A DNA stretch of 64,000 bases from positions 62,001 to 126,000 of the forward strand of contig CALVUR010000001.1 in NCBI GenBank assembly GCA_944363645.1, written 5' to 3'. The notes beneath the pieces are model-generated. The model worked only from the letters and a program-made list of their open reading frames with translations, was not told where the DNA came from and did not search any database. A program made the position numbers and the translations under genes. The stretch comes from an uncultured Clostridia bacterium. Its GTDB lineage: Bacteria; Bacillota; Clostridia; Christensenellales; Borkfalkiaceae. Shown piece by piece: positions 1 to 64,000 of this stretch (position 1 is its first letter; every line of letters starts with the position of its first letter).

Positions 1-606
1 TTCGTCGTATAAAAGCATGCCGTAAACGCCATGACTTACCGTAACTTCACCATCTTTAGTCTTAATTACAGGAAATTCAATGTCAGCGTTGTTTATCATG
101 CGGAAAATATCGCTAAAACCGCTAAATACTTGTCCGCCCATAGCCAAAACTTTTTCGGTTTCAGCAGATAAAACGTGTGGTTTTGCCTTTAAAATTGATT
201 TTAAAGTGTAGTCGTAATCTTTAAGTAATGGATCATTTGCCAAACTTACAAGCATTTCTTCGCTTAAAGATGTAAGTTCTGGTCTTACAAATGATATACT
301 TGATGAAAACTTTACAAAAAGTAATTGCGCCCTTGATAAAAGTGCTTTGTTTGCGTTATCACGTAAATCTTCATCACTTCTCATTGAAGCGTAAACATAA
401 AGTTTTTCAAGTTTAAACATAACCTTATTGATCGCTTCCATGCAATCAAAGATGTTATTTGCATTGTTTAAATAGCCTTGATACTTTGAAAAATCAAGAT
501 TGTTTTCTACAAAACTATAATCACTTTCCCAAAGTTCTGGTGTTTCATATATATGTGAAGTGTTCCATTTTAAATTTTGTGGAACTTCGTTTCTATTTAA
601 AGCCAT
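1..606 (-). CDS. pepF: Oligoendopeptidase F, N-terminal fragment (runs off the window)
   Basis: I translated this by eye from the ATG at 606; about 202 residues are present and the gene continues past base 1. The start reads MALNRNEVPQNLKWNTSHIY, which is typical of the M3 family oligoendopeptidase F, followed by the usual helical N-terminal region and a segment like 'HVLSAETEKVLA'. The family is a cytoplasmic zinc metallopeptidase that cuts short peptides. The HExxH zinc site lies in the missing C-terminal half, so activity cannot be judged. GAGGTG about 5 bases before the ATG supports the start. Confidence 0.88.
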   Translation of the reverse strand, partial: MALNRNEVPQNLKWNTSHIYETPELWESDYSFVENNLDFSKYQGYLNNANNIFDCMEAINKVMFKLEKLYVYASMRSDEDLRDNANKALLSRAQLLFVKFSSSISFVRPELTSLSEEMLVSLANDPLLKDYDYTLKSILKAKPHVLSAETEKVLAMGGQVFSGFSDIFRMINNADIEFPVIKTKDGEVTVSHGVYGMLLYDE

Positions 607-761
607 TTTGCACCTCGTAAATAACAAATCTCAAAAATCACGCATTTAATGCGCAGTTTTGTCAATTCAAAAATTAGTGTTTATATATTTTTATATATGC
701 AAATCGGGAAAAGTCTATTTTAACTTTCCCCTTTTAATAAGCCATCTTGCTTAATATTAAA
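607..761. other. Intergenic gap between degV and pepF
   Basis: No gene is visible. A short palindrome (CGCATTTAATGCG, 638-650) lies about 30 bases upstream of the pepF start. A weak hairpin (GGGAAAAGT near 707 with ACTTTCCCC near 722) lies downstream of degV but has no T-run on the minus strand, so I do not call it a terminator. Confidence 0.5.
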
Positions 762-1610
762 TTATTCTTCAATAAATAAAACACCGATAGTGTTTTTACC
801 GCAGTGGCTTGATACTGTAGAGCCTGCTTGGGTTTCGATAATTTCGTCAAAGTCGAAAAGTTCTTCAACCTTAGCCCTTACAGCATTAACGATTTCTTCG
901 GTTGCCATACAGTGAGTGATAAATACACGTGTTTTATCGTAATTACCGTATTCTTGCGCCAAATCTTTTACATATTGTTCGCAAACACGTACCATATTGC
1001 TACCGCTGTATTTTTTCTTAATTTTAAGACTACCATTACTCATAGCGATATGTGGGTGAATTTTTAAGATTTTTGCGCCCAAAAGTTGGGTTAAAGAACA
1101 TCTTCCACCCTTGTGTAAAAAGTCAAGTTTATCTAAAACGAAAGATGTCCTTGCCTTGTTTTTGATTTCTTCAATCTTGTTAAAGCATTCTTCTAAACTC
1201 ATGCCTTGATTTTTGAAGTCAACTGCTTTCATTACAAGCAAGCCTTGGCCGGTTGAAAGTTGACGAGAGTCAACTACATAAACATTTTCAAATTCCTTTG
1301 CGGCTTGGCAAGCGTTTGAATAGCAAGCAGAATCTTCAGATGAAATATCAAAGTGCAATACACCATAACCTTTTTTGGTCCATTCTTCAAAAACTTCTGT
1401 GTATTCGTAAACAGAGTTTGCTGATGTCTTTGGCATATCGCCGGTTGTGTCAACGTAATTTAAAACATCGCTTGAAGTAATGTCTACATTATCCTTGTAT
1501 TGCTTGTCGCCAAGGGTAATTGTCAATGGCACTAATACAATGCCATTATCTTTTAAAAGTTGTTCAGATAAGTCGCAAGTACTGTCAGATGTAATAACAA
1601 ATTTATTCAT
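762..1610 (-). CDS. DegV family fatty-acid-binding protein
   Basis: A 282-residue protein of the usual DegV length. It opens with the family motif ITSDSTCDL (residues 6-14), has PKTSANS at 60-66 (the Thr/Ser pair that contacts the lipid carboxylate in known structures) and LHKGGRCS at 165-172. DegV/FakB proteins bind fatty acids; FakB homologues present them to the kinase FakA, but many Clostridia carry several DegV copies of unknown specificity. No FakA-like gene is in the window. GAGGTGAAAT before the ATG is a good ribosome binding site. It is probably monocistronic, as the flanking gaps are 155 and 83 bases. Confidence 0.9.
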   Translation of the reverse strand: MNKFVITSDSTCDLSEQLLKDNGIVLVPLTITLGDKQYKDNVDITSSDVLNYVDTTGDMPKTSANSVYEYTEVFEEWTKKGYGVLHFDISSEDSACYSNACQAAKEFENVYVVDSRQLSTGQGLLVMKAVDFKNQGMSLEECFNKIEEIKNKARTSFVLDKLDFLHKGGRCSLTQLLGAKILKIHPHIAMSNGSLKIKKKYSGSNMVRVCEQYVKDLAQEYGNYDKTRVFITHCMATEEIVNAVRAKVEELFDFDEIIETQAGSTVSSHCGKNTIGVLFIEE

Positions 1611-1693
1611 ATTTCACCTCATATAAATTTAACTAAAGTTTATAAAATCGCACTTTATAAGCGTATTTTTGTTTTTAAAAATTAAAAAGTAAA

Positions 1694-2296
1694 TCAATTA
1701 GCCAAAGCCCGTTTGTACCAATTAACAAAACCACTATCTTTAATGTTAATTGACCATTGTGGCACTACTCCGATTATGGAATTGCTGTTTACAACGCCAA
1801 ACGCCCTACTATCAGAAGATACTTGGCGGTTATCGCCGAGCACAAAAACAAAGCCTTCAGGCACGGTAACTTGTTCGTGCATATTAGTAACACCTTGCGT
1901 TTTTACGTAGTATTCATCCAAACGCTCCGTAACAGCGTTCCCTTCGCTATCGGTGGTTTTAAGATAAACAAAACCGTTTTCCGTCCAAATGGTATCGCCA
2001 CCAACAGCAACAACTCGCTTTATAATTGGCTCTGGATTGACATTTTGGTCGTAAACAACAACAATGTCGCCACGTTTTGCCGTCCTTTGCCTATTTGCAA
2101 ATAAAAAATCGCCACTATTTAATGTGTTTTCCATGGAACTACCTTGCACGGTAACTGCCAAAAACACCTGTGTTTTTAAGAAAAGAAATAGGAAGATTAT
2201 ACCGATAACGACTATCAAGGTAATTTGACCAAGCAGTCTATCTCTGCGTTCTTCTTTCGCAAGGTCTATTAAGTTTTTACCAATAAATCTACCCAT
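1694..2296 (-). CDS. lepB: Signal peptidase I
   Basis: A 200-residue type I signal peptidase that removes signal peptides from exported proteins. One N-terminal membrane segment lies at about residues 23-48. The catalytic serine is in QGSSMENTL (Ser54), the catalytic lysine in IIKRVVAVGGD (about Lys93), and the late conserved box LGDNRQVSSDSRAFG is present, so all catalytic parts are intact. The short single-anchor form is typical of Gram-positive SipS-like enzymes. It starts 13 bases after the stop of the hydrolase-like gene, so the two are probably co-transcribed. No clear Shine-Dalgarno sequence precedes the ATG, which suggests translational coupling. Confidence 0.95.
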   Translation of the reverse strand: MGRFIGKNLIDLAKEERRDRLLGQITLIVVIGIIFLFLFLKTQVFLAVTVQGSSMENTLNSGDFLFANRQRTAKRGDIVVVYDQNVNPEPIIKRVVAVGGDTIWTENGFVYLKTTDSEGNAVTERLDEYYVKTQGVTNMHEQVTVPEGFVFVLGDNRQVSSDSRAFGVVNSNSIIGVVPQWSINIKDSGFVNWYKRALAN

Positions 2297-2309
2297 AAAA
2301 CGCCACTAA

Positions 2310-4013
2310 TTAGATAATTAAAATGTTGTTGAAAATACATTTAGTTTCCGTTTCAAACCTAATACCAACAACTTTTGAAAAATCTTTAATCGAAAGGCGT
2401 GCAGAGTTTTTAAAATCACCCGCTTTTAAGGATACATTTTGCCAAATGCTTCCACCACGTAAATCTACATAAGAGCAGTAATCAACAGTTTCTAATGGTG
2501 AAAGTTCTGCCATAAGTACAACTTTCAAAGTTGTAAATTCTTCAACATAGCAATCGAACAAAACGATTGATGATGATGAAAGTAAAACGTTACCGTTGTT
2601 GATTTTGTATGAAACAAGTCCGTAAGGCGAACTTATACCGTTTATACCATTTGCCCCCGGCAAATAATCAATATAGCCTTCTTCTAAGAAAAATAAACCG
2701 CCAACCGATTTATCTTTTAAGTTGTAAACGGTAAATGAGCCCAATTTATCCTTTGAAGCATAAAGTAGTTTTTGTGGTAATGGATTTACAAAATTAGCCT
2801 TTTTGCAAACTGATTTTGAACTAATTGTTACACCACTTCTATACTCAATTACGGCATAAAGTGTAACAAAATCACAATTACCAACAATTTTATAGACAAA
2901 ACTACGTTTGTCTTCACGAAGCCCCTTAAGCATTTTTGCAGTGTTCCAATCTCTGTTTGCTGGGTTAGAACCGCCTTCTGCAACATAAACTGTTATGTTT
3001 TTAGGTCTTTTGAGTTCGGAAAAATCAAGTTCTAAATCGCAAGTTACTGTATCACCTTCTACCGCACAAGTAAGTACTGGTTCTTTTGGGAAAAGTAACT
3101 TAAAGTCAAGCAAATATTTTGCAAAGAATAAGTCGATATTGCGCTTTGATTCCTTGTTTAAAACATCACGAAGATGTGGCGTGTAGTTTGTGTAATTTAT
3201 TACGCCTTCTGATATTCTCATCATGGTATCAACCGAGCGGTCAAAGTCAAAATCGCTACTGTTTGTTGCCGTCATGAAAAATACAGGACATCTTACATAT
3301 TGTGCGTATGCATGGGCATCAACACCAGCCAAATATCTTAACAAACTGTCGTTTGCGCGTAATTCTTGTGAATTGTTTTTGTAAATGCCACGATAACCAC
3401 GCCAACCTGCACCAAAACAAGGCACAAAACAATCCACCCTTGCATCAGTACCGCAAAGCATCCAGCCAACGTTTGCACCATTTCTTATTGCTAAAACGCC
3501 AACTTTTTCAACTTCTAACCGACTTTTTAAAAAGGAAACTGCGTATTTTGCAACAGCAGCCCATTCATACCAACAAGTCTGTTTTGCAGTAATTTCAACT
3601 TCGTCAAGTTTATCTTTTGAAACATTATAGTTGGCATAACTAATGCATTTCGGGTATTTTGTGTAATTTTCAACGCCTTCCCATTCGCCACGATAGTCTA
3701 TCATAAGTACAGAATAACCTTGACTTACGTAAACATTGATTAGATCGTAGTTTACGGTATCGCATGCGTCGGGTAAAATTAAAATTGCGCCCTTGTTTGA
3801 CTTTTTGCCGGTAGATTTACTTTTTGCGTAAACGCCGTAAATGCGTACTCTTCCATCTTCAGTATCTCTACCATAAAAGTACATATCACGGTAAACAACA
3901 TCACCATAAACTTCTTCACTTATGTTGCTCTCTTTAAGTGGTAAAGATGCATCAAAATTTTCCCATAACATTACTGGGGATAAAATTGTTGGGGATATAA
4001 TTGTGTTTGCCAT
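2310..4013 (-). CDS. Alpha/beta-hydrolase-like protein lacking the serine nucleophile
   Basis: I chose the ATG at 4013 (567 residues) because GGAG lies 5 bases before it; an upstream ATG at 4046 has no such site. The middle part resembles acetyl-xylan-esterase or X-Pro-dipeptidase-type hydrolases: a strand 'ILILPDACDTVNYDLI', then 'YSVLMIDYRGEWEG', then the turn where GxSxG is expected. Here that turn reads LAIRNGANVGW, with Arg in place of the nucleophilic Ser. A following core strand (VFFMTATNSSDFDFD) and a His (TPHLRD) are still visible. The C-terminal 250 residues look like beta-sandwich domains. No signal peptide is seen. It is probably a pseudoenzyme or an unusual hydrolase; the function is unknown. 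Confidence 0.6.
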   Translation of the reverse strand: MANTIISPTILSPVMLWENFDASLPLKESNISEEVYGDVVYRDMYFYGRDTEDGRVRIYGVYAKSKSTGKKSNKGAILILPDACDTVNYDLINVYVSQGYSVLMIDYRGEWEGVENYTKYPKCISYANYNVSKDKLDEVEITAKQTCWYEWAAVAKYAVSFLKSRLEVEKVGVLAIRNGANVGWMLCGTDARVDCFVPCFGAGWRGYRGIYKNNSQELRANDSLLRYLAGVDAHAYAQYVRCPVFFMTATNSSDFDFDRSVDTMMRISEGVINYTNYTPHLRDVLNKESKRNIDLFFAKYLLDFKLLFPKEPVLTCAVEGDTVTCDLELDFSELKRPKNITVYVAEGGSNPANRDWNTAKMLKGLREDKRSFVYKIVGNCDFVTLYAVIEYRSGVTISSKSVCKKANFVNPLPQKLLYASKDKLGSFTVYNLKDKSVGGLFFLEEGYIDYLPGANGINGISSPYGLVSYKINNGNVLLSSSSIVLFDCYVEEFTTLKVVLMAELSPLETVDYCSYVDLRGGSIWQNVSLKAGDFKNSARLSIKDFSKVVGIRFETETKCIFNNILII

Positions 4014-4092
4014 ATTTACTCCAATAAACTTTTTTAAATGCGACATTATCGCAATTAAACGCCGTTAAAAAGCGGTATAAATTAAATTACAG

Positions 4093-4128
4093 TAGTAGTT
4101 CTTAAAAAATTATAATAGTAGTTCTTAA
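4093..4128 (-). promoter_or_regulatory. Direct repeat at probable promoter of the hydrolase-like gene
   Basis: The 13-mer TAGTAGTTCTTAA occurs at 4093-4105 and 4116-4128, a period of 23 bases (about two helical turns). A minus-strand TATAAT (4109-4114) sits between the copies, with no good -35 at 17 bases. Tandem half-sites at this spacing are typical of activator binding (LytTR-type regulators bind direct repeats at about 22 bp). The regulator is not known. Confidence 0.35.
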
Positions 4129-4803
4129 TCTATTGTACAACATCTTTCAAATTTTTGCGAGAGATTTTAACCTATTTTTTATAAATAATTTAAAATAAAT
4201 ATAAAAATATTTTATTATTTAATAGTAAAAACTTAGTTTCAAGCGGTAAATTAAACGCAAAAAACACTCAATTTTAAAGAAAAATTTTTGTTTTGCCTTT
4301 ATTTACCGTCATTTTTTTAACTTTAACGCCGTAAATAATATTTGCGAATTATAAATATATATTTGTCAACAAAAACTATCAAATACAATTATAAATCTAA
4401 AAAGATTTTTGTTTGAACAAAAAATTTAAAACTCAGCATTTGAAAGTTTGATAGTAAAAAATTAGTAATAACTGTCAATTAACAAATTTTATGTACATCA
4501 TAAAAATTTTAAAAATTTCGCTTATTATAAATGATTTTTAAAGTTTTTATGATAAACATAATTTCAAATTAAGTTAGAATTATTTAAAAGTTTTAAGGTC
4601 TTTTTATAGTTACTTTATTTTACGAACTCTCGCCTAACCTTTAAATTAAATTTTGTATTCTTCCACCTACAAAATTATCACATCAAATTAAATTGTGAAT
4701 GTATATCCTATTTTTAAAAAAGTTTTATTCCCTGTTGTTTGACGGGTTTACACTTTTAAATTGTCAATTTTTAAAAAGATTTATGAATTATTAGTTAAAT
4801 GAC

Positions 4804-4832
4804 TTGAAAAAAATCGTAAAATAAATTAAAAT
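4804..4832 (+). promoter_or_regulatory. Promoter of the dnaD-dnaI operon
   Basis: TTGAAA (4804-4809), 17-base spacer, TAAAAT (4827-4832), about 64 bases ahead of the dnaD-like ATG. It fits the vegetative sigma consensus, but the region is very AT-rich, so chance matches are possible. Confidence 0.4.
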
Positions 4833-4895
4833 GATTATATAGTATTATAACAACAAAAACTGATTATTTCAAGTTAATTTTTTATTAAAAATATT

Positions 4896-6326
4896 ATGGC
4901 ATTTTGTTCTTTTACCAAAGAAGGTGTAAAAACTTTAAGCACTTCGATTGACAACACCTTCATAACAGATTATTTATTAGAAGCCGATGGTCAAGCGGTT
5001 AAAGTTTATCTTTACGGGTTATTTTTGTGCAAAAACCCAACCGAAGATGTAAACTTTACCGCCTTTTGCGAAAACCTTTTTATGGACGAAGATGCGGTTA
5101 AAGATTGCTTTAGATATTGGGAAGATTTTGACTGTGTTTCCATTATCGCTGAAGAGCCTTTTACTGTAAAGTATCTTCCCCTTTCGCATAGCGGTAGACC
5201 GAGAAAATTCAAGGCTGGCAAATACGACGAATTTAATAAGTCGTTGCAAATGCTTATAACTGAACGTATGATTTCAACTAACGAATACGTTGAGTATTTT
5301 TCGGTTATGGAAGATTACCAAATTAAGCCAGAAGCACTTTTGATGATTTGCAAATATTGCGTTGACTTAAAAGGTCCAAGCATAAGCGGTAAATACATCG
5401 TCGCAACGGCAAAAGATTTTGCCCTTCGTGGCATTACTTCTGTTGATGCAATCGAAGTTGAACTTGCTGATTATTTTGATAAGAGTAATGAGATTCAAAA
5501 GATTTTATCCTCTATTGGCTTAAAACGTAAAGCCGATGTTGATGACCTTAACTACTACAACAAATGGATAAAAGACTTAGGCTTTGAAATCGAAGTTGTA
5601 ACTTATGTTGCTAAATCAACAAAGTGCAAAAGCATTTTAAAACTTGATGAGATTTTAACCGAATTATATTCTGCAAAAGTATTTTCTCAAAAGGAAATTG
5701 AAGAATACCTTGCTAACAAGGCATTTAATATTGAACTTGCTAAAAATATTACACGCCAACTTTCCATTTATGTAGAAGTTATCAAGCCTGTCTTAGACAA
5801 TTATTTAAACCCGTGGCTTGCATTAGGTTATGACAGCGAAACTTTGCTTTTTATCGCTAATTACTGCTTTAAAAAGCGTAAAAGAAACCTTGACGATATG
5901 GATGAAACTGTTAAATCACTTTATAAAAAAGGTTTGATTTCTCTTATCGATATCGCTGACTATCTAAAACGCAGATCTAAAGACGACGAGTTTATTAAAA
6001 GTTTACTTAATGAAACCGGCACAATGCGCTCACCTAACGAATGGGACAGAAAGAATTTGAAAACATGGCGTGAATGGGGCTTTTCTGACGAGATGATTTA
6101 CGAAGCGGCAAAAATTTCGGGCGGAAGAACTAACCCTATGATTTACATGAACACCGTTTTATCTAACTGGAAAAATAAATCAATCTTTACGATTGAAGAT
6201 ATTCCTAACACCGATTCAAAACAGACCAAAAACGATACTTATTTTAAGTTTGAAAATGAACGCACATACACCAAGGAAGAACTTGATAGTTTAATTTCAA
6301 ACATTGACGATGTGGATTTTAGTTAA
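4896..6326 (+). CDS. DnaD/DnaB-like primosome (helicase-loading) protein
   Basis: A 476-residue protein of the DnaD/DnaB superfamily that in low-GC Gram-positives helps load the replicative helicase at origins and restart sites. The N-terminal 110 residues look like a winged-helix domain (DYLLEADGQAVKVYLYGLFL; FMDEDAVKDCFRYWEDF). Two DnaD-type helical domains follow: one near residues 140-200 and one at the C-terminus, with WREWGFSDEMIYEAAKIS and the closing signature MIYMNTVLSNWKNK. The next gene is a DnaI-type ATPase only 2 bases downstream, the same pairing as dnaB-dnaI in Bacillus. No strong Shine-Dalgarno sequence precedes the ATG. Confidence 0.85.
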   Translation: MAFCSFTKEGVKTLSTSIDNTFITDYLLEADGQAVKVYLYGLFLCKNPTEDVNFTAFCENLFMDEDAVKDCFRYWEDFDCVSIIAEEPFTVKYLPLSHSGRPRKFKAGKYDEFNKSLQMLITERMISTNEYVEYFSVMEDYQIKPEALLMICKYCVDLKGPSISGKYIVATAKDFALRGITSVDAIEVELADYFDKSNEIQKILSSIGLKRKADVDDLNYYNKWIKDLGFEIEVVTYVAKSTKCKSILKLDEILTELYSAKVFSQKEIEEYLANKAFNIELAKNITRQLSIYVEVIKPVLDNYLNPWLALGYDSETLLFIANYCFKKRKRNLDDMDETVKSLYKKGLISLIDIADYLKRRSKDDEFIKSLLNETGTMRSPNEWDRKNLKTWREWGFSDEMIYEAAKISGGRTNPMIYMNTVLSNWKNKSIFTIEDIPNTDSKQTKNDTYFKFENERTYTKEELDSLISNIDDVDFS

Positions 6327-6328
6327 AA

Positions 6329-7246
6329 ATGATTGATTGCAAAGATTTAATTTTAGATGTTGAACAGGCTTTTGAAAGTAAAAGAAGCCACAAAGAATAC
6401 CTTTACAGCGTTAAAAAGGATCAACTTTTAACAAACGCTGATTATAAAAAAGTCTGTGAAGACCTTTCACAGACAATTTTCGATTGGAATAAAGCGGAAT
6501 TTTTAGAAGATACCGAATTAGCCAACAGATTAAGTTTACAAGTTGAAAATTTAAAACAAAAAAAGGCTCAACTTGAAATAAAATATGGTTTAAAAGAATT
6601 TGAGCCTGACTGCCCTATTTGTAAAGATTTTGGCGTTACAGATAACGGCAGATGCCAATGTTTTTACACCCATTTAAACAACCTATGCTATGAAGAATTG
6701 GGCTTAAAAACGCCACTTTTAAACGATTTTAGCGATGATACATTGTCTAATGTCAATCACACTGAAAAGTACTTTGAAAAACTTCAACTTTACGCAAAGT
6801 CCTTTAAAAACACATCTAAAAACTTGATTTTTACGGGTAAAACGGGTACAGGCAAAACATTTTTATCAAAATGTGTTGCAAATGAGATTGCAAAAAACAA
6901 AAATATAGTTTTATTTTTATCTTCACGTTCACTTAACAACATTGCAATCGAAAACTTTAAAAACCCACCTGCCGTACAGAAAAACATCAATTCTATAATT
7001 CAAACTTGCGATTTTTTAGTTATTGATGACTTGGGCGCAGAGATTATTCTCAATAAAATTACCGTAGAAAATCTGTTAAATATAATATCTGCAAGGCTTG
7101 AATATTCTAAACCCTTCCTTATCACCACTAACCTATCAATGAACGAAATTTCTTTAAAATATGGTGAAAGGCTGTTTTCAAGGCTAACCGGCAAGCAAAC
7201 CGTTACACTCAATTTTGACGGTGCAGATTTAAGAAAGGTAAAATAA
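6329..7246 (+). CDS. dnaI: Helicase loader ATPase, DnaI/DnaC family
   Basis: A 305-residue AAA+ ATPase. Residues 1-90 form a helical helicase-binding region. CPIC (95-98) and CQC (109-111) form a cysteine cluster like the zinc site of Bacillus DnaI. Walker A is GKTGTGKT (170-177) and Walker B is FLVIDDLG (229-236); a sensor region 'PFLITTNLSMNEI' and an arginine-finger-like 'GERLFSRL' follow. In the family this ATPase loads the DnaB/DnaC-type replicative helicase ring onto DNA. It lies in one operon with the DnaD-like gene and ends just before a strong terminator. Confidence 0.93.
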   Translation: MIDCKDLILDVEQAFESKRSHKEYLYSVKKDQLLTNADYKKVCEDLSQTIFDWNKAEFLEDTELANRLSLQVENLKQKKAQLEIKYGLKEFEPDCPICKDFGVTDNGRCQCFYTHLNNLCYEELGLKTPLLNDFSDDTLSNVNHTEKYFEKLQLYAKSFKNTSKNLIFTGKTGTGKTFLSKCVANEIAKNKNIVLFLSSRSLNNIAIENFKNPPAVQKNINSIIQTCDFLVIDDLGAEIILNKITVENLLNIISARLEYSKPFLITTNLSMNEISLKYGERLFSRLTGKQTVTLNFDGADLRKVK

Positions 7247-7264
7247 TTTAATTTTAAGCATTAA

Positions 7265-7297
7265 AAAGCGTGGCAATTTGCCACGCTTTATTTTTTT
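7265..7297. terminator. Bidirectional terminator between dnaI and the cdaA unit
   Basis: A perfect 11-bp stem, AAAGCGTGGCA (7265-7275) with TGCCACGCTTT (7279-7289), a 3-base loop, then a run of seven T (7291-7297). It serves dnaI on the plus strand; A-rich sequence on the other side lets it also act on the convergent unit. Confidence 0.88.
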
Positions 7298-7298
7298 A

Positions 7299-7409
7299 TT
7301 AAGCACCTTTAACAACGATAAAGATGAAGATTGCCAACGCTAAAGCAGCGAATGCAGGTAAAATATGTTTAACTAAAATAAAATAACCTTTTGATTTTTC
7401 CTTAGCCAT
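7299..7409 (-). CDS. 36-residue single-pass membrane protein downstream of cdaA
   Basis: Too short for ordinary gene calling. The frame reads MAKEKSKGYFILVKHI, then a hydrophobic stretch (about residues 16-33), ending in VVKGA. GGGGG at 7417-7421 is a strong ribosome binding site 7 bases before the ATG, and the gene starts 13 bases after the cdaA stop, so it is probably in the same transcript. The basic N-terminus before one membrane helix suggests the N-terminus stays in the cytoplasm. No family is recognised. It lies where cdaR is expected in many Firmicutes. Confidence 0.65.
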   Translation of the reverse strand: MAKEKSKGYFILVKHILPAFAALALAIFIFIVVKGA

Positions 7410-7422
7410 ATTAAAGCCCCCT

Positions 7423-8226
7423 TTAACGAATCAAATCTTGCCAGTAGAAGTCTTTTAAAGTTTGTCTTAAACTGTTTGTGTCTACATAGCGAATGATTTT
7501 ACCGCCTTTAGCGATAGAAATGATACCTGTTTCTTCTGAAACGATGATTGCAGTAACATTTACTGTTTCAGTAAGACCTAAACCTGCACGGTGGCGTGAA
7601 CCTAAGTCCTTTGAAAGATTGAATTCTTGTGCAACCGGTAAAAAGCATCCTGCTGCTTGAATTCTTGTATCTTTTAAAATCAATGCACCGTCGTGTAAAG
7701 CAGATTTCGGGAAGAAAATACTTTCAATAAGTTGTGCTGAAATGTCTGCATTTAAGTAAACACCGCTTTCCAAAACGCCGGTTGGTAAATTACCATTAGA
7801 TAAAATAATTAAAGCGCCAACGTCGTTTTTAGACATATTTTGGATAGCTTTAACGATTTCTTCAATCGCAGCGTCGGCATCGAAACTTGAACCAGTTTCA
7901 CCGTGTTTGTGCCTACCAAATCTTTTTTGCCAAATTGTACGCTTGATTTCCGTTGAGAACAAGACGACAACGCCAAGATAGAAAAAGACTTGGAATAAAA
8001 GCATTAGTATGCCAGCGTATTCATAGTTTGACATAAATAAGCAAACACCCATAACAAGTGTAAATGCTAAATACACCCAAAATAACACTGAAGCGTTATT
8101 TGCAAACATTATTTTAATCATGAAATAAATGATTACAGCGATTGCAACAATTTGCAAAGATTCAAGTAAAAAACCTTGTGGAGTATTAAAAGATGCAAAC
8201 GCCGCTTTTAATTTTTCTACGAACAT
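7423..8226 (-). CDS. cdaA: Diadenylate cyclase (c-di-AMP synthase)
   Basis: A 267-residue CdaA. Three membrane helices fill about residues 22-92, a linker follows, then the DAC (DisA_N) domain with its two nucleotide-binding motifs, DGA (179-181) and RHR (211-213, in GSRHRAGLGLTE). It condenses two ATP to c-di-AMP, the second messenger that controls potassium, osmolyte and wall homeostasis in Gram-positives. In Bacillus and many relatives cdaA is followed by cdaR and glmM; neither is present here. Instead a 36-residue membrane protein follows. GAGGA lies upstream of the start. Confidence 0.95.
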   Translation of the reverse strand: MFVEKLKAAFASFNTPQGFLLESLQIVAIAVIIYFMIKIMFANNASVLFWVYLAFTLVMGVCLFMSNYEYAGILMLLFQVFFYLGVVVLFSTEIKRTIWQKRFGRHKHGETGSSFDADAAIEEIVKAIQNMSKNDVGALIILSNGNLPTGVLESGVYLNADISAQLIESIFFPKSALHDGALILKDTRIQAAGCFLPVAQEFNLSKDLGSRHRAGLGLTETVNVTAIIVSEETGIISIAKGGKIIRYVDTNSLRQTLKDFYWQDLIR

Positions 8227-8318
8227 AGTATCCTCGTGTATAACAAATCTATTAATTATTTTATCATAAAAATTTTTAAAAATAAAGTGTTTTTGACTAT
8301 TTTAAATGTAAATTTTTA

Positions 8319-9287
8319 TTATTCACACAAAACATTAAACACGCTTTCGTAAAAAGCACCGTCAAAAGTGATTAAACCACTTTTAAATCCCCTTTCGCAC
8401 TCGCTTAATTTATCCATAATATGTTTAAGTCGTTTATTTGAAAAACTTTTGGCTTGACGTTTTGCCATTTGTATAGCGAATTCTTTTACGCCTAAAATTT
8501 CGGCAAGTTCGCTATCACTTTTATTGCTAATAGATACAAAAAATAGCCTTCTAAAATGGTAATAAATGGATACAAAAAGCATTTGACGGTCGGATACGTT
8601 GTTTAATTCTTGCAAAATTTTATAAGCGGAATCAAAATTTTTATTCGCAATGTATGAAACCATTTCATAAATCTTATACTCTTGCGTTTTTGTAACCATT
8701 TTTTCAACATCGTCATCAGTTATCTCGTCTTGAGAAAATTTATACGCAATAAGTTTTTCAACTTCGCCGTTAATTCTTATCATATCGTATTGACAAAATT
8801 CAGCGATCAATTTACATGTAGATGTTGAAATTATCAAATTTGCATTTGTGCATTTTGAGCGAATAAATTTGCTAATCAATTCAATCGAGCCCTTTTGACA
8901 GTCAACCAAAGTAACAGACTCAATCTTTTTTAACGCTTCGCATTTTTTGCTGTTATTGATAATAAGGCATGCTGTGTCAAAAGGATTTTCAAAATAGGCT
9001 TTTAATGATTTATCCTTTAAATCTTGAGCGGTTGGATACCATTCACGAATACAAATTGCACGTTTATTGCTCATAAAAGGACAACTTGCAAGCAAATTTA
9101 CAAGATTTTCAGTGCCCTGTTTTAAACTTGAGCCTTCAAAAGTGGCTAAATTTAACTGCCTTTCTTCTATTGTGGCAGACAAAATAAATTCTTCCCCACG
9201 ATCACGGAAAAAGTCTTCTTCGCCTTCGAGAAGATAAATAGGATATATTTGCTCTTTTAAAGAACTTTTTAAATTTTCAAATTTCAA
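8319..9287 (-). CDS. holA: DNA polymerase III delta subunit
   Basis: A 322-residue clamp-loader delta subunit. The N-terminus (IYPIYLLEGEEDFFRDRGEEFI) is the usual HolA opening and the C-terminal third is all-helical, as expected of the collar domain. Delta opens the beta sliding clamp so that it can be loaded on DNA. The start codon is TTG at 9287, overlapping the comEC stop (TTGA), with GGGGG 7 bases upstream, so translation is probably coupled to comEC. The comEC-holA order is common in Firmicutes. Confidence 0.92.
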   Translation of the reverse strand: MKFENLKSSLKEQIYPIYLLEGEEDFFRDRGEEFILSATIEERQLNLATFEGSSLKQGTENLVNLLASCPFMSNKRAICIREWYPTAQDLKDKSLKAYFENPFDTACLIINNSKKCEALKKIESVTLVDCQKGSIELISKFIRSKCTNANLIISTSTCKLIAEFCQYDMIRINGEVEKLIAYKFSQDEITDDDVEKMVTKTQEYKIYEMVSYIANKNFDSAYKILQELNNVSDRQMLFVSIYYHFRRLFFVSISNKSDSELAEILGVKEFAIQMAKRQAKSFSNKRLKHIMDKLSECERGFKSGLITFDGAFYESVFNVLCE

Positions 9288-10765
9288 AGTATACCCCCTA
9301 CAGCAAGGATCAAAATCAAGGAAATTGCTGATAAACTTATGTATTTTACACGCTTACTGAAATTGGTTTTATCGCACGCAAAAAATACGCCAATAAAATA
9401 AATTATAAGCAAAATTGACGAAACACTACCAAAAACGGTGAACGCTTGTACATCAATTAGTGTCAAAAATGAATTTATAAAGTATGCGACATAGTATGGT
9501 AAATTCCACAAAAAGCCCATAAATGGCATTATCGCACAGATTAACGAGGTTACAAAAACTAAACCATATAAAATGCTTACTATCGGCACAATAATAAGGT
9601 TTAAAAATACCACAATCAGCGATGAATAGCCAAACATTTTAAACAAAAGCGGTGTTAAAAAAGTTGAAACGGCAAAACTTACTGAAAGTGTGCTCGAAAG
9701 GGCTTCCGGCATAAAGGAAAGCAAATTTTCAAAGCATTTAGAAAATAAGTTTATCCCTAAAACTGCCCCGTAAGACAAAATTAAACCATAAGATAGAATG
9801 GTCTGTGGGAAAATTAGCAATACCACAATTAAACTTAAAAATAAAGAATTTAATTGATCGTATTTTTTGCCTGCATTTTTTACAAAATTTAATGTAGCAG
9901 TCATTATAACTGCACGCACCGCTGAAACGGGAAAACCACAAAGCCCAGCGTAAAAAATTGTAAAAAATGTGGTAATTAGCGTATTTTTGAATCCCCTTAG
10001 CCTACAAATTGATAAAAATGCACTTATCATTGTGGCAAAAAATACCACGTGCAAACCTGAAACAGCAAAAATATGACTGATACCAGATAACCTATAATTA
10101 TCTAATGTTTCACCGTTTATATATGATGTATCGCCAAGTAAAAGCGCAACCATAATGCCGGCTTCTTCATGCTTTACTTGGTTTAAAATGTTAGTTTTTA
10201 GATAATTTGAAACGGTGTAAAAGATATTGCTTTTATTGCCTATTATCTTAATTTCATCAGCTTCTAACGAAAAAGTTATGGACCTTGAATAATTTGAATT
10301 GTTATATTCGTTAAATTTAAGTGTGCCATAAACTTCGAGTTTATCGCCAATTTTATATTCGCCATTTTCAGCATAAAGTCTAACTTTACCGTAAATTTTC
10401 GCATTATCTAAATAAACTTTATCAAGCGTTAAAACTAAATCACCGCTATCGTATTTAGTAACATCACAAACTTCGCCGTAAACATTATCTTTTATGCCGT
10501 CAAATTTTTTATCAGCGTTATAAAGATTTACAAAAATGCTTGAATATATAAAGCCGATAGCAAAAGCGATAGTTAAAACTGAAAACAAAATTTTGACGCC
10601 ATTTAACTTTTTAACAAAATAACAAGTTACAGTAAATGCGAAAATTAAGCCAAGTAAAATATAAAATAAAAAGGGCAATTTTTGATGGTATAATGCAATT
10701 ATCATACCAACAACAAAACTAATTGCGGTAAAAACTATCGGCCGATTATTTACAACTTTTTTCAT
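9284..10765 (-). CDS. comEC: ComEC-type DNA uptake channel, without metallo-beta-lactamase domain
   Basis: A 493-residue polytopic membrane protein. Residues 1-75 hold two or three helices, followed by the OB-like DUF4131 domain (about 80-170) and the ComEC competence domain with the signature RLSGISHIFAVSGLHVVFFA and CGFPVSAVRAVIM. It ends in a membrane helix exactly where the metallo-beta-lactamase (MBL) domain of full-length ComEC (about 770 residues in Bacillus) would begin. ComEC moves single-stranded DNA into the cytoplasm. It overlaps both neighbours by 4 bases: an MBL protein upstream and holA downstream. Whether this cell is transformable cannot be told. Confidence 0.88.
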   Translation of the reverse strand: MKKVVNNRPIVFTAISFVVGMIIALYHQKLPFLFYILLGLIFAFTVTCYFVKKLNGVKILFSVLTIAFAIGFIYSSIFVNLYNADKKFDGIKDNVYGEVCDVTKYDSGDLVLTLDKVYLDNAKIYGKVRLYAENGEYKIGDKLEVYGTLKFNEYNNSNYSRSITFSLEADEIKIIGNKSNIFYTVSNYLKTNILNQVKHEEAGIMVALLLGDTSYINGETLDNYRLSGISHIFAVSGLHVVFFATMISAFLSICRLRGFKNTLITTFFTIFYAGLCGFPVSAVRAVIMTATLNFVKNAGKKYDQLNSLFLSLIVVLLIFPQTILSYGLILSYGAVLGINLFSKCFENLLSFMPEALSSTLSVSFAVSTFLTPLLFKMFGYSSLIVVFLNLIIVPIVSILYGLVFVTSLICAIMPFMGFLWNLPYYVAYFINSFLTLIDVQAFTVFGSVSSILLIIYFIGVFFACDKTNFSKRVKYISLSAISLILILAVGGIL

Positions 10766-11475
10766 ATAATGTAAGTTTTAAGTTGCGCTGGTTCGACTGT
10801 ATCACACTCGCCCATTGCTTCTTTAATAATTTTTTCACGTTCAAGCGAAGGATTAAAGTGAGAAATAAGCACCCTTTTTGTGCCATATGTTTTTGCTAAA
10901 AGCCCTATATGGTAAGCCGATATAAGCGGTTTATCTTGTTGCCAATTTTCAAACAAAAAACCACTGTCCATAACCGCCAAATCACAATTTGACAATAATT
11001 TTTCGTAATTATCTGTTAAATTGCTATCCGAAGTGTATGAAAATGTTTTACCCTTATACTCTATCCTTACCCCGAAAGTTAAAACCGGGTGGTTCATTTT
11101 GTAAAATTTTATTTTTGCGTCGCCTATATTAAGGTTAACGTTGCTATCAATAGGCACAAAATCTAAAAATGGACTTTGTTCGATTAGTTTTTGAAAGTTG
11201 CTGTTGTCGTTTGGTGCAAAAACTTTTATCTTTTTGTTTTTAGTTTGCAGATAATAACTTAAAACACCAACATCGCTTACATGGTCAAAATGGTAATGCG
11301 TTAAAATTAAAGCATCTAAATTTTCAGGTAATATAATTGATTTTAATTTGTTTAAAATTCCACTACCACAATCAATTAAGATATTTTTATCATCAAAATT
11401 AACTAAATATCCGCTTGTTGGGCTTAAATTATCAGGATACAAACCGTTTGTACCTAAACAAGTTAAAGTAAACAT
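10762..11475 (-). CDS. MBL-fold metallohydrolase (YhfI/RNase Z-like)
   Basis: A 237-residue metallo-beta-lactamase fold protein. The zinc motif HYHFDH is at residues 60-65, with later ligands in KMNHPVLTFG, SYTSDSN and a closing LISHFNPS. It opens TLTCLGTNGLYPDNLSPTSG, like the RNase Z/YhfI branch. There is no signal peptide, so it should be cytoplasmic. Its ATG-overlap with comEC (4 bases) makes a coupled comEC unit, but the family resemblance argues against it being a split-off ComEC MBL domain, which acts outside the membrane. The substrate is unknown. Confidence 0.82.
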   Translation of the reverse strand: MFTLTCLGTNGLYPDNLSPTSGYLVNFDDKNILIDCGSGILNKLKSIILPENLDALILTHYHFDHVSDVGVLSYYLQTKNKKIKVFAPNDNSNFQKLIEQSPFLDFVPIDSNVNLNIGDAKIKFYKMNHPVLTFGVRIEYKGKTFSYTSDSNLTDNYEKLLSNCDLAVMDSGFLFENWQQDKPLISAYHIGLLAKTYGTKRVLISHFNPSLEREKIIKEAMGECDTVEPAQLKTYII

Positions 11476-11575
11476 TTTACACCTTCAAAAAATTTATTTA
11501 TAATTTTAACTTTTTTTTACGCAACTTCCATAATAATTTGGAATAAAATAGCATAAATTATTTTTACAAAATATC

Positions 11576-11604
11576 TTGATAAATACCAAAACTTATGTTA
11601 CAAT
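11576..11604 (+). promoter_or_regulatory. Strong promoter of the 6S-like RNA
   Basis: TTGATA (11576-11581), exactly 17 bases, TACAAT (11599-11604), with a TG extended -10 (TGTTACAAT). Transcription would start near 11611. It is one of the best vegetative promoters in the window and drives a non-coding transcript. Confidence 0.8.
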
Positions 11605-11610
11605 AAAATT

Positions 11611-11845
11611 GCAAATAAGATTTATTTCTGCTGTGTGCGTGGTAAGGTTTTATTCTCTCCGCAATCAATAAAAAGGGAATCGGAGTCCTGTTTGTTATGC
11701 ACAACCCCTGATCTTTGTCTTGTGCAGATCGTAAAATGGGGGTAGCAGATACCTATAGGCTTGATACCCACCTGCACTCAAGCGGGTTGATTTACTCCTT
11801 ATACGGCATTTGCGGGGCGACGGTTTTATACCGTCGTTTTTTTTC
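11611..11845 (+). ncRNA. ssrS: Probable 6S RNA
   Basis: A structured plus-strand transcript of about 200-235 nt with its own promoter and terminator and no reading frame. The ends resemble 6S RNA: the 5' part (CUGCUGUGUGCGUGGUAAGG) can partly pair with the 3' part (UACGGCAUUUGCGG), which recalls the CGGCAUCUCGG end of the E. coli molecule. Inside are helices CTCCG/CGGAG (11656-11660 with about 11680) and GCTTGA/TCAAGC (around 11760-11782), leaving an open central region. 6S RNA mimics an open promoter and binds RNA polymerase holoenzyme. It lacks the GGAAGCAGC signature of SRP RNA. The assignment rests on visual comparison only. Confidence 0.65.
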
Positions 11846-11848
11846 TTT
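11818..11848 (+). terminator. Terminator of the 6S-like RNA
   Basis: CGACGG (11818-11823), 7-base loop, CCGTCG (11831-11836), then eight T with further T-rich sequence. Confidence 0.85.
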
Positions 11849-11871
11849 TTCAGTATACAAAAATATGGTCT

Positions 11872-11897
11872 AATCGGCTTATAGGCCGATTTTTTTA
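11872..11897 (+). terminator. Second plus-strand terminator, before apeB end
   Basis: AATCGGC (11872-11878) pairs with GCCGATT (11885-11891), followed by a T-run to about 11896. It backs up the 6S terminator and would stop readthrough into the convergent aminopeptidase gene. On the minus strand there is no T-run after the stem, so it is less useful for apeB. Confidence 0.65.
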
Positions 11898-13142
11898 TTT
11901 TATAACGATATCTACGCCCATTTGGTTAAATTTAGCACTATAAAACGCTTTGACGCCGTTTGCCATAACTTTTATGTCGTCTGCGCCAACCGTTTCTATG
12001 GCAGAATGCATTGCAAGTTGCGCTAAACCGATGTCGCAAGCATTCATTTCTAAATTAGCACTTGCGATAAGACCGAGTGTGCCACCACATCTAATATCGG
12101 AATTATTATAGTAATCTTGATAAGCAACATTCGCCTTATCAAAAACGTACTTAATGCATGCAGAAGAATGACCGTCTGTTGAATAATTTGTATGGTGTTT
12201 AATCACAATACCCTTATTTAAATACACCCTTTGTTTAGGATCGCTTTTTTCCGGATGTGCTGGGTGAACTGCATGACCGTTATCAATGGATAAAATAAAG
12301 CCATTATTTAAAGCGGTTAAGTAGTCGCCCACACCCTTACCTAAATCAAGGTTAATGCGTTGCAAAAGATTTGGTAAAAATTGAGAAAAAGCACCTTGTT
12401 TTGTACGGCTTCCAATTTCTTCATTATCAAATAAGCACGCAACCGAAACACCGCTTGAAGTGGTATTTATAATTGCATCTAAGCAAGCGTAACAACTTGT
12501 TAAATTGTCAAGGCGAGGTGAGCATAAAAATTGATTGTTACTGCCAGAATAAAAACTTTTTACCACTGGCACAACAAATAAATCACCATCTATAACTTCG
12601 CCTTCACTATATAGTAAACTATATAAATCGTCTGTATCGCAATCGATAAGTGGCAACATATCGTTTTGCACGGTAAAATTAGCCTTTTCGTTTACACCAG
12701 AATTGTGGTGGATGCAAAGGCTTGGAATATTTACATTAAAATCACTTTCAACAAGGACTGATTGTAAACCATTTTGCTTTTTAACAAACAGTCTGCCAGC
12801 GATTTTTAAAGGAATATCCATAATGGAATAATTGATTAAACCGCCGTAAACTTCAACGTTTATGCGCTTACCTTCAGGGCTATCTAAAAGTTGTCTGCCC
12901 TTAACCCTTAAAACGGGTGAATCGGTGTGCGCCATAGCAATATTAAAAGCATAATGAGATAAATCGCCTATGGTAAAAGCAACGATTGTGCTTGCGTTTT
13001 TTTCTATATAATATTTACCGCCAGCCTTAGCCAAAACATCATCATTATATGGCACAAAACCATTGGCTTGCAAAATTTCACGACTATTTTTTACCGTATG
13101 GAATGCGGTATAAGATGTATCTAAAAATTTTTGGATATCCAT
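11895..13142 (-). CDS. apeB: M18 family aminopeptidase
   Basis: A zinc aminopeptidase of family M18 (aspartyl aminopeptidase-like), 415 residues from the ATG at 13142. I prefer this start, MDIQKFLDTSYTAFHTV, because GGTGAT precedes it and M18 proteins begin this way; a longer frame from 13184 would overlap the engB stop without a ribosome binding site. Metal-site motifs are visible: AMAHTDSPVLR, CLFDNEEIGSRT and, near the end, HHTNYSTDGHS. The enzyme releases N-terminal residues from peptides in the cytoplasm. It is the last gene of the lon-engB-apeB unit. Confidence 0.92.
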   Translation of the reverse strand: MDIQKFLDTSYTAFHTVKNSREILQANGFVPYNDDVLAKAGGKYYIEKNASTIVAFTIGDLSHYAFNIAMAHTDSPVLRVKGRQLLDSPEGKRINVEVYGGLINYSIMDIPLKIAGRLFVKKQNGLQSVLVESDFNVNIPSLCIHHNSGVNEKANFTVQNDMLPLIDCDTDDLYSLLYSEGEVIDGDLFVVPVVKSFYSGSNNQFLCSPRLDNLTSCYACLDAIINTTSSGVSVACLFDNEEIGSRTKQGAFSQFLPNLLQRINLDLGKGVGDYLTALNNGFILSIDNGHAVHPAHPEKSDPKQRVYLNKGIVIKHHTNYSTDGHSSACIKYVFDKANVAYQDYYNNSDIRCGGTLGLIASANLEMNACDIGLAQLAMHSAIETVGADDIKVMANGVKAFYSAKFNQMGVDIVIK

Positions 13143-13176
13143 ATCAATCACCAAATTATAAATTAAATTTTTACTT

Positions 13177-13824
13177 TTAAACATTATCGCTATCGCAATT
13201 TAACTCTTCATTTTCATCTTCATTTTGAAAATTTTCCGCTTCTTTTGCTGCGATTAAAGCCCTTTCGATAGCGTCTAAAACCTCTTCTTTACCGAGCCTT
13301 GTTTCGGCTGAAGTTGCGATGATATTTGCGCCGGTTAAACCAAGTTTTGAAGCAACTTGTTTTGCTTGCTGTTTCACCTTTGTTTTGGCGATTTTGTCTG
13401 CTTTTGTAGCAACAAGTGTAAATGGGATAATTTGTGCATACAAAAGTTTAATCATCATTTTATCGTCTTCTGTGGGGTCGTGTCTAATATCAACGAGTGA
13501 TATTGCGTGAGTAATTTTAGTAAAATTGAAAAAATCGCTTAAGGTTTTAGACCATTTACCCTTTTCACTTTTACTAACTTTTGCATAACCATAACCAGGC
13601 AAGTCCGCCAAAATAAACTCGCCAAAGTCAAAATAGTTTACAAGCCTTGTTCTACCTGGCGTATTTGAAGTTTTAGCAAGTTTTTTTTGATTAGCAAGCA
13701 TGTTGATAAAAGAACTTTTACCCACATTTGATTTACCAGCAACGCAGATAATGGGCTTATCTGTTTTCAAAAAGCCCTTTTTATCTGCTGCCGAAGTTAT
13801 AAAAGTTGCGTTTGTAATCTTCAT
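13177..13824 (-). CDS. engB: Ribosome biogenesis GTPase EngB (YsxC/YihA)
   Basis: A 215-residue GTPase needed for late assembly of the large ribosomal subunit. G1 is GKSNVGKSS (30-38), the G2 threonine is in TSNTPGRT (52-59), G3 is DLPG (74-77, in ADLPGYGYAKVS) and G4 is TKAD. The last 20 residues form an acidic tail (EDENEE...CDSDN) not needed in most homologues. It starts 11 bases after the lon stop; the lon-engB order is conserved in Firmicutes. Confidence 0.96.
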   Translation of the reverse strand: MKITNATFITSAADKKGFLKTDKPIICVAGKSNVGKSSFINMLANQKKLAKTSNTPGRTRLVNYFDFGEFILADLPGYGYAKVSKSEKGKWSKTLSDFFNFTKITHAISLVDIRHDPTEDDKMMIKLLYAQIIPFTLVATKADKIAKTKVKQQAKQVASKLGLTGANIIATSAETRLGKEEVLDAIERALIAAKEAENFQNEDENEELNCDSDNV

Positions 13825-13835
13825 AACACACCCTA

Positions 13836-16148
13836 TTATTTTCTTATTGCTATATCAAAGATTTCAGAAACATTTTCTACTGGAATGATCTTTAAATTTT
13901 TAGCAATATTTTTAGGAATATCTTCAACGTCTTTTAAGTTCTTTTTAGGAATAATGATTTCGTAAATGCCACTTCTAAATGCAGCCAAAGCCTTTTCTTT
14001 AAGACCGCCGATTGGTAAAACTTTACCACGAAGTGTGATTTCACCCGTCATTGCGATATCCTTTCTTACCTTTTTATCGGTTAATGCAGACAAAATTGCC
14101 GTAGCCATAGTTACGCCTGCGCTTGGTCCGTCTTTTGGCGTTGCGCCTTCAGGTACGTGAATATGAATATCGTTTTCGGTAAATTTCTTTTCAGGAATAC
14201 CATATTCAACTGAATGGGCACGGATATAAGTTATTGCTGCCCTTGCGCTTTCTTTCATGACATCGCCAAGTTTACCGGTAAGCAAAATTTCACCTTTGCC
14301 GGGCATTACACTTACTTCGATTGTAAGCGTTGTACCGCCATACATTGTCCACGCTAAACCGTTGCAAGCACCGATTTCATCATCTTCTAAATTGTCGTTA
14401 TCGGAAAATCTTGCAGAACCTAAATAATCGACTAAATTTTCAGGTTTAACCGTTTGCTTTTTAATTGAGCCTTTTTCGGCAAGTTTTGTTGCAATTTTGC
14501 GCAAAACAGCATCAATTTGCCTTTCTAAATTTCTTACACCGGCTTCAAGTGTATAACCTTTTATAATTTGGTTGATTGCTTCATCAGTAATCAACACATT
14601 TTTGCTTGTTAAACCATTTAATTGCATGCGTTTTGGTATTAAATAACGCTTTGCAATCTCAAGTTTTTCTTCACGAGTATAGCCGTCAAGTGAAATAATT
14701 TCCATTCTGTCAAGGAGTGGTGCTGGAATGGTTTCAAGCGAGTTTGCCGTCGTAATAAACAAAACATCGGATAAGTCGTAAGGTATTTCAATATATCTAT
14801 CACGGAAAGTTTTGTTTTGTTCTGGATCTAAAACTTCAAGCAAAGCACTTGCAGGATCGCCCCTTAAGTCGCTTGAAAGTTTGTCGATTTCGTCAAGCAA
14901 AAATACAGGGTTTGATACGCCGGCATTTTTAAGTCCATAGATAATTCTGCCGGGCATTGCACCGATATATGTTTTACGATGCCCCCTTATTTCGGCTTCG
15001 TCTTTTACGCCACCCAAACTCATCCTTACAAATTTTCTATCAAGCGCACGTGCGATTGAAGTTGCGACTGAAGTTTTGCCTACGCCTGGTGGGCCAACTA
15101 AACACAAAATAGATGCGCCAACTTTTTTTGTAAGTTTTAATACGGCAATGTACTCGATAATTCTTTCTTTTACCTTTTCAAGACCAAAGTGGTCGGCGTT
15201 TAAAATCTTGATTGCCTCGCTTAAATCTTCACGGTCGGTAGACTTTACGCCAAATGGTAAATCGATAATCCAATCGATATAAGTCCTTAAAACTGTGTAA
15301 TCTGGTGAAGAAGATGACATCCTTGACATTCTGTCAAGTTCTTTTAAAACTTTCTTTTTATCTTCTTCTGGCATAACCTTTGCGTTGATTTGTTCACGCA
15401 AGTTTTCTATTTCGCTTTCGTCATCGCCAAGTTCAGTGTGAATGGCTTTAAGTTGTTCACGCAAAAAGTATTCCTTTTGGTTCTTTTCAACATTCCTTTG
15501 TACCCTTTCTTGAATGATTTTTTCAATATCTTGCCTTTCGACAATGGCATTAAGGGCAACAAGCAAGGCTTCAATTCTTTTTGCAATGCGCCTTTCTTCT
15601 AAAATGTGTTGCTTACTTGACTCTGTAATAGGCAAATTAAAAGCGGCAACGTTTACAAATTCTTCAGGGTTTTCAATACCGATTAAAGCATCTTTAAGTT
15701 CTGGCGTAAACCTTGTTTTGGAAGTTGCGTACTCTTGCAATTTTGATTTTGCAACAGATAAATAAGCAAGTTCTTCGTCAATATTTTCGCTGATATCTGG
15801 TGCTTTTGTAACAGTTGCTTTATAATAGCCATTTTCTTGTTCGATGTACTGAACAACAGCCCTTTCGTCTGCTTGAATTTGTACACGAAGGTTATTTTCG
15901 CTTATTTTAAGTACCTTTTTAACTTGACAAATTACGCCAACCATGTGTAAATCTTGTGGTTTTGGGTCTTCGTCAAAAGCGTTTTTCTGTGCAACAACAA
16001 AAATTTTACTACCCATAGCCATTGCTTTTAAAATTGCTTCTAATGACTTAGGTCTTGAAACTTCAAAATTAGTATAAATGTTTGGGAACAAAACTTTTCC
16101 ACGAATTATCAACACGGGAAAACTGTTCAATACTTGATTTTCTTCCAT
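13836..16148 (-). CDS. lon: ATP-dependent protease LonA
   Basis: A 770-residue LonA. The N-terminal substrate-binding domain (about 8-200) starts with '[15 protein letters not shown]'. A coiled linker follows, then the AAA+ module with Walker [10 protein letters not shown] (352-360) and Walker [12 protein letters not shown]. The C-terminal protease domain has the catalytic dyad Ser676 (KDGPSAG) and Lys717 (GGLKEK). It degrades misfolded and regulatory proteins in the cytoplasm. AGAGG lies ahead of the ATG, and a good promoter lies just upstream. Confidence 0.98.
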
Positions 16149-16193
16149 ATAACTAACCTCTTAAATTTAGGGTATATTTTCTCATTTTAAGTA

Positions 16194-16222
16194 ATTGTAA
16201 CATAAAATAATTGTTAAATCAA
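16194..16222 (-). promoter_or_regulatory. Promoter of lon
   Basis: On the minus strand TTGATT (16217-16222), 17 bases, TACAAT (16194-16199) with an extended TG. It overlaps the -35 of the divergent SDR promoter, so the two could compete. I see no CIRCE or CtsR-type heptad repeat. Confidence 0.65.
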
Positions 16223-16239
16223 CTAAGATATGATATCAT
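16211..16239 (+). promoter_or_regulatory. Promoter of the SDR gene
   Basis: TTGTTA (16211-16216), 17 bases, TATCAT (16234-16239) with an extended TG. The -10 lies in a perfect 12-bp palindrome TATGATATCATA (16230-16241), which could be an operator. Confidence 0.55.
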
Positions 16240-16285
16240 AATAATATAAATCAGTAAATTATTTGCTTTAAAAGAGATTTTTATA

Positions 16286-17083
16286 ATGAATTTTTTGAAA
16301 AATAAGACATTGATAATAACAGGCGCATCGTCTGGCATAGGTTTTGAATTATCAAAACAAGCCATCCAAAAATATAATGCTAAAGTTATTGGCATAGCAA
16401 GAACAACTGAAAAATTGCAAAGCACAAAAGAGCAATTAGGCGAAAATTTCACCTATTTTTCTATGGATGTATCAAAGGAAACCGATTGGGAAAATTTCGC
16501 TGAGTATTTAAAAAGCAATAATATATCCGCCGATATTTTAATCAATAATGCAGGCATAATGTTACCATTTATCAAGGCAACTGATTGCGATTTCAATCAA
16601 GTTTTAAAGGTAATCAATATTGACCTAATGTCTGTATTATATTCAGTAAAATATATTGTTCCACTGCTTAATAAAGATAAAGGCTTGGTAAACATTTCAA
16701 GTTCGGCAAGTCTTTGCCCGGTGGTTGGTCAAAGTGCCTACTCTTTAGCGAAAAGTGCAGTAAAAAGTTATACCGAAGTAATGCAAACGGAAGCCGATTT
16801 TTATGTAGGTTTAATGCTTCCTGGCTTTTGTAAAACAAATATAATGCATGATATTTCTATCAGTGAAAAAGAGAAAAAATATATAGATAAAGTTTCAATC
16901 TCAAGCGAAAAATGTGCTAAGAAAATCTTAAAGTCAATAGATAAAAAATGTCAAAGAAAGATAATAGGTTTAGACGCTAAATTTATGAATATTTTATATA
17001 AATTATTCCCTAAAAAAGCGGGAAAAATTATTGCCTATTTTTTAAGAAAAAGTAATTTTGATATATTCAAAAACATTCAATAA
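16286..17083 (+). CDS. Short-chain dehydrogenase/reductase
   Basis: A 265-residue classical SDR. The nucleotide-binding loop is GASSGIG (13-19), NNAG is at 87-90, and the catalytic set is Ser139/140, Tyr152 and Lys156 (YSLAK). The residues after the second strand (GIARTTEKLQ) suit NADP(H). The C-terminus is basic and hydrophobic (GKIIAYFLRK), possibly lying on the membrane. It stands alone between lon and the carbohydrate region, with its own promoter and terminator. The substrate is not predictable. Confidence 0.87.
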   Translation: MNFLKNKTLIITGASSGIGFELSKQAIQKYNAKVIGIARTTEKLQSTKEQLGENFTYFSMDVSKETDWENFAEYLKSNNISADILINNAGIMLPFIKATDCDFNQVLKVINIDLMSVLYSVKYIVPLLNKDKGLVNISSSASLCPVVGQSAYSLAKSAVKSYTEVMQTEADFYVGLMLPGFCKTNIMHDISISEKEKKYIDKVSISSEKCAKKILKSIDKKCQRKIIGLDAKFMNILYKLFPKKAGKIIAYFLRKSNFDIFKNIQ

Positions 17084-17120
17084 CCGACTTATACACCCAT
17101 ATTTAGCATAATTAAATGAA

Positions 17121-17159
17121 AAACAGCACCTAAATTTATAGGTGCTGTTTTTGTTTTTA
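17121..17159. terminator. Bidirectional terminator between SDR gene and GH36 gene
   Basis: A 12-bp stem, AAACAGCACCTA (17121-17132) with TAGGTGCTGTTT (17139-17150), 6-base loop, then T-rich sequence to 17159. A-rich sequence at 17115-17122 makes it work in the other direction too. Confidence 0.88.
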
Positions 17160-17195
17160 TATTTTTATAAAATTAGTTATTATTGAATTTATATT

Positions 17196-19367
17196 TTAAT
17201 CAATTTTTTCCAAAATTATTAGACTAAATGTAAATTCATCGTAAGAATTTCTTGATAAATTTAAACCGACATTGTGATAATATTCCCCTGTATTTATTGT
17301 CCCGTCAACAAGGTTTTTATAAAGCGATTTTTCGCAAAGACCTTTTAACTTAATAAAGCGGAAAATATCACGTTCAACAAGTTTATTCGCAAATAAAATT
17401 AGCGATGCTTTTTTATCTTTTGACACACATTGCATGCACAAATTATTATTGTTAAATGGGTTAATTAAGTGATAAAGTGTGCCGTTTTCGACAACATCTA
17501 AATGATATTTTTTATAAATTTCTGCAATTTTATTTATTTGTTTTATCTCGTCTTTTAACAACAAATTAGGGTTCATTTCGTAACCGTAAGTACCAAAGAG
17601 TGCCAAAATCGCCTTTTCTTCATATGAAGCAATCTTGCTGTCGTTTACGTGTGTACCCATTGTAGATAAAGGATAACCGATTGATGTGTTATAGTTTATT
17701 ATCATTCGCCTTGCCGGGTTACTTTCATCGCTCGTCCAAATTTGTGGCGTGTAATAAAGCGTGCCCATATCGAACCTACCACCACCAGAAGAACAGCCTT
17801 CTATCATAATATCAGGGTATTCATCTCTAATTCTGCCAATAAGTTTGTAATAGCCAAGTACAAGCCTATGGTAGACTTCCCCTTGCCTATCGCCCAAATT
17901 TTCGCTGTAATGCTCGGCAACGGTGCGGTTATAGTCCCACTTGATATAATCAACCTTATACTCATCTAAAAAAGCTTTCATTTGCGAGTAAATATTTTCA
18001 ATTACATCGTCAAAGGCAAAGTCAAGGTGCATTTGGTGGCGCATCAAAGAATTGAAGTTTTTGTCAACACTTTTAAGCCTATATTCGCTGTGAGCCCTAA
18101 ATAGATCGCTGTCGGGGTTAATCATTTCAGGTTCAAACCAAATACCAAACTTAATGCCTTTTTGTCTGCAATGGTCAATGACCTTGTGTAAATCGATCTT
18201 GTCTTTATTTAAGTACCAATCGCCAAGTGCACGATAATCATCGCACCTATTAGCAAACCAGCCGTCGTCAAGCACGAATAATTCTGTGCCGATTTTTACT
18301 GCATCGTCGATATAAGAGATAATCGATTGAGTGTTAAAGTCAAAATAGCAACCTTCCCATGAATTAAACAAAATGGGTTTATATTCCCTATCCTTTTTGT
18401 AAGTAATAAGGTTATCTTTAATAAATTCATGGAAGTTTTGCGACATCTTGTCCACGCCTTGGTAGGAATAAGAAATTACCGCTTGTGGCGTTACAAAACT
18501 TTCGCCCTTTGAAAGTTTAAAGCAAAAATCCTCATCGTTTATGCCGTAAGTTATATGGGCATTTTTGTATTCACCACAATCAACTCTAAATGCAAAATTA
18601 CCGCTATATATCAAGTTGAAGCCAATAACTTCACCACTATCCATATTGGCATTTTTGGCTTTAAGATAGGTAAACGGGTTTTCGATATGCGAACTTCTGC
18701 CCCAGTTTGAACTTACAATTTGAGTGCCGTCGTGTAGCGCATTTTCATTGTAATGGCGTTCTTCACCCCACCTACCACTAAAATGCACCAAGTCATAAGC
18801 CATATTAGTTAATGTAAGTTGCATGGACATTGCCCTTAAAAGGTAAACATCATCGCCGTCATTTACAATTTCGAAGTTTTTAACAATTATATCTTTATCA
18901 AGGAAAATCGTGATAAATAGTTTGACTTTTAATTTGGAATTTACATCGGCAAGCAAAAACTCAATGGTTTCGCAATTATCGCCGTGCGCATGCGGTTGAC
19001 CATTTAGTGGCAATACGCCCTTGTAAATTTTATGTTTTTTGTAAACAAAATTTGTTTCGTAACTATAATCGGCTTTTTTTATGATAATTGGAGATTGACG
19101 TTTATCAAAAAGCCCATGTGAAGATAGTTCAAGCGGGGCGGTTTCTGGTTTAAAACCGTCATCGTAAACTTTTTCAGTTTTGCTTAAACTGTCCCAATAA
19201 GTAACCGAATGATTTAAATCGTTACGTATTTGGTCGTAATCGTAAATTTTAATTTGTTTACCAAAATAAACGGTTTCTAAATAACCGCAGTTATTAAGGT
19301 AAATTGAATACATTATACTACCATTTTTAAGTTCAAAAACTGACCTATCTTTATAAAACTTAATCAT
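17196..19367 (-). CDS. Alpha-galactosidase, GH36
   Basis: A 723-residue GH36 alpha-galactosidase, the usual length for the bacterial tetrameric type. An N-terminal beta-sandwich (about 1-320) precedes the TIM barrel, with FVLDDGWFANR, FGIWFEPEM, the nucleophile Asp in IKWDYNRTV (about residue 477), EGCSSGGGRFDMG and the acid/base Asp in WTSDESNPARR (about 544). There is no signal peptide, so it works inside the cell on imported alpha-galactosides. It has its own promoter after the nanE terminator, which allows expression separate from the cluster upstream. Confidence 0.95.
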   Translation of the reverse strand: MIKFYKDRSVFELKNGSIMYSIYLNNCGYLETVYFGKQIKIYDYDQIRNDLNHSVTYWDSLSKTEKVYDDGFKPETAPLELSSHGLFDKRQSPIIIKKADYSYETNFVYKKHKIYKGVLPLNGQPHAHGDNCETIEFLLADVNSKLKVKLFITIFLDKDIIVKNFEIVNDGDDVYLLRAMSMQLTLTNMAYDLVHFSGRWGEERHYNENALHDGTQIVSSNWGRSSHIENPFTYLKAKNANMDSGEVIGFNLIYSGNFAFRVDCGEYKNAHITYGINDEDFCFKLSKGESFVTPQAVISYSYQGVDKMSQNFHEFIKDNLITYKKDREYKPILFNSWEGCYFDFNTQSIISYIDDAVKIGTELFVLDDGWFANRCDDYRALGDWYLNKDKIDLHKVIDHCRQKGIKFGIWFEPEMINPDSDLFRAHSEYRLKSVDKNFNSLMRHQMHLDFAFDDVIENIYSQMKAFLDEYKVDYIKWDYNRTVAEHYSENLGDRQGEVYHRLVLGYYKLIGRIRDEYPDIMIEGCSSGGGRFDMGTLYYTPQIWTSDESNPARRMIINYNTSIGYPLSTMGTHVNDSKIASYEEKAILALFGTYGYEMNPNLLLKDEIKQINKIAEIYKKYHLDVVENGTLYHLINPFNNNNLCMQCVSKDKKASLILFANKLVERDIFRFIKLKGLCEKSLYKNLVDGTINTGEYYHNVGLNLSRNSYDEFTFSLIILEKID

Positions 19368-19403
19368 ACAAAAAATTCCTTATGTGTGCAGATTTACGTA
19401 TAC

Positions 19404-19433
19404 ATTTTAATTAAAATGAAGTGTGATTGTCAA
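19404..19433 (-). promoter_or_regulatory. Promoter of the GH36 gene
   Basis: On the minus strand TTGACA (19428-19433), 18 bases, TAAAAT (19404-19409). Next to the -10 lies the short palindrome GTATAC (19398-19403), a possible operator. Confidence 0.6.
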
Positions 19434-19447
19434 TACTCTTAAAAAAT

Positions 19448-19473
19448 AAGCCCCAAAAATCTTTATGGGGCTT
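19448..19473 (-). terminator. Terminator after nanE
   Basis: AAGCCCC (19448-19454) pairs with GGGGCTT (19467-19473), followed on the minus strand by a T-rich stretch (complement of 19441-19447). Confidence 0.82.
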
Positions 19474-19510
19474 AAATTTTACGTAATTACCCTAAATAAG
19501 GGCTTGATAA

Positions 19511-20275
19511 CTAATAAGTAACACCATTAAACGTATCGTTGTTATCAAAGACATTCTTGTAATTTTTAGTAATTTCAAGCGGTCTTGTGATAGCAGCACC
19601 TATTATAATTCTTTTAATGCCGATATTTAAAATTTCATCGACTTGTTCAAAAGTGTGTATTCCGCCTTCAGCAACAATATCGGATTTTTTCACGTCGTTA
19701 TAAAGTTTTTTACAAAATTCGATATCAGGAATAGCAATTCCTTTAGTTTCTTCTGTGTAACTTCTTAACGTTGTAGATATAAGGTCAAATCCTAATTTTT
19801 CGGCGTTTAAAGCATCGCTGTATGTGGCAATATCTGCCATAATTTTTTTATTAGAATGTTCCCTTATGTATCTAACTAAATCTTCAAGTTTTTCGCCGTG
19901 TGGTCTAAATCTTTGAGTTGCGTCTAATGCGATAACTGAACAGTTAGATTTAATAAGTGATTTTACTTCCTTTAAAGTTGGTGTAATATAGATTGGCGAA
20001 TCTGGATAGACCTTTTTTATAAGACCTATAATAGGAAGTTTACCATCAAGTTTTTTATTGATGGCATTTATATCTTTTACTGTGTTTGCACGTATACCTA
20101 CTGCACCGCCTAAATAAGCGGCATAAGCCATTTTTGGCATTGTATCGCCACCATATAACGGCTCATTTTTTAGGGCTTGGCATGACACAATTAATCCCTT
20201 TGGGATTAAATTACAGTTTAAATTATCCACGTTTCCACTTCCTGTTTTAGTTTTTTTGTAAGGGTAATTTTTCAT
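19511..20275 (-). CDS. nanE: N-acetylmannosamine-6-phosphate 2-epimerase
   Basis: A NanE-family TIM barrel that turns ManNAc-6-P into GlcNAc-6-P in the cytoplasm. Motifs: GLIVSCQALKNEPLYG, AYLGGAVGIRANTV, ADIATYSDAL and VVAEGGIHT-like 'IVAEGGIHTFEQV', with a phosphate site near RIIIGAAITRP. From the ATG at 20275 it has 254 residues, with about 15 extra at the N-terminus. A GTG at 20230 preceded by AGGAAG would give 239 residues, closer to the family. The ATG sits in the loop of a hairpin (20258-20284). No sialic acid lyase (nanA) is nearby, so ManNAc itself may be the source. Confidence 0.93.
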   Translation of the reverse strand: MKNYPYKKTKTGSGNVDNLNCNLIPKGLIVSCQALKNEPLYGGDTMPKMAYAAYLGGAVGIRANTVKDINAINKKLDGKLPIIGLIKKVYPDSPIYITPTLKEVKSLIKSNCSVIALDATQRFRPHGEKLEDLVRYIREHSNKKIMADIATYSDALNAEKLGFDLISTTLRSYTEETKGIAIPDIEFCKKLYNDVKKSDIVAEGGIHTFEQVDEILNIGIKRIIIGAAITRPLEITKNYKNVFDNNDTFNGVTY

Positions 20276-20284
20276 TACCCTTAC
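20258..20284 (-). promoter_or_regulatory. Hairpin around the nanE ATG
   Basis: A perfect 10-bp stem, GTAAGGGTAA with TTACCCTTAC, and a 7-base loop. The annotated ATG spans the base of the loop, and the AAGG upstream is partly paired. No T-run follows on the minus strand, so it is not an intrinsic terminator in that direction. It may block translation, protect the upstream 3' end, or mean that the real start is the GTG at 20230. Confidence 0.45.
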
Positions 20285-20319
20285 CTTTATCTATTTGTTA
20301 TCCGTCAAGTTTAAAATGA

Positions 20320-22284
20320 TTATTTGCCATATTTTGCTTCTAAGCGAGCAAAACCATCTTTAAAGGCTTTAATTGTATTTGATAAATCGTTGTATGTTGT
20401 TGTGTTTGGTTCATAGATACGTAAGCGGTTTGTAACCTTACCACCACTTGAATCGTTACAGTTAAACCAAACCATACCTTTTAATTGTTGAACATATGCT
20501 GGTTGTGGATCTTTGCAGAATTCGTCGAACATACCTTTAACCCATTCCGCTTGAGTATCAGCGTTTCTACCAAGCGCACCTGAAGCATCGCCACCACTAC
20601 CGCAAGCGAATTCTGAAATGATTACGCCCCAGTTTTCAAAACCACTTTCTTTGTTTTTATCATATAAAGCAGAATATCTATCAGCAAAACTTTGAATTCC
20701 TTCAGCACCTACTGCATAGTTGTTCATTTCGTAGTCAGTTGCACCGATAAGATGAACATATTCTTTACCCGGGAAGTAGCATAAATCTTCGCCCCATGAT
20801 GAATATGGGCAACTTATAGCGATAGGATTCCAAATCCAAATAACATTGTTTACGCCTTCTTCAATGAAGATATTGTAAAGTCTTTGCCAGGTCATAGTGA
20901 AAATGTCTGGGTCGAGCAATGTCATCATACCGCAGTAACTGGTCCAGTCTGTATTCATTTCGTTATTGAGCCTGAATAAGATTGGTTTTGAATATGCTTT
21001 GATATCTTGCGCTAATTGTCTAAAGTGAGCGTCATATTTACCACGCAAAACGTCAAACATAGGTGTTACTTCGCCGGCAACGATATTATTGTTTGTGGTA
21101 AATTGATAGGTAAATTGTAATACAGGTTGATTGTTTATGCCATTACCGCCTGCAAGTTGTAAAGACATATTTGTGTTAAAGCGGTGTAATTGACCACCCC
21201 AACTAATGTGTGTGTAGGTTGGATAAATGTCGAAACGGTGCGCCATTGCTTCTTCAATTCCGTTTTTCATTTCCAAACTATTGCGTAAGTTTACATCGTA
21301 ATCATTTTCGCCCGGCTGTAAACCCGTGCCTGTAATTGAGTAACTAAATACACCCCAATTTAAGGTTTTTGAAGTGGAAATTTGACGATAATAATCTCTT
21401 GTTTCCCTACTCCAATTTTTATCTTCTACTGCTTCACCAGCATTAAAGTAATTTCTTTGAACGCCTCTTGATTTGAAAAGTTTAAGACTTTCAACAAGGG
21501 TATCCATAACGTCAGCCTTGTTTGATTTTGACTTCATTACGAATAAATTGAAGTTGATTTCGTCATTGATTTCACGAACTACTGCAATGTTGTAATATGG
21601 TCTTTCAATTTGTGCCGAATCTTCAATTTTAATATCAAAACGATAAATATCAAAGCCCGGTTTTGTTGTGGTATCGCCGTAATTGTGTACAGGTGCACTC
21701 ATATCAAAATTGCATTCAGTACCCTTTAAAAGTGTTAAGTTTTGATTTTTGTAGAAATCTTCATTTATAATGTGGCGTAGTAACCATTCATTGCCATAAA
21801 TACACCATGGTGTAGTGTTTTGAGTGTATGGGTTTGAAGATTCTGTGCTTGAAGATAAAATGCTATCATCAAACTTAATTACTGTACGATATTTTGCAAT
21901 AGTATAATCTACTTCAATATTGTTTGTTGGAAGAGTATATGCAACACCGCCTGATAAGTTGACAATACGAGTATTTTTTTCGTTAAACAACTCAAATTTC
22001 ATATCATAACGACTGTTGACCTTAGTAAATTCACCAACATATTTGCCGTTTACATTAAATCTTGCACCGGTTAAATCACTTACCGATGAAAAGCCGTTTT
22101 TATCATCGATAAATTGCTTATCAAGATTAAAAGCGTATTCAAGTGAAGCATTATCTACTATAATTTGGTTACCCACGTCTTGACCTCCTGTGCTTTGGCT
22201 ACTATTCTCTACCTTTTCTTTACATGCTACTAATGAAAAAATGAGAAGAAAGCATAACAAAGTTGCAAAAATTTTTTTCATCAT
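20320..22284 (-). CDS. GH26-like glycoside hydrolase lipoprotein
   Basis: A 654-residue exported lipoprotein: a hydrophobic signal ending in LIFSLVACKEK gives a lipobox with Cys21. Residues 40-300 look like a beta-rich accessory region. The C-terminal half resembles clan GH-A, closest to GH26: ILFRLNNEMNTDW carries the probable acid/base Glu (about 441), followed by NVIWIWNP, and VIISEFACG carries the probable nucleophile Glu (about 557). GH26 enzymes are mostly beta-mannanases, but this sequence is divergent and the true substrate is open. It lies between an exported phosphodiesterase and nanE. Confidence 0.7.
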   Translation of the reverse strand: MMKKIFATLLCFLLIFSLVACKEKVENSSQSTGGQDVGNQIIVDNASLEYAFNLDKQFIDDKNGFSSVSDLTGARFNVNGKYVGEFTKVNSRYDMKFELFNEKNTRIVNLSGGVAYTLPTNNIEVDYTIAKYRTVIKFDDSILSSSTESSNPYTQNTTPWCIYGNEWLLRHIINEDFYKNQNLTLLKGTECNFDMSAPVHNYGDTTTKPGFDIYRFDIKIEDSAQIERPYYNIAVVREINDEINFNLFVMKSKSNKADVMDTLVESLKLFKSRGVQRNYFNAGEAVEDKNWSRETRDYYRQISTSKTLNWGVFSYSITGTGLQPGENDYDVNLRNSLEMKNGIEEAMAHRFDIYPTYTHISWGGQLHRFNTNMSLQLAGGNGINNQPVLQFTYQFTTNNNIVAGEVTPMFDVLRGKYDAHFRQLAQDIKAYSKPILFRLNNEMNTDWTSYCGMMTLLDPDIFTMTWQRLYNIFIEEGVNNVIWIWNPIAISCPYSSWGEDLCYFPGKEYVHLIGATDYEMNNYAVGAEGIQSFADRYSALYDKNKESGFENWGVIISEFACGSGGDASGALGRNADTQAEWVKGMFDEFCKDPQPAYVQQLKGMVWFNCNDSSGGKVTNRLRIYEPNTTTYNDLSNTIKAFKDGFARLEAKYGK

Positions 22285-22304
22285 AGTTTTCCTTCCTTAA
22301 TAAA

Positions 22305-24062
22305 CTAAATTATTTCATAAGTCAAAAGTTGACTATACAAACCATAATTATAACCATCAGCGTTTTCCAAGTAGTAAAGCATAAATTTAACGGTGTTGCC
22401 TTCACGAGAAATCGGGATAATATCACACACCCTTTCTTGTGTCCAGCCGTTGTAATTTTGCGTTAATACTGTCAATTTACCCGAAGATAACTGACTTTCG
22501 CTAATCGTGAATTGTGTTGGAATGATCTTTTTAATAAGCATTGCGCACTTTTCACTAACATCGCTTGTTGCAATGTTTAATCTTGTTTTAAAGTGCGATA
22601 AATCTTTAAATGTCCAGCCATTTTGAACATATCCCCTTGCTAAATATGTCTGCATAGTTTGATCTGAACTTGTTTCGTATGTTTCGTCAAGTAAAGTTTT
22701 AAACTTGTGCATGAAAGCAATTTTTGAAGAGATATTGCCAATTGGCGCCCATTCACCATCCCAACCTGCTATGCCTTGATCTAACTCATAGCCTGATGTT
22801 GCACCGCCCAAAAAACCAACGGGAATTTCAGGTGCTAATTCACGCATTTTGTCAGCAAATGGTCTAAAAAAGGTTATACAGAACCATTTTCCGTCCATTT
22901 CTGGATGGCTTCGCATAATGTTAAGGAATTTTTCAATAGGTTGCTTATTAATAATAGTTGTTCTTGCATCTTCAAGTTTTAATTCGATAATCAAAATTAA
23001 ATCGGAAGTTACAGCGATATCAATAACTTCTTCTAACGTTGGGAAAGTTTCGTCATATTTACTGCTGTAATCGTTTAATTTTAACGTTCTAATATAAGAA
23101 CTTAAAGTTGGTTCAAAGTAAACATTTGGCGTTTCAGAAACTTGAGTTGTAACCATGTCGTGACAAAGCAAAATTTCGCCGTCACGAGTAAGTTGAATAT
23201 CAATTTCTGCGTGCGTTGCGCCTTCATTTATTGCGCCAGCAACAGCCGTTAATGAGTTTTCGTTTGCGTAAGATGTAATGCCCCTATGTGCACCAACATT
23301 TTGCGCTTTTGTAAAGCCTTGTTTTTTAAAGTTTGTCATGGCGTTTGCAAAATCATTGCTATTTGTTGTTACTACGCCATAAACACCACATGAAATTGCG
23401 TTTACGGTAGAGATATAGTCGTCGCAAGTTGCCCATGTAACCTTGCACATACTTGATAGATATTCAGCCGCAATCGCTAAGTTTGTATCATTGCCGTCAA
23501 ACATCAAAATATTTGTGTAAGTTACATTAGATTTCGCAATATATTGCCATAAATCGTATCTGTTTTGCGGAATTTTTACATTCTGTAAATCATAAACAGT
23601 ATTTACAACACTGCAAATTTCCTGCTCACTTATAGTTTGTAAAACGTCAATATCGCTTGAAATTACCATGATATCCTTAATGTAATAAGTGGAATTCATC
23701 ATGTTAATAAATGCAGTAACGGTGTTTTTATCAAGTCTTAATACGGGAATAAATAAGCCCTTTATATAGGTGTCAAACACTTGACTAAATCCCATGGTTT
23801 GTGCGCCAAGCGTTATATTCATTTGATCATCTGGGGTAAAAATTAGCGAAGTTATACCACTATTCATCAATTTTGCGCCAGTAGGAATATCAGCAAAATC
23901 ACTAACTTCCATCACGGCAGTGGGCTGAATATTTAAGCCACTTGAAATAGTGCGTGCGTTTATATAATTGGAATAAACTGAACGTGCTGAAACATTTATA
24001 GTGGTAATGGGTGCAACAACAACTATTAGCGCAAGAAGCACTGACAATAAAACTTTTTTCAT
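22305..24062 (-). CDS. Exported glycerophosphodiester phosphodiesterase
   Basis: A 585-residue protein with a signal peptide (MKKVLLSVLLALIVVVAPIT, probable cut after NVSA). Residues 40-250 form a domain of unknown type. The GDPD domain begins near residue 256: GAHRGITSYANENSLTA gives the first His and Asn, EIDIQLTRDGEILLCHD gives the metal-binding Glu/Asp and the second His, and IIELKLED gives the later Glu. GDPD enzymes cut glycerophosphodiesters to sn-glycerol-3-phosphate and an alcohol; exported forms can attack lipid headgroups or glycerol-phosphate teichoic acid. It lies 12 bases upstream-coupled to the Ig-like lipoprotein gene. Confidence 0.9.
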   Translation of the reverse strand: MKKVLLSVLLALIVVVAPITTINVSARSVYSNYINARTISSGLNIQPTAVMEVSDFADIPTGAKLMNSGITSLIFTPDDQMNITLGAQTMGFSQVFDTYIKGLFIPVLRLDKNTVTAFINMMNSTYYIKDIMVISSDIDVLQTISEQEICSVVNTVYDLQNVKIPQNRYDLWQYIAKSNVTYTNILMFDGNDTNLAIAAEYLSSMCKVTWATCDDYISTVNAISCGVYGVVTTNSNDFANAMTNFKKQGFTKAQNVGAHRGITSYANENSLTAVAGAINEGATHAEIDIQLTRDGEILLCHDMVTTQVSETPNVYFEPTLSSYIRTLKLNDYSSKYDETFPTLEEVIDIAVTSDLILIIELKLEDARTTIINKQPIEKFLNIMRSHPEMDGKWFCITFFRPFADKMRELAPEIPVGFLGGATSGYELDQGIAGWDGEWAPIGNISSKIAFMHKFKTLLDETYETSSDQTMQTYLARGYVQNGWTFKDLSHFKTRLNIATSDVSEKCAMLIKKIIPTQFTISESQLSSGKLTVLTQNYNGWTQERVCDIIPISREGNTVKFMLYYLENADGYNYGLYSQLLTYEII

Positions 24063-24074
24063 GATGTCCCCCCC

Positions 24075-24677
24075 TTACTTACCAACAATAATTGTAAAGT
24101 TTGCTATTTGACCGGCAAAAGTTACACTTGCTTTATACTCACCGTTAGGACAATTTTCAAGTATGCTAACACGTGCAATTAGGTTTTGACTTTCAATAGT
24201 GATCTTATCAGTTTCAACCCACCACTTAGCATCTTCACTTGAAGTTAATTGAGTATAAGCAGTAACTGTTACAACTTGATTTTGTGATAAAACCAACTTG
24301 CCAGATGGAAGTCTAACTTGCAAACTTGGTGTTATGACCTTGATATCAATGGTGTCAATAACTTTACCGGATATCAAAAGTTTAATTTGTGATTCGCCTT
24401 CTAATAAGCCTTTAATTTTAAGGCTTACGCTATCCTTTTCAAAAGATACAACTTTTGTATCTGTTGCCGACCATTTGATGCTTAAAGTATCTAACTTATC
24501 TTGCGATATAACCGATATAGTTGCGCTTTCGCCCTTATTTAAAGTAAGTGATTCTTCACTTAAATAAATGGGCGGTTTTTCTTCAATAATTGGCTCATCT
24601 TTTTTACAAGAAGAAGCACTAATTAAAACACAAGTTATAGCGGTTAAAACGAGCATAAATGCGATAAGCCGTTTCAT
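24075..24677 (-). CDS. Ig-like (BIG2-type) lipoprotein
   Basis: I chose the ATG at 24677 (200 residues, MKRLIAFMLVL), as GGGGGGT lies 6 bases upstream; a longer frame would run back into the GH31 gene. A signal with a lipobox-like ISASSCKK gives a lipid anchor near Cys24. The rest is beta-rich, with an Ig-like repeat (SLTLNKGESATISV ... KWSATDTKVVSFE) and a second, weaker one. It has no catalytic motif. It probably acts as a surface adhesin, a spacer or a partner of the exported enzymes encoded next to it. Confidence 0.68.
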   Translation of the reverse strand: MKRLIAFMLVLTAITCVLISASSCKKDEPIIEEKPPIYLSEESLTLNKGESATISVISQDKLDTLSIKWSATDTKVVSFEKDSVSLKIKGLLEGESQIKLLISGKVIDTIDIKVITPSLQVRLPSGKLVLSQNQVVTVTAYTQLTSSEDAKWWVETDKITIESQNLIARVSILENCPNGEYKASVTFAGQIANFTIIVGK

Positions 24678-24687
24678 ATTTACCCCC

Positions 24688-26664
24688 CTATAAAACGTTG
24701 TAATTTTTAGAGTCAATTCGTATAAAACATACCCTTTCATCTTTTGTGTTTTTAATCACTTTTTCGCTATCTTTTGTCCAGAAAATTTCTATTTCGTTTC
24801 CTAAATCATCAACAAAATTGAAAGTGCCTTCGCCAGATATAATAAATGTTAATTGTTCGTATTTTTCTAAATCGTTTCCTGCATTTGAAAACAACTTACC
24901 GTCTTTCAAATTTAACGGCAAACAGAAATTACGTCTAACATAAACAGGTGTATAATCTCGCTTAATATCAACGATTTTGGAAGCTTTTCCAAAATGATAT
25001 TCACCGGTAAATAGGTCATACCATTCGCCTTCTGGGAAGTAAATTTCACGACTACTAATATAGTCATTTACGATAGGACAAACCATTAAAGCATCGCCTA
25101 ACATAAACTGATTTTCGATATCGTAAGTGTTTTTATCGTCAAAAAATTCGACCATAAGTGCACGTATTGAAGATAGACCGGTTTTGTTTGAATTTAACAT
25201 CAAACTGTATAAATACGGCATCAAGTTATAGTGTAGATAAAAGTGCTTTCTTGTGATTTCAAGTAGGCTTTCATCTTTATGAAAAGCACTCATATTCCAA
25301 GGGCTTCTATCGTTTATTTTCCATTCCCCTGAAAAGTCGCAACGATTGTTTGCAACGGGGTCGCTATGCCACTGCATAACGGGTAAAAATGTTGCCGTTT
25401 GAACAGCACGAAGATATAATTCATTGGTGGGTAGATAGCCCGAAAAACCGGCAATATCATAACCCCAACAGTTTATACCACTTGCCCCAGCAGAGATGCC
25501 GGCTTTAATAACGGAACGGTATTCTTGCCAAGTTGATTCTTGATCGCCCGCCCATATTACGGAAAATGATGGTGAGTTTTGACCACCGCTTCTTGAAAAC
25601 ACAATTCTATCTTTGCCAGCAAAATCAGCAAAGGCTTTTGTGTACTGTTCTGGGTAAGCATTTTGACCTTCAATGCCCGTTGTGCCGTCGCTAAACTTAA
25701 CTTCTTTTTCGTGCACAAATTCGCCACCATCGGTCTTAAAACCGTCAATTCCTAAATCTAACAAATATGAGAATCTATCAAACCAATGTTTACTGCCCAC
25801 TTTGTCAGTAAAATCAGGAATCATACTACCTATACACCATGTATGCGGTATTAAGTAAGGCGTGTTATCCTTATTTAAAACACACTCTAAACTTTGTTTT
25901 ACATAGTTGTTGTCGTTTTCAACTTGTTGCAAGTTTGTATCGCCTTCAATATTGATACCTTGCGCATAGATTGGCACCAACCAAAACAACACCCTTATTC
26001 CCCTTTTGTGAAGTTCGTCAACAAGTTTTTTGGGGTCGCTGTAAAATTTGGATGGGCTAAAATCCATTTCATCAAGCGTAATATATTGATCGCCATTTTT
26101 AACAGGCACTTTTGCACCATTGATTAAATAATGGGTTGTTAGATCCGACCACCTTTCGATTACAAGCACATTGTGTAAAAACTGATATTTTTCGTTATTT
26201 TCTAACTGTTCGTAAACATCACGCTCGTTATCCCAGCGGTTGGAACTCATCCATGCGCCAAGCACCCATTTAGGGAAAATTCTTGGCATAGATGTAAGCG
26301 ACCTAAATTCATAAATAATTTGCTTTGGTGTACCTTCTAAAAGGTAGCACGCTGGCATTTTGCCGTTTGTTGGCATATGGCAAAAAATTGTAATTTGATC
26401 ATCAATGGTAAAATCAAAATCAACTTCTACATAAGTGTCAACATAAATACCAAAGCCATCTGGCGTTAAAAAGTAAGGCATTGATAAATAGGTAAATTCA
26501 CCTTGATAAAAGCATTTTTCCTTTACCATACACCTTAGAAATTTGCCTTTTTGGTTGATAGAATCAAACTTTTCGCCCAGCCCCATAACGGCGGTATAAG
26601 GTTTATTAAGTTTATAAGTAAATCCTCCATCAACTTGGGTGAATAAATTATCTATACGCTTCAT
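24688..26664 (-). CDS. GH31 family glycosidase (first copy)
   Basis: A 658-residue GH31 enzyme. An N-terminal beta-sandwich (GLGEKFDSINQKG) precedes the barrel, with WMSSNRWDN, the nucleophile Asp in GIDGFKTDGGEF (about residue 305) and the acid/base Asp in IWAGDQESTW (about 375). There is no signal peptide, so it is cytoplasmic. GH31 includes alpha-glucosidases, alpha-xylosidases, alpha-galactosidases and sulfoquinovosidases; the KTDGGE and AGDQESTW forms are not those of the second copy here (FWNDMNEP), so the two should differ in substrate. Its ATG overlaps the DUF4127 stop by 4 bases. Confidence 0.9.
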   Translation of the reverse strand: MKRIDNLFTQVDGGFTYKLNKPYTAVMGLGEKFDSINQKGKFLRCMVKEKCFYQGEFTYLSMPYFLTPDGFGIYVDTYVEVDFDFTIDDQITIFCHMPTNGKMPACYLLEGTPKQIIYEFRSLTSMPRIFPKWVLGAWMSSNRWDNERDVYEQLENNEKYQFLHNVLVIERWSDLTTHYLINGAKVPVKNGDQYITLDEMDFSPSKFYSDPKKLVDELHKRGIRVLFWLVPIYAQGINIEGDTNLQQVENDNNYVKQSLECVLNKDNTPYLIPHTWCIGSMIPDFTDKVGSKHWFDRFSYLLDLGIDGFKTDGGEFVHEKEVKFSDGTTGIEGQNAYPEQYTKAFADFAGKDRIVFSRSGGQNSPSFSVIWAGDQESTWQEYRSVIKAGISAGASGINCWGYDIAGFSGYLPTNELYLRAVQTATFLPVMQWHSDPVANNRCDFSGEWKINDRSPWNMSAFHKDESLLEITRKHFYLHYNLMPYLYSLMLNSNKTGLSSIRALMVEFFDDKNTYDIENQFMLGDALMVCPIVNDYISSREIYFPEGEWYDLFTGEYHFGKASKIVDIKRDYTPVYVRRNFCLPLNLKDGKLFSNAGNDLEKYEQLTFIISGEGTFNFVDDLGNEIEIFWTKDSEKVIKNTKDERVCFIRIDSKNYNVL

Positions 26665-28172
26665 AAATCTTGTGTTTCTAAAATAAATTCCATTTCAAAA
26701 GTTCTGTTCCACGGCGAAGAAACTTTTACATCTTTAACATACTTGCTAATTTGAGGATAATTTTCATTCATATAGCGTATAAGTTCTGTTCTTGCCGCCG
26801 CCACACACTTTCCGTTTACGCCATCAAGTTTAAATACTGTGCAACCATTTTGCGGAACTGCTGTTTCGTCAATAAATGTCCTTGTGTGCGTGCAGTACCC
26901 TACATCGTCGTAATAGCGGTGTACCAAAAATTGCTTGTTGCCCTTTTCGTCTTTACCGTGAAAGTATAGACCACACTGACAAAGCACTGTGCCCAATGTG
27001 TTTGAAGAAGTATTCCAACTTGCGTAGCCATGAATTTTCAAAAGCAAATCTTCGCTTTTTAAGATTGACATAAGTTCTAAATCTGCGCCTGTCGGGTGCG
27101 CTACGTCGCCAACACCAACAACCTTGCCTAAAGATAAAGCATACTTAATTTGTTCAATATATTCTGCGAAGTTTCTTTCTATATCGTAAGGCACAACCAT
27201 CTGCTCTTTTTTGGGTAAATACAGCATTTCACCGCCAATATTTACTGCAAGTAATATATCGGCTTCAACCAAACTGTACACCCGAAGCATGCCGGCTGCG
27301 TAAATTTGATTTTTTATAGTAGCATCAATAATTCTGTCTTCAAAAGACGGTATAACCGTTGCACCCTTTGTTGACGCATAGTAAACAAATACCTTTGGTT
27401 TATAGCCGTAATAATCGTTTACAGCACGGTTAAGCATTGTAAAGCCAGTGTCATCCGCCGCCGGATATACAGGAACTTGCAATATAAGGTTGTTTTCCCT
27501 TAAAAATTCCCTTACCACTTCTTGATCCATAGAAGTATAGCCATATGGTGCAGAGTCGTCTTGTGGTATAACAAAGGCTTCAATGGTTTTGTCCTTTACC
27601 ATTTTCAATGTGTTAAAAAGCACTTTAAGATTGGTGTTTCGCCTACTTTCAAAATCGTTTAACACATCTTCAGGTATTATCCCCTTAATTTGCTCAAATT
27701 CAGTTAATTCTTCTTGGGTTAAAATACCAAGCCTATTTTTATGGGTGTATCTACCATACTTGTGAATTTGTGCGCCATAAGTTGCGTAATAATCGGGTTC
27801 TTCGTCCGATAAGGAATAAAAAGGACAACGCATAATTGTTTGAAAGGCAAAAATTCTTAAATTTGGGTAGGTTTTCTTAAGTTTATATACTAAGTTGCCA
27901 CGTTGATTAAGAAATTCTACGCTATCATGATGTAACCTTGATGGAATAAGTCCGCCATAGATTAAAGTGTCCATTGATAAAATAAGTAGGTCGCAATCTT
28001 TGGCGTTTTCCATAAGCCAGTCTGCAATTTTATCGGTGTCGGCAGGTCTTTTTTTAAGCCCCATAAGTTCAATCGGTGGCATTAAAATTTCAAAGCCTGC
28101 TTTTGGCATTATTTGTGGAAAACCATAGTTGCATGGTCTTTCATCTAACGGTAACATCAAAATTTTTTTCAT
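26661..28172 (-). CDS. DUF4127 family protein (first copy)
   Basis: A 503-residue protein of the uncharacterised DUF4127 family. The opening KILMLPLDERPCNYGFP is its hallmark. Other conserved polar clusters are SMDTLIYGGLIPSR (66-79), IPQDDSAPYGYTSMDQ (202-217), YPAADDTG (236-243), NTSSNTLGT and SPWNRTFEMEF near the end; such Asp/Arg/His clusters suggest an active site. There is no signal peptide. It sits between the ABC permease and GH31 genes in the same operon, and a paralogue lies at 43270-44775. A role in handling the imported sugar is inferred, not shown. Confidence 0.85.
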   Translation of the reverse strand: MKKILMLPLDERPCNYGFPQIMPKAGFEILMPPIELMGLKKRPADTDKIADWLMENAKDCDLLILSMDTLIYGGLIPSRLHHDSVEFLNQRGNLVYKLKKTYPNLRIFAFQTIMRCPFYSLSDEEPDYYATYGAQIHKYGRYTHKNRLGILTQEELTEFEQIKGIIPEDVLNDFESRRNTNLKVLFNTLKMVKDKTIEAFVIPQDDSAPYGYTSMDQEVVREFLRENNLILQVPVYPAADDTGFTMLNRAVNDYYGYKPKVFVYYASTKGATVIPSFEDRIIDATIKNQIYAAGMLRVYSLVEADILLAVNIGGEMLYLPKKEQMVVPYDIERNFAEYIEQIKYALSLGKVVGVGDVAHPTGADLELMSILKSEDLLLKIHGYASWNTSSNTLGTVLCQCGLYFHGKDEKGNKQFLVHRYYDDVGYCTHTRTFIDETAVPQNGCTVFKLDGVNGKCVAAARTELIRYMNENYPQISKYVKDVKVSSPWNRTFEMEFILETQDL

Positions 28173-28176
28173 ATTT

Positions 28177-29115
28177 TTAACCTTTTACAGAACCAATTTG
28201 AATACCGCCCTTAATGTATTTGATTACGAACGGATAAATAAAGAGAATTGGAATGATGCTTAAAAGCATTGCCGCCGCCTGAATGTTTCTTTCGCCCATT
28301 AGCACAAAGTCATCGGTCTTATCTAAAGCAGCCTTACCTAAAAGTAAGTAAATGTAATATGCCAAAGGATGTGCTTCTGTACTTGACGATGAGATAAACA
28401 TCATTGCCGCACCGTAACTATTCCACATACCAACGATTGTAAAGAAACAACAACTGCCAAATACGGGCAAAGCCATAGGTATTACTATGCGGAAAAAGAG
28501 TTGTATATCTGATGCGCCGTCAATTTTTGCGGCTTCTTGAATTTCACTTGAGATGCCTTCAAAAAAGGTTTTGAAAAGTAATAAGTTGCCTACGTTACTT
28601 ATTGAGATTAAAATTACTGACCAAATGGTGTTGAGTAATTTCATTTGCGACATCAATAAGTAGCAAGGAATGATACCAGCGGAAAACAGCATGGTAATGA
28701 TAAAGTAAAGCAAAATTCCGCCACGGAATGGACAATCGGGCTTTGATAGCGGATAAGCCGCCAATGCTTCAACTAAGTTAGATACAAATGTTACAACAAG
28801 TGTAATGATTACAGAGTTAGCAAAAGATTTCCAAAATAGTTTTGCCTGGTTGCCAACCAAAATGTATTGGAATGCTTTAAGTGAAAAATGCGTTGGAAAA
28901 ATTGTTATTTCGTCGTTGTAGTATGGGTCTGAAAATGCAAGTGAAAAGTAAGATAAAAGCGGAACAACTACGATTAAGACAAGAGCAAACAAAAGTGAGA
29001 CGTTTAAAACGCTTACGCTTCTATCTACAATGCTTTCTTTTATCCTATTTTTTCTCTTCTTGCTAAAATCGGGAATATATTCTTCATTTGTTAAATACGC
29101 TTGATATTTTTCCAT
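28177..29115 (-). CDS. Sugar ABC transporter permease, LplC/YtcP type
   Basis: I chose the ATG at 29115 (312 residues, MEKYQAYLTNEE) because AGGGGGG lies 5 bases before it. About six membrane helices are visible. The EAA loop that contacts the ATPase is EAAKIDGASDIQLFFRIVIP. This is the CUT1 subfamily MalG-like permease of the YtcP/LplC branch, often for oligosaccharides. It pairs with the next permease (11 bases apart) and the binding protein upstream. No ATPase gene is nearby. Confidence 0.92.
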   Translation of the reverse strand: MEKYQAYLTNEEYIPDFSKKRKNRIKESIVDRSVSVLNVSLLFALVLIVVVPLLSYFSLAFSDPYYNDEITIFPTHFSLKAFQYILVGNQAKLFWKSFANSVIITLVVTFVSNLVEALAAYPLSKPDCPFRGGILLYFIITMLFSAGIIPCYLLMSQMKLLNTIWSVILISISNVGNLLLFKTFFEGISSEIQEAAKIDGASDIQLFFRIVIPMALPVFGSCCFFTIVGMWNSYGAAMMFISSSSTEAHPLAYYIYLLLGKAALDKTDDFVLMGERNIQAAAMLLSIIPILFIYPFVIKYIKGGIQIGSVKG

Positions 29116-29126
29116 AATTCCCCCCT

Positions 29127-30131
29127 TTACCACAAACTACGGTGCAAGGTCTTTGTGGTAATTTTGTTACCAACAAGCATCAATATCAAGGCAATTAAGC
29201 CGTTGAATACGCCAAGAGCCGTTGCGAACGGAATGTTAGTTCTATTAACTACCGATATCTCGTATAGGTAGGTATCCAAAGTTATCTGCGATTCAATAAG
29301 TTCTGGATTTATCTGCATCATGGTGTAAATTTGTTCAAAGCCTGCAGCCATCATGCCCGAAAATTGAAGTACAAGCATAAGTGCGATTGTGGGCATAATT
29401 GCAGGTATTGTAAGTTTTATAGCCTTTTGCAGTTTATTTGCGCCGTCGATTGTTGCAGCCTCGTAATAACTTTTATCTATTGCCGTTATTGCTGCGTAAT
29501 AAATGATTGAGCCCCAACCAACACCTTTCCAAATGTTTAAAATAACTACGAAAAATTTGAAAAGTCCGTCTTCGCCCATTACCACACGGTCTGGGAAGAG
29601 TAGTTTACCAAGTAAACCTGTGTCGGGGTGTAAAAAGCCTTGCCAAATACCGATTACGATTACCCATGACAAAAAGTTTGGGATACAAACGATAATCAGT
29701 ATGGCTTTCGCAAGCCCTTGACGCTTTAATTCGGCAAGTTGCAAAGCAAGTAATATGGATAGTGGGAAACAGATAACCAACTTTAAAATATTGATTAAAA
29801 AGGTGTTGCCTACCGCCCTAAAAAATGACTCGTCATAGAAAATATCTAAAAAGTTTCTAATCGTCCAGCCGTAATGGGAAAGATTCCATAAAACATCGCC
29901 CCTTGTAAGGTTAAAGCCATCTTTAAACGCAAAGGATATGCCCAGCATTGGCACGTATGAGAAAATTAAACTAAAAAGCGCAGCAGGTACTATAAATGGT
30001 AATAACCTGTAGTGCTTTTTAATTCTTCTACCCTGCTTTTTAAAGTAATCTTCCTTTTTATCTAACTGTGGCGGTTGCCAATTACTATTTTCTTGGTTTT
30101 GGAAAGTCTGTGTATCTAATTTTTCAGTCAT
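29127..30131 (-). CDS. Sugar ABC transporter permease, LplB type
   Basis: A 334-residue permease starting at the ATG at 30131, which follows AAGGAGGG at good spacing; an upstream ATG (30152) has no such site. A basic cytoplasmic N-terminus (about 50 residues) precedes six membrane helices (first: LLPFIVPAALFSLIFSYVPM). The EAA loop is EAATIDGANKLQKAIKLTIP. It is the MalF-like half of the importer and is typical of the LplB/YteP branch. Confidence 0.92.
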   Translation of the reverse strand: MTEKLDTQTFQNQENSNWQPPQLDKKEDYFKKQGRRIKKHYRLLPFIVPAALFSLIFSYVPMLGISFAFKDGFNLTRGDVLWNLSHYGWTIRNFLDIFYDESFFRAVGNTFLINILKLVICFPLSILLALQLAELKRQGLAKAILIIVCIPNFLSWVIVIGIWQGFLHPDTGLLGKLLFPDRVVMGEDGLFKFFVVILNIWKGVGWGSIIYYAAITAIDKSYYEAATIDGANKLQKAIKLTIPAIMPTIALMLVLQFSGMMAAGFEQIYTMMQINPELIESQITLDTYLYEISVVNRTNIPFATALGVFNGLIALILMLVGNKITTKTLHRSLW

Positions 30132-30165
30132 CTTTCCCTCCTTAAAATACAAATTTATACCCCAA

Positions 30166-30192
30166 CCTTACCCCGAATTTTTCGAGGTAAGG
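30166..30192 (-). promoter_or_regulatory. Stable hairpin between binding-protein and permease genes
   Basis: CCTTACCCCGAA (30166-30177) pairs with TTCGAGGTAAGG (30181-30192), one mismatch, 3-base loop, no T-run. It stands where many importer operons have an RNA-stabilising or attenuating hairpin that keeps binding-protein mRNA above permease mRNA. Confidence 0.6.
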
Positions 30193-30222
30193 CGAGAGTA
30201 AAAAACGGAAAAATTTTAGCAA

Positions 30223-32061
30223 TTATTCCCTGTTAAGTTTTACATTGATGTACCAGTTAGTCATTTCGTTAATGATATCTTCTGACCAGTATGGATATGC
30301 TGTGCCTTCTTTATTTACTTTTTTGCGCCACATACTTTCCCTTGTGATTGCAAGTGATTCTGCTGGGTTATCGTGCATGATTGCAGAACTTAAACCACGT
30401 TTTGCTTGTGTTCTTGATAAAATGGAAACAACTGACCAATTTTTGAATGGTGGTGCCATTGTCATTGGGTTTGTGATGATTGAATCGTCCATAGGAACTG
30501 TTACTTGCCAAGCATCATAACCTGTTTCCCTTAAGTGGAATAAAACATTGGCTGCCACACGGTTTGTACCGTTACAGTATTGTGAGTTATCTACGATATT
30601 TGACAAATATCTATCGGTAAGTTTTACCCATTTACCGCCGCCCTTTACAGTCTTTTTGTCATAAGTGCCGTCGGCTTTTTGTTCGCCAACACGATAAGAA
30701 TATTCGTATGGGCGTAAGTAAATTACAGAGTCTGCGCCAGCATAGGTTTCAAATTCTTGATAAGAATAATCGCCGTCTTCATAAAAGTCTTTTGCGCCCG
30801 CTGGGGTTTCGCATGGGATATAGTGTGTACCTTCAATACCGCCATAGAATTGGTCGAAGTATTCTAACTTTTTGCCTAAAAAGTCGATGATATATACTGC
30901 GTATTCTGCCATGTAAGCAGGAATTACTGTGTAATATGATACGCCGTCATCACCGCCGTGAAGCATTGGCTTTGATTGAACTGCAGAGCCGTGTGTGCCA
31001 TCACCTTGTACCCTTGTTGTCCAAACAACGCAACCGTCGTGTACAGCCCTATAATCGGTGTTATCGATGCCCAATTTTTGTGGGATTAAATTTTTTGCTG
31101 CGATTGCTTTGATGAGTGGTGTTACATACCAATATGGTAAGAATGTTACTGAACAAAGTTCGTTTGCGAACTTGTTGCATGATTGTGATGCGTCGCCGTT
31201 GTTCCAAGCCTTTGATAAAATGCCGTTATTGTAGAATTCGTGCATATATTCGGCATATGCTAATGATCTGTCGCTGAATATATACTGACTGATTTTGCCA
31301 TTTTCGTCCACATAGAATTCAAGTGGAACGCCGAAAGCGGAAACAAGTGGTGATACAATTACAGAGTTTTCACCCGGGATATCAAAAGCGTGGTAACTTG
31401 AGTTTGAACCGAACATTTCTTGACATTTTGTTAAAGCATCGGTAAATTCTGCAATGGTCTTTGGAATTTTTACAGTCTTGTTGCCTTCTGCATCTAATTC
31501 ATAGTAACCAACTTTGATTAAGTGGTCTACGTTCCAAATAAGCGCAGAGTCTTCCATTACGCAATAACCAAAGTCAGGAATACCGTAAATGTGCTTGTTG
31601 CCTTCGTTATCGGTATATGTTGTAGCATCCCAACCATAATCCATTAAGTCGATAAGGTCGTAAAGTTTTCTGCCTGATTCAGTTCTTTCGAGAAGTTCAT
31701 TAAGTTCAAGGAAAGTACCTTGTTCTAAATATGGATGGTATTGCGCTTCAGTAAGTTTTAAAATGTGATATTCTTCTTGTGTTGATAGTATCGAGTTGAT
31801 TTCGTTATCAGCAGTACCGTCTGTAACTTCCCTATAATTAACCGTGTAACCGGTTGTATCCGCAATTATTTTTGCTGTATCGTCTGTGCCGAAAGAAGTT
31901 AAACTTGTTTCGGGATACAAACCATTGATTGTAATAGGTTTAGATAGATCTACGTCCCAATTTATTTCATAGTGGTATTCTGTACCACCACAACCGTATA
32001 AACCCATTACAAGCGACAATGTTATAACTGTCGTTAAAACTAAAGAAAAGAATTTTTTCAT
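30223..32061 (-). CDS. Sugar-binding lipoprotein of the ABC importer (LplA type)
   Basis: A 612-residue extracellular solute-binding protein from the ATG at 32061, 5 bases after GAGGTG; a GTG two codons upstream is less likely. The lipobox is VMGLYGCGG (Cys about 24). The body follows the large LplA/family 1 pattern found with LplB/LplC permeases, with aromatic-rich segments (GKKLEYFDQFYGG, YEYSYRVGEQ) that could stack on sugars. The size, well above the roughly 400 residues of MalE-like proteins, suggests an oligosaccharide ligand. Confidence 0.88.
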   Translation of the reverse strand: MKKFFSLVLTTVITLSLVMGLYGCGGTEYHYEINWDVDLSKPITINGLYPETSLTSFGTDDTAKIIADTTGYTVNYREVTDGTADNEINSILSTQEEYHILKLTEAQYHPYLEQGTFLELNELLERTESGRKLYDLIDLMDYGWDATTYTDNEGNKHIYGIPDFGYCVMEDSALIWNVDHLIKVGYYELDAEGNKTVKIPKTIAEFTDALTKCQEMFGSNSSYHAFDIPGENSVIVSPLVSAFGVPLEFYVDENGKISQYIFSDRSLAYAEYMHEFYNNGILSKAWNNGDASQSCNKFANELCSVTFLPYWYVTPLIKAIAAKNLIPQKLGIDNTDYRAVHDGCVVWTTRVQGDGTHGSAVQSKPMLHGGDDGVSYYTVIPAYMAEYAVYIIDFLGKKLEYFDQFYGGIEGTHYIPCETPAGAKDFYEDGDYSYQEFETYAGADSVIYLRPYEYSYRVGEQKADGTYDKKTVKGGGKWVKLTDRYLSNIVDNSQYCNGTNRVAANVLFHLRETGYDAWQVTVPMDDSIITNPMTMAPPFKNWSVVSILSRTQAKRGLSSAIMHDNPAESLAITRESMWRKKVNKEGTAYPYWSEDIINEMTNWYINVKLNRE

Positions 32062-32323
32062 TTTCACACCTCTTTATAAGTGTCAAAAGGTTAAAAATTA
32101 ACCTTAAATTATTTGCTAAAATTGTACGTTTTTTTACTATAATTTTTTTCGTTTTTTAAAAGCGTTTTTTATTTGTATGTGTGATGTAATAATTTTAAAA
32201 AACTTTGATAAATTGCTTGATTTTTAAAGTTTTTATGTTTTTGATAATTTTAAAATTTGTTCTTTTACTTTAATTGGGGCAGATTGCTCTACCCCAATTT
32301 TTAGTAAAATAATTTGCAATGAA
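32062..32323. other. Intergenic region between large lipoprotein and binding-protein genes
   Basis: AT-rich, no gene. It has a hairpin with stem TTGGGG/CCCCAA (about 32273-32299) just after the stop of the large lipoprotein gene. No long T-run follows on the minus strand, so termination may be partial and the downstream operon may be reached by readthrough. Confidence 0.45.
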
Positions 32324-35300
32324 TTATTGAGCTGGTGTTTGTGGTGCGCTTTGATAGCCCCAACCGTTTGCATTGATTACATAACCTTGACCTTCTAACC
32401 AAGAAGCCATTTGTTCAAAGAACTTGTAAACCTTTGGTGTTGTGCCGTCTAAAACTGATGCGTCGAAGGTTACATTTTCATCTAATGCGTATTCTAAAGC
32501 GATAGCACTTACCCTTGCTGCCATGAACATTTCGAACTTGTTACCACTGTTCCAGTTCCATGATAAGTTACTGTTAATAACATATGATGGACCCCAGTAT
32601 AATTCAAATGTAGCCTTGTCTTCAGCGGTCATGTCAGCAACGGTCTTGCCTGCTTTAGCATATCTAACTGTTAAGTCGACAGTGTTGTAAATTGAATCAT
32701 AAGAATCTTCAAATGTAACATAATCGATTGCTGTCAACATTGCATCAAAGTATGTTGGTAACGTAACATTATTTTTTTCAAAGTATTGATATAAAGTTAC
32801 TAACCTAATTGATTGGTATGCAAGGTTGTCATAGTCCATAATTTTTCCTGAATTGCCGTAGTCAGAGTCAACACCTGCTGTCCAACTTGCACCTGCGTAA
32901 ATTTTGCAGATAAGTTCGTTTAATTGATATAATGCGTCTTTTGCAGACATTTCAATTGCTGCTGTTGTCGAATCAAAATAAATTTTTTGATATACCTTAA
33001 TAGGTGCAACATCTGTTAAAACTACTGCTTCAAGGGCGTTTTTGTGGCCTTCTAAAAGTTCAGTAATATATTCAAAATCTGAAAGGATTTTAACAGTTTC
33101 TTGTTCGTCAGCGGTTAATTTGTTGAATTCTGCTAATGCAGCATCGTATTCAGCAAATGCAGCGCCGTGCATTGCGTTTTTATTGAATAATGCGATAACT
33201 TTGCTTGATGCTTCAGTTACTGTTAAAGATTGAGCAGTAACAGGAGCGGTGATACCGATACCGTCAGCAGTTGCGCCAACACGGTTAACCAAGAAGTTTT
33301 GAACGGTTTCAATGTAGGTTAAAAGTGGCGTGCCAACATTTAAACCATAGTATGCTTTATATGCGCCGTTTCTGAAAGCGAAGTCTGATTTTGTTGCGTG
33401 GTTGTTCCAGTTCCAAGCAAGGCCACCCTCAACAAAGGAAGTCTTACCAACCATAACAGCGTTTACTTTTTTAGCAACTTCTTCGGTAACATATGTTACT
33501 TCGCCTGTTGAGATTTGTTTAGCGATTGTTAAAACTGTGTCAATGTAAGCAACGTCTTCAACTAAACCACTTGATGCACCAATTACGTTCATAATGTTAG
33601 TGCAGAATAATGGAAGTTCATAACCAGCTTCTTCTAAACGAGTCTTTAAAAATAATACGTGGTAAGAAGGTAACCATGAGTTATCTGATGTCATTTGTTT
33701 AACGCCGCCACCGTTAGGATCGTCGTTTTCATTACCCGCCCATTGTTTACCTTTTGCGATTTGTGATAAAGTCATTGCAACTTGATCAAATGCTTCTTCG
33801 CCGGTTAATGTAACAGCAGTTGCTGACATACCCATTTCTTTTGCGTTAATGGTGAAGCCTTCAGCAAAGTAACCGGTTGACTTATTCATAAGGTCAATGT
33901 AAATATTGTAGTTATCAATGTTTACGTGGTGTTTCCATCTTTGTAAATCGCCTTCTGTAAGTTGATTTGCGTAAAGATCGTATAATGTCTTAAAGTCTGC
34001 AACATCGTTCATAAGATAGCCCGCATCTTCTGCTGCATCTGTCTTCCAACCAACATATTCATATGTTAATAATGAAGGAAGTGCGTTGATGCCGTCAGCA
34101 AATAATTGACCAGCTTCTGATAATGGTACGTTTTGAATGTAAAGTTCTTCAGCGTAAGCAAGTGGTGAGAAATCGAGCAATGTGTAATATTTTTGTGGGA
34201 TTGTACTTGTGTTTACAGTGCCGTCTGTACCACGCATAGCAGCAACTTCTTCAATTAATTCTTCCATAGAAACTACAGTTTCTGGGGTTGCTTCGTTTAA
34301 TTTGTTGATCTTTGTTTGTAATTCTAATGCATAACCGCCAAGTGCTGTTTCAGCGGTGTTTGGAGCAGCATAACTAAATGAGTATACGTCTGCGCCGTTA
34401 TCTTTAACATATTCTGCAAAAGCGTAAGTATTTAAGATTGTGTAATCATAAATGCCTTCTTCGTGTTCGCCACTTGCCATTAAGATGTTAAAGTCTTTAC
34501 CACGCCATTCAGCGTTTAAAGCGTTACCATAATCGTATTCAGGAATTTCTTCTTCACTTGCAACGTGAGCGGTAGCAGAAACAACTTTTAAGTTTTTGAA
34601 TTCTGCGCCGTTTGTATAATCTGTGTTAAATGAATAAACGCCTGTGCTTGTAGGTGTTCTAATATCTAAACCAGCGATAAATACGAAAGTATTGTTTGCA
34701 TCGAATGCTGTACCAGCAAAGTGTTGGTTAATAGTTTCTTCGTCGATGGTTAATTCATAAGTGTTATCTAACGTACCGTCTGCTGTGTAGAATTCATATT
34801 TACTTTCATCTACGTAGTAAGTGCCGATTTCGTCTTCTTTTTGAACGGTCTTAATAGATGTTTTAAGTGTTGCGTATTCTGGTGTCCAATAACCACCTTC
34901 TTCATTCCAATTAGAAATCATTAAAGGTGTTTCGCCTAAATTGTATTGTACGTCAGAGAAAGAGTCGTCCCTTGATGTACCTTCAAATGGATACCATGCG
35001 CCTGTTTGAACGTTACAAGCGATACCGGTTGCGATAACATAGTAATCTTGCCATGCATAGTAACCGATAAATGCGTATGTGTCGTCTGTGCCTTCATAGT
35101 TTGGCTTAATTTGAACGTTTGTTAAGTCGATTTCATAGTTTAAGCCAGATACACCTTCAAGTCTTGCTGGGATATTTAATACTGCTGCGTCCATTGTGGA
35201 AGATAATTCCCATGATTTTGCAGCGTTTTCAGTATCTAATTCGCCTGTTGGTGTGTATAATGCGTAACCATTGTGGAATTGCTTTGCAATAGAGCCCCTT

Positions 35301-35749
35301 GCTATTACTTCGTGTGTAATTACCTTTCTATTTTTAAGATAATCTGCGTAAAGTACGCCATCATAACAATCGTAAGCTTCTAATTTATTACCATCTAAAT
35401 AGAACCAGAATTGGTCATCAGATGCTTCAGCAAAACCATTACGATTTTGGAAAATGGTTGTTCCGTCTTTTTCAACGTAACTACCGAGTTGTGTAACTGA
35501 GTTGTCGGATGTGAATTCGTCTGTTGCAACTGCTGCATTGATTGCGGCTGCAATAGTCTTGTAATCCCCAATCTTTGTGCCATCTTGCTTATAAGCAGTA
35601 TAAGCATCTTCACGTGTTTCAACTTGTGTGCGAGCTTCCGGAACTACTTTGGTTGGCTTTTCAACTTGTTCAGGTTTACAGCCGATTACCGAAAGTGCCA
35701 TTAAAGTCGCCATAATTGCGACGACTATGAGCGTTAACTTTCTTTTCAT
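32324..35749 (-). CDS. Large surface lipoprotein with internal repeat
   Basis: A 1141-residue lipoprotein, start at 35749 (MKRKLTLIVVAIMATLM) after GGGAGGAAAAG; an in-frame extension to 35872 lacks such a site. The lipobox is LSVIGCKPE. Residues about 150-390 look like a beta-rich, LamG-like or CBM-like domain (LNYEIDLTNVQ ... FVFIAGLDIRTP). The C-terminal part holds two similar helical units of about 190 residues, each with the signature WNWN (GGLAWNWNNHATKSDF and SNLSWNWNSGNKFEMF). It has no recognised enzyme motif. It is the first gene before the ABC importer and probably captures a polymer at the cell surface. Confidence 0.72.
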   Translation of the reverse strand: MKRKLTLIVVAIMATLMALSVIGCKPEQVEKPTKVVPEARTQVETREDAYTAYKQDGTKIGDYKTIAAAINAAVATDEFTSDNSVTQLGSYVEKDGTTIFQNRNGFAEASDDQFWFYLDGNKLEAYDCYDGVLYADYLKNRKVITHEVIARGSIAKQFHNGYALYTPTGELDTENAAKSWELSSTMDAAVLNIPARLEGVSGLNYEIDLTNVQIKPNYEGTDDTYAFIGYYAWQDYYVIATGIACNVQTGAWYPFEGTSRDDSFSDVQYNLGETPLMISNWNEEGGYWTPEYATLKTSIKTVQKEDEIGTYYVDESKYEFYTADGTLDNTYELTIDEETINQHFAGTAFDANNTFVFIAGLDIRTPTSTGVYSFNTDYTNGAEFKNLKVVSATAHVASEEEIPEYDYGNALNAEWRGKDFNILMASGEHEEGIYDYTILNTYAFAEYVKDNGADVYSFSYAAPNTAETALGGYALELQTKINKLNEATPETVVSMEELIEEVAAMRGTDGTVNTSTIPQKYYTLLDFSPLAYAEELYIQNVPLSEAGQLFADGINALPSLLTYEYVGWKTDAAEDAGYLMNDVADFKTLYDLYANQLTEGDLQRWKHHVNIDNYNIYIDLMNKSTGYFAEGFTINAKEMGMSATAVTLTGEEAFDQVAMTLSQIAKGKQWAGNENDDPNGGGVKQMTSDNSWLPSYHVLFLKTRLEEAGYELPLFCTNIMNVIGASSGLVEDVAYIDTVLTIAKQISTGEVTYVTEEVAKKVNAVMVGKTSFVEGGLAWNWNNHATKSDFAFRNGAYKAYYGLNVGTPLLTYIETVQNFLVNRVGATADGIGITAPVTAQSLTVTEASSKVIALFNKNAMHGAAFAEYDAALAEFNKLTADEQETVKILSDFEYITELLEGHKNALEAVVLTDVAPIKVYQKIYFDSTTAAIEMSAKDALYQLNELICKIYAGASWTAGVDSDYGNSGKIMDYDNLAYQSIRLVTLYQYFEKNNVTLPTYFDAMLTAIDYVTFEDSYDSIYNTVDLTVRYAKAGKTVADMTAEDKATFELYWGPSYVINSNLSWNWNSGNKFEMFMAARVSAIALEYALDENVTFDASVLDGTTPKVYKFFEQMASWLEGQGYVINANGWGYQSAPQTPAQ

Positions 35750-36051
35750 CTTTTCCTCCCGAAAAAATAGTTTTTTATATTTTGACCTTTTAGGTCTTGA
35801 TACCTTTTTAATGCCTTTTTTAATACCATTGCCACAAATTTTGCAAAATTTCATATATGGTAATTTGCGCATTTTATAAGGCCTTTAAGCCCCTTTTTTC
35901 TCACACAAACATTATATGCAACGCAAACTTTTTATTTGATTTTGGCAAAATTTAGTGTTGAAAAGAAATTTTCTTTCACAAAATTATCAAAAAAATATTT
36001 CATTTTTGGGCAAAAATATGCCTTTTTTAGAACTTTCTTATCTCAATTATA

Positions 36052-36072
36052 TGTAAGATTTTCATTTGTCAA
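36052..36072 (-). promoter_or_regulatory. Possible promoter of the large lipoprotein operon
   Basis: TTGACA on the minus strand (36067-36072), then TATAAT after only 15 bases or TAATTG after 17. The first spacing is short, which would fit a regulated promoter. The mRNA leader would be about 300 bases. Confidence 0.35.
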
Positions 36073-36153
36073 TAGGTTTTTGAAAATTTTTTTTATTTTT
36101 TATCTTGAAAATATTGTGAAAATATGCTTTTGACGGCGTGAAAAAATTATTTT

Positions 36154-36168
36154 TGAAAATAAATTTCA
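36154..36168. promoter_or_regulatory. Candidate RpiR-type operator, copy 1
   Basis: TGAAAATAAATTTCA. It differs by one base from the palindrome at 47479-47493 and by three from the one at the rpiR-type gene's own promoter. It lies upstream of the large lipoprotein and importer series. Confidence 0.4.
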
Positions 36169-36287
36169 TTTTGTATTTTTTTAAATATCGCTGATTTTAT
36201 CTGTGATTTTGCTATTTTTGATTTAGTTTGAAATTTTATTTTTCATTAAAAATTTCACTTTCAGTTTTCAAAATCCAATTTTGACAT

Positions 36288-36320
36288 AAAAAAATACCGA
36301 CTTTTTTGTCGGCATTTTTT
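36288..36320. terminator. Bidirectional hairpin terminator
   Basis: CCGAC (36297-36301), six-T loop, GTCGG (36308-36312), with A-run before and T-run after, so either direction can end here. It lies beyond the rpiR-type terminator and would insulate the importer operon. Confidence 0.72.
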
Positions 36321-36482
36321 ATTTATTCAAATTTGAAAATTTGTTTCACTCACCTTTTTACTTTGTAAAATGGTATTAAAATGACAATTATTATTTTGTC
36401 AAAGGAAAGATATGACTTGATGCCCCCCTTTCCTTAAACATCTTCTATATGCTTTTTGAAAACTTACGTTTGAAAATAAAAA

Positions 36483-36505
36483 AAGACCGGGCTTAAACCG
36501 GTCTT
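36483..36505 (-). terminator. Terminator of the RpiR-type regulator gene
   Basis: AAGACCGG (36483-36490) pairs with CCGGTCTT (36498-36505); on the minus strand a T-run follows (complement of 36474-36482). It lies 17 bases after the stop codon. Confidence 0.88.
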
Positions 36506-36522
36506 ATATTTCAAAATAATGA

Positions 36523-37356
36523 TTAGATAAGTTTGCCAACTGTTGCACCACGACTTCTATAAACAAAGGTATCGAAGCGTTCGGCATCCTTACGGTGCAA
36601 GCATTCGCAAAGGGCGTCGATGACATAAAGTTGAACGACTTTGTTTGTCATTGTGCTTACTTCACGATAAAAATCAGGCTCGCCCGTTGAAATTACGATA
36701 TCAGCAAGTTTTGTAAGCGGTGAAACGTCGTGTGCTGTAACAAGTACAACATTTACCCCGTAATGTTTTGCAAATTTTGTTGCTTCAACTACGTCTTTGG
36801 TGCTACCTGAAACACTGAAAACTATCATTAAATCTTCATTTGACATTGCAGAACACAAAATGTTTTGAATGTGCGCATCTGTTTCGCAAATGGTTGGGAT
36901 GCCCATTGCCAAAAGTCTGTTATGAAGTTCTAATGCGGCAACATAAGAATTGCCAACGCCAAAGCATGTAATGCGTTTTGAGTTTAAAATCAAATCTGCA
37001 ACATCGCTTAATTTTTCAGTTGAAACACTTCTTATACAGATTGAAACTGCCGTTGCGTAGGCACTTGCGATGTCCGAGCGATAATCTTCAGTATTGCGTT
37101 GCATAAGTAAGTCTTGTTGACTTAATTCCCTTGCAATTTGCAATTTGAAAACTTGATAGCCATCAAAACCTAACAAACGACAAAATCTTAAAATTGTTGC
37201 CTCACCCGTGTCGGTCGCTTTTGCAAACTCTGTAATAGTGAAGTACATAATTTGCTTATAGTCAGCATTTTCTAAAAACTCGATAAGTTTGCGTTGGGCT
37301 TTTGTTATTTTTGTTTGTTTTACCTTTTCTATTCTGCTCGCTATAGATTCACTCAT
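36523..37356 (-). CDS. MurR/RpiR family transcription regulator
   Basis: A 277-residue regulator. The N-terminal helix-turn-helix (about 1-77) has the typical ITEFAKATDTGEATILRFCRLLGFDGYQVFK. The C-terminal SIS domain (about 120-250) binds phosphosugars (CFGVGNSYVAALELHNRL; MIVFSVSGSTKDVVEA). Members sense compounds such as MurNAc-6-P, GlcNAc-6-P or ManNAc-6-P. It has its own strong promoter with a palindrome just downstream of it, which suggests autorepression. It is the only regulator in the carbohydrate region and lies between the two operons, so it probably controls both. Confidence 0.92.
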   Translation of the reverse strand: MSESIASRIEKVKQTKITKAQRKLIEFLENADYKQIMYFTITEFAKATDTGEATILRFCRLLGFDGYQVFKLQIARELSQQDLLMQRNTEDYRSDIASAYATAVSICIRSVSTEKLSDVADLILNSKRITCFGVGNSYVAALELHNRLLAMGIPTICETDAHIQNILCSAMSNEDLMIVFSVSGSTKDVVEATKFAKHYGVNVVLVTAHDVSPLTKLADIVISTGEPDFYREVSTMTNKVVQLYVIDALCECLHRKDAERFDTFVYRSRGATVGKLI

Positions 37357-37424
37357 TTTACTACCGCCGAAAAATTATTACAAATACTTGAAAAAAATAA
37401 AATAATACGGTACGAAATCTAAAA

Positions 37425-37441
37425 TTGGAAATTCTTTTCAA
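37425..37441. promoter_or_regulatory. Candidate RpiR-type operator at its own gene
   Basis: TTGGAAATTCTTTTCAA on the plus strand (minus: TTGAAAAGAATTTCCAA). The arms match the TGAAAA/TTTTCA pattern of the sites at 36154 and 47479. It lies about 15 bases past the promoter -10, where a bound protein would block transcription. Confidence 0.5.
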
Positions 37442-37456
37442 ATAAATATAAAAAAA

Positions 37457-37485
37457 ATTATATCAAATGAGGAAAAATTTGTCAA
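37457..37485 (-). promoter_or_regulatory. Consensus promoter of the RpiR-type gene
   Basis: A perfect TTGACA (37480-37485), 17-base spacer and TATAAT (37457-37462) on the minus strand, about 100 bases before the ATG. Such a strong promoter normally needs repression, which fits the palindrome next to it. Confidence 0.8.
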
Positions 37486-37593
37486 TTGATTTAAAAAAAA
37501 TCTCAAATTTTAATATTTTTTTACCAAATGAAGGGTATATTTGAAAAAAAATTTGCGCACCAATGAATACCTATAAACAGCAGAAAAAGAAAA

Positions 37594-38400
37594 TTATTTT
37601 CTTAGATATCCCACTGCGCTTAAAAACTTTTCGCCAGATAAAACCAATTTTTTAACGCCACGCATAAGTGAAGTTGTTTCTAAAAACTCATAAGGCGTTA
37701 AATTTTTATTGCCAAAAATCCATAATTTATAATCGTCGTCATAGTAAGTATTAATGATATCAAACCTATTTTTAAACTGAATAATATTACTTGTTTTTGG
37801 TAAGATATTATCAAGTTGTGGACTTAAAAGCCACGAACATAATGAGTAAGTTACATCGCTATATTTAGGGAAAAATTTGACAAAAAACTTTTTAGCAAGA
37901 AAAATAGATTGGTCAATTTTTTCGATATTTAAATTAGCGTTTGATGGAATATGAATTGCAATTACATCTTCGCCTTGTAAAGTTTTTGAAAACTCATACT
38001 CTAACTCACCTATTCTAAAAAGATTAAGTGATAACTGACGATAGGTCCAAAACGATCGGTCAAAGCCGATGCGCCCTGTCAATATTCGAAATTCTTTTAC
38101 AAACCGAGAAAAGCATTTTATAGTACCAAAAAAGACTTCTTCACTTATACCAAATTCTTTATATTTTTCGTATGTGATAAGCGATGCCAAAAGATGGACT
38201 TTTAGTATTTTTAAACCGTCAAAATCGTTAATAAGTGAGCCTATAAGCCCGTTATTAGCGTTTTCTGCAACAGAAATGTCAGTTAATTTTAGACAATATT
38301 CATCGATTAACGCTTTATCTAAACCGATGTCGGTGTCTAAAATTAACTTGATTTCATCATCTAAAAATTCAGTTTTTTTAAGTAAATTTAAAAGTGTCAT
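37594..38400 (-). CDS. GNAT-like acyltransferase domain protein
   Basis: A 268-residue protein resembling the NAT_N/GNAT_C pair (formerly annotated as DUF5596), often found beside glycosidases in gut Firmicutes. Visible landmarks: TGRIGFDRSFWTYRQLSLNLFRIGELEYEF and IAIHIPSNANLN, then the C-terminal motif YSLCSWLLSPQLDNILP. The reaction is not established; acetyl transfer to a sugar or related group is a guess. It starts one base after the GH31 stop and ends the second operon. Codons 50-55 contain the 15-base sequence also found in the 28-nt repeat. Confidence 0.65.
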   Translation of the reverse strand: MTLLNLLKKTEFLDDEIKLILDTDIGLDKALIDEYCLKLTDISVAENANNGLIGSLINDFDGLKILKVHLLASLITYEKYKEFGISEEVFFGTIKCFSRFVKEFRILTGRIGFDRSFWTYRQLSLNLFRIGELEYEFSKTLQGEDVIAIHIPSNANLNIEKIDQSIFLAKKFFVKFFPKYSDVTYSLCSWLLSPQLDNILPKTSNIIQFKNRFDIINTYYDDDYKLWIFGNKNLTPYEFLETTSLMRGVKKLVLSGEKFLSAVGYLRK

Positions 38401-38401
38401 T

Positions 38402-40396
38402 TTAAGGCTTTACTACTATATCAACTAAATATTTTCTTAAGTCATCCGCTTTTATACCATCGTCCATACACATTGTATAAACGGTTTCGCTATCGATATT
38501 TTTAATGAATGTTACATCTTTAAAGTCAACATCCATTGCACGCTTGCAAGGTTTAGCGATAGGCAAAACTTTTCCCTTTCTTAAAAATACTACAACCTGA
38601 TCTAACGCAACTTTTATAAAGTGGTTACCATTCTTTCTTTCCTTAGTTTTTATGCCTGCATTTGTAAATCTTACTTCAAGCATATCTTCGGGTAAATATA
38701 CATATCTGCCAACAGAATTTTGTTGGTAAACGGGGGCAAGCATAATGGCATCGCCCATCATAAGTTGGTCTTCAATAAATGGTGCACGTTTGTCGTTTGG
38801 GAAACAAAAAGCGAGCGGTTTAAACAGCATATCGTTATTTAATGCACATTTTACATATTCACTGTAAATAAATGGTAAAAGTGCGTAACGTGTTTGCATA
38901 AGTTGCCTAAATTTGTCTGTAGCACTAAATTGGTAAGGTTCTTGCTCACGAGTATCCCATGGTGAATGGTTTCTATATAACGGTGTAAAGCAAGCAACTG
39001 CCATCCAGCGTAAAAGTAAATCTTGGGTTGTGTTACAGCCAAAACCGCCTACGTCTGCGCCAACATATAAAAATCCGCACATATTTAGCGATGGCAACAT
39101 TTGGAAGTTAAGCAATAAATGCGACCACCATGATGCGTTATCGCCCGTCCAAATGCCTGCCGAACGGTGCATACCTATATATGATGAACGTGAGAAAAGA
39201 AGATAACGCTTTTCACTGTTATATTCTTTTAAGTAGTCAGCAGAACATTGTGTAAGTTTATAGCCGTAAAGGTTATGAACTTTGTCGTGTGATACAAGTT
39301 TGCCGTCAATGTTGTGGTAAAAGTCCTTGTAATCTTCTACATTGTTTTGGTAAGAAGAAATGATATCACGCATGGCTTCAAATTCTTCCCTTGGCATATC
39401 GGGTTTTACCTTTTTAAATTTTGTTAGCGATGCGTTTAAACGTTTTTTTGAATAGAAGATTGCAGGCTCGTTCATATCGTTCCAGAAGCCTTCAATTCCA
39501 TTATCTAAATAAAATTTATATTTGGAACCAAACCATTTTGCGCTTTCCTTATTTAAGATGTCGGGTAAAACGCTGTCGCCGGGCCAAACGCCAACAACAA
39601 AGGGCTTACCAGATTTGTCCACGCAATATGCGTTCTTTTCCAAACCTTCAAGGTAAACATCGTAATCGTTTTTAACCTTAATACCGGCGTCGACAATGGG
39701 GACAAGCCTGATGCCACGTTCTTTGACCTTTTTTACAAAATTATCAAAGTCGGGAAAACGGCTTTCGTTGATTGTAAAGTCTTCATACTCAGTCATATAA
39801 TCTATGTCCATATAGACCATATCGAGCGGAAAATCGTTTTCCTCGTAAGATGAAATTACCTTTTCAAAATCTTCAATCGAGGCATAGCCCCAACGGCTTT
39901 GGCCGATACCAAACGCCCACTTTGGTGGTATGTAACTTTGACCGATGATTGAACGGAACTCTTTAATAATTTGGTAAGCGTTTTCACCATTTACAATATA
40001 AAGATACCCATCGCCACGGCAAGTAACTTTCATCATGTTTGAATCGGTATAGCCGATATCAAATACTACCTTGTCAGCAAAGTCGAAAAAGGCACCAAAC
40101 TTAACTTGACCATCAACAACAATAAAATTGTGTGAGCCGTATAATGATGTGCGTGTTTCGGTAATTACCGCATTATCTTCGTTATAACTTGTGTATATCC
40201 ATCCACGTTTATTGATGCCACGAATTTGTTCGCCTAAACCGTAAACGATGTCAAGTTTTTTTAGTTGAAGATTAAATTCTAAAACACCTTCGTTTTTAAA
40301 ATTAAACTCTGTTAAATTAGTTAAATCTTGCTCTTTAATTTCACTTATTACTGCACCTGTTTCTATTGGTGTACCAAAACGAAATTTTTTAATCAT
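38402..40396 (-). CDS. GH31 alpha-glucosidase (second copy)
   Basis: A 664-residue GH31 enzyme with the classical alpha-glucosidase signature GFWNDMNEPAIF (nucleophile Asp about residue 306) and the acid/base region IWTGDNASWWSHL. The N-terminal sandwich ends in YGLGEQIRGINKRG, and PPKWAFGIGQSRWGY starts the barrel. With no signal peptide it is cytoplasmic. It probably removes terminal alpha-linked glucose from imported oligosaccharides. It lies between GH20 and the GNAT-like gene. Confidence 0.94.
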   Translation of the reverse strand: MIKKFRFGTPIETGAVISEIKEQDLTNLTEFNFKNEGVLEFNLQLKKLDIVYGLGEQIRGINKRGWIYTSYNEDNAVITETRTSLYGSHNFIVVDGQVKFGAFFDFADKVVFDIGYTDSNMMKVTCRGDGYLYIVNGENAYQIIKEFRSIIGQSYIPPKWAFGIGQSRWGYASIEDFEKVISSYEENDFPLDMVYMDIDYMTEYEDFTINESRFPDFDNFVKKVKERGIRLVPIVDAGIKVKNDYDVYLEGLEKNAYCVDKSGKPFVVGVWPGDSVLPDILNKESAKWFGSKYKFYLDNGIEGFWNDMNEPAIFYSKKRLNASLTKFKKVKPDMPREEFEAMRDIISSYQNNVEDYKDFYHNIDGKLVSHDKVHNLYGYKLTQCSADYLKEYNSEKRYLLFSRSSYIGMHRSAGIWTGDNASWWSHLLLNFQMLPSLNMCGFLYVGADVGGFGCNTTQDLLLRWMAVACFTPLYRNHSPWDTREQEPYQFSATDKFRQLMQTRYALLPFIYSEYVKCALNNDMLFKPLAFCFPNDKRAPFIEDQLMMGDAIMLAPVYQQNSVGRYVYLPEDMLEVRFTNAGIKTKERKNGNHFIKVALDQVVVFLRKGKVLPIAKPCKRAMDVDFKDVTFIKNIDSETVYTMCMDDGIKADDLRKYLVDIVVKP

Positions 40397-40436
40397 AACA
40401 ATCCTATAACTTTAATTTTTTAATGGAATTTTTATT

Positions 40437-40464
40437 GATAACGGGCTTATAGCCCCACTTTTTA
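40437..40464 (-). repeat. 28-nt stop-codon-proximal repeat, copy B
   Basis: On the minus strand this begins with the GH20 stop codon TAA and contains the hairpin GGGGCTATAAGCCC and CTATAAGCCCGTTAT. All 28 bases are identical to 48544-48571, which in the same way begins with the stop of an unrelated gene. No T-run follows here. Confidence 0.85.
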
Positions 40465-42333
40465 ATTATTTAAGTTTACTGTTGTCATCCTTTGCCATCT
40501 GTATTCACACTGGTCAAAATCTTTTTCAAAATCTAAGCCGTTGCCCATAAAGCAAAGTAAATTTTCTTCTAATTCATCAATTTTAAAGGTCTTTTGTTTA
40601 AGGTATAATTCCACCTTTTTAATTGCGGTAGAAAGCCTTTCTTTTAACGCACCAAAGCGGATATCTTGAACGTCAAAACCGTTTGGACGGGCTTCCTTTT
40701 CCCATTGAATTGCAAAAGTTTTGTGTAAATTTTCCGCTAATTTTTGCAAATCTTTCATTTGTGAAAGTAACTTTTTAAGTCTTTCTTTATCGCCATTTTG
40801 GTATGCTTCACGCAGATTTATACCGAGTTCTGCTTTAATTGAAAGCACTTCGCACAAGTCCCTTTGCGTTTCAAAAATGTAAGACCATTCCCCTGCCCTT
40901 TTGCAAACTTTGGCAAGTTTTTGGGCGTGGGCTTTGTATAAATCGTTTTGTCCTTTTGCGATAATTGTATCTAGTGTTCCGAGCAAAATATCGTTAAATA
41001 AAAGGTATTTATTTGCGGTGTTGCGCTCGTCAATGTCGTTATTTTCGGTTATTCTGTTTGCTAAATCAATGGCTAAAAAGTCGGCTAAATTTAGCCCTGA
41101 AAAGTTTTTAAAAGCCCTTTCAAAATTTTCGTCCATCTTGTAATCATTATATTTAGCGTAGCCGGCGTAATAAACTGACGGCATTGTTGCAAAGCATGAT
41201 GCTTCCGCACCGTTATCGCCCCAGCCCGTTACGATATAATGATCGATTTGATTTTGTTCACACGCAAGCATTGAGGTTTCGATTGCTTTGAATGAGTAGC
41301 GGTTATCTGGGGTAAAGCCCAACCATTTCCACGCACCGCCGGCAAAACCGATTTTGTTATTGAAAACTGCGTGCTTTTGCATCATTTGACTATAATGTTC
41401 TGTACTTGTACTGCAATAATCCCAATAAATAAGTTCGATGCCTTCTGGGACCAATTTAGCGATACAATCATCTAAATCGCTACCGTACTGGTCGTTTAAT
41501 GTGAGCGAGAAGAACATATCTGACCACATCATGGGCTTAAAGCCGTATTTTTGGCAAAGTTCGTTGACAATTTTAAGGTGCTCTGCCATGATTTCAAAGC
41601 GTTTTTTGTAGCCGTGAAGGTCTAAATATTTTCCCCTGCCGAGCAAGTAGGCTTCGTCCATGCCGATGTTTATACGGCGTGAAGTAAAATATTCCGCACA
41701 AGTTTTAATAAGTTCTTCAACAAAGTCGTAAGTTGTGTTTTCGCCTACGAGCAAAATTTCGTTAATGTCAAAAAGGTTTGCCATGCTTGGGTATCTTACA
41801 ATTTGGTTTAAATGCCCGAGCGTTTGAATGCACGGTACAAGTTCTATGCCGAAAACCTTACAGTATTCGTCAATGGCTTTTATGTCGTCTTTTGTGTAAG
41901 GTGTGCGAAGATAACCAAAGTATGGGTATTTTTCCACCTTGAAAGTGTCTTCTGTATAAAGCATAAAGGTGTCGTAACCGGCAATTACAAGTTGAGAAAC
42001 CACTTTTTTAATCGTGTCAAGTTTGTAAACTGCGTTACGTGAGCAATCAAGCATATAAGTTAAATCGTTAAAGCGTGGCGTAAAGACCTTTTCCCAACTC
42101 TTTTTAGGTAGTTTTGTCTTTTCAAACGTGTCGCTAAACTGCTTTAACGCCCAAAATGCTTGATTTAATTTTTGATAGTAGATTGTAAGCGTGTTGTCGG
42201 CGTAACGAAGTTTTATTTGGTCGCCCAAAACAAAATTTACCATTACGCCATTTTCTGCCAAGGAAAAGCCGTAACTTCCCTTAAGTTTTGCAAGTGCTGT
42301 CAAAAATTTTTGGTCTTTAATACAGTATTTCAT
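40462..42333 (-). CDS. Beta-N-acetylhexosaminidase, GH20
   Basis: A 623-residue GH20 enzyme. The barrel begins near residue 90 with YMLDCSRNAVYKLDTI. The catalytic Asp-Glu pair is in NIGMDEAYLLGRG (about 226-227); MWSDMFF and a late WGDNGAEA help form the GlcNAc pocket. A helical C-terminal region (about 430-600) follows. No signal peptide, so it is intracellular and releases terminal beta-GlcNAc or GalNAc from imported glycans. It lies between ROK and GH31 genes, consistent with stepwise breakdown and phosphorylation. Confidence 0.93.
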   Translation of the reverse strand: MKYCIKDQKFLTALAKLKGSYGFSLAENGVMVNFVLGDQIKLRYADNTLTIYYQKLNQAFWALKQFSDTFEKTKLPKKSWEKVFTPRFNDLTYMLDCSRNAVYKLDTIKKVVSQLVIAGYDTFMLYTEDTFKVEKYPYFGYLRTPYTKDDIKAIDEYCKVFGIELVPCIQTLGHLNQIVRYPSMANLFDINEILLVGENTTYDFVEELIKTCAEYFTSRRINIGMDEAYLLGRGKYLDLHGYKKRFEIMAEHLKIVNELCQKYGFKPMMWSDMFFSLTLNDQYGSDLDDCIAKLVPEGIELIYWDYCSTSTEHYSQMMQKHAVFNNKIGFAGGAWKWLGFTPDNRYSFKAIETSMLACEQNQIDHYIVTGWGDNGAEASCFATMPSVYYAGYAKYNDYKMDENFERAFKNFSGLNLADFLAIDLANRITENNDIDERNTANKYLLFNDILLGTLDTIIAKGQNDLYKAHAQKLAKVCKRAGEWSYIFETQRDLCEVLSIKAELGINLREAYQNGDKERLKKLLSQMKDLQKLAENLHKTFAIQWEKEARPNGFDVQDIRFGALKERLSTAIKKVELYLKQKTFKIDELEENLLCFMGNGLDFEKDFDQCEYRWQRMTTVNLNN

Positions 42334-42404
42334 ATTTGCAACCTTTATAAAATTTTTTTAATTTTTGTGCTAATAATTATTTTTGTGCTCATTTAACTTT
42401 TAGA

Positions 42405-43247
42405 TTAGTCTATTTGAACAAGGCTGCCCAAACAGCCTGCGTATTGGGCGTTTTTTGCAAGTTTGATATCGTCTTTTTTGTCGATAAGTGAAAGCAAAAT
42501 ATCAAAATCTTTTGTAAGCCCACCGCTGAAAATAATTGCGTCTGGCGAGTAAAATGTGCGGATGTTGTCTAAGAAAATGTTAAGGTAAAAAGCAAACTCT
42601 TTCATAACAATTTTTGCATTTTTGTCGCTCGTTTTATATAGTGCGAAAAGTTGTTTTACCCCATCTAAATTAGGGATCAATTTTTTGGCTTCGTTATATA
42701 ATGCTGTGCACGATAAATATGTTTCAGCACAGCCCAATTTACCGCAATTACACGGTCTGCCGTTTGGCACTAATACGCTGTGTCCTAAACGTGCACCGTC
42801 AAAATTTTTGCCACGGATAATTTTGCCGTTTGATAAAACCGCACCGCCGATACCTGTACCGAAAGTGATCATAACAAGTGTTTTATCTGCGCCGTAAAAC
42901 TCTATTTGAGATTTAAGTGCGCAGATTGCATCGTTATCAACAACCGTTTTAATGTTATACCTCATTTGGACTTCTTCGGCGATTTTAAATCCTGTAAAGC
43001 CCTTTAAATTGTCCGTAGTATACACACAAACGCCATTTTTATAATCGATATTACCGGCAGAAGAAATGCCAATAATTTTAACATTTTCACACATTAAATT
43101 ATCGATAACAAAGAACAAATTTTGCTTGATTTTGTCAAGCCCAAGTTTGCCGTTTGTGGGGGCGGAAAATTCCTTTATTATTTTATTTTCATCAAGTAGC
43201 ACACCCTTTATTGTTGTGCCACCTATGTCTATTGCAATTTTAAACAT
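42405..43247 (-). CDS. ROK family sugar kinase
   Basis: A 280-residue ROK protein without a helix-turn-helix, so a kinase rather than a repressor. The ATP loop is DIGGTTIKG (6-14), the sugar region is TFGTGIGGAV and GARLGHSVL, and the zinc motif is CNCGKLGCAETY. ROK kinases phosphorylate glucose, ManNAc, GlcNAc, fructose or allose. With nanE in the same region, ManNAc kinase activity is a fair guess and glucokinase is the main alternative. It lies between GH20 and DUF4127 genes. Confidence 0.9.
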   Translation of the reverse strand: MFKIAIDIGGTTIKGVLLDENKIIKEFSAPTNGKLGLDKIKQNLFFVIDNLMCENVKIIGISSAGNIDYKNGVCVYTTDNLKGFTGFKIAEEVQMRYNIKTVVDNDAICALKSQIEFYGADKTLVMITFGTGIGGAVLSNGKIIRGKNFDGARLGHSVLVPNGRPCNCGKLGCAETYLSCTALYNEAKKLIPNLDGVKQLFALYKTSDKNAKIVMKEFAFYLNIFLDNIRTFYSPDAIIFSGGLTKDFDILLSLIDKKDDIKLAKNAQYAGCLGSLVQID

Positions 43248-43269
43248 AATAAGTAAAATTTATAAATAT

Positions 43270-44775
43270 TTATTCGTTAAAATATAATTTTAATTCGGTT
43301 TCAAACATTCTTGCCCACGGCATACACACATCTAAATCTTTAACATATTTTGCTAAATTTGGATAGTTTTCTGCCATAAATTTTATGATATTTTCTTTGA
43401 CAAGATCTGAAACTTTGCCACGTTTACTGCCTGCGTTAAAATAGTTTAAGTTAAGGCTTGGCAACATATTTTCTGTTACAAAAGTACGCACGTATGCCAT
43501 GTAAGCCAAATCTTCATAATATCTTAAAAGCAAAAATTGTCTGTTTAACTTATCATCTTTACCGGTAAAATATAATACCGCTTGCGTACACGCTGTGCCG
43601 ATTGTATTTGATGAAGTGTTCCAACCGGCGTAAGCAGAAATTTTAAGTAATAAATCTTTTTGATTAAGAATATTTATAAGTTCAATTTCACTGCCGTTTG
43701 CGGTTGCGTTATCGCACACTGCGACAATTTTATTTTGATTTAATGCGTAACTTATAAATTCTGTAAACTCGTTTAAATTGCGCTCTACATTATAACATTT
43801 ATCGTAATCGCTATCGCCAAAGTTACACATTTTACTGCCCATACTTACCGCCAAAACAATGTCTGCTTCGCATAGAGAATACACACGTAAACCGCCAGCA
43901 GATAAAATGTGATATTTAATAGTTTCGTCAAGTGGTCTGTCTTCAAACCACGGAATTACAGTTTTTGCTTTTTCGCTTGCGTAATGCACATAAAACTTGG
44001 GTTTTTGACAGTTTAATTCGTTTATTGCACGGGCAAGAAGTATAAGCCCTGTATCGTCTGCCGATGGGTACATGCTTGTTTTTAAATGTAGTACGTTTTC
44101 TTTCAAAATTTCACGCACTGCCATTTGATCAAGCGAGGTAAAACCGTACTTTTTGGCGTCGTCTTGCGGAATTATAAAGTAGTCGCAAGTGCCGTCGATA
44201 ATATAGCGTAAATTGTGTTTTAAAACGGCTAAATTTTTCTTTCGCCTATCAATAAAATCGTTAAGATAGTCTTTGTTTAAAGTTGCTTTTATCTTTTCAA
44301 ATTGCTCTTTTTCTTCCCTATCTAAAATGCCCAAACTTTGCTTGTGTGAATATTTGCCGTAAAGGAAAATTTGTTCACCACATTCTTCGTAATAATCTGG
44401 CTCTTCATCGCTTGAAGAGTAACTTGGACAGCGCATGATAAGTTGAAAAAGATAAAGTTTCATTTTTAAATTTAACTTGCGCAACTTTTCAATGATTTTT
44501 GCCCTATTTATAAGTGTATTTTCACTTTCGTTGTGAAGTCTTGACGGCACAATTCCGCCGTAAATTAACGTTTCAAGCGAGATAATTGCGCAGTCTACGT
44601 CTTCAATATTTTCTAAAAGCCACTCACTAATTTTTGCAAAGTCTGCCGGCAACTTTTTATCGCCCATCATATCTTTCGGTGGCATAATTAAAGTGTAATC
44701 AGCACCGGGCATAAGCCTTGGGTAGTTGTAATTACAAGGTCTTTCGTCAAGTGGCAACAGCAAAATTTTTTTCAT
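43270..44775 (-). CDS. DUF4127 family protein (second copy)
   Basis: A 501-residue paralogue of the protein at 26661-28172, with the same marks: KILLLPLDERPCNYNYP, ISLETLIYGGIVPSR, IPQDDAKKYGFTSLDQ, YPSADDTG, NTSSNTIGT and MPWARMFETEL near the end. Differences between the copies, such as SPWNR against MPWAR, may reflect substrate. There is no signal peptide. It is 7 bases after the SGNH stop and in one operon with ROK, GH20 and GH31. Function unknown. Confidence 0.85.
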   Translation of the reverse strand: MKKILLLPLDERPCNYNYPRLMPGADYTLIMPPKDMMGDKKLPADFAKISEWLLENIEDVDCAIISLETLIYGGIVPSRLHNESENTLINRAKIIEKLRKLNLKMKLYLFQLIMRCPSYSSSDEEPDYYEECGEQIFLYGKYSHKQSLGILDREEKEQFEKIKATLNKDYLNDFIDRRKKNLAVLKHNLRYIIDGTCDYFIIPQDDAKKYGFTSLDQMAVREILKENVLHLKTSMYPSADDTGLILLARAINELNCQKPKFYVHYASEKAKTVIPWFEDRPLDETIKYHILSAGGLRVYSLCEADIVLAVSMGSKMCNFGDSDYDKCYNVERNLNEFTEFISYALNQNKIVAVCDNATANGSEIELINILNQKDLLLKISAYAGWNTSSNTIGTACTQAVLYFTGKDDKLNRQFLLLRYYEDLAYMAYVRTFVTENMLPSLNLNYFNAGSKRGKVSDLVKENIIKFMAENYPNLAKYVKDLDVCMPWARMFETELKLYFNE

Positions 44776-44782
44776 GAAAATT

Positions 44783-45877
44783 TTATTCCCCTTCGGCTTT
44801 TAAAATGGCTTTTTTATAAAAATCGGCAATTTTTTCCATACCTAAATCGGTTGGGTGGATGCCTTCAATGGTATATTTAGTATAATCTTTGCCAAAAACG
44901 TTTGACTTATCGTAAAATTTAATGTTGTAACCTTTCTTTATATAATCTTTAGCCACATTCCGCATAAATTTTACATAAAATTTGTTTAGATCAATGCGGA
45001 AAAGGTCGTATTTATCCATAGAAAATTTGATCCTTGACATCAAAACAACCTTTAAATTGGGCTTTTTAGCAAAAATTACGTCCAAAAATGGGCAAAGATT
45101 GTTATTTAAACGCTCATCAATGCCGGCGTTTGCTTCGGTGTCTAAAATCAACAAATCGTAATCATAATTTGATATGATTTTCGCCATTTCCCTTTCCATA
45201 AAAGCACAGCCTGAAAAGCCTAAATTGTAAATTTCGGTATCCAAAGTGCGTGATAAAATATTGGTATACGCCATTCCAGGTCGTGATGCCGAACAGCCTT
45301 GCGTAATGCTTGTACCGTAAATTGCAATTTTTTGACTGTTTGCAAAGTAAACAGGGCTTATATCACATCCTTTTAATACGCCGATTTTCAGGTTTTGCAT
45401 ACCCATATAAAGGGGTAAGTGTATTATAAATTTTCTTTCGCTATGGTTAAGTTGAGAAAAATCACCTATCCTGATATCAAATTGCGTTTCGCCAAAAGGG
45501 CTTGCGACTGCGTTATGTAAAATGTAGGTTTTTTCAATCTCGTCATACACATACAAATCAAGTCCGCTTGCGCCAATTTGCGACATGTTGGTCATGTTAA
45601 ACTTTTCGTCAACGCTACCTTTTACGAAAATTTGTGGCGAGTCCGTTTTAAACTTTATTATTATTCCGCTGGAATGACCTGCAAGCCATGCAACGCCCTC
45701 ATTTATTGGGGTAATAAATTCACGCTCTTTTAAAGTTAATCTGCGGTAGCCCTTTTCATTTGGGCAAAGTGTGCCGACCAAATTGAATTTTGACCTATCT
45801 TTGCCGTCGTAATAATCTACTTTAGCACCGTCAAATTTTGCGTAAACCATATTTTTATCGATATCGAGTATAGACAT
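44783..45877 (-). CDS. SGNH/GDSL-family hydrolase
   Basis: A 364-residue protein with an N-terminal jelly-roll domain (about 1-180) and a C-terminal SGNH domain, the layout of carbohydrate esterases of the CE2 or CE3-like kind. The nucleophile Ser is in AIYGTSITQGC (about 188), the oxyanion Gly in GFSGCAFM and the block III residue in ILDTEAN, where Asn is preceded by Glu. The His is in EGIHPTDLG; the usual partner Asp of DxxH is Glu here. It probably removes acetyl or other acyl groups from sugars. No signal peptide is seen. Confidence 0.8.
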   Translation of the reverse strand: MSILDIDKNMVYAKFDGAKVDYYDGKDRSKFNLVGTLCPNEKGYRRLTLKEREFITPINEGVAWLAGHSSGIIIKFKTDSPQIFVKGSVDEKFNMTNMSQIGASGLDLYVYDEIEKTYILHNAVASPFGETQFDIRIGDFSQLNHSERKFIIHLPLYMGMQNLKIGVLKGCDISPVYFANSQKIAIYGTSITQGCSASRPGMAYTNILSRTLDTEIYNLGFSGCAFMEREMAKIISNYDYDLLILDTEANAGIDERLNNNLCPFLDVIFAKKPNLKVVLMSRIKFSMDKYDLFRIDLNKFYVKFMRNVAKDYIKKGYNIKFYDKSNVFGKDYTKYTIEGIHPTDLGMEKIADFYKKAILKAEGE

Positions 45878-45921
45878 AATTACACCATTTACATAAAAAT
45901 TTTAATTTTTGCCTTAATTTG

Positions 45922-45958
45922 CCACTATTTCCGCCTAAATTTTAGCGGTAAATAGTGG
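45922..45958 (-). promoter_or_regulatory. Stable hairpin between phosphodiester glycosidase and SGNH genes
   Basis: CCACTATTT plus CCGC (45922-45934) pairs with GCGG plus AAATAGTGG (45945-45958), one bulge. There is no T-run. Like the hairpin at 30166 it follows the first, exported gene of an operon and may set unequal mRNA levels. Confidence 0.5.
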
Positions 45959-45978
45959 GTTAAAGCATATTTTATCAA

Positions 45979-47403
45979 TTATTTTTCAGTTACTAAAACA
46001 GTGTTAATAACCGACCTTGTAGCAGTTAAATCGGTAAGACCTGTATCACTTGAACGGACCATTACCGTTTTAGTGCCGTTTAAGTTTACTGTAAGTTGGG
46101 TTGAACCGCCACCGTCAAAGTTTGCGCCGTTTTTGATGTTGTAGTAAACCATAAAATCTGCAATTTCTGGTAAACTTACGCCGTGTGTGTCGCCATCTTG
46201 CGCCTTTTTGCCGTAATACATTGACTCTACCGCAAAAATTACCACTGTGCCGTCCCCTTTAACACCAACTGCGCTTCTTGGAATGTCAGTTGACTGTGCT
46301 CCGTTTGAGTTTTCTTTGGTAACGGTTGGACTTACTGCGCCATTTTCGACAAGTGATTGACGGCAACCTAAAATTGTGTCGTAACCTTTCCACGTGTTGT
46401 CCGGTGATGTAACAAAGAAAGAAACATATTTTCTTTCAAGCGTAGAAAATTCAGTTGTGGCAGTGCTGTCTTTACCGACAAAAATGTAAGCAAAACTATC
46501 GTCCGGGGTGAAAGTGGTGTCAGCCGTACAAGTGATTTTTTGCATTACTCGCATGTGATTATATCCATTTGCGATGGTTACCTTTAATGCGTAGTCGCCA
46601 GCCTTACATGTAAATGGCGTTTTTGCATAGTTGAAAACGACTTTTGTTGCGCTTGAGTTTTGATTTTCCAACACTTCGTGCGTTTTTGAACTATTGTCTG
46701 CGCCGATTTTGTAAGTCAATTTTGCGGTAATTACCTGTTTTTTAACTTCTGCACTTTGGATATCGCCCGTGTATTTAATAATTGGGGCGACTTGTGCAGT
46801 GGTGTCTTTTACACCAAAAAGCATTGGTGCAGATGCTGGGACGTCTGCGCTTAAGTCTTTATAATCGTAATTTAAATTATCGTTGTGTGAATCTTTAACT
46901 ATTATGCCGTCTTTTACAAAGGCATTGACGGGTTTTGAACCGAAAAAGTCTGCGTTTAAGTATGCGTAAACTTGTTTACCCGTTGCCTTTTCGTAAGCGG
47001 AAGCTTGGCGTGCCGGGACTTCTTTTGCAAGTTGGTCATAACTTGTCGTATTGTTTTTTGTGCCAGCCTTGATATTTACCTTTTCAAGGTCTACTTCAAG
47101 CGTGTAAAACTTTACGATATCGCCATTGTTTTTTGCAATCAATGTTTCAACCATAATAAGCCCGTCAACAACTTGTGTCGCCGTGTAAGTTACGCTTGAT
47201 TTATCAAATTTTGTAAGCGAATAATCATTGTTAAAATCAACCGTGATTTTTGGCGGCGTATCATCATCTGGCTTTGTGTTTGATGTGCTTGACGACGTTT
47301 GACTTGATCCGCTATCGTCAGTTTGCGTTGGTGCACAAGCAAAAAGTGAAAATGAAAGCAATAAACAAAGTACTGCAACTAAAAATTTAAAACTCAATTT
47401 CAT
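45979..47403 (-). CDS. Phosphodiester glycosidase family lipoprotein (NAGPA domain)
   Basis: A 474-residue lipoprotein; the lipobox is FSLFACAPT (Cys23), followed by a Ser/Thr-rich linker. The C-terminal domain (about 100-470) is of the phosphodiester glycosidase type (formerly DUF2233): AVGVKGDGTVVIFAVES, GVSLPEIADFMV and the hallmark NGANFDGGGSTQLTV. The human relative uncovers mannose-6-phosphate by removing GlcNAc from a phosphodiester; bacterial homologues are thought to cut sugar-1-phosphodiester bonds in wall or spore polymers. It is the first gene of the second operon and acts outside the membrane. Confidence 0.88.
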   Translation of the reverse strand: MKLSFKFLVAVLCLLLSFSLFACAPTQTDDSGSSQTSSSTSNTKPDDDTPPKITVDFNNDYSLTKFDKSSVTYTATQVVDGLIMVETLIAKNNGDIVKFYTLEVDLEKVNIKAGTKNNTTSYDQLAKEVPARQASAYEKATGKQVYAYLNADFFGSKPVNAFVKDGIIVKDSHNDNLNYDYKDLSADVPASAPMLFGVKDTTAQVAPIIKYTGDIQSAEVKKQVITAKLTYKIGADNSSKTHEVLENQNSSATKVVFNYAKTPFTCKAGDYALKVTIANGYNHMRVMQKITCTADTTFTPDDSFAYIFVGKDSTATTEFSTLERKYVSFFVTSPDNTWKGYDTILGCRQSLVENGAVSPTVTKENSNGAQSTDIPRSAVGVKGDGTVVIFAVESMYYGKKAQDGDTHGVSLPEIADFMVYYNIKNGANFDGGGSTQLTVNLNGTKTVMVRSSDTGLTDLTATRSVINTVLVTEK

Positions 47404-47478
47404 TTTTCCATCTCCTATATCAATATATTTTTCAATTTTTTATCTTGCCAAAAAGTTGTTTTTTTGATTGTTTTTTGG

Positions 47479-47493
47479 TGAAAATAATTTTCA
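47479..47493. promoter_or_regulatory. Candidate RpiR-type operator at the second operon
   Basis: A perfect palindrome TGAAAATAATTTTCA. It begins about 23 bases past the -10 of the lipoprotein operon, in a roadblock position like that of the site at the rpiR-type gene. Confidence 0.55.
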
Positions 47494-47515
47494 TTTTACA
47501 CCAAAGTTCAACCAT

Positions 47516-47544
47516 ATTGTAACATTTTTGAAAGATAATTTCAA
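47516..47544 (-). promoter_or_regulatory. Promoter of the second carbohydrate operon
   Basis: On the minus strand TTGAAA (47539-47544), 17 bases, TACAAT (47516-47521) with an extended TG, about 110 bases before the lipoprotein start. Confidence 0.65.
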
Positions 47545-47686
47545 TAGTAAGTGAAAAAATTTTTCTTAAATTTTTAATTACATATATAAGTAGATATAAA
47601 AAAGTTATTTATTCGTCGTAATTTAAAGTAAAAAATGGCTAAAAAAGAAGTTAAAAAAATTAAAAATTGGTAATTTTGAAAATTTA

Positions 47687-47715
47687 TTGCAATTTTGATA
47701 TTGATGTGTTAAAAT
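47687..47715 (+). promoter_or_regulatory. Promoter of the alpha/beta-hydrolase gene
   Basis: TTGCAA (47687-47692), 17 bases, TAAAAT (47710-47715) with an extended TG; the Shine-Dalgarno AGGAGGTG (47722-47729) follows almost at once, so the leader is very short. Confidence 0.68.
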
Positions 47716-47733
47716 TTAATTAGGAGGTGTGTT

Positions 47734-48546
47734 ATGAACATAAAAACTATAAATTTAAACCTTTTATACCCCGTTAAAAGTGGTAAACTTAACGCAATAT
47801 ATTTAAATCCGCCTTTTGATGATACCAATGAAGCCTTTAAACGCCCTGCCATAATTATTTGCCCGGGCGGTGCTTACAACTTTTGCAGTAAGCGAGAACA
47901 AGAGCCTATTGCCACCTATTTTTTAGATAAGGGGTATCAAGTATTTTGTTTAGAGTATGGCACTGCGCTTGAAGGATATTTTTATCCAGAGCAACTTTAC
48001 GAACTTGGTGCATCAATAGATTACATAAAGAAAAATGCAAAAAGTTTATATGTTGACGAAAATAAGATTTTTGTAATTGGTTTTTCTGCCGGTGGGCATT
48101 TGGTTGGCAATTTAAGCAATCAATATCAACTTGTAAATGATTATTTAAAGACCGACTGCAAACCAACCGCCGTTGGACTATGTTATGCGGTAATAAGTGC
48201 CGAGTATGGTCATACACAAACCATTTACAACGTAACTAACGGTTATGAAGAAGCAAAACAAAAAGAACTTATTGAGTTATTAAGCCTTGATAAACTTGTA
48301 TCTAATAACACGCCACCTACTTTTATTTGGACAACCGCTGAAGATACTGTTGTACCGCCTGTAAATTCTTTAAGGTACGCCGAAGCGTTAAGTAAAAACG
48401 GCGTTAAGTTTGAATTACATATTTACCCTTATGGTAGACATGGGCTTAGCAACTGCCAAAGCGAGATAAATGAAAATTATCCTTACCTATCAAAAAACCG
48501 TCAATGGCTTAATAATATTGATGAATTTTTTAAAAGTTTAACATAA
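47734..48546 (+). CDS. Alpha/beta-hydrolase, acetyl-esterase type
   Basis: A 270-residue serine esterase of the BD-FAE/acetyl-xylan-esterase-like group. The oxyanion motif is CPGGAY (43-48), the nucleophile is Ser118 in GFSAGGH, the Asp is in WTTAEDTVVPP and the His in YGRHGLS, so the triad is complete. With no signal peptide it is cytoplasmic and probably deacetylates imported sugars or oligosaccharides. It is the only plus-strand gene of the carbohydrate region and diverges from the phosphodiester glycosidase operon. Confidence 0.87.
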   Translation: MNIKTINLNLLYPVKSGKLNAIYLNPPFDDTNEAFKRPAIIICPGGAYNFCSKREQEPIATYFLDKGYQVFCLEYGTALEGYFYPEQLYELGASIDYIKKNAKSLYVDENKIFVIGFSAGGHLVGNLSNQYQLVNDYLKTDCKPTAVGLCYAVISAEYGHTQTIYNVTNGYEEAKQKELIELLSLDKLVSNNTPPTFIWTTAEDTVVPPVNSLRYAEALSKNGVKFELHIYPYGRHGLSNCQSEINENYPYLSKNRQWLNNIDEFFKSLT

Positions 48547-48571
48547 AAAGTGGGGCTATAAGCCCGTTATC
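48544..48571 (+). repeat. 28-nt stop-codon-proximal repeat, copy A
   Basis: Begins with the esterase stop codon TAA and is identical over 28 bases to the minus strand of 40437-40464. Here it is part of a larger hairpin: AAAAAGTGG (48545-48553) pairs with CCACTTTTT (48573-48581), with GGGCTATAAGCCC inside, so it can work as a terminator or 3' protective structure. Confidence 0.85.
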
Positions 48572-48586
48572 GCCACTTTTTACTTA

Positions 48587-48628
48587 AAAAACCACGCTTT
48601 TATTATTTCATAAGCGTGGTTTTATTTT
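48587..48628. terminator. Bidirectional terminator between esterase and exonuclease-like genes
   Basis: AACCACGCTT (48590-48599) pairs with AAGCGTGGTT (48612-48621), with A-run before and T-rich sequence after. It serves both convergent genes. Confidence 0.85.
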
Positions 48629-48635
48629 ATTTAAA

Positions 48636-49712
48636 TTAGTTGAGCATAACTGTCATTTCGACTGGGTTATGATCTGAGTATTCAAAGCCTGTATCAATAA
48701 CATCTGCACCCTTTAATGTAATATTATTTGAGATAATAAAGCCGTCTATTGTGATAACAAACTGGTCTTTGTTGTATGGTCCGTCTGCGTTACGGCAACT
48801 TGGAACGGGATTTTCTTCGTTGAAAGGCTTAACAAGATTTAGCCCTGTACCTGTTAAATATTCTTCTTTAATAGGTTGCGCCCATGTGTAATTTGAGCCG
48901 TCAACGCCGAAAATTTCGCTACTGTTGCCGAGTAAGTCCTTGTTAAAATCGCCACCACAAATTATATAATTGCCCTTTTCGTATTCTAATTTCATATCAT
49001 CAATTAGCCTTTGAAGTTGGATATCGGCAATTTTACCATCTGATGTATAGGCAGATAAGTGTACGCAGTAAAGTAAAAGTTCTTTACCGTTTTCAACATT
49101 TACCCTATTTACCGTGTAACACCTATCTAAATCAAAGTATTTTGAAAAGCCTGTTTCTACAGGTAAACTTCTTCTTACGCTACTTGTAATGCCGTATTTG
49201 GATGCAACCATCATCCCTGCTAACGCACTGCCGAAGGGCAAATTAAATGGATAAATAAGATATGGACTATCGTAGTTTATTGCGTAAGTTGTTTCGTAAC
49301 CATTAAGGGTATCAAGATACATTTTTTCTTGGTCGACTTTATAACTTCTTGTTGCCTTTTTATCGACTTCTTGCAAGAAAATTATGTCGGGATTTTTTTC
49401 TAAAAGTAGTGCTATAGTACCGTTAATGCAGTTTTCTACTGATTCTTTAGAGTTTGCACGCCCCTTGTCCCCGCCGTCCATAAAGAAGCCAAAATCTGGG
49501 GTGTAAGCACCAAAACCAACGTTATAAGAAATAACTTTTATGTCGGTGTTTAGCGTTGCTTGGGTGGTTAAATCGCCCTTGATATCCAATGACAAATTGT
49601 CGTCAATACGCTTATAACTTAACATATAGTAAGCGGCGTATGTGCCAACAATGAGTATAATAATTGCTAAAATAATTAGCACCCATTTAATAATTTTTTT
49701 TGCTATTCTCAT
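48636..49712 (-). CDS. Membrane-anchored endonuclease/exonuclease/phosphatase family protein
   Basis: A 358-residue protein with one N-terminal membrane helix (about 8-32, WVLIILAIIILIVGTYAAYY) and an outward-facing EEP domain. Metal and catalytic motifs are VISYNVGFG, IIFLQEVDK, ICGGDFN and the closing YSDHNPV. EEP proteins include DNases, sphingomyelinases and other phosphodiesterases; the substrate cannot be read from sequence. It lies next to the carbohydrate region but has its own promoter and terminator, so its membership there is uncertain. Confidence 0.87.
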   Translation of the reverse strand: MRIAKKIIKWVLIILAIIILIVGTYAAYYMLSYKRIDDNLSLDIKGDLTTQATLNTDIKVISYNVGFGAYTPDFGFFMDGGDKGRANSKESVENCINGTIALLLEKNPDIIFLQEVDKKATRSYKVDQEKMYLDTLNGYETTYAINYDSPYLIYPFNLPFGSALAGMMVASKYGITSSVRRSLPVETGFSKYFDLDRCYTVNRVNVENGKELLLYCVHLSAYTSDGKIADIQLQRLIDDMKLEYEKGNYIICGGDFNKDLLGNSSEIFGVDGSNYTWAQPIKEEYLTGTGLNLVKPFNEENPVPSCRNADGPYNKDQFVITIDGFIISNNITLKGADVIDTGFEYSDHNPVEMTVMLN

Positions 49713-49773
49713 ATAATAGCCTACCTAACTATTTAATATTGCAATTAGCACATAAATTTAGTTTGTTATATTT

Positions 49774-49801
49774 ATTTTACCATAATTTTTTACTTTGTAA
49801 A
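49774..49801 (-). promoter_or_regulatory. Promoter of the EEP-family gene
   Basis: Minus strand TTTACA (49796-49801), 16 bases, TAAAAT (49774-49779) with an extended TG. Confidence 0.5.
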
Positions 49802-49871
49802 TACCCTTTTAAAATTTTCATGCTATCAAATTAAATATTAAATGAGAGTTAGAAAAAAAGTTAAAATTCGT

Positions 49872-49901
49872 ACAAAAAAAAGCCCACAAAAATGTGGGCT
49901 T
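49872..49901 (-). terminator. Terminator of pnp
   Basis: AAGCCCAC (49880-49887) pairs with GTGGGCTT (about 49894-49901); the minus strand then runs into eight T. Confidence 0.9.
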
Positions 49902-49911
49902 AAATTTTTAA

Positions 49912-52047
49912 TTAGTCTTCAACCTTTGATAAAAGTTTAAGGTCGATACCCTTTTCACCGATCTTGATAATTTCTACATTTACCTTGTCGCCTACTTGTA
50001 AAACTTCGTCAACGGTGTTGACCTTTTTACCTGTACCGAGTTTAGAAATGTGAATCATACCGTCATGACCTGGAGAAAGTTCGCAGAATGCACCAACTTT
50101 TGGTAAGATGCGTGCAACGGTTGTTGAGAACATATCGCCTACTTCTAAATCTTTAGCGATGCTGATGATGATATCTTTAGCACGTTGAGCAGGTTCGATT
50201 GTTTCGCCGTATGATGCGATAAATACATTACCGTCGTCAGTAATATCAATTTTTGCGCCTGTTTCAGCGATAATTTTATTGATTGTCTTACCACCGCTAC
50301 CGATAACGTCTTTAATCTTTTCAGGGTTGATTGTAAATGTTAAGATCTTGGGTGCGTACTTAGAAAGTTGTGCACTTGGTTGTGGGATGCATTCGAGCAT
50401 CTTGTTTAAAATAAAGTGTCTACCTTCGTTTGCTTGCTTGATTGCTTGACGTAAAATTGTTTCGTCAATACCCTTAATCTTGATATCCATTTGAATTGCT
50501 GTGATACCTTTAACTGTACCAGCAACCTTAAAGTCCATATCGCCAAGGAAGTCTTCTAAGCCTTGAATATCGCTCATAACAGATACCTTACCGCTTTCAA
50601 CGTCCTTGATTAAGCCCATAGCAATACCAGCAACCGGGCGTTTAATAGGAACGCCTGCGTCCATCAATGCCATTGTTGAACCGCAAACAGATGCCTGTGA
50701 TGTTGAGCCGTTTGAAGATAAAACTTCAGATACAACACGGATGCTGTATGGGAATTCTTCTAATGAAGGGATAACAGGTTCTAATGACCTTTCAGCCAAA
50801 GCACCGTGACCGATTTCACGACGGCCAGGACCACGTAATGGTTTTGCTTCGCCTGAAGCATAGCCTGGCATGTTGTAGTGGTGCATATAGCGTTTTTCAA
50901 CTTCTTCATCTAAGCCTTCAAGTTTTTGAACGTCACCAACTGTACCTAATGTACATGTTGACATAACTTGAGTCATACCACGTGTGAATACTGCTGAGCC
51001 GTGTACCCTTGGTAAAATGCCGTGTTCACACCAAATTGGTCTAATTTCAGTAAGTTTTCTGCCGTCGGGACGGATGCCTAAGTTGGTGATTTTTGCACGA
51101 ACTTTTTCCTTAGTAATATAATATAAAGAGTCCCTGATTTGTCTTACGATATCGTCTTCGCTTAAACCTAAGTCGTCAAAGCCGTGATAGTTTTCGTCAA
51201 GGAAGTATTCTAAACATTCTTTTTCAACTTGGTCTTGTCTATCTTGACGTTCAAATCTGTCAAAAGTATCTAAAGCCCAGTCAAGTTTTGCGCCAGCGTA
51301 TTCCCTTACCTTGTTGTCGAGTTCTTCGTAAACGTGGTAAAGTTCGATTTCTTTCTTTGGCTTACCGCATACTTTAACGATTTCTTCAACGAAAGCGCAT
51401 TGTTTTTTGATTTCTTCATGACCGAATAAGATTGCGCCAACCATTTCTTCATCGTCAATTTCCTTTGCGCCAGCTTCTACCATCATGATAGCATCTTTTG
51501 TGCCGGAAAGGTTTAATTGAAGTGTTGATTTTTCACGTTGTGCTTGGTCTGGGTTGATAACATATTCACCATCAACGATACCAACAACTACTGCGCCTGT
51601 TGGGCCTTGGAATGGGATGTCTGAAATTGAAAGTGCGATTGAACTGCCGAGCATTGCGAATGGTTCTGGTGCAATGTCAGGATCAACTGATAAAGCGGTT
51701 GCAACAACTGTTACGTCGTTAAATAACCCCTTTGGGAATAATGGCCTGATTGGCCTATCGATAAGACGTGATGTCAAAATGGCTTTATCGCTTGCCCTAC
51801 CTTCACGACGTTTGTAACTGCCGGGGATTTTGCCGATAGCATACATTTTTTCTTCATAGTCAACTGAAAGTGGGAAAAAGTCCATACCTTCACGTGGGGA
51901 CTCGCTCATAGTAGCGTTTACCATAACTACGGTTTCACCGCATTTAACGATACAAGAGCCGTTTGCTTGTTGTGCGTACTTACCTACGTCAACGGTAACT
52001 TGTCTTCCGCCGATTTCGGTTTCAAATGTCTTGTGATTTTCTAACAT
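49912..52047 (-). CDS. pnp: Polynucleotide phosphorylase
   Basis: A 711-residue PNPase, full length. Two RNase PH domains (about 10-215 and 305-540, the second with FTRGMTQVMSTCTLG, RREIGHGALAER and SDIQGLEDFLGDMDFKVAG), then a KH domain (DVIGSGGKTINKI, about 560-615) and an S1 domain (GDMFSTTVARILPKVGAF) are all present. It degrades RNA 3' to 5' with phosphate and can also add tails. It follows rpsO, the usual bacterial order, across a strong terminator, and its leader has a stable hairpin. Confidence 0.98.
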   Translation of the reverse strand: MLENHKTFETEIGGRQVTVDVGKYAQQANGSCIVKCGETVVMVNATMSESPREGMDFFPLSVDYEEKMYAIGKIPGSYKRREGRASDKAILTSRLIDRPIRPLFPKGLFNDVTVVATALSVDPDIAPEPFAMLGSSIALSISDIPFQGPTGAVVVGIVDGEYVINPDQAQREKSTLQLNLSGTKDAIMMVEAGAKEIDDEEMVGAILFGHEEIKKQCAFVEEIVKVCGKPKKEIELYHVYEELDNKVREYAGAKLDWALDTFDRFERQDRQDQVEKECLEYFLDENYHGFDDLGLSEDDIVRQIRDSLYYITKEKVRAKITNLGIRPDGRKLTEIRPIWCEHGILPRVHGSAVFTRGMTQVMSTCTLGTVGDVQKLEGLDEEVEKRYMHHYNMPGYASGEAKPLRGPGRREIGHGALAERSLEPVIPSLEEFPYSIRVVSEVLSSNGSTSQASVCGSTMALMDAGVPIKRPVAGIAMGLIKDVESGKVSVMSDIQGLEDFLGDMDFKVAGTVKGITAIQMDIKIKGIDETILRQAIKQANEGRHFILNKMLECIPQPSAQLSKYAPKILTFTINPEKIKDVIGSGGKTINKIIAETGAKIDITDDGNVFIASYGETIEPAQRAKDIIISIAKDLEVGDMFSTTVARILPKVGAFCELSPGHDGMIHISKLGTGKKVNTVDEVLQVGDKVNVEIIKIGEKGIDLKLLSKVED

Positions 52048-52085
52048 GTCTACTCCTTTAAACTTCTTACTCTATTTATGGGAAC

Positions 52086-52105
52086 AGTTTTGCGCTTGCA
52101 AAACT
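52086..52105 (-). promoter_or_regulatory. Leader hairpin of pnp
   Basis: AGTTTTGC and GCAAAACT form a perfect 8-bp stem with a 4-base loop, about 40 bases before the pnp start. In E. coli a pnp leader hairpin is the RNase III and PNPase target for self-control; a similar role here is inference. Confidence 0.45.
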
Positions 52106-52190
52106 TATTTTTCACGATTTTTTATCTTGAGTTTAACAATTTTAATGTTAGCAAAAAAGTTGACAAAATTTAGTTAAGTATAGAAAAAAT

Positions 52191-52221
52191 GGGGGCAGTA
52201 TTGTACATGCCCCCTTTTTTA
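52191..52221 (-). terminator. Terminator of rpsO
   Basis: GGGGGCA (52191-52197) pairs with TGCCCCC (52208-52214). On the minus strand six T follow (complement of 52184-52190). It lies a few bases after the rpsO stop. Confidence 0.85.
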
Positions 52222-52223
52222 AC

Positions 52224-52487
52224 TTACTTTCTAAGGTTAAGTCTTTTAATAAGGTCTCTGTACTTCTCAATGTCTTTTGATTTGAGATAGTCAAGTAAAC
52301 CTTTTCTGCGACCAACCATCTTTAAAAGACCACGTCTTGAATGGTTGTCGTGTTTGTTTAATGCTAAGTGTTCATTTAAGTGGTTAATACGTGCGGTCAA
52401 TAATGCAACTTGAACTTCAACTGAACCAGTATCGTTTTCGTGTACGCCGTATTCTTTGATAAGATTGGTTTTTGCTTCTTTTTCCAT
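52224..52487 (-). CDS. rpsO: 30S ribosomal protein S15
   Basis: An 87-residue S15. I use the ATG at 52487 ([14 protein letters not shown]), since AAGGAG precedes it and it gives the standard size; a longer frame to 52541 only reads the leader. Landmarks: [43 protein letters not shown]. It binds 16S rRNA in the platform of the small subunit. It lies just upstream of pnp, as in most bacteria. Confidence 0.98.
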
Positions 52488-52568
52488 TTTAAATCTCCTT
52501 GGATAGTATAATATTCGCTTAAGACCGAGACGCCGTCCCAAAGAAAACTTGCGCCCAAGCCTAAGTAC
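52488..52568 (-). promoter_or_regulatory. Structured rpsO leader, possible S15 autoregulation site
   Basis: The leader of about 80 nt contains CTTGGGCGCAAG and GGGAC-GGC-GTCTC (a 5-bp stem near 52528-52540), shortly before the Shine-Dalgarno sequence. S15 represses its own mRNA through such leader structures in several bacteria. The match to a known class was not tested. Confidence 0.4.
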
Positions 52569-52575
52569 CTACAAT

Positions 52576-52604
52576 ATATTAACAAATTATTTACCTTTTG
52601 TAAA
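52576..52604 (-). promoter_or_regulatory. Promoter of rpsO
   Basis: Minus strand TTTACA (52599-52604), 17 bases, TAATAT (52576-52581) with an extended TG. Confidence 0.7.
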
Positions 52605-52655
52605 ACAATTTATACCCATTTATTATTAAAATAACAAATTTTTTTAACAAAAATA

Positions 52656-53999
52656 TTAAAAGAGCAAGTTTTTCTCTTTTATAAGCGTTTCCACCTTTGA
52701 CAAATAGGCTTGTGTGTTTTTTGGTGCGCCGATTCGTGTGATTTTTCCGTTTTCGCCCACCTTTTTTGATACTGCGTTTGCGCCGTTTGCCAAAATGTCG
52801 GTTGTTTCTTCCATAATGTCAATGTTATAAACGCACTCTTTATTAGGTTTAGCATACCCTGTGTTTTCAAGGTTGCCAGCCATATATTTTTGGCGGTATA
52901 AATAATACGGGTTATAGCCCGCTTTTGCCAAAGCGTTGTGTGCGTATTCTACCATTAAAGAAACTTCTCTATCTGTAAGTTTATGCACTGTTTCTTTTAA
53001 AATAGATCCCGCTTTAAGTGATAATGTATGAACGGTAATATTTTCGGGGTTTAGACTAATTGCGGTGTCGACTGAATACTTAAAATCTTCAAACGTTTCA
53101 CCTGTTAAGCCGGCGATTAAGTCCATATTAACATCAAAGCCAAAGTCCTTTACCATACGATATTTTTCCATAATATCATTTGCTGTATGACGCCTACCGA
53201 TTTTTATAAGAGTTTTGTCGTTAAAGGTTTGTGGGTTTACGCAAACACGAGTAACATTGAACTCTTTCATCATTTCAAGTTTTGTTTGTGTTATTGCGTC
53301 AGGCCGACCTGCTTCAATGGTGTATTCTACATTTTGCTTACCGATACCGTTTAACAATTTATAAAATAAATCGTCGCTTAAAGACACCGGCGTACCGCCA
53401 CCGATATACACAGAACGGATATTGTCGATTTTTGCCTTAGAAGCTTCAATTTCGTAAATAAGTGCGTCTATGTATTCGTTTTTTAAAGGTTCTTTGCCGA
53501 TTTCGTTTGAGATAAAGGAACAATATTCACACCTGGATGGACAAAACGGAACTGAGATAAATAGGTCTTTATTATTGCTATCACGGTTGTAAATGCCCTT
53601 TTGAGTGTTTAAAATTTTTGCGATAAGTTGAGTTTTTTCTTTGCTGACAAGCATGGTATTTAAGAAAAAATCTTCAAAATTTTCGTCTTGTTGATATGCA
53701 AGTTTTGTTGGTCTAATACCTGTAAGTGCGCCCCACGGCAAACTTTCGCCTGTGTAACTTACGAGCGATTTATATAAAGACAACTTTAAAAAGCGTTTTT
53801 GTAAACGCTTTTCTTCAAGGGGGGTATTTGGACAATACAAGTATTGGTAAGAATAAGACTTTTCTAAAACGGAAACGTCAACCAAAAAATTTTCATCTTT
53901 TATTTGACCGTTTACGCAAACTTGACCAGAAAAATCAACGAACTCGTTTAAAACTTCTTGTAAGTCGCTTTGATAAACTTGATAATTTGTACTAATCAT
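52656..53999 (-). CDS. hemZ: Radical SAM coproporphyrinogen dehydrogenase-like protein HemZ
   Basis: A 447-residue radical SAM protein of the HemN/HemW superfamily, HemZ branch. The N-terminal 140 residues form the extra HemZ domain. The iron-sulfur motif is FCPSRCEYCSF (about 151-161, CxxxCxxC), followed by SVYIGGGTPVSL and TIEAGRPDAIT. HemZ is annotated as coproporphyrinogen III dehydrogenase, but many HemZ-carrying Clostridia lack haem synthesis, so the real role is doubtful. Its ATG overlaps the MBL gene stop by 8 bases; it ends the relA-side operon. Confidence 0.88.
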   Translation of the reverse strand: MISTNYQVYQSDLQEVLNEFVDFSGQVCVNGQIKDENFLVDVSVLEKSYSYQYLYCPNTPLEEKRLQKRFLKLSLYKSLVSYTGESLPWGALTGIRPTKLAYQQDENFEDFFLNTMLVSKEKTQLIAKILNTQKGIYNRDSNNKDLFISVPFCPSRCEYCSFISNEIGKEPLKNEYIDALIYEIEASKAKIDNIRSVYIGGGTPVSLSDDLFYKLLNGIGKQNVEYTIEAGRPDAITQTKLEMMKEFNVTRVCVNPQTFNDKTLIKIGRRHTANDIMEKYRMVKDFGFDVNMDLIAGLTGETFEDFKYSVDTAISLNPENITVHTLSLKAGSILKETVHKLTDREVSLMVEYAHNALAKAGYNPYYLYRQKYMAGNLENTGYAKPNKECVYNIDIMEETTDILANGANAVSKKVGENGKITRIGAPKNTQAYLSKVETLIKEKNLLF

Positions 54000-54624
54000 T
54001 TTTTATTGATAAAATATATGGATTGAATTTTGCTTCTGTTTTTAAGGTGGTAAATGCGCCGTGTCCGGGGTAAACTTTATAATCTATATCGTCAATAAGT
54101 AGGGCTATAAGTCGATTTATTGAGTTTTTCATGTTTAAATCGCTACCACCGGGAAGGTCTGTTCTGCCGACGGTATTTTTAAATAAAGTGTCGCCTGTGA
54201 ACATTAAATTGTCGATAATAAATGTGCATGAACCTTTAGTGTGCCCTGGCGTTGAAATTACTTTAAACTTAAAATCGCCAACAATCAAATCGCCTTCGTC
54301 AAAGGTTTTATAATCGAAAATTGGCTGATAAGTTGTGCCAACAAATTGAGCAAGTGTGCCTTCGCTTGATTCGATAAGTTTTGAATCTGGTGTGGAAATA
54401 TAGACATCAACACCCATATCACGTGCGCTTTTTACACCGTTTACATGGTCAAAGTGGCAATGAGTGAGTAAAACGCCAACAAGGTTTAAATTTTCACGCT
54501 GTAAAAGGTCTTTAACAATACTAATATCGCCACCTAAATCGATAATCACGCAGTCATTTTTGTCGTTTGCCAAAATGTACATATGGGAATCAAACGGCGT
54601 GTTTTTGGCAACAATTACCCTCAT
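53992..54624 (-). CDS. MBL-fold hydrolase, glyoxalase II-like
   Basis: A 210-residue metallo-beta-lactamase fold protein with THCHFDH (the HxHxDH zinc motif, about 58-64), STPGHTKGSC, FTGDTLFKNTVGRTDLPGG and VYPGHG. This is the short YcbL/GloB-like type that hydrolyses thioesters such as S-lactoylglutathione-type compounds, although Clostridia often lack glutathione, so the substrate is uncertain. It commonly lies between relA and hemZ in Clostridia, as here. Confidence 0.88.
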   Translation of the reverse strand: MRVIVAKNTPFDSHMYILANDKNDCVIIDLGGDISIVKDLLQRENLNLVGVLLTHCHFDHVNGVKSARDMGVDVYISTPDSKLIESSEGTLAQFVGTTYQPIFDYKTFDEGDLIVGDFKFKVISTPGHTKGSCTFIIDNLMFTGDTLFKNTVGRTDLPGGSDLNMKNSINRLIALLIDDIDYKVYPGHGAFTTLKTEAKFNPYILSIKND

Positions 54625-54698
54625 TTTTTCACCTTAAAAAAATAAAAATTATGTGTATAATTATTTATAGTTTTTGAATTTATTACTTATTAAATTTA

Positions 54699-56849
54699 CT
54701 AACCGATTGTACGATAGCAATCTAAAACTTCCGGATGGTCGGTAAGTTTTTTAATAAGCATATCTAAATCTTCTTTTTTGTTAAGTTTTACGGTCATATC
54801 GGCAAGACAGAAGTGATTTTTTAAATCGATTCTGCCATTAAATGACATGATAAATAGACCTAATGCTTGGCAATTTGTAGATACGATAGACATAAGTGGG
54901 GCTTTTTCGGTTGCGGTAACCTTTAAACTTACCACATAACTATCCCCTGACTTACCTGTCCATTCGGCTGGTAAAATTCTTTCGGGGTCTTCGTTTTGCA
55001 TGTTGGGACAGTCCGCACGGTGGACGGTAACGCCCCTACCACGAGATACAAAGCCGATAATGTTGTCGCCCGGCACTGGGTTACAGCAACCAGCAAACCT
55101 TATAAGCAAGCCATCAACGCCCTTTATTGTTACGTCGCCACTCATGTGTGAACGCTTTCTTGTAAGGACATCTTTTGAGGGCAAGTGATCGGGAACGAGC
55201 GGAGTTGCCTTCTTTTCTACATCGATAAACTTATAAATTACCTGTTGAGCGGAAACTGCGCCACAACCAACGGCGGCGTACATTTCGTCAATGGTGTTAA
55301 AGTTAAGTTTTTCAGAAACTCTTTCAAAAGCGGTGTTTGTAAGCAAGGTTGAAAAGTTGTAACCTTTGTTTTTCGCTTGAGTTTCGAGCATAGATTTGCC
55401 AAGTTTAATATGCTCATCAACCATAGTGCGTTTGAAAAATTGCTTAATTTTTGCACGAGTTGAGGTTGAATGGGTAATTTTAAGCCAGTCCCACGAAGGA
55501 CCTTTTGAGTTTTTGTTTGTAATAATTTCAACAATATCGCCCGTTTGAAGTGTTGCATTGAGCGGAACGATTTTGCCGTTTACCTTTGCGCCAACGCACT
55601 TGTTGCCTACTTCGGTATGGATGCGGTAAGCGTAATCTATCGGCGTTGCCCCTTTAGATAAACTTATGACCTCGCCCTTTGGGGTAAAAACCAAAACTTC
55701 TAAATCGTAAATGTCGACCTTAAGCGATTCTACAAACTCGGTAGATTTGACGCCCGGCTGCCATTCCATGACCTCACGTATCCATGAAAGTTTTTTATCA
55801 AAACTGTCTTCGTCGGTCTTGTTTTCTTTATACTTCCAGTGTGCGGCGATACCGTATTCGGCAGTTTTATGCATTTCAAACGTTCTAATTTGAATTTCAA
55901 AAATTTGACCGAAGTCGGTAACGACTGTTGTGTGCAAACTTTGGTATAAATTGGGCTTAGGAATTGCTATATAGTCCTTAATTCTGCCCGGAATTGGTAC
56001 CCATTTTTTATGGATTTTACCTAAAATTTCGTAACATTCGTCAACGGTTTCAACGATAACGCGCACTGCGATAATATCGTAAATTTGTTCAAGAGATTTG
56101 CCCTGCTTTTTCATCTTTTTATAGATGGAATAAAAGTGCTTTCTTCTTCCGATGACTTCGCCTTGAATGTTTGAAGATGCTAAAATTTCCTTAATTTCTT
56201 TAACCGTGGTATCTAAAAACTTTAATTTTTCGTCTACACGGTTGTTTACATTGTTTTCTAAATATTCGTAGGCTTCAGGATCAAGGTATTTTAAACATAA
56301 ATCTTCAAGTTCGCACTTGATGTTTGAGATACCAAGCCTACCGGCAAGCGGTGCGTAAATATCTAATGTTTCGTTTGCCATGGCAAGTTGGCGTGTTTTG
56401 GATAAAAAGTTGAGCGAACGCATGTTGTGTAAGCGGTCGGCAAGTTTTATAATGATTACCCTTATATCGTTTGCCATTGAAACGAAAATCTTTTTAAAGT
56501 TTTCGGCTTGCTCTTCTTTTTTGGACTTAAATTCGATTTTTTCAAGTTTAGTAACGCCTTGAACGAGCGTTAAAATTTCATCACCGAACTCACGCAAAAT
56601 ATCACCTTCGGAAACCGAGGTGTCTTCGATAGTGTCGTGCAAAAATGCGGCGCAAATTGTGGAATAGTCCATGCCTAAATCGATTAAGATCTTAGAAACG
56701 GCGCAAGGGTGAATAAAATAATCTTCGCCCGATGCCCTTTTTTGACCTTCGTGTGCAGATTTGGCAAAATAAAACGCCTTTTGTATGACCGAACACTCAT
56801 TTTCAGCATATTGAGTTTTAATTTGTTCTAAAATCTCTTGCTCGCACAT
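54699..56849 (-). CDS. relA: Bifunctional (p)ppGpp synthetase/hydrolase
   Basis: A 716-residue long RSH protein. The HD hydrolase domain (about 30-185) keeps YFIHPCAVSKIL, HDTIEDT and KLADRLHNM, so hydrolysis is likely. The synthetase domain (about 230-350) has GRRKHFYSIYKKM, DIIAVRVI and PNLYQSLHTTV. A TGS domain (VFTPKGEVISLSKGATPIDYAYRIHTEVG), a helical/zinc-finger region with GCCNPVPGD and a C-terminal ACT domain follow. It makes and destroys the stringent alarmone on ribosome stalling. Confidence 0.97.
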   Translation of the reverse strand: MCEQEILEQIKTQYAENECSVIQKAFYFAKSAHEGQKRASGEDYFIHPCAVSKILIDLGMDYSTICAAFLHDTIEDTSVSEGDILREFGDEILTLVQGVTKLEKIEFKSKKEEQAENFKKIFVSMANDIRVIIIKLADRLHNMRSLNFLSKTRQLAMANETLDIYAPLAGRLGISNIKCELEDLCLKYLDPEAYEYLENNVNNRVDEKLKFLDTTVKEIKEILASSNIQGEVIGRRKHFYSIYKKMKKQGKSLEQIYDIIAVRVIVETVDECYEILGKIHKKWVPIPGRIKDYIAIPKPNLYQSLHTTVVTDFGQIFEIQIRTFEMHKTAEYGIAAHWKYKENKTDEDSFDKKLSWIREVMEWQPGVKSTEFVESLKVDIYDLEVLVFTPKGEVISLSKGATPIDYAYRIHTEVGNKCVGAKVNGKIVPLNATLQTGDIVEIITNKNSKGPSWDWLKITHSTSTRAKIKQFFKRTMVDEHIKLGKSMLETQAKNKGYNFSTLLTNTAFERVSEKLNFNTIDEMYAAVGCGAVSAQQVIYKFIDVEKKATPLVPDHLPSKDVLTRKRSHMSGDVTIKGVDGLLIRFAGCCNPVPGDNIIGFVSRGRGVTVHRADCPNMQNEDPERILPAEWTGKSGDSYVVSLKVTATEKAPLMSIVSTNCQALGLFIMSFNGRIDLKNHFCLADMTVKLNKKEDLDMLIKKLTDHPEVLDCYRTIG

Positions 56850-56952
56850 ACTAAACTAAACTTAATTCCCTTTAAAAATAAGGTAAATTTAAAAATTTAT
56901 ATTACTTAATTATATATTACTTAAAAATTGCGTATTTGAAAAGTAATTTTTG

Positions 56953-59244
56953 TTAATTTTGCAATTTTTCCACTTCGGTGTATATTTTTGAAGCGGACAA
57001 ACTGCTTTTAATTGAATCGTTATAACGTAATTCGCCACGACTGAATTTGAAAATGCCTAACTCTAAAAATACTTCAAGCACAAAGACCGTTTGATATTTA
57101 TTGTAACCAATATCGCAATTTTTTGCGAATTCTATTGAGTTATTTGATGGTGCACGGTCGTATTTTTTGAGCCTACGGAAAATTTCTGTAAATGTTTCCT
57201 TTGAAACATCTAAACTTGAGTAGTCAAAAGCCCAATCGGTGCGGTTTATAAATGTTTCTGTTATATTTTCGTTATAGTAAACCGTGCCAAGCGGTCTATC
57301 AAGGTAAACTATTTTTTTGTAACCGCTGAAAATAGGTTCTTTTAAGCCTATTACCACATTGTTTACTAAATTTTTGCCAGAAGTCGTGTATAAATACCTA
57401 TCTATCCCTTGTAAGTTGGGGTATTTTTGCAAGGTATCAATGTTATAAGCCACGTAAAGTGTGCCAAAATGCTCTTTTTCGGTGGTCTCAACAACCTTTT
57501 TGGTCATATCGCTTGAGATATATAAAAAGTCGTCATTATCGTTTAAAGCGGTAATTAAACTTTCCCTAAAACCGCAAAGTTTTGCGCCGGGCGTTGAACT
57601 TATAACATATTCTACATCCCTTACATAGCCTTTTAAAGATTCTTCGTGCCTAAATACTGCGATATTTGGCTCGAACAAAATGTGCTTTTCAAAAGGTAAA
57701 TCAAGCATGGGCTTACTTGAAAGTGCGTTAAAATAAAGCATTTCAATATAGTCTGTTTTGATTGCCAAGTGGGGTGAGCCCATTTTGATTGGGGTAGATT
57801 TTGTGTTTCTTGTGGAAATTGCAAAGATAGGTTTTTTGTTGGCTGTGCCAAAAGGCTCTAACCGATTTAACTCTTTGGCAAGTTCCAAAGTAAAGTTACT
57901 TTGTATCAATAAATCGGCATTTTTTTGTGGCTTAAAGCATTCATAAGAAAAGTTTTCGTCAACGTACTTTTCAAGCGCACTTTTAAATGCCTCGAAATTT
58001 TCAATATCACATGATACGCCCGCCGCCTGTGAGTGTCCGCCAAAATCAGTTAAATACTGCTTACAACTGCTGATTGCATCAAAGATGTTGATGCTTTCAA
58101 CCGACCTTGCAGAGCCGTGTAATTTGCCGTTATTGTTGACAAACAAAATGACGGGGCGTGAAAATTCTTCAACAAGTTTTGAAGCGATTATGCCAACCAA
58201 ACCACCATTCCAACTATCGTCTTGCATGATGATAATTTTCTTGTTATATGATGTCTGTACAAGTTTTTCACGCGCGCTTTTATAAAGGTTATCGCACTCT
58301 ATTTGGCGGGTTTGATTGTAGGCGTTAAGTTTAAGCGAAAGTTGCTCTATAAGCCCGTTATCGCTTGAAATCATAAGTTTTAAAGCAGAGTCTGCATCGC
58401 CCATTCTGCCGGCGGCATTTATCCTTGGGGCGATAACATATGCTAAACTTGTAGAGTTTACATCACGCACATTTGATATGGCAATAAGTTCTTTTATCGC
58501 CTTTGAGCATTGACCGCTTTTTATAAGTTTAATGCCTTCATAAACGATATCACGGTTTTCTAAAACAAGTGGCATACTGTCGGCGATTGTGGCGATTGCT
58601 GTGTAATCTAAATACTTATAAGCACGCTCACCTAAAAGTGCGCAAGCAATTTTGAAGGCAACACCAGCACCGCAAAGCCCATCAAAGCCGTATTCGCTTG
58701 GTATTTTGCAGTTTACCACAATGGTATCGGGTAAAAGGTCGGGAAGTTCGTGGTGGTCGGTAACGATAACATCGACTGCCAAATCTTTTAAATATTCTAC
58801 TTCTTTATACCCACTAATACCGCAGTCAACTGTGATAACGAGTGAAGGAAGATATTTTTCCATTAAATTATCGATATTTTCCACCGATAAGCCGTAACCA
58901 GATGTGCGTTCTGGCACGAAAGGAATTGCATTTATGCCGTATTCGGTAAGTGCCAAATACATAATTGAAGTTGCACAAATACCGTCGGCATCATAGTCGC
59001 CGTAAACGACAACTACTTCTTCATCTTCTTTCGCCTGTTTTAACCTTTCAACCGTTTCTTTAACGCCTTTAAGTTTGAAAGGGTCGATAAAGTGGTGTTT
59101 ACCGGGGTTTAAAAAATATTCGATATCGCTATCTTCTACGATACCACGGCTTACCAAAATTGCGGCGGTTTCGGGATGTAAGTGAAAGCGAGTTGAGATT
59201 TCACGTATTAAGTTGTCATTTAGTGTATTGATACGGAAATTCAT
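56953..59244 (-). CDS. recJ: Single-stranded-DNA exonuclease RecJ
   Basis: A 763-residue RecJ; start at 59244 (MNFRINTLNDN) after GGGGG, as a longer frame to 59337 lacks a binding site. Core motifs: VVVYGDYDADGICAT (about 83-97), TVDCGISG, VIVTDHHELPD (DHH, about 160-170), GAGVAFKI, and DHHA1 motif GGHSQAAGVS later. An extra C-terminal domain of about 200 residues, common in Firmicutes, is present. It digests ssDNA 5' to 3' in recombination and mismatch repair. It lies between secF and relA; the apt gene often found here is missing. Confidence 0.95.
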   Translation of the reverse strand: MNFRINTLNDNLIREISTRFHLHPETAAILVSRGIVEDSDIEYFLNPGKHHFIDPFKLKGVKETVERLKQAKEDEEVVVVYGDYDADGICATSIMYLALTEYGINAIPFVPERTSGYGLSVENIDNLMEKYLPSLVITVDCGISGYKEVEYLKDLAVDVIVTDHHELPDLLPDTIVVNCKIPSEYGFDGLCGAGVAFKIACALLGERAYKYLDYTAIATIADSMPLVLENRDIVYEGIKLIKSGQCSKAIKELIAISNVRDVNSTSLAYVIAPRINAAGRMGDADSALKLMISSDNGLIEQLSLKLNAYNQTRQIECDNLYKSAREKLVQTSYNKKIIIMQDDSWNGGLVGIIASKLVEEFSRPVILFVNNNGKLHGSARSVESINIFDAISSCKQYLTDFGGHSQAAGVSCDIENFEAFKSALEKYVDENFSYECFKPQKNADLLIQSNFTLELAKELNRLEPFGTANKKPIFAISTRNTKSTPIKMGSPHLAIKTDYIEMLYFNALSSKPMLDLPFEKHILFEPNIAVFRHEESLKGYVRDVEYVISSTPGAKLCGFRESLITALNDNDDFLYISSDMTKKVVETTEKEHFGTLYVAYNIDTLQKYPNLQGIDRYLYTTSGKNLVNNVVIGLKEPIFSGYKKIVYLDRPLGTVYYNENITETFINRTDWAFDYSSLDVSKETFTEIFRRLKKYDRAPSNNSIEFAKNCDIGYNKYQTVFVLEVFLELGIFKFSRGELRYNDSIKSSLSASKIYTEVEKLQN

Positions 59245-59278
59245 TTTAACCCCCGTGTTATTTTTATTAAAAATTATG

Positions 59279-59336
59279 GCGGACGACATACATCGCCCGC
59301 CTAAAAAATCCAATTTATTTGCGGAGTTTGTCCGCA
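59279..59336 (-). other. Tandem hairpins between secF and recJ
   Basis: TGCGGA/TCCGCA (59320-59336) and GGCGG/CCGCC with CGA/TCG inside (59279-59302). Only short T-rich stretches follow on the minus strand, so partial termination or RNA processing between secF and recJ is possible. Confidence 0.45.
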
Positions 59337-59353
59337 TTTATTTAATCAACTTA

Positions 59354-60391
59354 TCAGGAATCTTGTTTAACAGGGCCATTAGCGTTGGAAACTTTTTTTG
59401 ATTTACCCTTTTTACCAATCTTTCTAAATTGTACCCAAAGTGCAGGTGCAATAACGATTGATGAAATTGTACCAGCAACTAAACCGAAGATAATGGGGAG
59501 AATGAATTCTTGAATTGTAGTTACACTTAAAATTGCAAGGAATACAACCATTATCAATGTGGTAAGTGTTGACAAAATGTTTACAACAAGAGTGATACGA
59601 ATGGCTTTATTTGCGATTTCCTTATCCGTTCTTTCAGCAGCGTTAGCAAGTTTGAGTTCTGCCCTTACCCTGTCGAAAATAACGATTGTAGCGTTGATTG
59701 AGTAACCGATAATTGTAATAACTGCAGCGATGAACGTTGAGTTGATGGTTACGTTGAAGATGGACATTAAGGCAAACATGATAAGTACGTCGTGTGCAAG
59801 TGCGCATACAGCAGCGAGTGCCGAACTGAATGTGAACCTGATTACGATGTAAATAAGCATTACAACAATAGCAACGATAATTGCGAGAATTGCAGACTTA
59901 ATAAGTTGACCACTTGCTGTTTCGCCTACTGCGTAAGCCCTAATATCAGTCAAATCTAATTCAAGGCCTAAAGTGTCAGTTGCATATCTAAATAATTCAC
60001 CGCAAAGGTCTTGGTCGCTTTCGCTTGTATAGATTTCTAAAAGGAAAGCCTTTTCGTCAGTGATTGTTTTGCCGTAGCGTTCATAACTTAAACGAATTTC
60101 GTAAATGTAACCTTCGTTTGCGTTAGTTTCTTGAACATCACCGTTTACACGATAACCTTGTTCAGTGATAACACCAACAATGGCTTCTTGATTATCTTTA
60201 CTGATTTGAGCATCGCTTGTGATTTCGATTGTAGCACCACCAGTGAAGTCAATACCGAAGTTTAAGAATGTATCGCCGTTTGATACACGTACTACACCGA
60301 AAACAACACCAGCAATGATAACGAGTGCAGCAAGGATGGCAACATATTTAAACTTTTCAACTATTTTAGCGTCTTTTGGAAGTTTTTTCAT
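59354..60391 (-). CDS. secF: Protein-export membrane protein SecF
   Basis: A 345-residue SecF; start ATG at 60391 after GGAGG with 9 bases spacing; it directly follows secD by 1 base. Six membrane helices with a periplasm-side P1 domain (about 45-145) after the first helix. The family motif FGIDFTGGATIEI is at about 36-48, and YSINATIVIFDRVRAEL is in the fourth/fifth helix region. SecDF uses the proton or sodium gradient to pull exported proteins across the membrane. Confidence 0.96.
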   Translation of the reverse strand: MKKLPKDAKIVEKFKYVAILAALVIIAGVVFGVVRVSNGDTFLNFGIDFTGGATIEITSDAQISKDNQEAIVGVITEQGYRVNGDVQETNANEGYIYEIRLSYERYGKTITDEKAFLLEIYTSESDQDLCGELFRYATDTLGLELDLTDIRAYAVGETASGQLIKSAILAIIVAIVVMLIYIVIRFTFSSALAAVCALAHDVLIMFALMSIFNVTINSTFIAAVITIIGYSINATIVIFDRVRAELKLANAAERTDKEIANKAIRITLVVNILSTLTTLIMVVFLAILSVTTIQEFILPIIFGLVAGTISSIVIAPALWVQFRKIGKKGKSKKVSNANGPVKQDS

Positions 60392-60392
60392 A

Positions 60393-61664
60393 TTATTCAA
60401 CCTCCTTTTTTAAGTTGAAGAATTTTTCCTTGTTTTCGGTTAATGGATACATTACCTTTAAGTACCATCTTGTAAATACAAGTGACATTAAAAGTGAAAG
60501 TGCGATACCTACAAGCAAGGTAATTGCAAAGCCTTTGATTGTACCTGGACATAAGATCCATAATACGATTGCAGCCAAAATTGTGGTGATGTTGGAGTCG
60601 ATAATCGTCCATAACGCCGTTTTAAAGCCTGCGTCGAAAGCGGTGTTAATCTTACCTTCTTTATACGATGCTTTAATTCTTTCAAAAATAACGATGTTAG
60701 CATCGACAGCCATACCGATTGATAAAACGATACCTGCCAAACCAGGTAATGTTAATTGTACGTTTGGAATAACTGCGAGTAAAATGATATAGCAGAATGT
60801 GTAAAGTAAAAGTGAGATACTTGAAGCAAGACCCATTGCACGGTAGACAACTATCATTAAAATAAAGATAACGAGCATAGCAATACCAGCAGCCATGATG
60901 GTTGTTGTGATTGCAGTTTCGCCTAAACGTGCAGAGATGCTTCTTGATTCACTGATTTCGTATTCAATAGGAAGTGTACCACTTTTAATTACTGATGCGA
61001 TTGCTTCAGCAGAATCGTAGTCATCATAACCAGTGATTTCAGCAGAACTGTTGGTGATTTGTTCGGTAACTTGAGGACTTGAAACCAATGTATCGCCTAA
61101 ATAGATGTACATTAAGTTGTCTTCCATATCCTTGATTACGTTTGTTGCGTTACTGAATTTTTCAATACCTGAGTTTGTAAATTCAAGTACAACAACATAA
61201 CCGTTGTTAGGATCGTAACTTACGTAAGCGTCCTTAATATCGTCTTCACCATTTAAATATTCGTGCTTGGTGCTATCTTGGAATGATAATGTACCGGTGT
61301 TACCGATGATTTGTAAAATTTCATCAGCGTTGTCTACTTCAGGTACTTCAATCCTGATACGGTCGCCATCTTGTCTTGAGATTGTTGCTTCGGTAAAGCC
61401 CTTGTCGTCAAGACGAGTACGCAAAATTTCCATTGCGCTTTCAATCTTTTGGTTAGCCGTTGCCTCATCGTCTGTTGAGTCAACGGTTGGTGTTAAAACT
61501 ACGTAATAGCCGCCCGATAAGTCAATGCCCTTTCCGATAAGGCTGATTATCGAATTGTACTGTTTTGTTTTTCCAACCGGAAAACTTGCCAAGCATAAAA
61601 CGCCCATTACAGCAAGTAAAACAACTGTGAGTACAAGTACGACTATTGATTTCTTCTTGCTCAT
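60393..61664 (-). CDS. secD: Protein-export membrane protein SecD
   Basis: A 423-residue SecD with one N-terminal helix, the large extracytoplasmic P1 head (about 35-250; LIGKGIDLSGGYYVVL, then RTRLDDKGFTEATISRQDGDRIRIEVP) and five C-terminal helices with GMAVDANIVIFERIK. SD AGGAGG and a consensus promoter lie upstream. SecD and SecF are separate proteins here, unlike the fused SecDF of Bacillus. Confidence 0.96.
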   Translation of the reverse strand: MSKKKSIVVLVLTVVLLAVMGVLCLASFPVGKTKQYNSIISLIGKGIDLSGGYYVVLTPTVDSTDDEATANQKIESAMEILRTRLDDKGFTEATISRQDGDRIRIEVPEVDNADEILQIIGNTGTLSFQDSTKHEYLNGEDDIKDAYVSYDPNNGYVVVLEFTNSGIEKFSNATNVIKDMEDNLMYIYLGDTLVSSPQVTEQITNSSAEITGYDDYDSAEAIASVIKSGTLPIEYEISESRSISARLGETAITTTIMAAGIAMLVIFILMIVVYRAMGLASSISLLLYTFCYIILLAVIPNVQLTLPGLAGIVLSIGMAVDANIVIFERIKASYKEGKINTAFDAGFKTALWTIIDSNITTILAAIVLWILCPGTIKGFAITLLVGIALSLLMSLVFTRWYLKVMYPLTENKEKFFNLKKEVE

Positions 61665-61753
61665 TATAGCCTCCTGATATTTGGGTAAGTCTTACTTACA
61701 CGCCAATTTGGCGGTGCGTATTTTAGGGTATTCCACCTTACATACGCTTTTAT
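61665..61753 (-). promoter_or_regulatory. secD leader with two small hairpins
   Basis: CGCCAAATTGGCG (61701-61713) and GTAAGTAAGACTTAC (61685-61699) are inverted repeats in the mRNA leader before the secD Shine-Dalgarno sequence. No coding frame is seen, including no six-cysteine peptide gene. Confidence 0.4.
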
Positions 61754-61782
61754 ATTATATTATTTTAATTTTAATAAGTCAA
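61754..61782 (-). promoter_or_regulatory. Promoter of secD-secF
   Basis: Minus strand TTGACT (61777-61782), 17 bases, TATAAT (61754-61759): near-perfect consensus. Confidence 0.8.
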
Positions 61783-61811
61783 TAATTTTAAACGGCTTTT
61801 TTATATTACAC

Positions 61812-61852
61812 AAACAAAAAATGCAAACTTTTTTCGCCGTTTGCATTTTTTA
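61812..61852. terminator. Terminator between TIGR04086 and secD genes
   Basis: AAAAATGCAAAC (about 61817-61828) pairs with GTTTGCATTTTT (about 61839-61850). T-run on either strand, so bidirectional. Confidence 0.78.
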
Positions 61853-61866
61853 ACCCTTTTATATAA

Positions 61867-62232
61867 CTAATTTTGCTTATTTTTTAAATTTGTAACCAAA
61901 ATTCCGCCGATTGCGCCAACTATTATCAAAAACAAAATATCGACAAAAAACCAAAGGTTTATCGCTAAATTTTTTCCGATTATGCCGAAAATTAGGCTTG
62001 TAATTACCGAGTAAATTGCGCCGATTATTGAGCCGAAAATTATGCCTTTTTCACTAACGGAAATCAAAATTGCAACCATTAAGCAAATGACTTTTATCAC
62101 CTGATTTATTGGCTTTATTACACCGCTACTTAGCCCCGTAGCCTTAACAATTAGTGCAAAAATTAGTTCAAGTCCCAAAGTAAGCGCAACACCCACAACA
62201 ATGCCGGTCATTAAATTTATTGTCTTTTTCAC
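61867..62232 (-). CDS. TIGR04086 (YrzE-like) membrane protein
   Basis: A 121-residue protein with four membrane helices (starts MKKTINLMTGIVVGVALTLG), of a family found beside yajC in many Clostridia, where a SCIFF peptide gene often follows; none is seen here. The start codon is GTG at 62232 with GGAGG 8 bases before it, but that GGAGG lies in the 3' arm of the hairpin that ends the yajC unit. Function unknown. Confidence 0.82.
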   Translation of the reverse strand: MKKTINLMTGIVVGVALTLGLELIFALIVKATGLSSGVIKPINQVIKVICLMVAILISVSEKGIIFGSIIGAIYSVITSLIFGIIGKNLAINLWFFVDILFLIIVGAIGGILVTNLKNKQN

Positions 62233-62235
62233 TAA

Positions 62236-62278
62236 AAAAACCTCCGCAAAAACTAATTTATTTTATGCGAAGGTTTTT
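62236..62278 (-). terminator. yajC terminator containing the next gene's Shine-Dalgarno
   Basis: On the minus strand a 13-bp stem (arms 62278-62266 and 62248-62236, one G-U pair) with 17-base loop is followed by a T-run. The 3' arm carries GGAGG, the ribosome binding site of the TIGR04086 gene. When the hairpin forms, transcription should stop, or in readthrough RNA the site is hidden. Confidence 0.75.
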
Positions 62279-62343
62279 ATTAAAAATGTTAAAATTTGCC
62301 CTTATTTACGGCAATTTTTTATCTAAATTTGTTAAATTTTAAG

Positions 62344-62853
62344 TTAATTTTGTTGATCACCGTTTGTTTCGGTTGTTTCTTTAACTTCTTCAACTTGTTC
62401 GTTTTGGCTTTCTGCGTTTTCTTTTGCTTCTTCAGCCTTGATTGCTTCTTCAAAAGTCATTTGATTTTTTGGTTGTTCGTAAACATCTGTTTCAGCAGTT
62501 TGGCTAATAGGTTCTTCAACTTGGCTGATTGCTGTTTTAAGGAAAGTAACGTAACTTATGTTGTCGCCGTAGCCTGTTTTGATTGTAACAAGATCTTTTT
62601 CGTCGTCTACATTAACAACTTCGCCATACAACATACCGATTGTTGTAACACGTGCACCAACGCCCAATTTTGCCATTTTTTCTTCTTGCATCTTGCGATA
62701 TTTTTTGTTTCTAAAATAACTTGGTACAATAAGAACAACGATTAAAAGAGCGAATACTATCCAAATTACCCATGAAGGCAAGCCTGTTGGTTGCGCTTGT
62801 GATGAACTTGAACCACTTGTTACGCTTTCCGCTAATAAATTTAAAAAATACAT
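62344..62853 (-). CDS. yajC: SecDF-associated subunit YajC
   Basis: A 169-residue YajC: one membrane helix (about 27-47, LPSWVIWIVFALLIVVLIVP) followed by the family core YRKMQEEKMAKLGVGARVTTIGMLYGEVV. An acidic Glu/Gln-rich tail (about 110-169) extends beyond the usual size of about 100. It lies between tgt and secD, the conserved order. SD GGAG precedes the ATG. Confidence 0.93.
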   Translation of the reverse strand: MYFLNLLAESVTSGSSSSQAQPTGLPSWVIWIVFALLIVVLIVPSYFRNKKYRKMQEEKMAKLGVGARVTTIGMLYGEVVNVDDEKDLVTIKTGYGDNISYVTFLKTAISQVEEPISQTAETDVYEQPKNQMTFEEAIKAEEAKENAESQNEQVEEVKETTETNGDQQN

Positions 62854-63014
62854 TTTGATCTCCTTTAAAATTAGGTTTATTTAAAATGGTTTTTAAGTGC
62901 AAAAACACTCAAAACAATATGATTTTTGACAATTTTGAAAAATTTGTACAATTTATCAATATGGTACTAAATTTTATTACAATTTGCAAGCAAAATTTTA
63001 GATTTTAATGGGTT

Positions 63015-64000
<986 letters not shown>

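Follow-up and report, generated by a model that had tools for sequence, protein, structure and literature searches.

The window analysed here (the whole 64-kb stretch, from a Borkfalkiaceae draft genome that is 94.6% complete) carries two operons that we infer to be governed by one RpiR-family regulator, acting through a putative operator-like site. We propose that they form a regulon degrading a foreign, phosphodiester- and N-acetylmannosamine (ManNAc)-containing glycan, from which proteins of the DUF4127 family (PF13552) would free ManNAc; taken as a whole, this scheme seems to us evenly poised between right and wrong. Outside the cell, three enzymes assigned by family (GH26-like enzyme, GDPD and phosphodiester glycosidase) would cut the presumed phosphodiester-linked glycan, and an LplABC-type importer would take up the oligosaccharides. 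Once in the cytoplasm, these would, judging by family, lose their acyl, alpha-Gal, alpha-Glc and beta-HexNAc groups to an SGNH esterase, GH36, two GH31 and GH20C; one or both DUF4127 proteins would yield ManNAc, most simply as an N-acetylmannosaminidase. By family, the ROK kinase would phosphorylate ManNAc and NanE would convert ManNAc-6-P into GlcNAc-6-P, which NagA and NagB (both present in the genome) may pass on to glycolysis.

Pfam and profile searches recovered, each in its place, every gene family listed by the initial annotation, an inventory that had missed the two DUF4127 genes, the acyltransferase-like gene and two lipoproteins (Table 1). From the N-termini, export is predicted for GDPD (Sec signal) and for NAGPA, the GH26-like protein, the solute-binding protein and both additional lipoproteins (lipoboxes); GH36, both GH31, GH20C, both DUF4127, SGNH, NanE and ROK were found to be without signal. 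The large lipoprotein LP1182 possibly binds glycans.

Table 1. Genes and operator-like sites of the locus (17196-47543) and the adjoining esterase gene, in window coordinates.
Feature	Position	Strand	Evidence or remark
GH36 alpha-galactosidase-like enzyme	17196..19367	-	Pfam Melibiase E 1.3e-108; no signal peptide
NanE, ManNAc-6-phosphate 2-epimerase	19511..20275	-	PF04131 E 2e-56; PRK01130 267 bits, cut-off 189
GH26-like lipoprotein, probable extracellular endo-glycanase	20320..22284	-	PF02156 E 5.7e-9 (weak)
Exported GDPD	22305..24062	-	PF03009 E 3.3e-16; extra ~230-residue N-terminal region
Small exported lipoprotein	24075..24740	-	no Pfam match; start codon uncertain, overlaps next gene
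GH31, cycloalternan-degrading/lmo2446 type	24688..26664	-	PDB 4kmq/5f7s 320-388 bits; no signal peptide
DUF4127 paralogue a	26661..28172	-	PF13552 E 1.9e-144
LplC-like ABC permease	28177..29133	-	PF00528
LplB-like ABC permease	29127..30152	-	PF00528
Solute-binding lipoprotein of importer	30223..32067	-	position, lipobox, conservation; no Pfam match
LP1182, large exported lipoprotein	32324..35872	-	no Pfam match; first gene of importer/GDPD operon
Operator-like palindrome TGAAAATAAATTTCA	36154..36168	+	same position in relatives
Operator-like palindrome TGAAAATTTGTTTCA	36334..36348	+	motif search
RpiR-family regulator with SIS domain	36523..37356	-	PF01418, PF01380
GNAT_C/NAT_N acyltransferase-like protein	37594..38400	-	PF18164 E 2e-34; conserved in module
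GH31 MalA-like alpha-glucosidase	38402..40396	-	PF01055 E 5e-102; no signal peptide
GH20C beta-N-acetylhexosaminidase	40462..42333	-	PF18088; PDB 2epk/5a69 E <=1e-122; no signal peptide
ROK sugar kinase, candidate ManNAc kinase	42405..43247	-	PF00480
DUF4127 paralogue b	43270..44775	-	PF13552 E 1.8e-146
SGNH esterase	44783..45877	-	GxDLY + Lipase_GDSL_3
NAGPA-domain lipoprotein (phosphodiester glycosidase)	45979..47403	-	PF09992 E 2.2e-17
Operator-like palindrome TGAAAATAATTTTCA	47479..47493	+	upstream of NAGPA
Operator-like palindrome TGAAAGATAATTTCA	47529..47543	+	upstream of NAGPA
BD-FAE esterase	47734	+	probably outside unit

The co-occurrence of GDPD and NAGPA, which the initial annotation had proposed looking for in relatives, was recovered in a sample of 121 Borkfalkiaceae genomes: NAGPA orthologues occur in 9 and GDPD orthologues in 7, all of the latter within the former (hypergeometric 6e-10, a value not corrected for relatedness). 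Gene blocks of the locus are preserved in most of these genomes, across several genera, and GDPD and NAGPA are parts of a single conserved locus that appears to be co-regulated. In most relatives the small lipoprotein stays beside GDPD and LP1182 orthologues adjoin the importer, while GH36 (74% identical to its orthologue in the nearest relative, G016) is not adjacent in all of them. With an importer, a regulator and at least two CAZymes co-localised and conserved, the arrangement is that of a Gram-positive type glycan utilisation locus. Since it is absent from five of seven same-genus genomes (two of the five being just 61-72% complete) yet retained in other genera, it behaves as a patchily inherited module. 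Disappearance of the gene neighbourhood from close relatives, which the initial annotation had named as counting against its proposal, was observed in part. The BD-FAE gene is probably not a member, as among the loci examined it is common only to G016; the endo/exonuclease-phosphatase gene at 48636 was left out on the same pattern. Genes at 54699-61664, also found near some Paenibacillus DUF4127 loci, were set aside as housekeeping (RelA, RecJ, SecDF).

The palindrome TGAAA-N5-TTTCA stands at the head of both operons, the one starting with NAGPA and the one comprising LP1182, the importer and GDPD. Exact matches number four in the 64 kb against 0.42 expected (1 of 100 shuffles reached as many), and all four lie upstream of NAGPA or LP1182. 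In 823 kb of related loci six matches (five distinct sites) were found, all at the same two operon heads, of which only those in the other three genomes count as independent, the motif having been spotted in the window and G016 promoters before the search.

Both exported phosphodiester-cleaving families are well above their Pfam cut-offs (GDPD, 60.6 bits against 23.6; NAGPA, 64 against 25) and keep invariant residues: H259 R260, E286, D288 and H301 in 19 GDPD orthologues, and R376, N428, D430, G431-433 and S434 in 20 NAGPA orthologues. GDPD scores weakly with both NCBIfam models (nearer the UgpQ type than the GlpQ type). The NAGPA profile reaches the human uncovering enzyme (6pku, E 4.6e-6), and outside DUF4127 loci it gave, over 398 genomes of the phylum, just general domain matches (<=72 bits). 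A phosphodiester glycosidase described in Sci Adv was set aside, as that work concerns a calcineurin-like protein. The GH26-like profile finds lichenase Lic26A (5e-14) and, weakly, mannanases, and all 31 orthologues retain E442 and E558. Among the cytoplasmic enzymes, GH20C matches PDB entries over nearly its full length (about 420 bits), and the MalA-like GH31 scores 402 bits with alpha_gluc_MalA, below the cut-off of 800.

The two DUF4127 proteins (51% identical to each other) match the whole PF13552 model at 482-489 bits (gathering cut-off 27), and the family exceeds its cut-off in 62 of 398 phylum genomes. NanE was found in 15 genomes and DUF4127 in 15, with both together in 12; the three family genomes with DUF4127 and no NanE (G013, G030, G087), as well as an Erysipelotrichaceae locus (L168), have AGE (GlcNAc/ManNAc 2-epimerase) near or next to DUF4127 instead, these cases falling on two separate branches of the tree. 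Two AGE proteins searched gave 304-374 bits with AGE structures and at most 93 with cellobiose epimerases. Outside the main gut group NanE shares an operon with DUF4127 in 29 of 36 loci, and in Paenibacillus, Acholeplasma and others DUF4127 adjoins NanE, ROK, RpiR and importer genes, in most cases with neither GDPD nor NAGPA. Not every DUF4127 has NanE next to it: other branches stand alone, sugar genes being absent, and the Paenibacillus loci include an FAD oxidoreductase that the ManNAc scheme does not explain. Because NanE tracks DUF4127, with AGE substituting where it is missing, the DUF4127 step probably yields ManNAc; the exchange suggests that ManNAc is made within the pathway. The ROK kinase, below cut-off with both models, lies nearer glucokinase (139 bits) than NanK (98 bits).

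The presence of NanE is best explained by ManNAc release unlinked to sialic acid, as the initial annotation had supposed. Its statement that a sialic acid lyase is lacking extends to the genome, where no NanA exceeded the cut-off (best match 124 bits against 382; genome-wide tests were run one family at a time), a match of similar score being found in nearly all family genomes. No sialidase lies near any DUF4127 locus examined, and in G117 a true sialic acid locus joins sialidase, a NanA-like gene and NanE without DUF4127; a sialic acid pathway was therefore rejected.

Because NanA and recognisable TagA and TagB/F are missing while NagA and NagB are present, a foreign polymer appears likelier than the cell's own wall, in line with the initial proposal of a polymer taken from other bacteria. 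Recycling of the own wall is less likely, given that TagA and TagB/F fall below cut-off in the 94.6% complete draft genome and that DUF4127 loci occur in wall-less Acholeplasma relatives: Acholeplasma, Haploplasma and an Acholeplasmatales MAG (which also has NAGPA and a GH13) carry DUF4127 with NanE. A bacterial surface glycan that has both phosphodiesters and ManNAc is a plausible substrate, and ManNAc surface polymers of other bacteria (wall teichoic acid (WTA) with its linkage unit, secondary cell-wall polymer (SCWP) or capsule) appear to be the likeliest class. Beta-ManNAc also occurs in SCWPs and capsules, which fit the evidence as well as WTA does.

As a special case of the scheme, the substrate may be an SCWP or capsule rich in beta-ManNAc and beta-GlcNAc, with alpha-Gal or alpha-Glc branches and a phosphodiester to peptidoglycan or between repeats, along which DUF4127 and GH20C (GH84 elsewhere) would alternate. 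Hexosaminidases of the GH20C or GH84 type recur as partners in DUF4127 loci, one Paenibacillus locus is preceded upstream by an exported GHL10 enzyme that bears SLH domains, and polymers of this kind are known (the galactosylated ManNAc-GlcNAc-GlcNAc repeat of B. anthracis; PMC7831098). We nonetheless find this special case doubtful, as it explains GDPD poorly, pyruvylated SCWPs have no internal phosphodiesters (PMC7831098), and no enzyme removing pyruvyl ketals was recognised.

Rather than being a glycosidase, DUF4127 might act on a monosaccharide or sugar phosphate later handled by NanE or AGE, for instance as an isomerase or epimerase, but we regard this as unlikely. Its polar core is very highly conserved, and the confident AlphaFold2 model of paralogue a (pLDDT 90.6) shows weak similarity to xylose isomerase barrels, placed high by Foldseek (E about 1e-3, probability <=0.93, TM <= 0.3) and scoring Z about 6 with VIA; the matches overall were weak and barrel- or Rossmann-like, and neither name nor exclude a fold. 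Scores at this level (best VIA Z 7.3, Foldseek TM <= 0.33) are usual where there is no clear match or true relative, the profile matched no PDB sequence, and each paralogue adjoins a different glycosidase gene, as expected of linkage-specific hydrolases. Since neither Foldseek nor VIA found a close solved fold, it is the genome context that suggests a hydrolase, with N-acetylmannosaminidase as our best guess.

The initial annotation had tentatively named WTA, also a special case of the scheme, in which GDPD would trim poly-glycerol-phosphate, NAGPA would free GlcNAc-1-P from muramic acid, GH31, GH36 and GH20C would take alpha-Glc, alpha-Gal and GlcNAc, and the linkage unit would give ManNAc. 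The union of GDPD and NAGPA in one regulon, the NanE/AGE association with DUF4127 and known chemistry are in its favour: WTA has a ManNAc-beta-1,4-GlcNAc linkage disaccharide in phosphodiester bond to MurNAc and alpha-Glc on glycerol, and GlpQ, a GDPD, is a teichoicase (PMC7086022, PMC7831098). GlpQ, however, halts at substituted glycerols (PMC7086022) and the alpha-glucosidases are without signal, so that an external GDPD and internal GH31 offer no obvious way of stripping glucosylated WTA. Moreover, the locus holds no gene for glycerol-phosphate uptake or use, a single linkage unit per chain poorly accounts for two DUF4127 genes, GDPD is weak against the GlpQ model, and NanE tracks DUF4127 in loci without GDPD and NAGPA; WTA in particular is thus not supported and seems quite unlikely. 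An ordinary locus for host or plant glycans (mucin/N-glycan or hemicellulose), with NanE taking ManNAc left from the sialic acid use of other bacteria, is improbable too: although GH36, GH31, GH20 and GH26 are common in such loci, the GH26 profile is nearest to lichenase and mannanase and the relatives come from the gut, NanE is tied to DUF4127 rather than to sialidase or NanA, the NanE/AGE exchange suggests ManNAc production in the pathway, and the conserved GDPD and NAGPA orthologues are hard to account for.

Returning to ManNAc release by DUF4127, we put forward, as a tentative possibility, that the cytoplasmic DUF4127 clade is a ManNAc-freeing glycoside hydrolase family by which, together with GDPD and phosphodiester glycosidase, gut bacteria (wall-less ones included) eat the ManNAc wall polymers or capsules of others. 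PMC searches found no paper on DUF4127 function or on a ManNAc-freeing glycoside hydrolase, and none relevant on a mannosaminidase or a teichoic acid utilisation locus. The NanE/AGE exchange would point to a role in ManNAc release for a widespread, highly conserved family with no recorded function. If DUF4127 does free ManNAc, it would supply a missing activity in the breakdown of bacterial wall polymers and capsules, could serve as a reagent in work on WTA linkage units and on ManNAc glycans, and would be evidence for a dedicated regulon in gut Clostridia feeding on the surface glycans of other bacteria.

Compared with known systems, GDPD shares catalytic residues and export with glycerophosphodiester phosphodiesterases of the GlpQ/UgpQ type and with GlpQ, the WTA teichoicase of B. 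subtilis, from which it differs by its length (585 aa), extra N-terminal region and weak model scores. NAGPA has the RTAvG...NFDGGGST core of human 6pku and the bacterial DUF2233 protein 3ohg, yet it is a bacterial lipoprotein, and the similarity of its N-terminal part to 3ohg is only weak. The near full-length counterparts of GH20C, from S. pneumoniae (5a69) and Paenibacillus (2epk), are intracellular. Within DUF4127, a Pfam family of no assigned function, the window clade is cytoplasmic and linked to NanE or AGE, whereas other branches are exported (several) or stand alone. Sialic acid (nan) operons have NanE, ROK kinase, RpiR regulator and importer in common with our locus, which differs in the missing NanA (genome-wide, above cut-off) and sialidase (near the DUF4127 loci examined). 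No locus combining GDPD, NAGPA, DUF4127 and NanE was found described in the literature searched; as in Gram-positive LplABC-type glycan loci, importer, regulator and exported and cytoplasmic hydrolases appear to make up one regulon, here extended by GDPD, NAGPA, NanE and a pair of DUF4127 genes.

The locus is a real, conserved unit, and what the initial annotation had observed is right. It comprises 19 minus-strand genes (17196-47403), and a Pfam scan of the window proteins confirmed every family previously named, while adding two DUF4127 genes, a GNAT_C acyltransferase-like gene and two exported family-less lipoproteins. The intergenic gaps suggest a layout of two operons, with the RpiR gene placed between them. 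From their N-termini, GDPD (glycerophosphodiester phosphodiesterase family), NAGPA (phosphodiester glycosidase-domain protein), the GH26-like protein, the solute-binding protein and both lipoproteins are predicted to be exported, and the remaining enzymes carry no signal. By these predictions the exported enzymes would be few and mostly phosphodiester-directed, with most glycosidases acting after import. The GNAT_C/NAT_N gene is a constant member of the catabolic operon, and its role is not obvious. A G+C-rich stem-loop, with a counterpart in the nearest relative (G016), may lower transcription of the genes downstream.

Features of the locus (window coordinates)
Feature	Position	Strand	Content or location	Basis
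Operon 1	47403-37594	minus	NAGPA, SGNH, DUF4127b, ROK, GH20C, GH31, GNAT_C	intergenic gaps
Operon 2	35872-17196	minus	large lipoprotein, solute-binding protein, LplB, LplC, DUF4127a, GH31, small lipoprotein, GDPD, GH26-like, NanE, GH36	intergenic gaps
DUF4127a	26661-28172	minus		Pfam PF13552
DUF4127b	43270-44775	minus		Pfam PF13552
GNAT_C/NAT_N gene	37594-38400
Small lipoprotein	24075
Large lipoprotein	32324-35872
TGAAAN5TTTCA	47479, 47529		upstream of NAGPA	exact pattern search of window
TGAAAN5TTTCA	36154, 36334		upstream of large lipoprotein	exact pattern search of window
Stem-loop GGGGTAGAGCAATCTGCCCC	32270-32300		between large lipoprotein and solute-binding protein genes

The 64 kb window contains four copies of the palindrome TGAAAN5TTTCA (0.42 expected), each of them in one of the two operon-head regions, and all six exact matches in 823 kb of related loci (five distinct sites, as two loci overlap) lie upstream of NAGPA or the large lipoprotein. 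Since the pattern was first recognised in promoters of the window and G016, independent evidence comes solely from the sites in three other genomes. RpiR is the candidate binder, and the locus is probably one co-regulated unit.

Among 121 sampled Borkfalkiaceae genomes, NAGPA orthologues were found in nine (44-63% identity, >330 bits) and GDPD orthologues in seven (>460 bits), all within those nine (hypergeometric 6e-10, not corrected for relatedness). The neighbourhoods fetched from relatives keep the same blocks of genes, in many cases with the order unchanged, which bears out the earlier placing of both families in one locus; in G060 the module genes form a single run on one strand. A named-genome scan revealed many further carriers, mostly gut MAGs from rabbit and other animals. 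The module is missing from 5/7 same-genus genomes (window's own counted; two of the five only 61-72% complete) and is therefore patchy; it probably moves between lineages. The GH26-like lipoprotein gene is tandemly duplicated in many rabbit-gut relatives (L126, L127, L131, L132, L136, L137, L138, L140, L142, L144), and G009 holds several partial module copies (contigs C1, C5, C8; L120, L033, L118) and four NanE genes. A gut Acholeplasmatales locus (L199, Mycoplasmatota) combines NAGPA, DUF4127, NanE, ROK, SGNH and importer genes with GH13 and GHL10, a make-up that suggests transfer across phyla.

The lasting interest of the locus is DUF4127. Its polar core is unusually conserved (PLDERPCN, RCPxYS..EEPDYY, QDD, FEDR, GWNTSSNTLGT, PWxRMFE) and its AlphaFold2 model is confident (pLDDT 90.6, pTM 0.92). 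Foldseek and VIA-align gave weak likeness to xylose isomerases, other barrels and Rossmann folds, with scores in the no-true-relative range, and the literature search returned no paper containing either "DUF4127" or "mannosaminidase"; N-acetylmannosaminidase activity is therefore a hypothesis drawn from genome context, and its rival is that DUF4127 is an isomerase or has some other activity. In all three family genomes with DUF4127 and without NanE (G013, G030, G087), and in an Erysipelotrichaceae locus (L168), a GlcNAc 2-epimerase (AGE) gene lies near or next to DUF4127 (in G030 as a fragment at a contig end). The two of these epimerases that were compared with the PDB scored 374 and 304 bits against true N-acylglucosamine 2-epimerases, versus <=93 against cellobiose epimerases. 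In a maximum-likelihood tree built from 162 members of DUF4127, the NanE/AGE-linked proteins concentrate in one 93-member clade (support 97) and a small sister group, with AGE on two separate branches inside the clade. The substrate of NanE is ManNAc-6-P and that of AGE is ManNAc; with ManNAc as the common factor, these links are most simply explained if this clade provides free ManNAc. We limit this statement to the NanE/AGE-linked clade because other branches stand alone, several of them extended at the N-terminus or bearing a signal. In another branch, exported DUF4127 proteins adjoin proteins whose sequences look like the S-layer-homology type (L250, L266). The Paenibacillus/Acholeplasma DUF4127/NanE loci (L169-L203) share a conserved FAD-dependent oxidoreductase (PF12831, motif WIGGQLTSQ), accompanied in some cases by GHL10 or GH84 enzymes.

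The exported enzymes point to a glycan that bears phosphodiesters; the cytoplasmic ones point to alpha-Gal, alpha-Glc, beta-HexNAc and acyl esters and, if the NanE argument holds, to ManNAc as well. A secondary cell-wall polymer, such as the galactosylated ManNAc-GlcNAc-GlcNAc repeat of B. anthracis (PMC7831098), or a capsule with ManNAc and phosphodiesters would fit as well as wall teichoic acid or better. Wall teichoic acid, suggested initially, is one candidate among several: its ManNAc-beta-1,4-GlcNAc linkage unit, phosphodiester-joined to MurNAc, its alpha-Glc decoration and its GDPD-type teichoicase GlpQ are points in its favour (PMC7086022, PMC7831098). Against it, GlpQ halts at substituted glycerol (PMC7086022) while this locus keeps its alpha-glucosidases in the cytoplasm, no gene of the locus serves to take up or use glycerol phosphate, and each chain offers a single ManNAc residue. 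The earlier interpretation was half right: support has grown for a foreign glycan that contains ManNAc and bears phosphodiesters, through the pairing of DUF4127 with NanE or AGE, evidence that the initial annotation did not have. The substrate is more likely to be foreign than to be the wall of the organism itself, because TagA and TagB/F fall below cut-off in its genome and wall-less Acholeplasma relatives have DUF4127-NanE loci; L199 also has the NAGPA orthologue, and a GH13 alpha-glucosidase in place of the gut-Clostridia GH31. A sub-threshold WecG/TagA-like match in the window's own genome (G000:C5:94467-94742; 22.6 bits, cut-off 27.4) could be a divergent glycosyltransferase. NagA and NagB, both encoded in that genome, would complete the onward route from GlcNAc-6-P.

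The remark that NanE came without a sialic acid lyase held genome-wide, no NanA exceeding the cut-off; with no sialidase or NanA near any DUF4127 locus examined, a sialic acid role for NanE was rejected. NanE and DUF4127 each score over cut-off in 15/121 family genomes, 12 of them shared. Beyond the main gut-Clostridia group there are 36 loci (from Paenibacillus, Acholeplasma, Lachnoclostridium, Neobacillus and others). Of these, 29 have NanE in the DUF4127 operon, 20 have RpiR and 15 have ROK, and GDPD and NAGPA are almost always absent. NanE goes with DUF4127, not with sialic acid, whereas a true sialic acid locus of the same family (G117, contig C26, L121) unites a BNR sialidase, a NanA-like protein, NanE and ROK.
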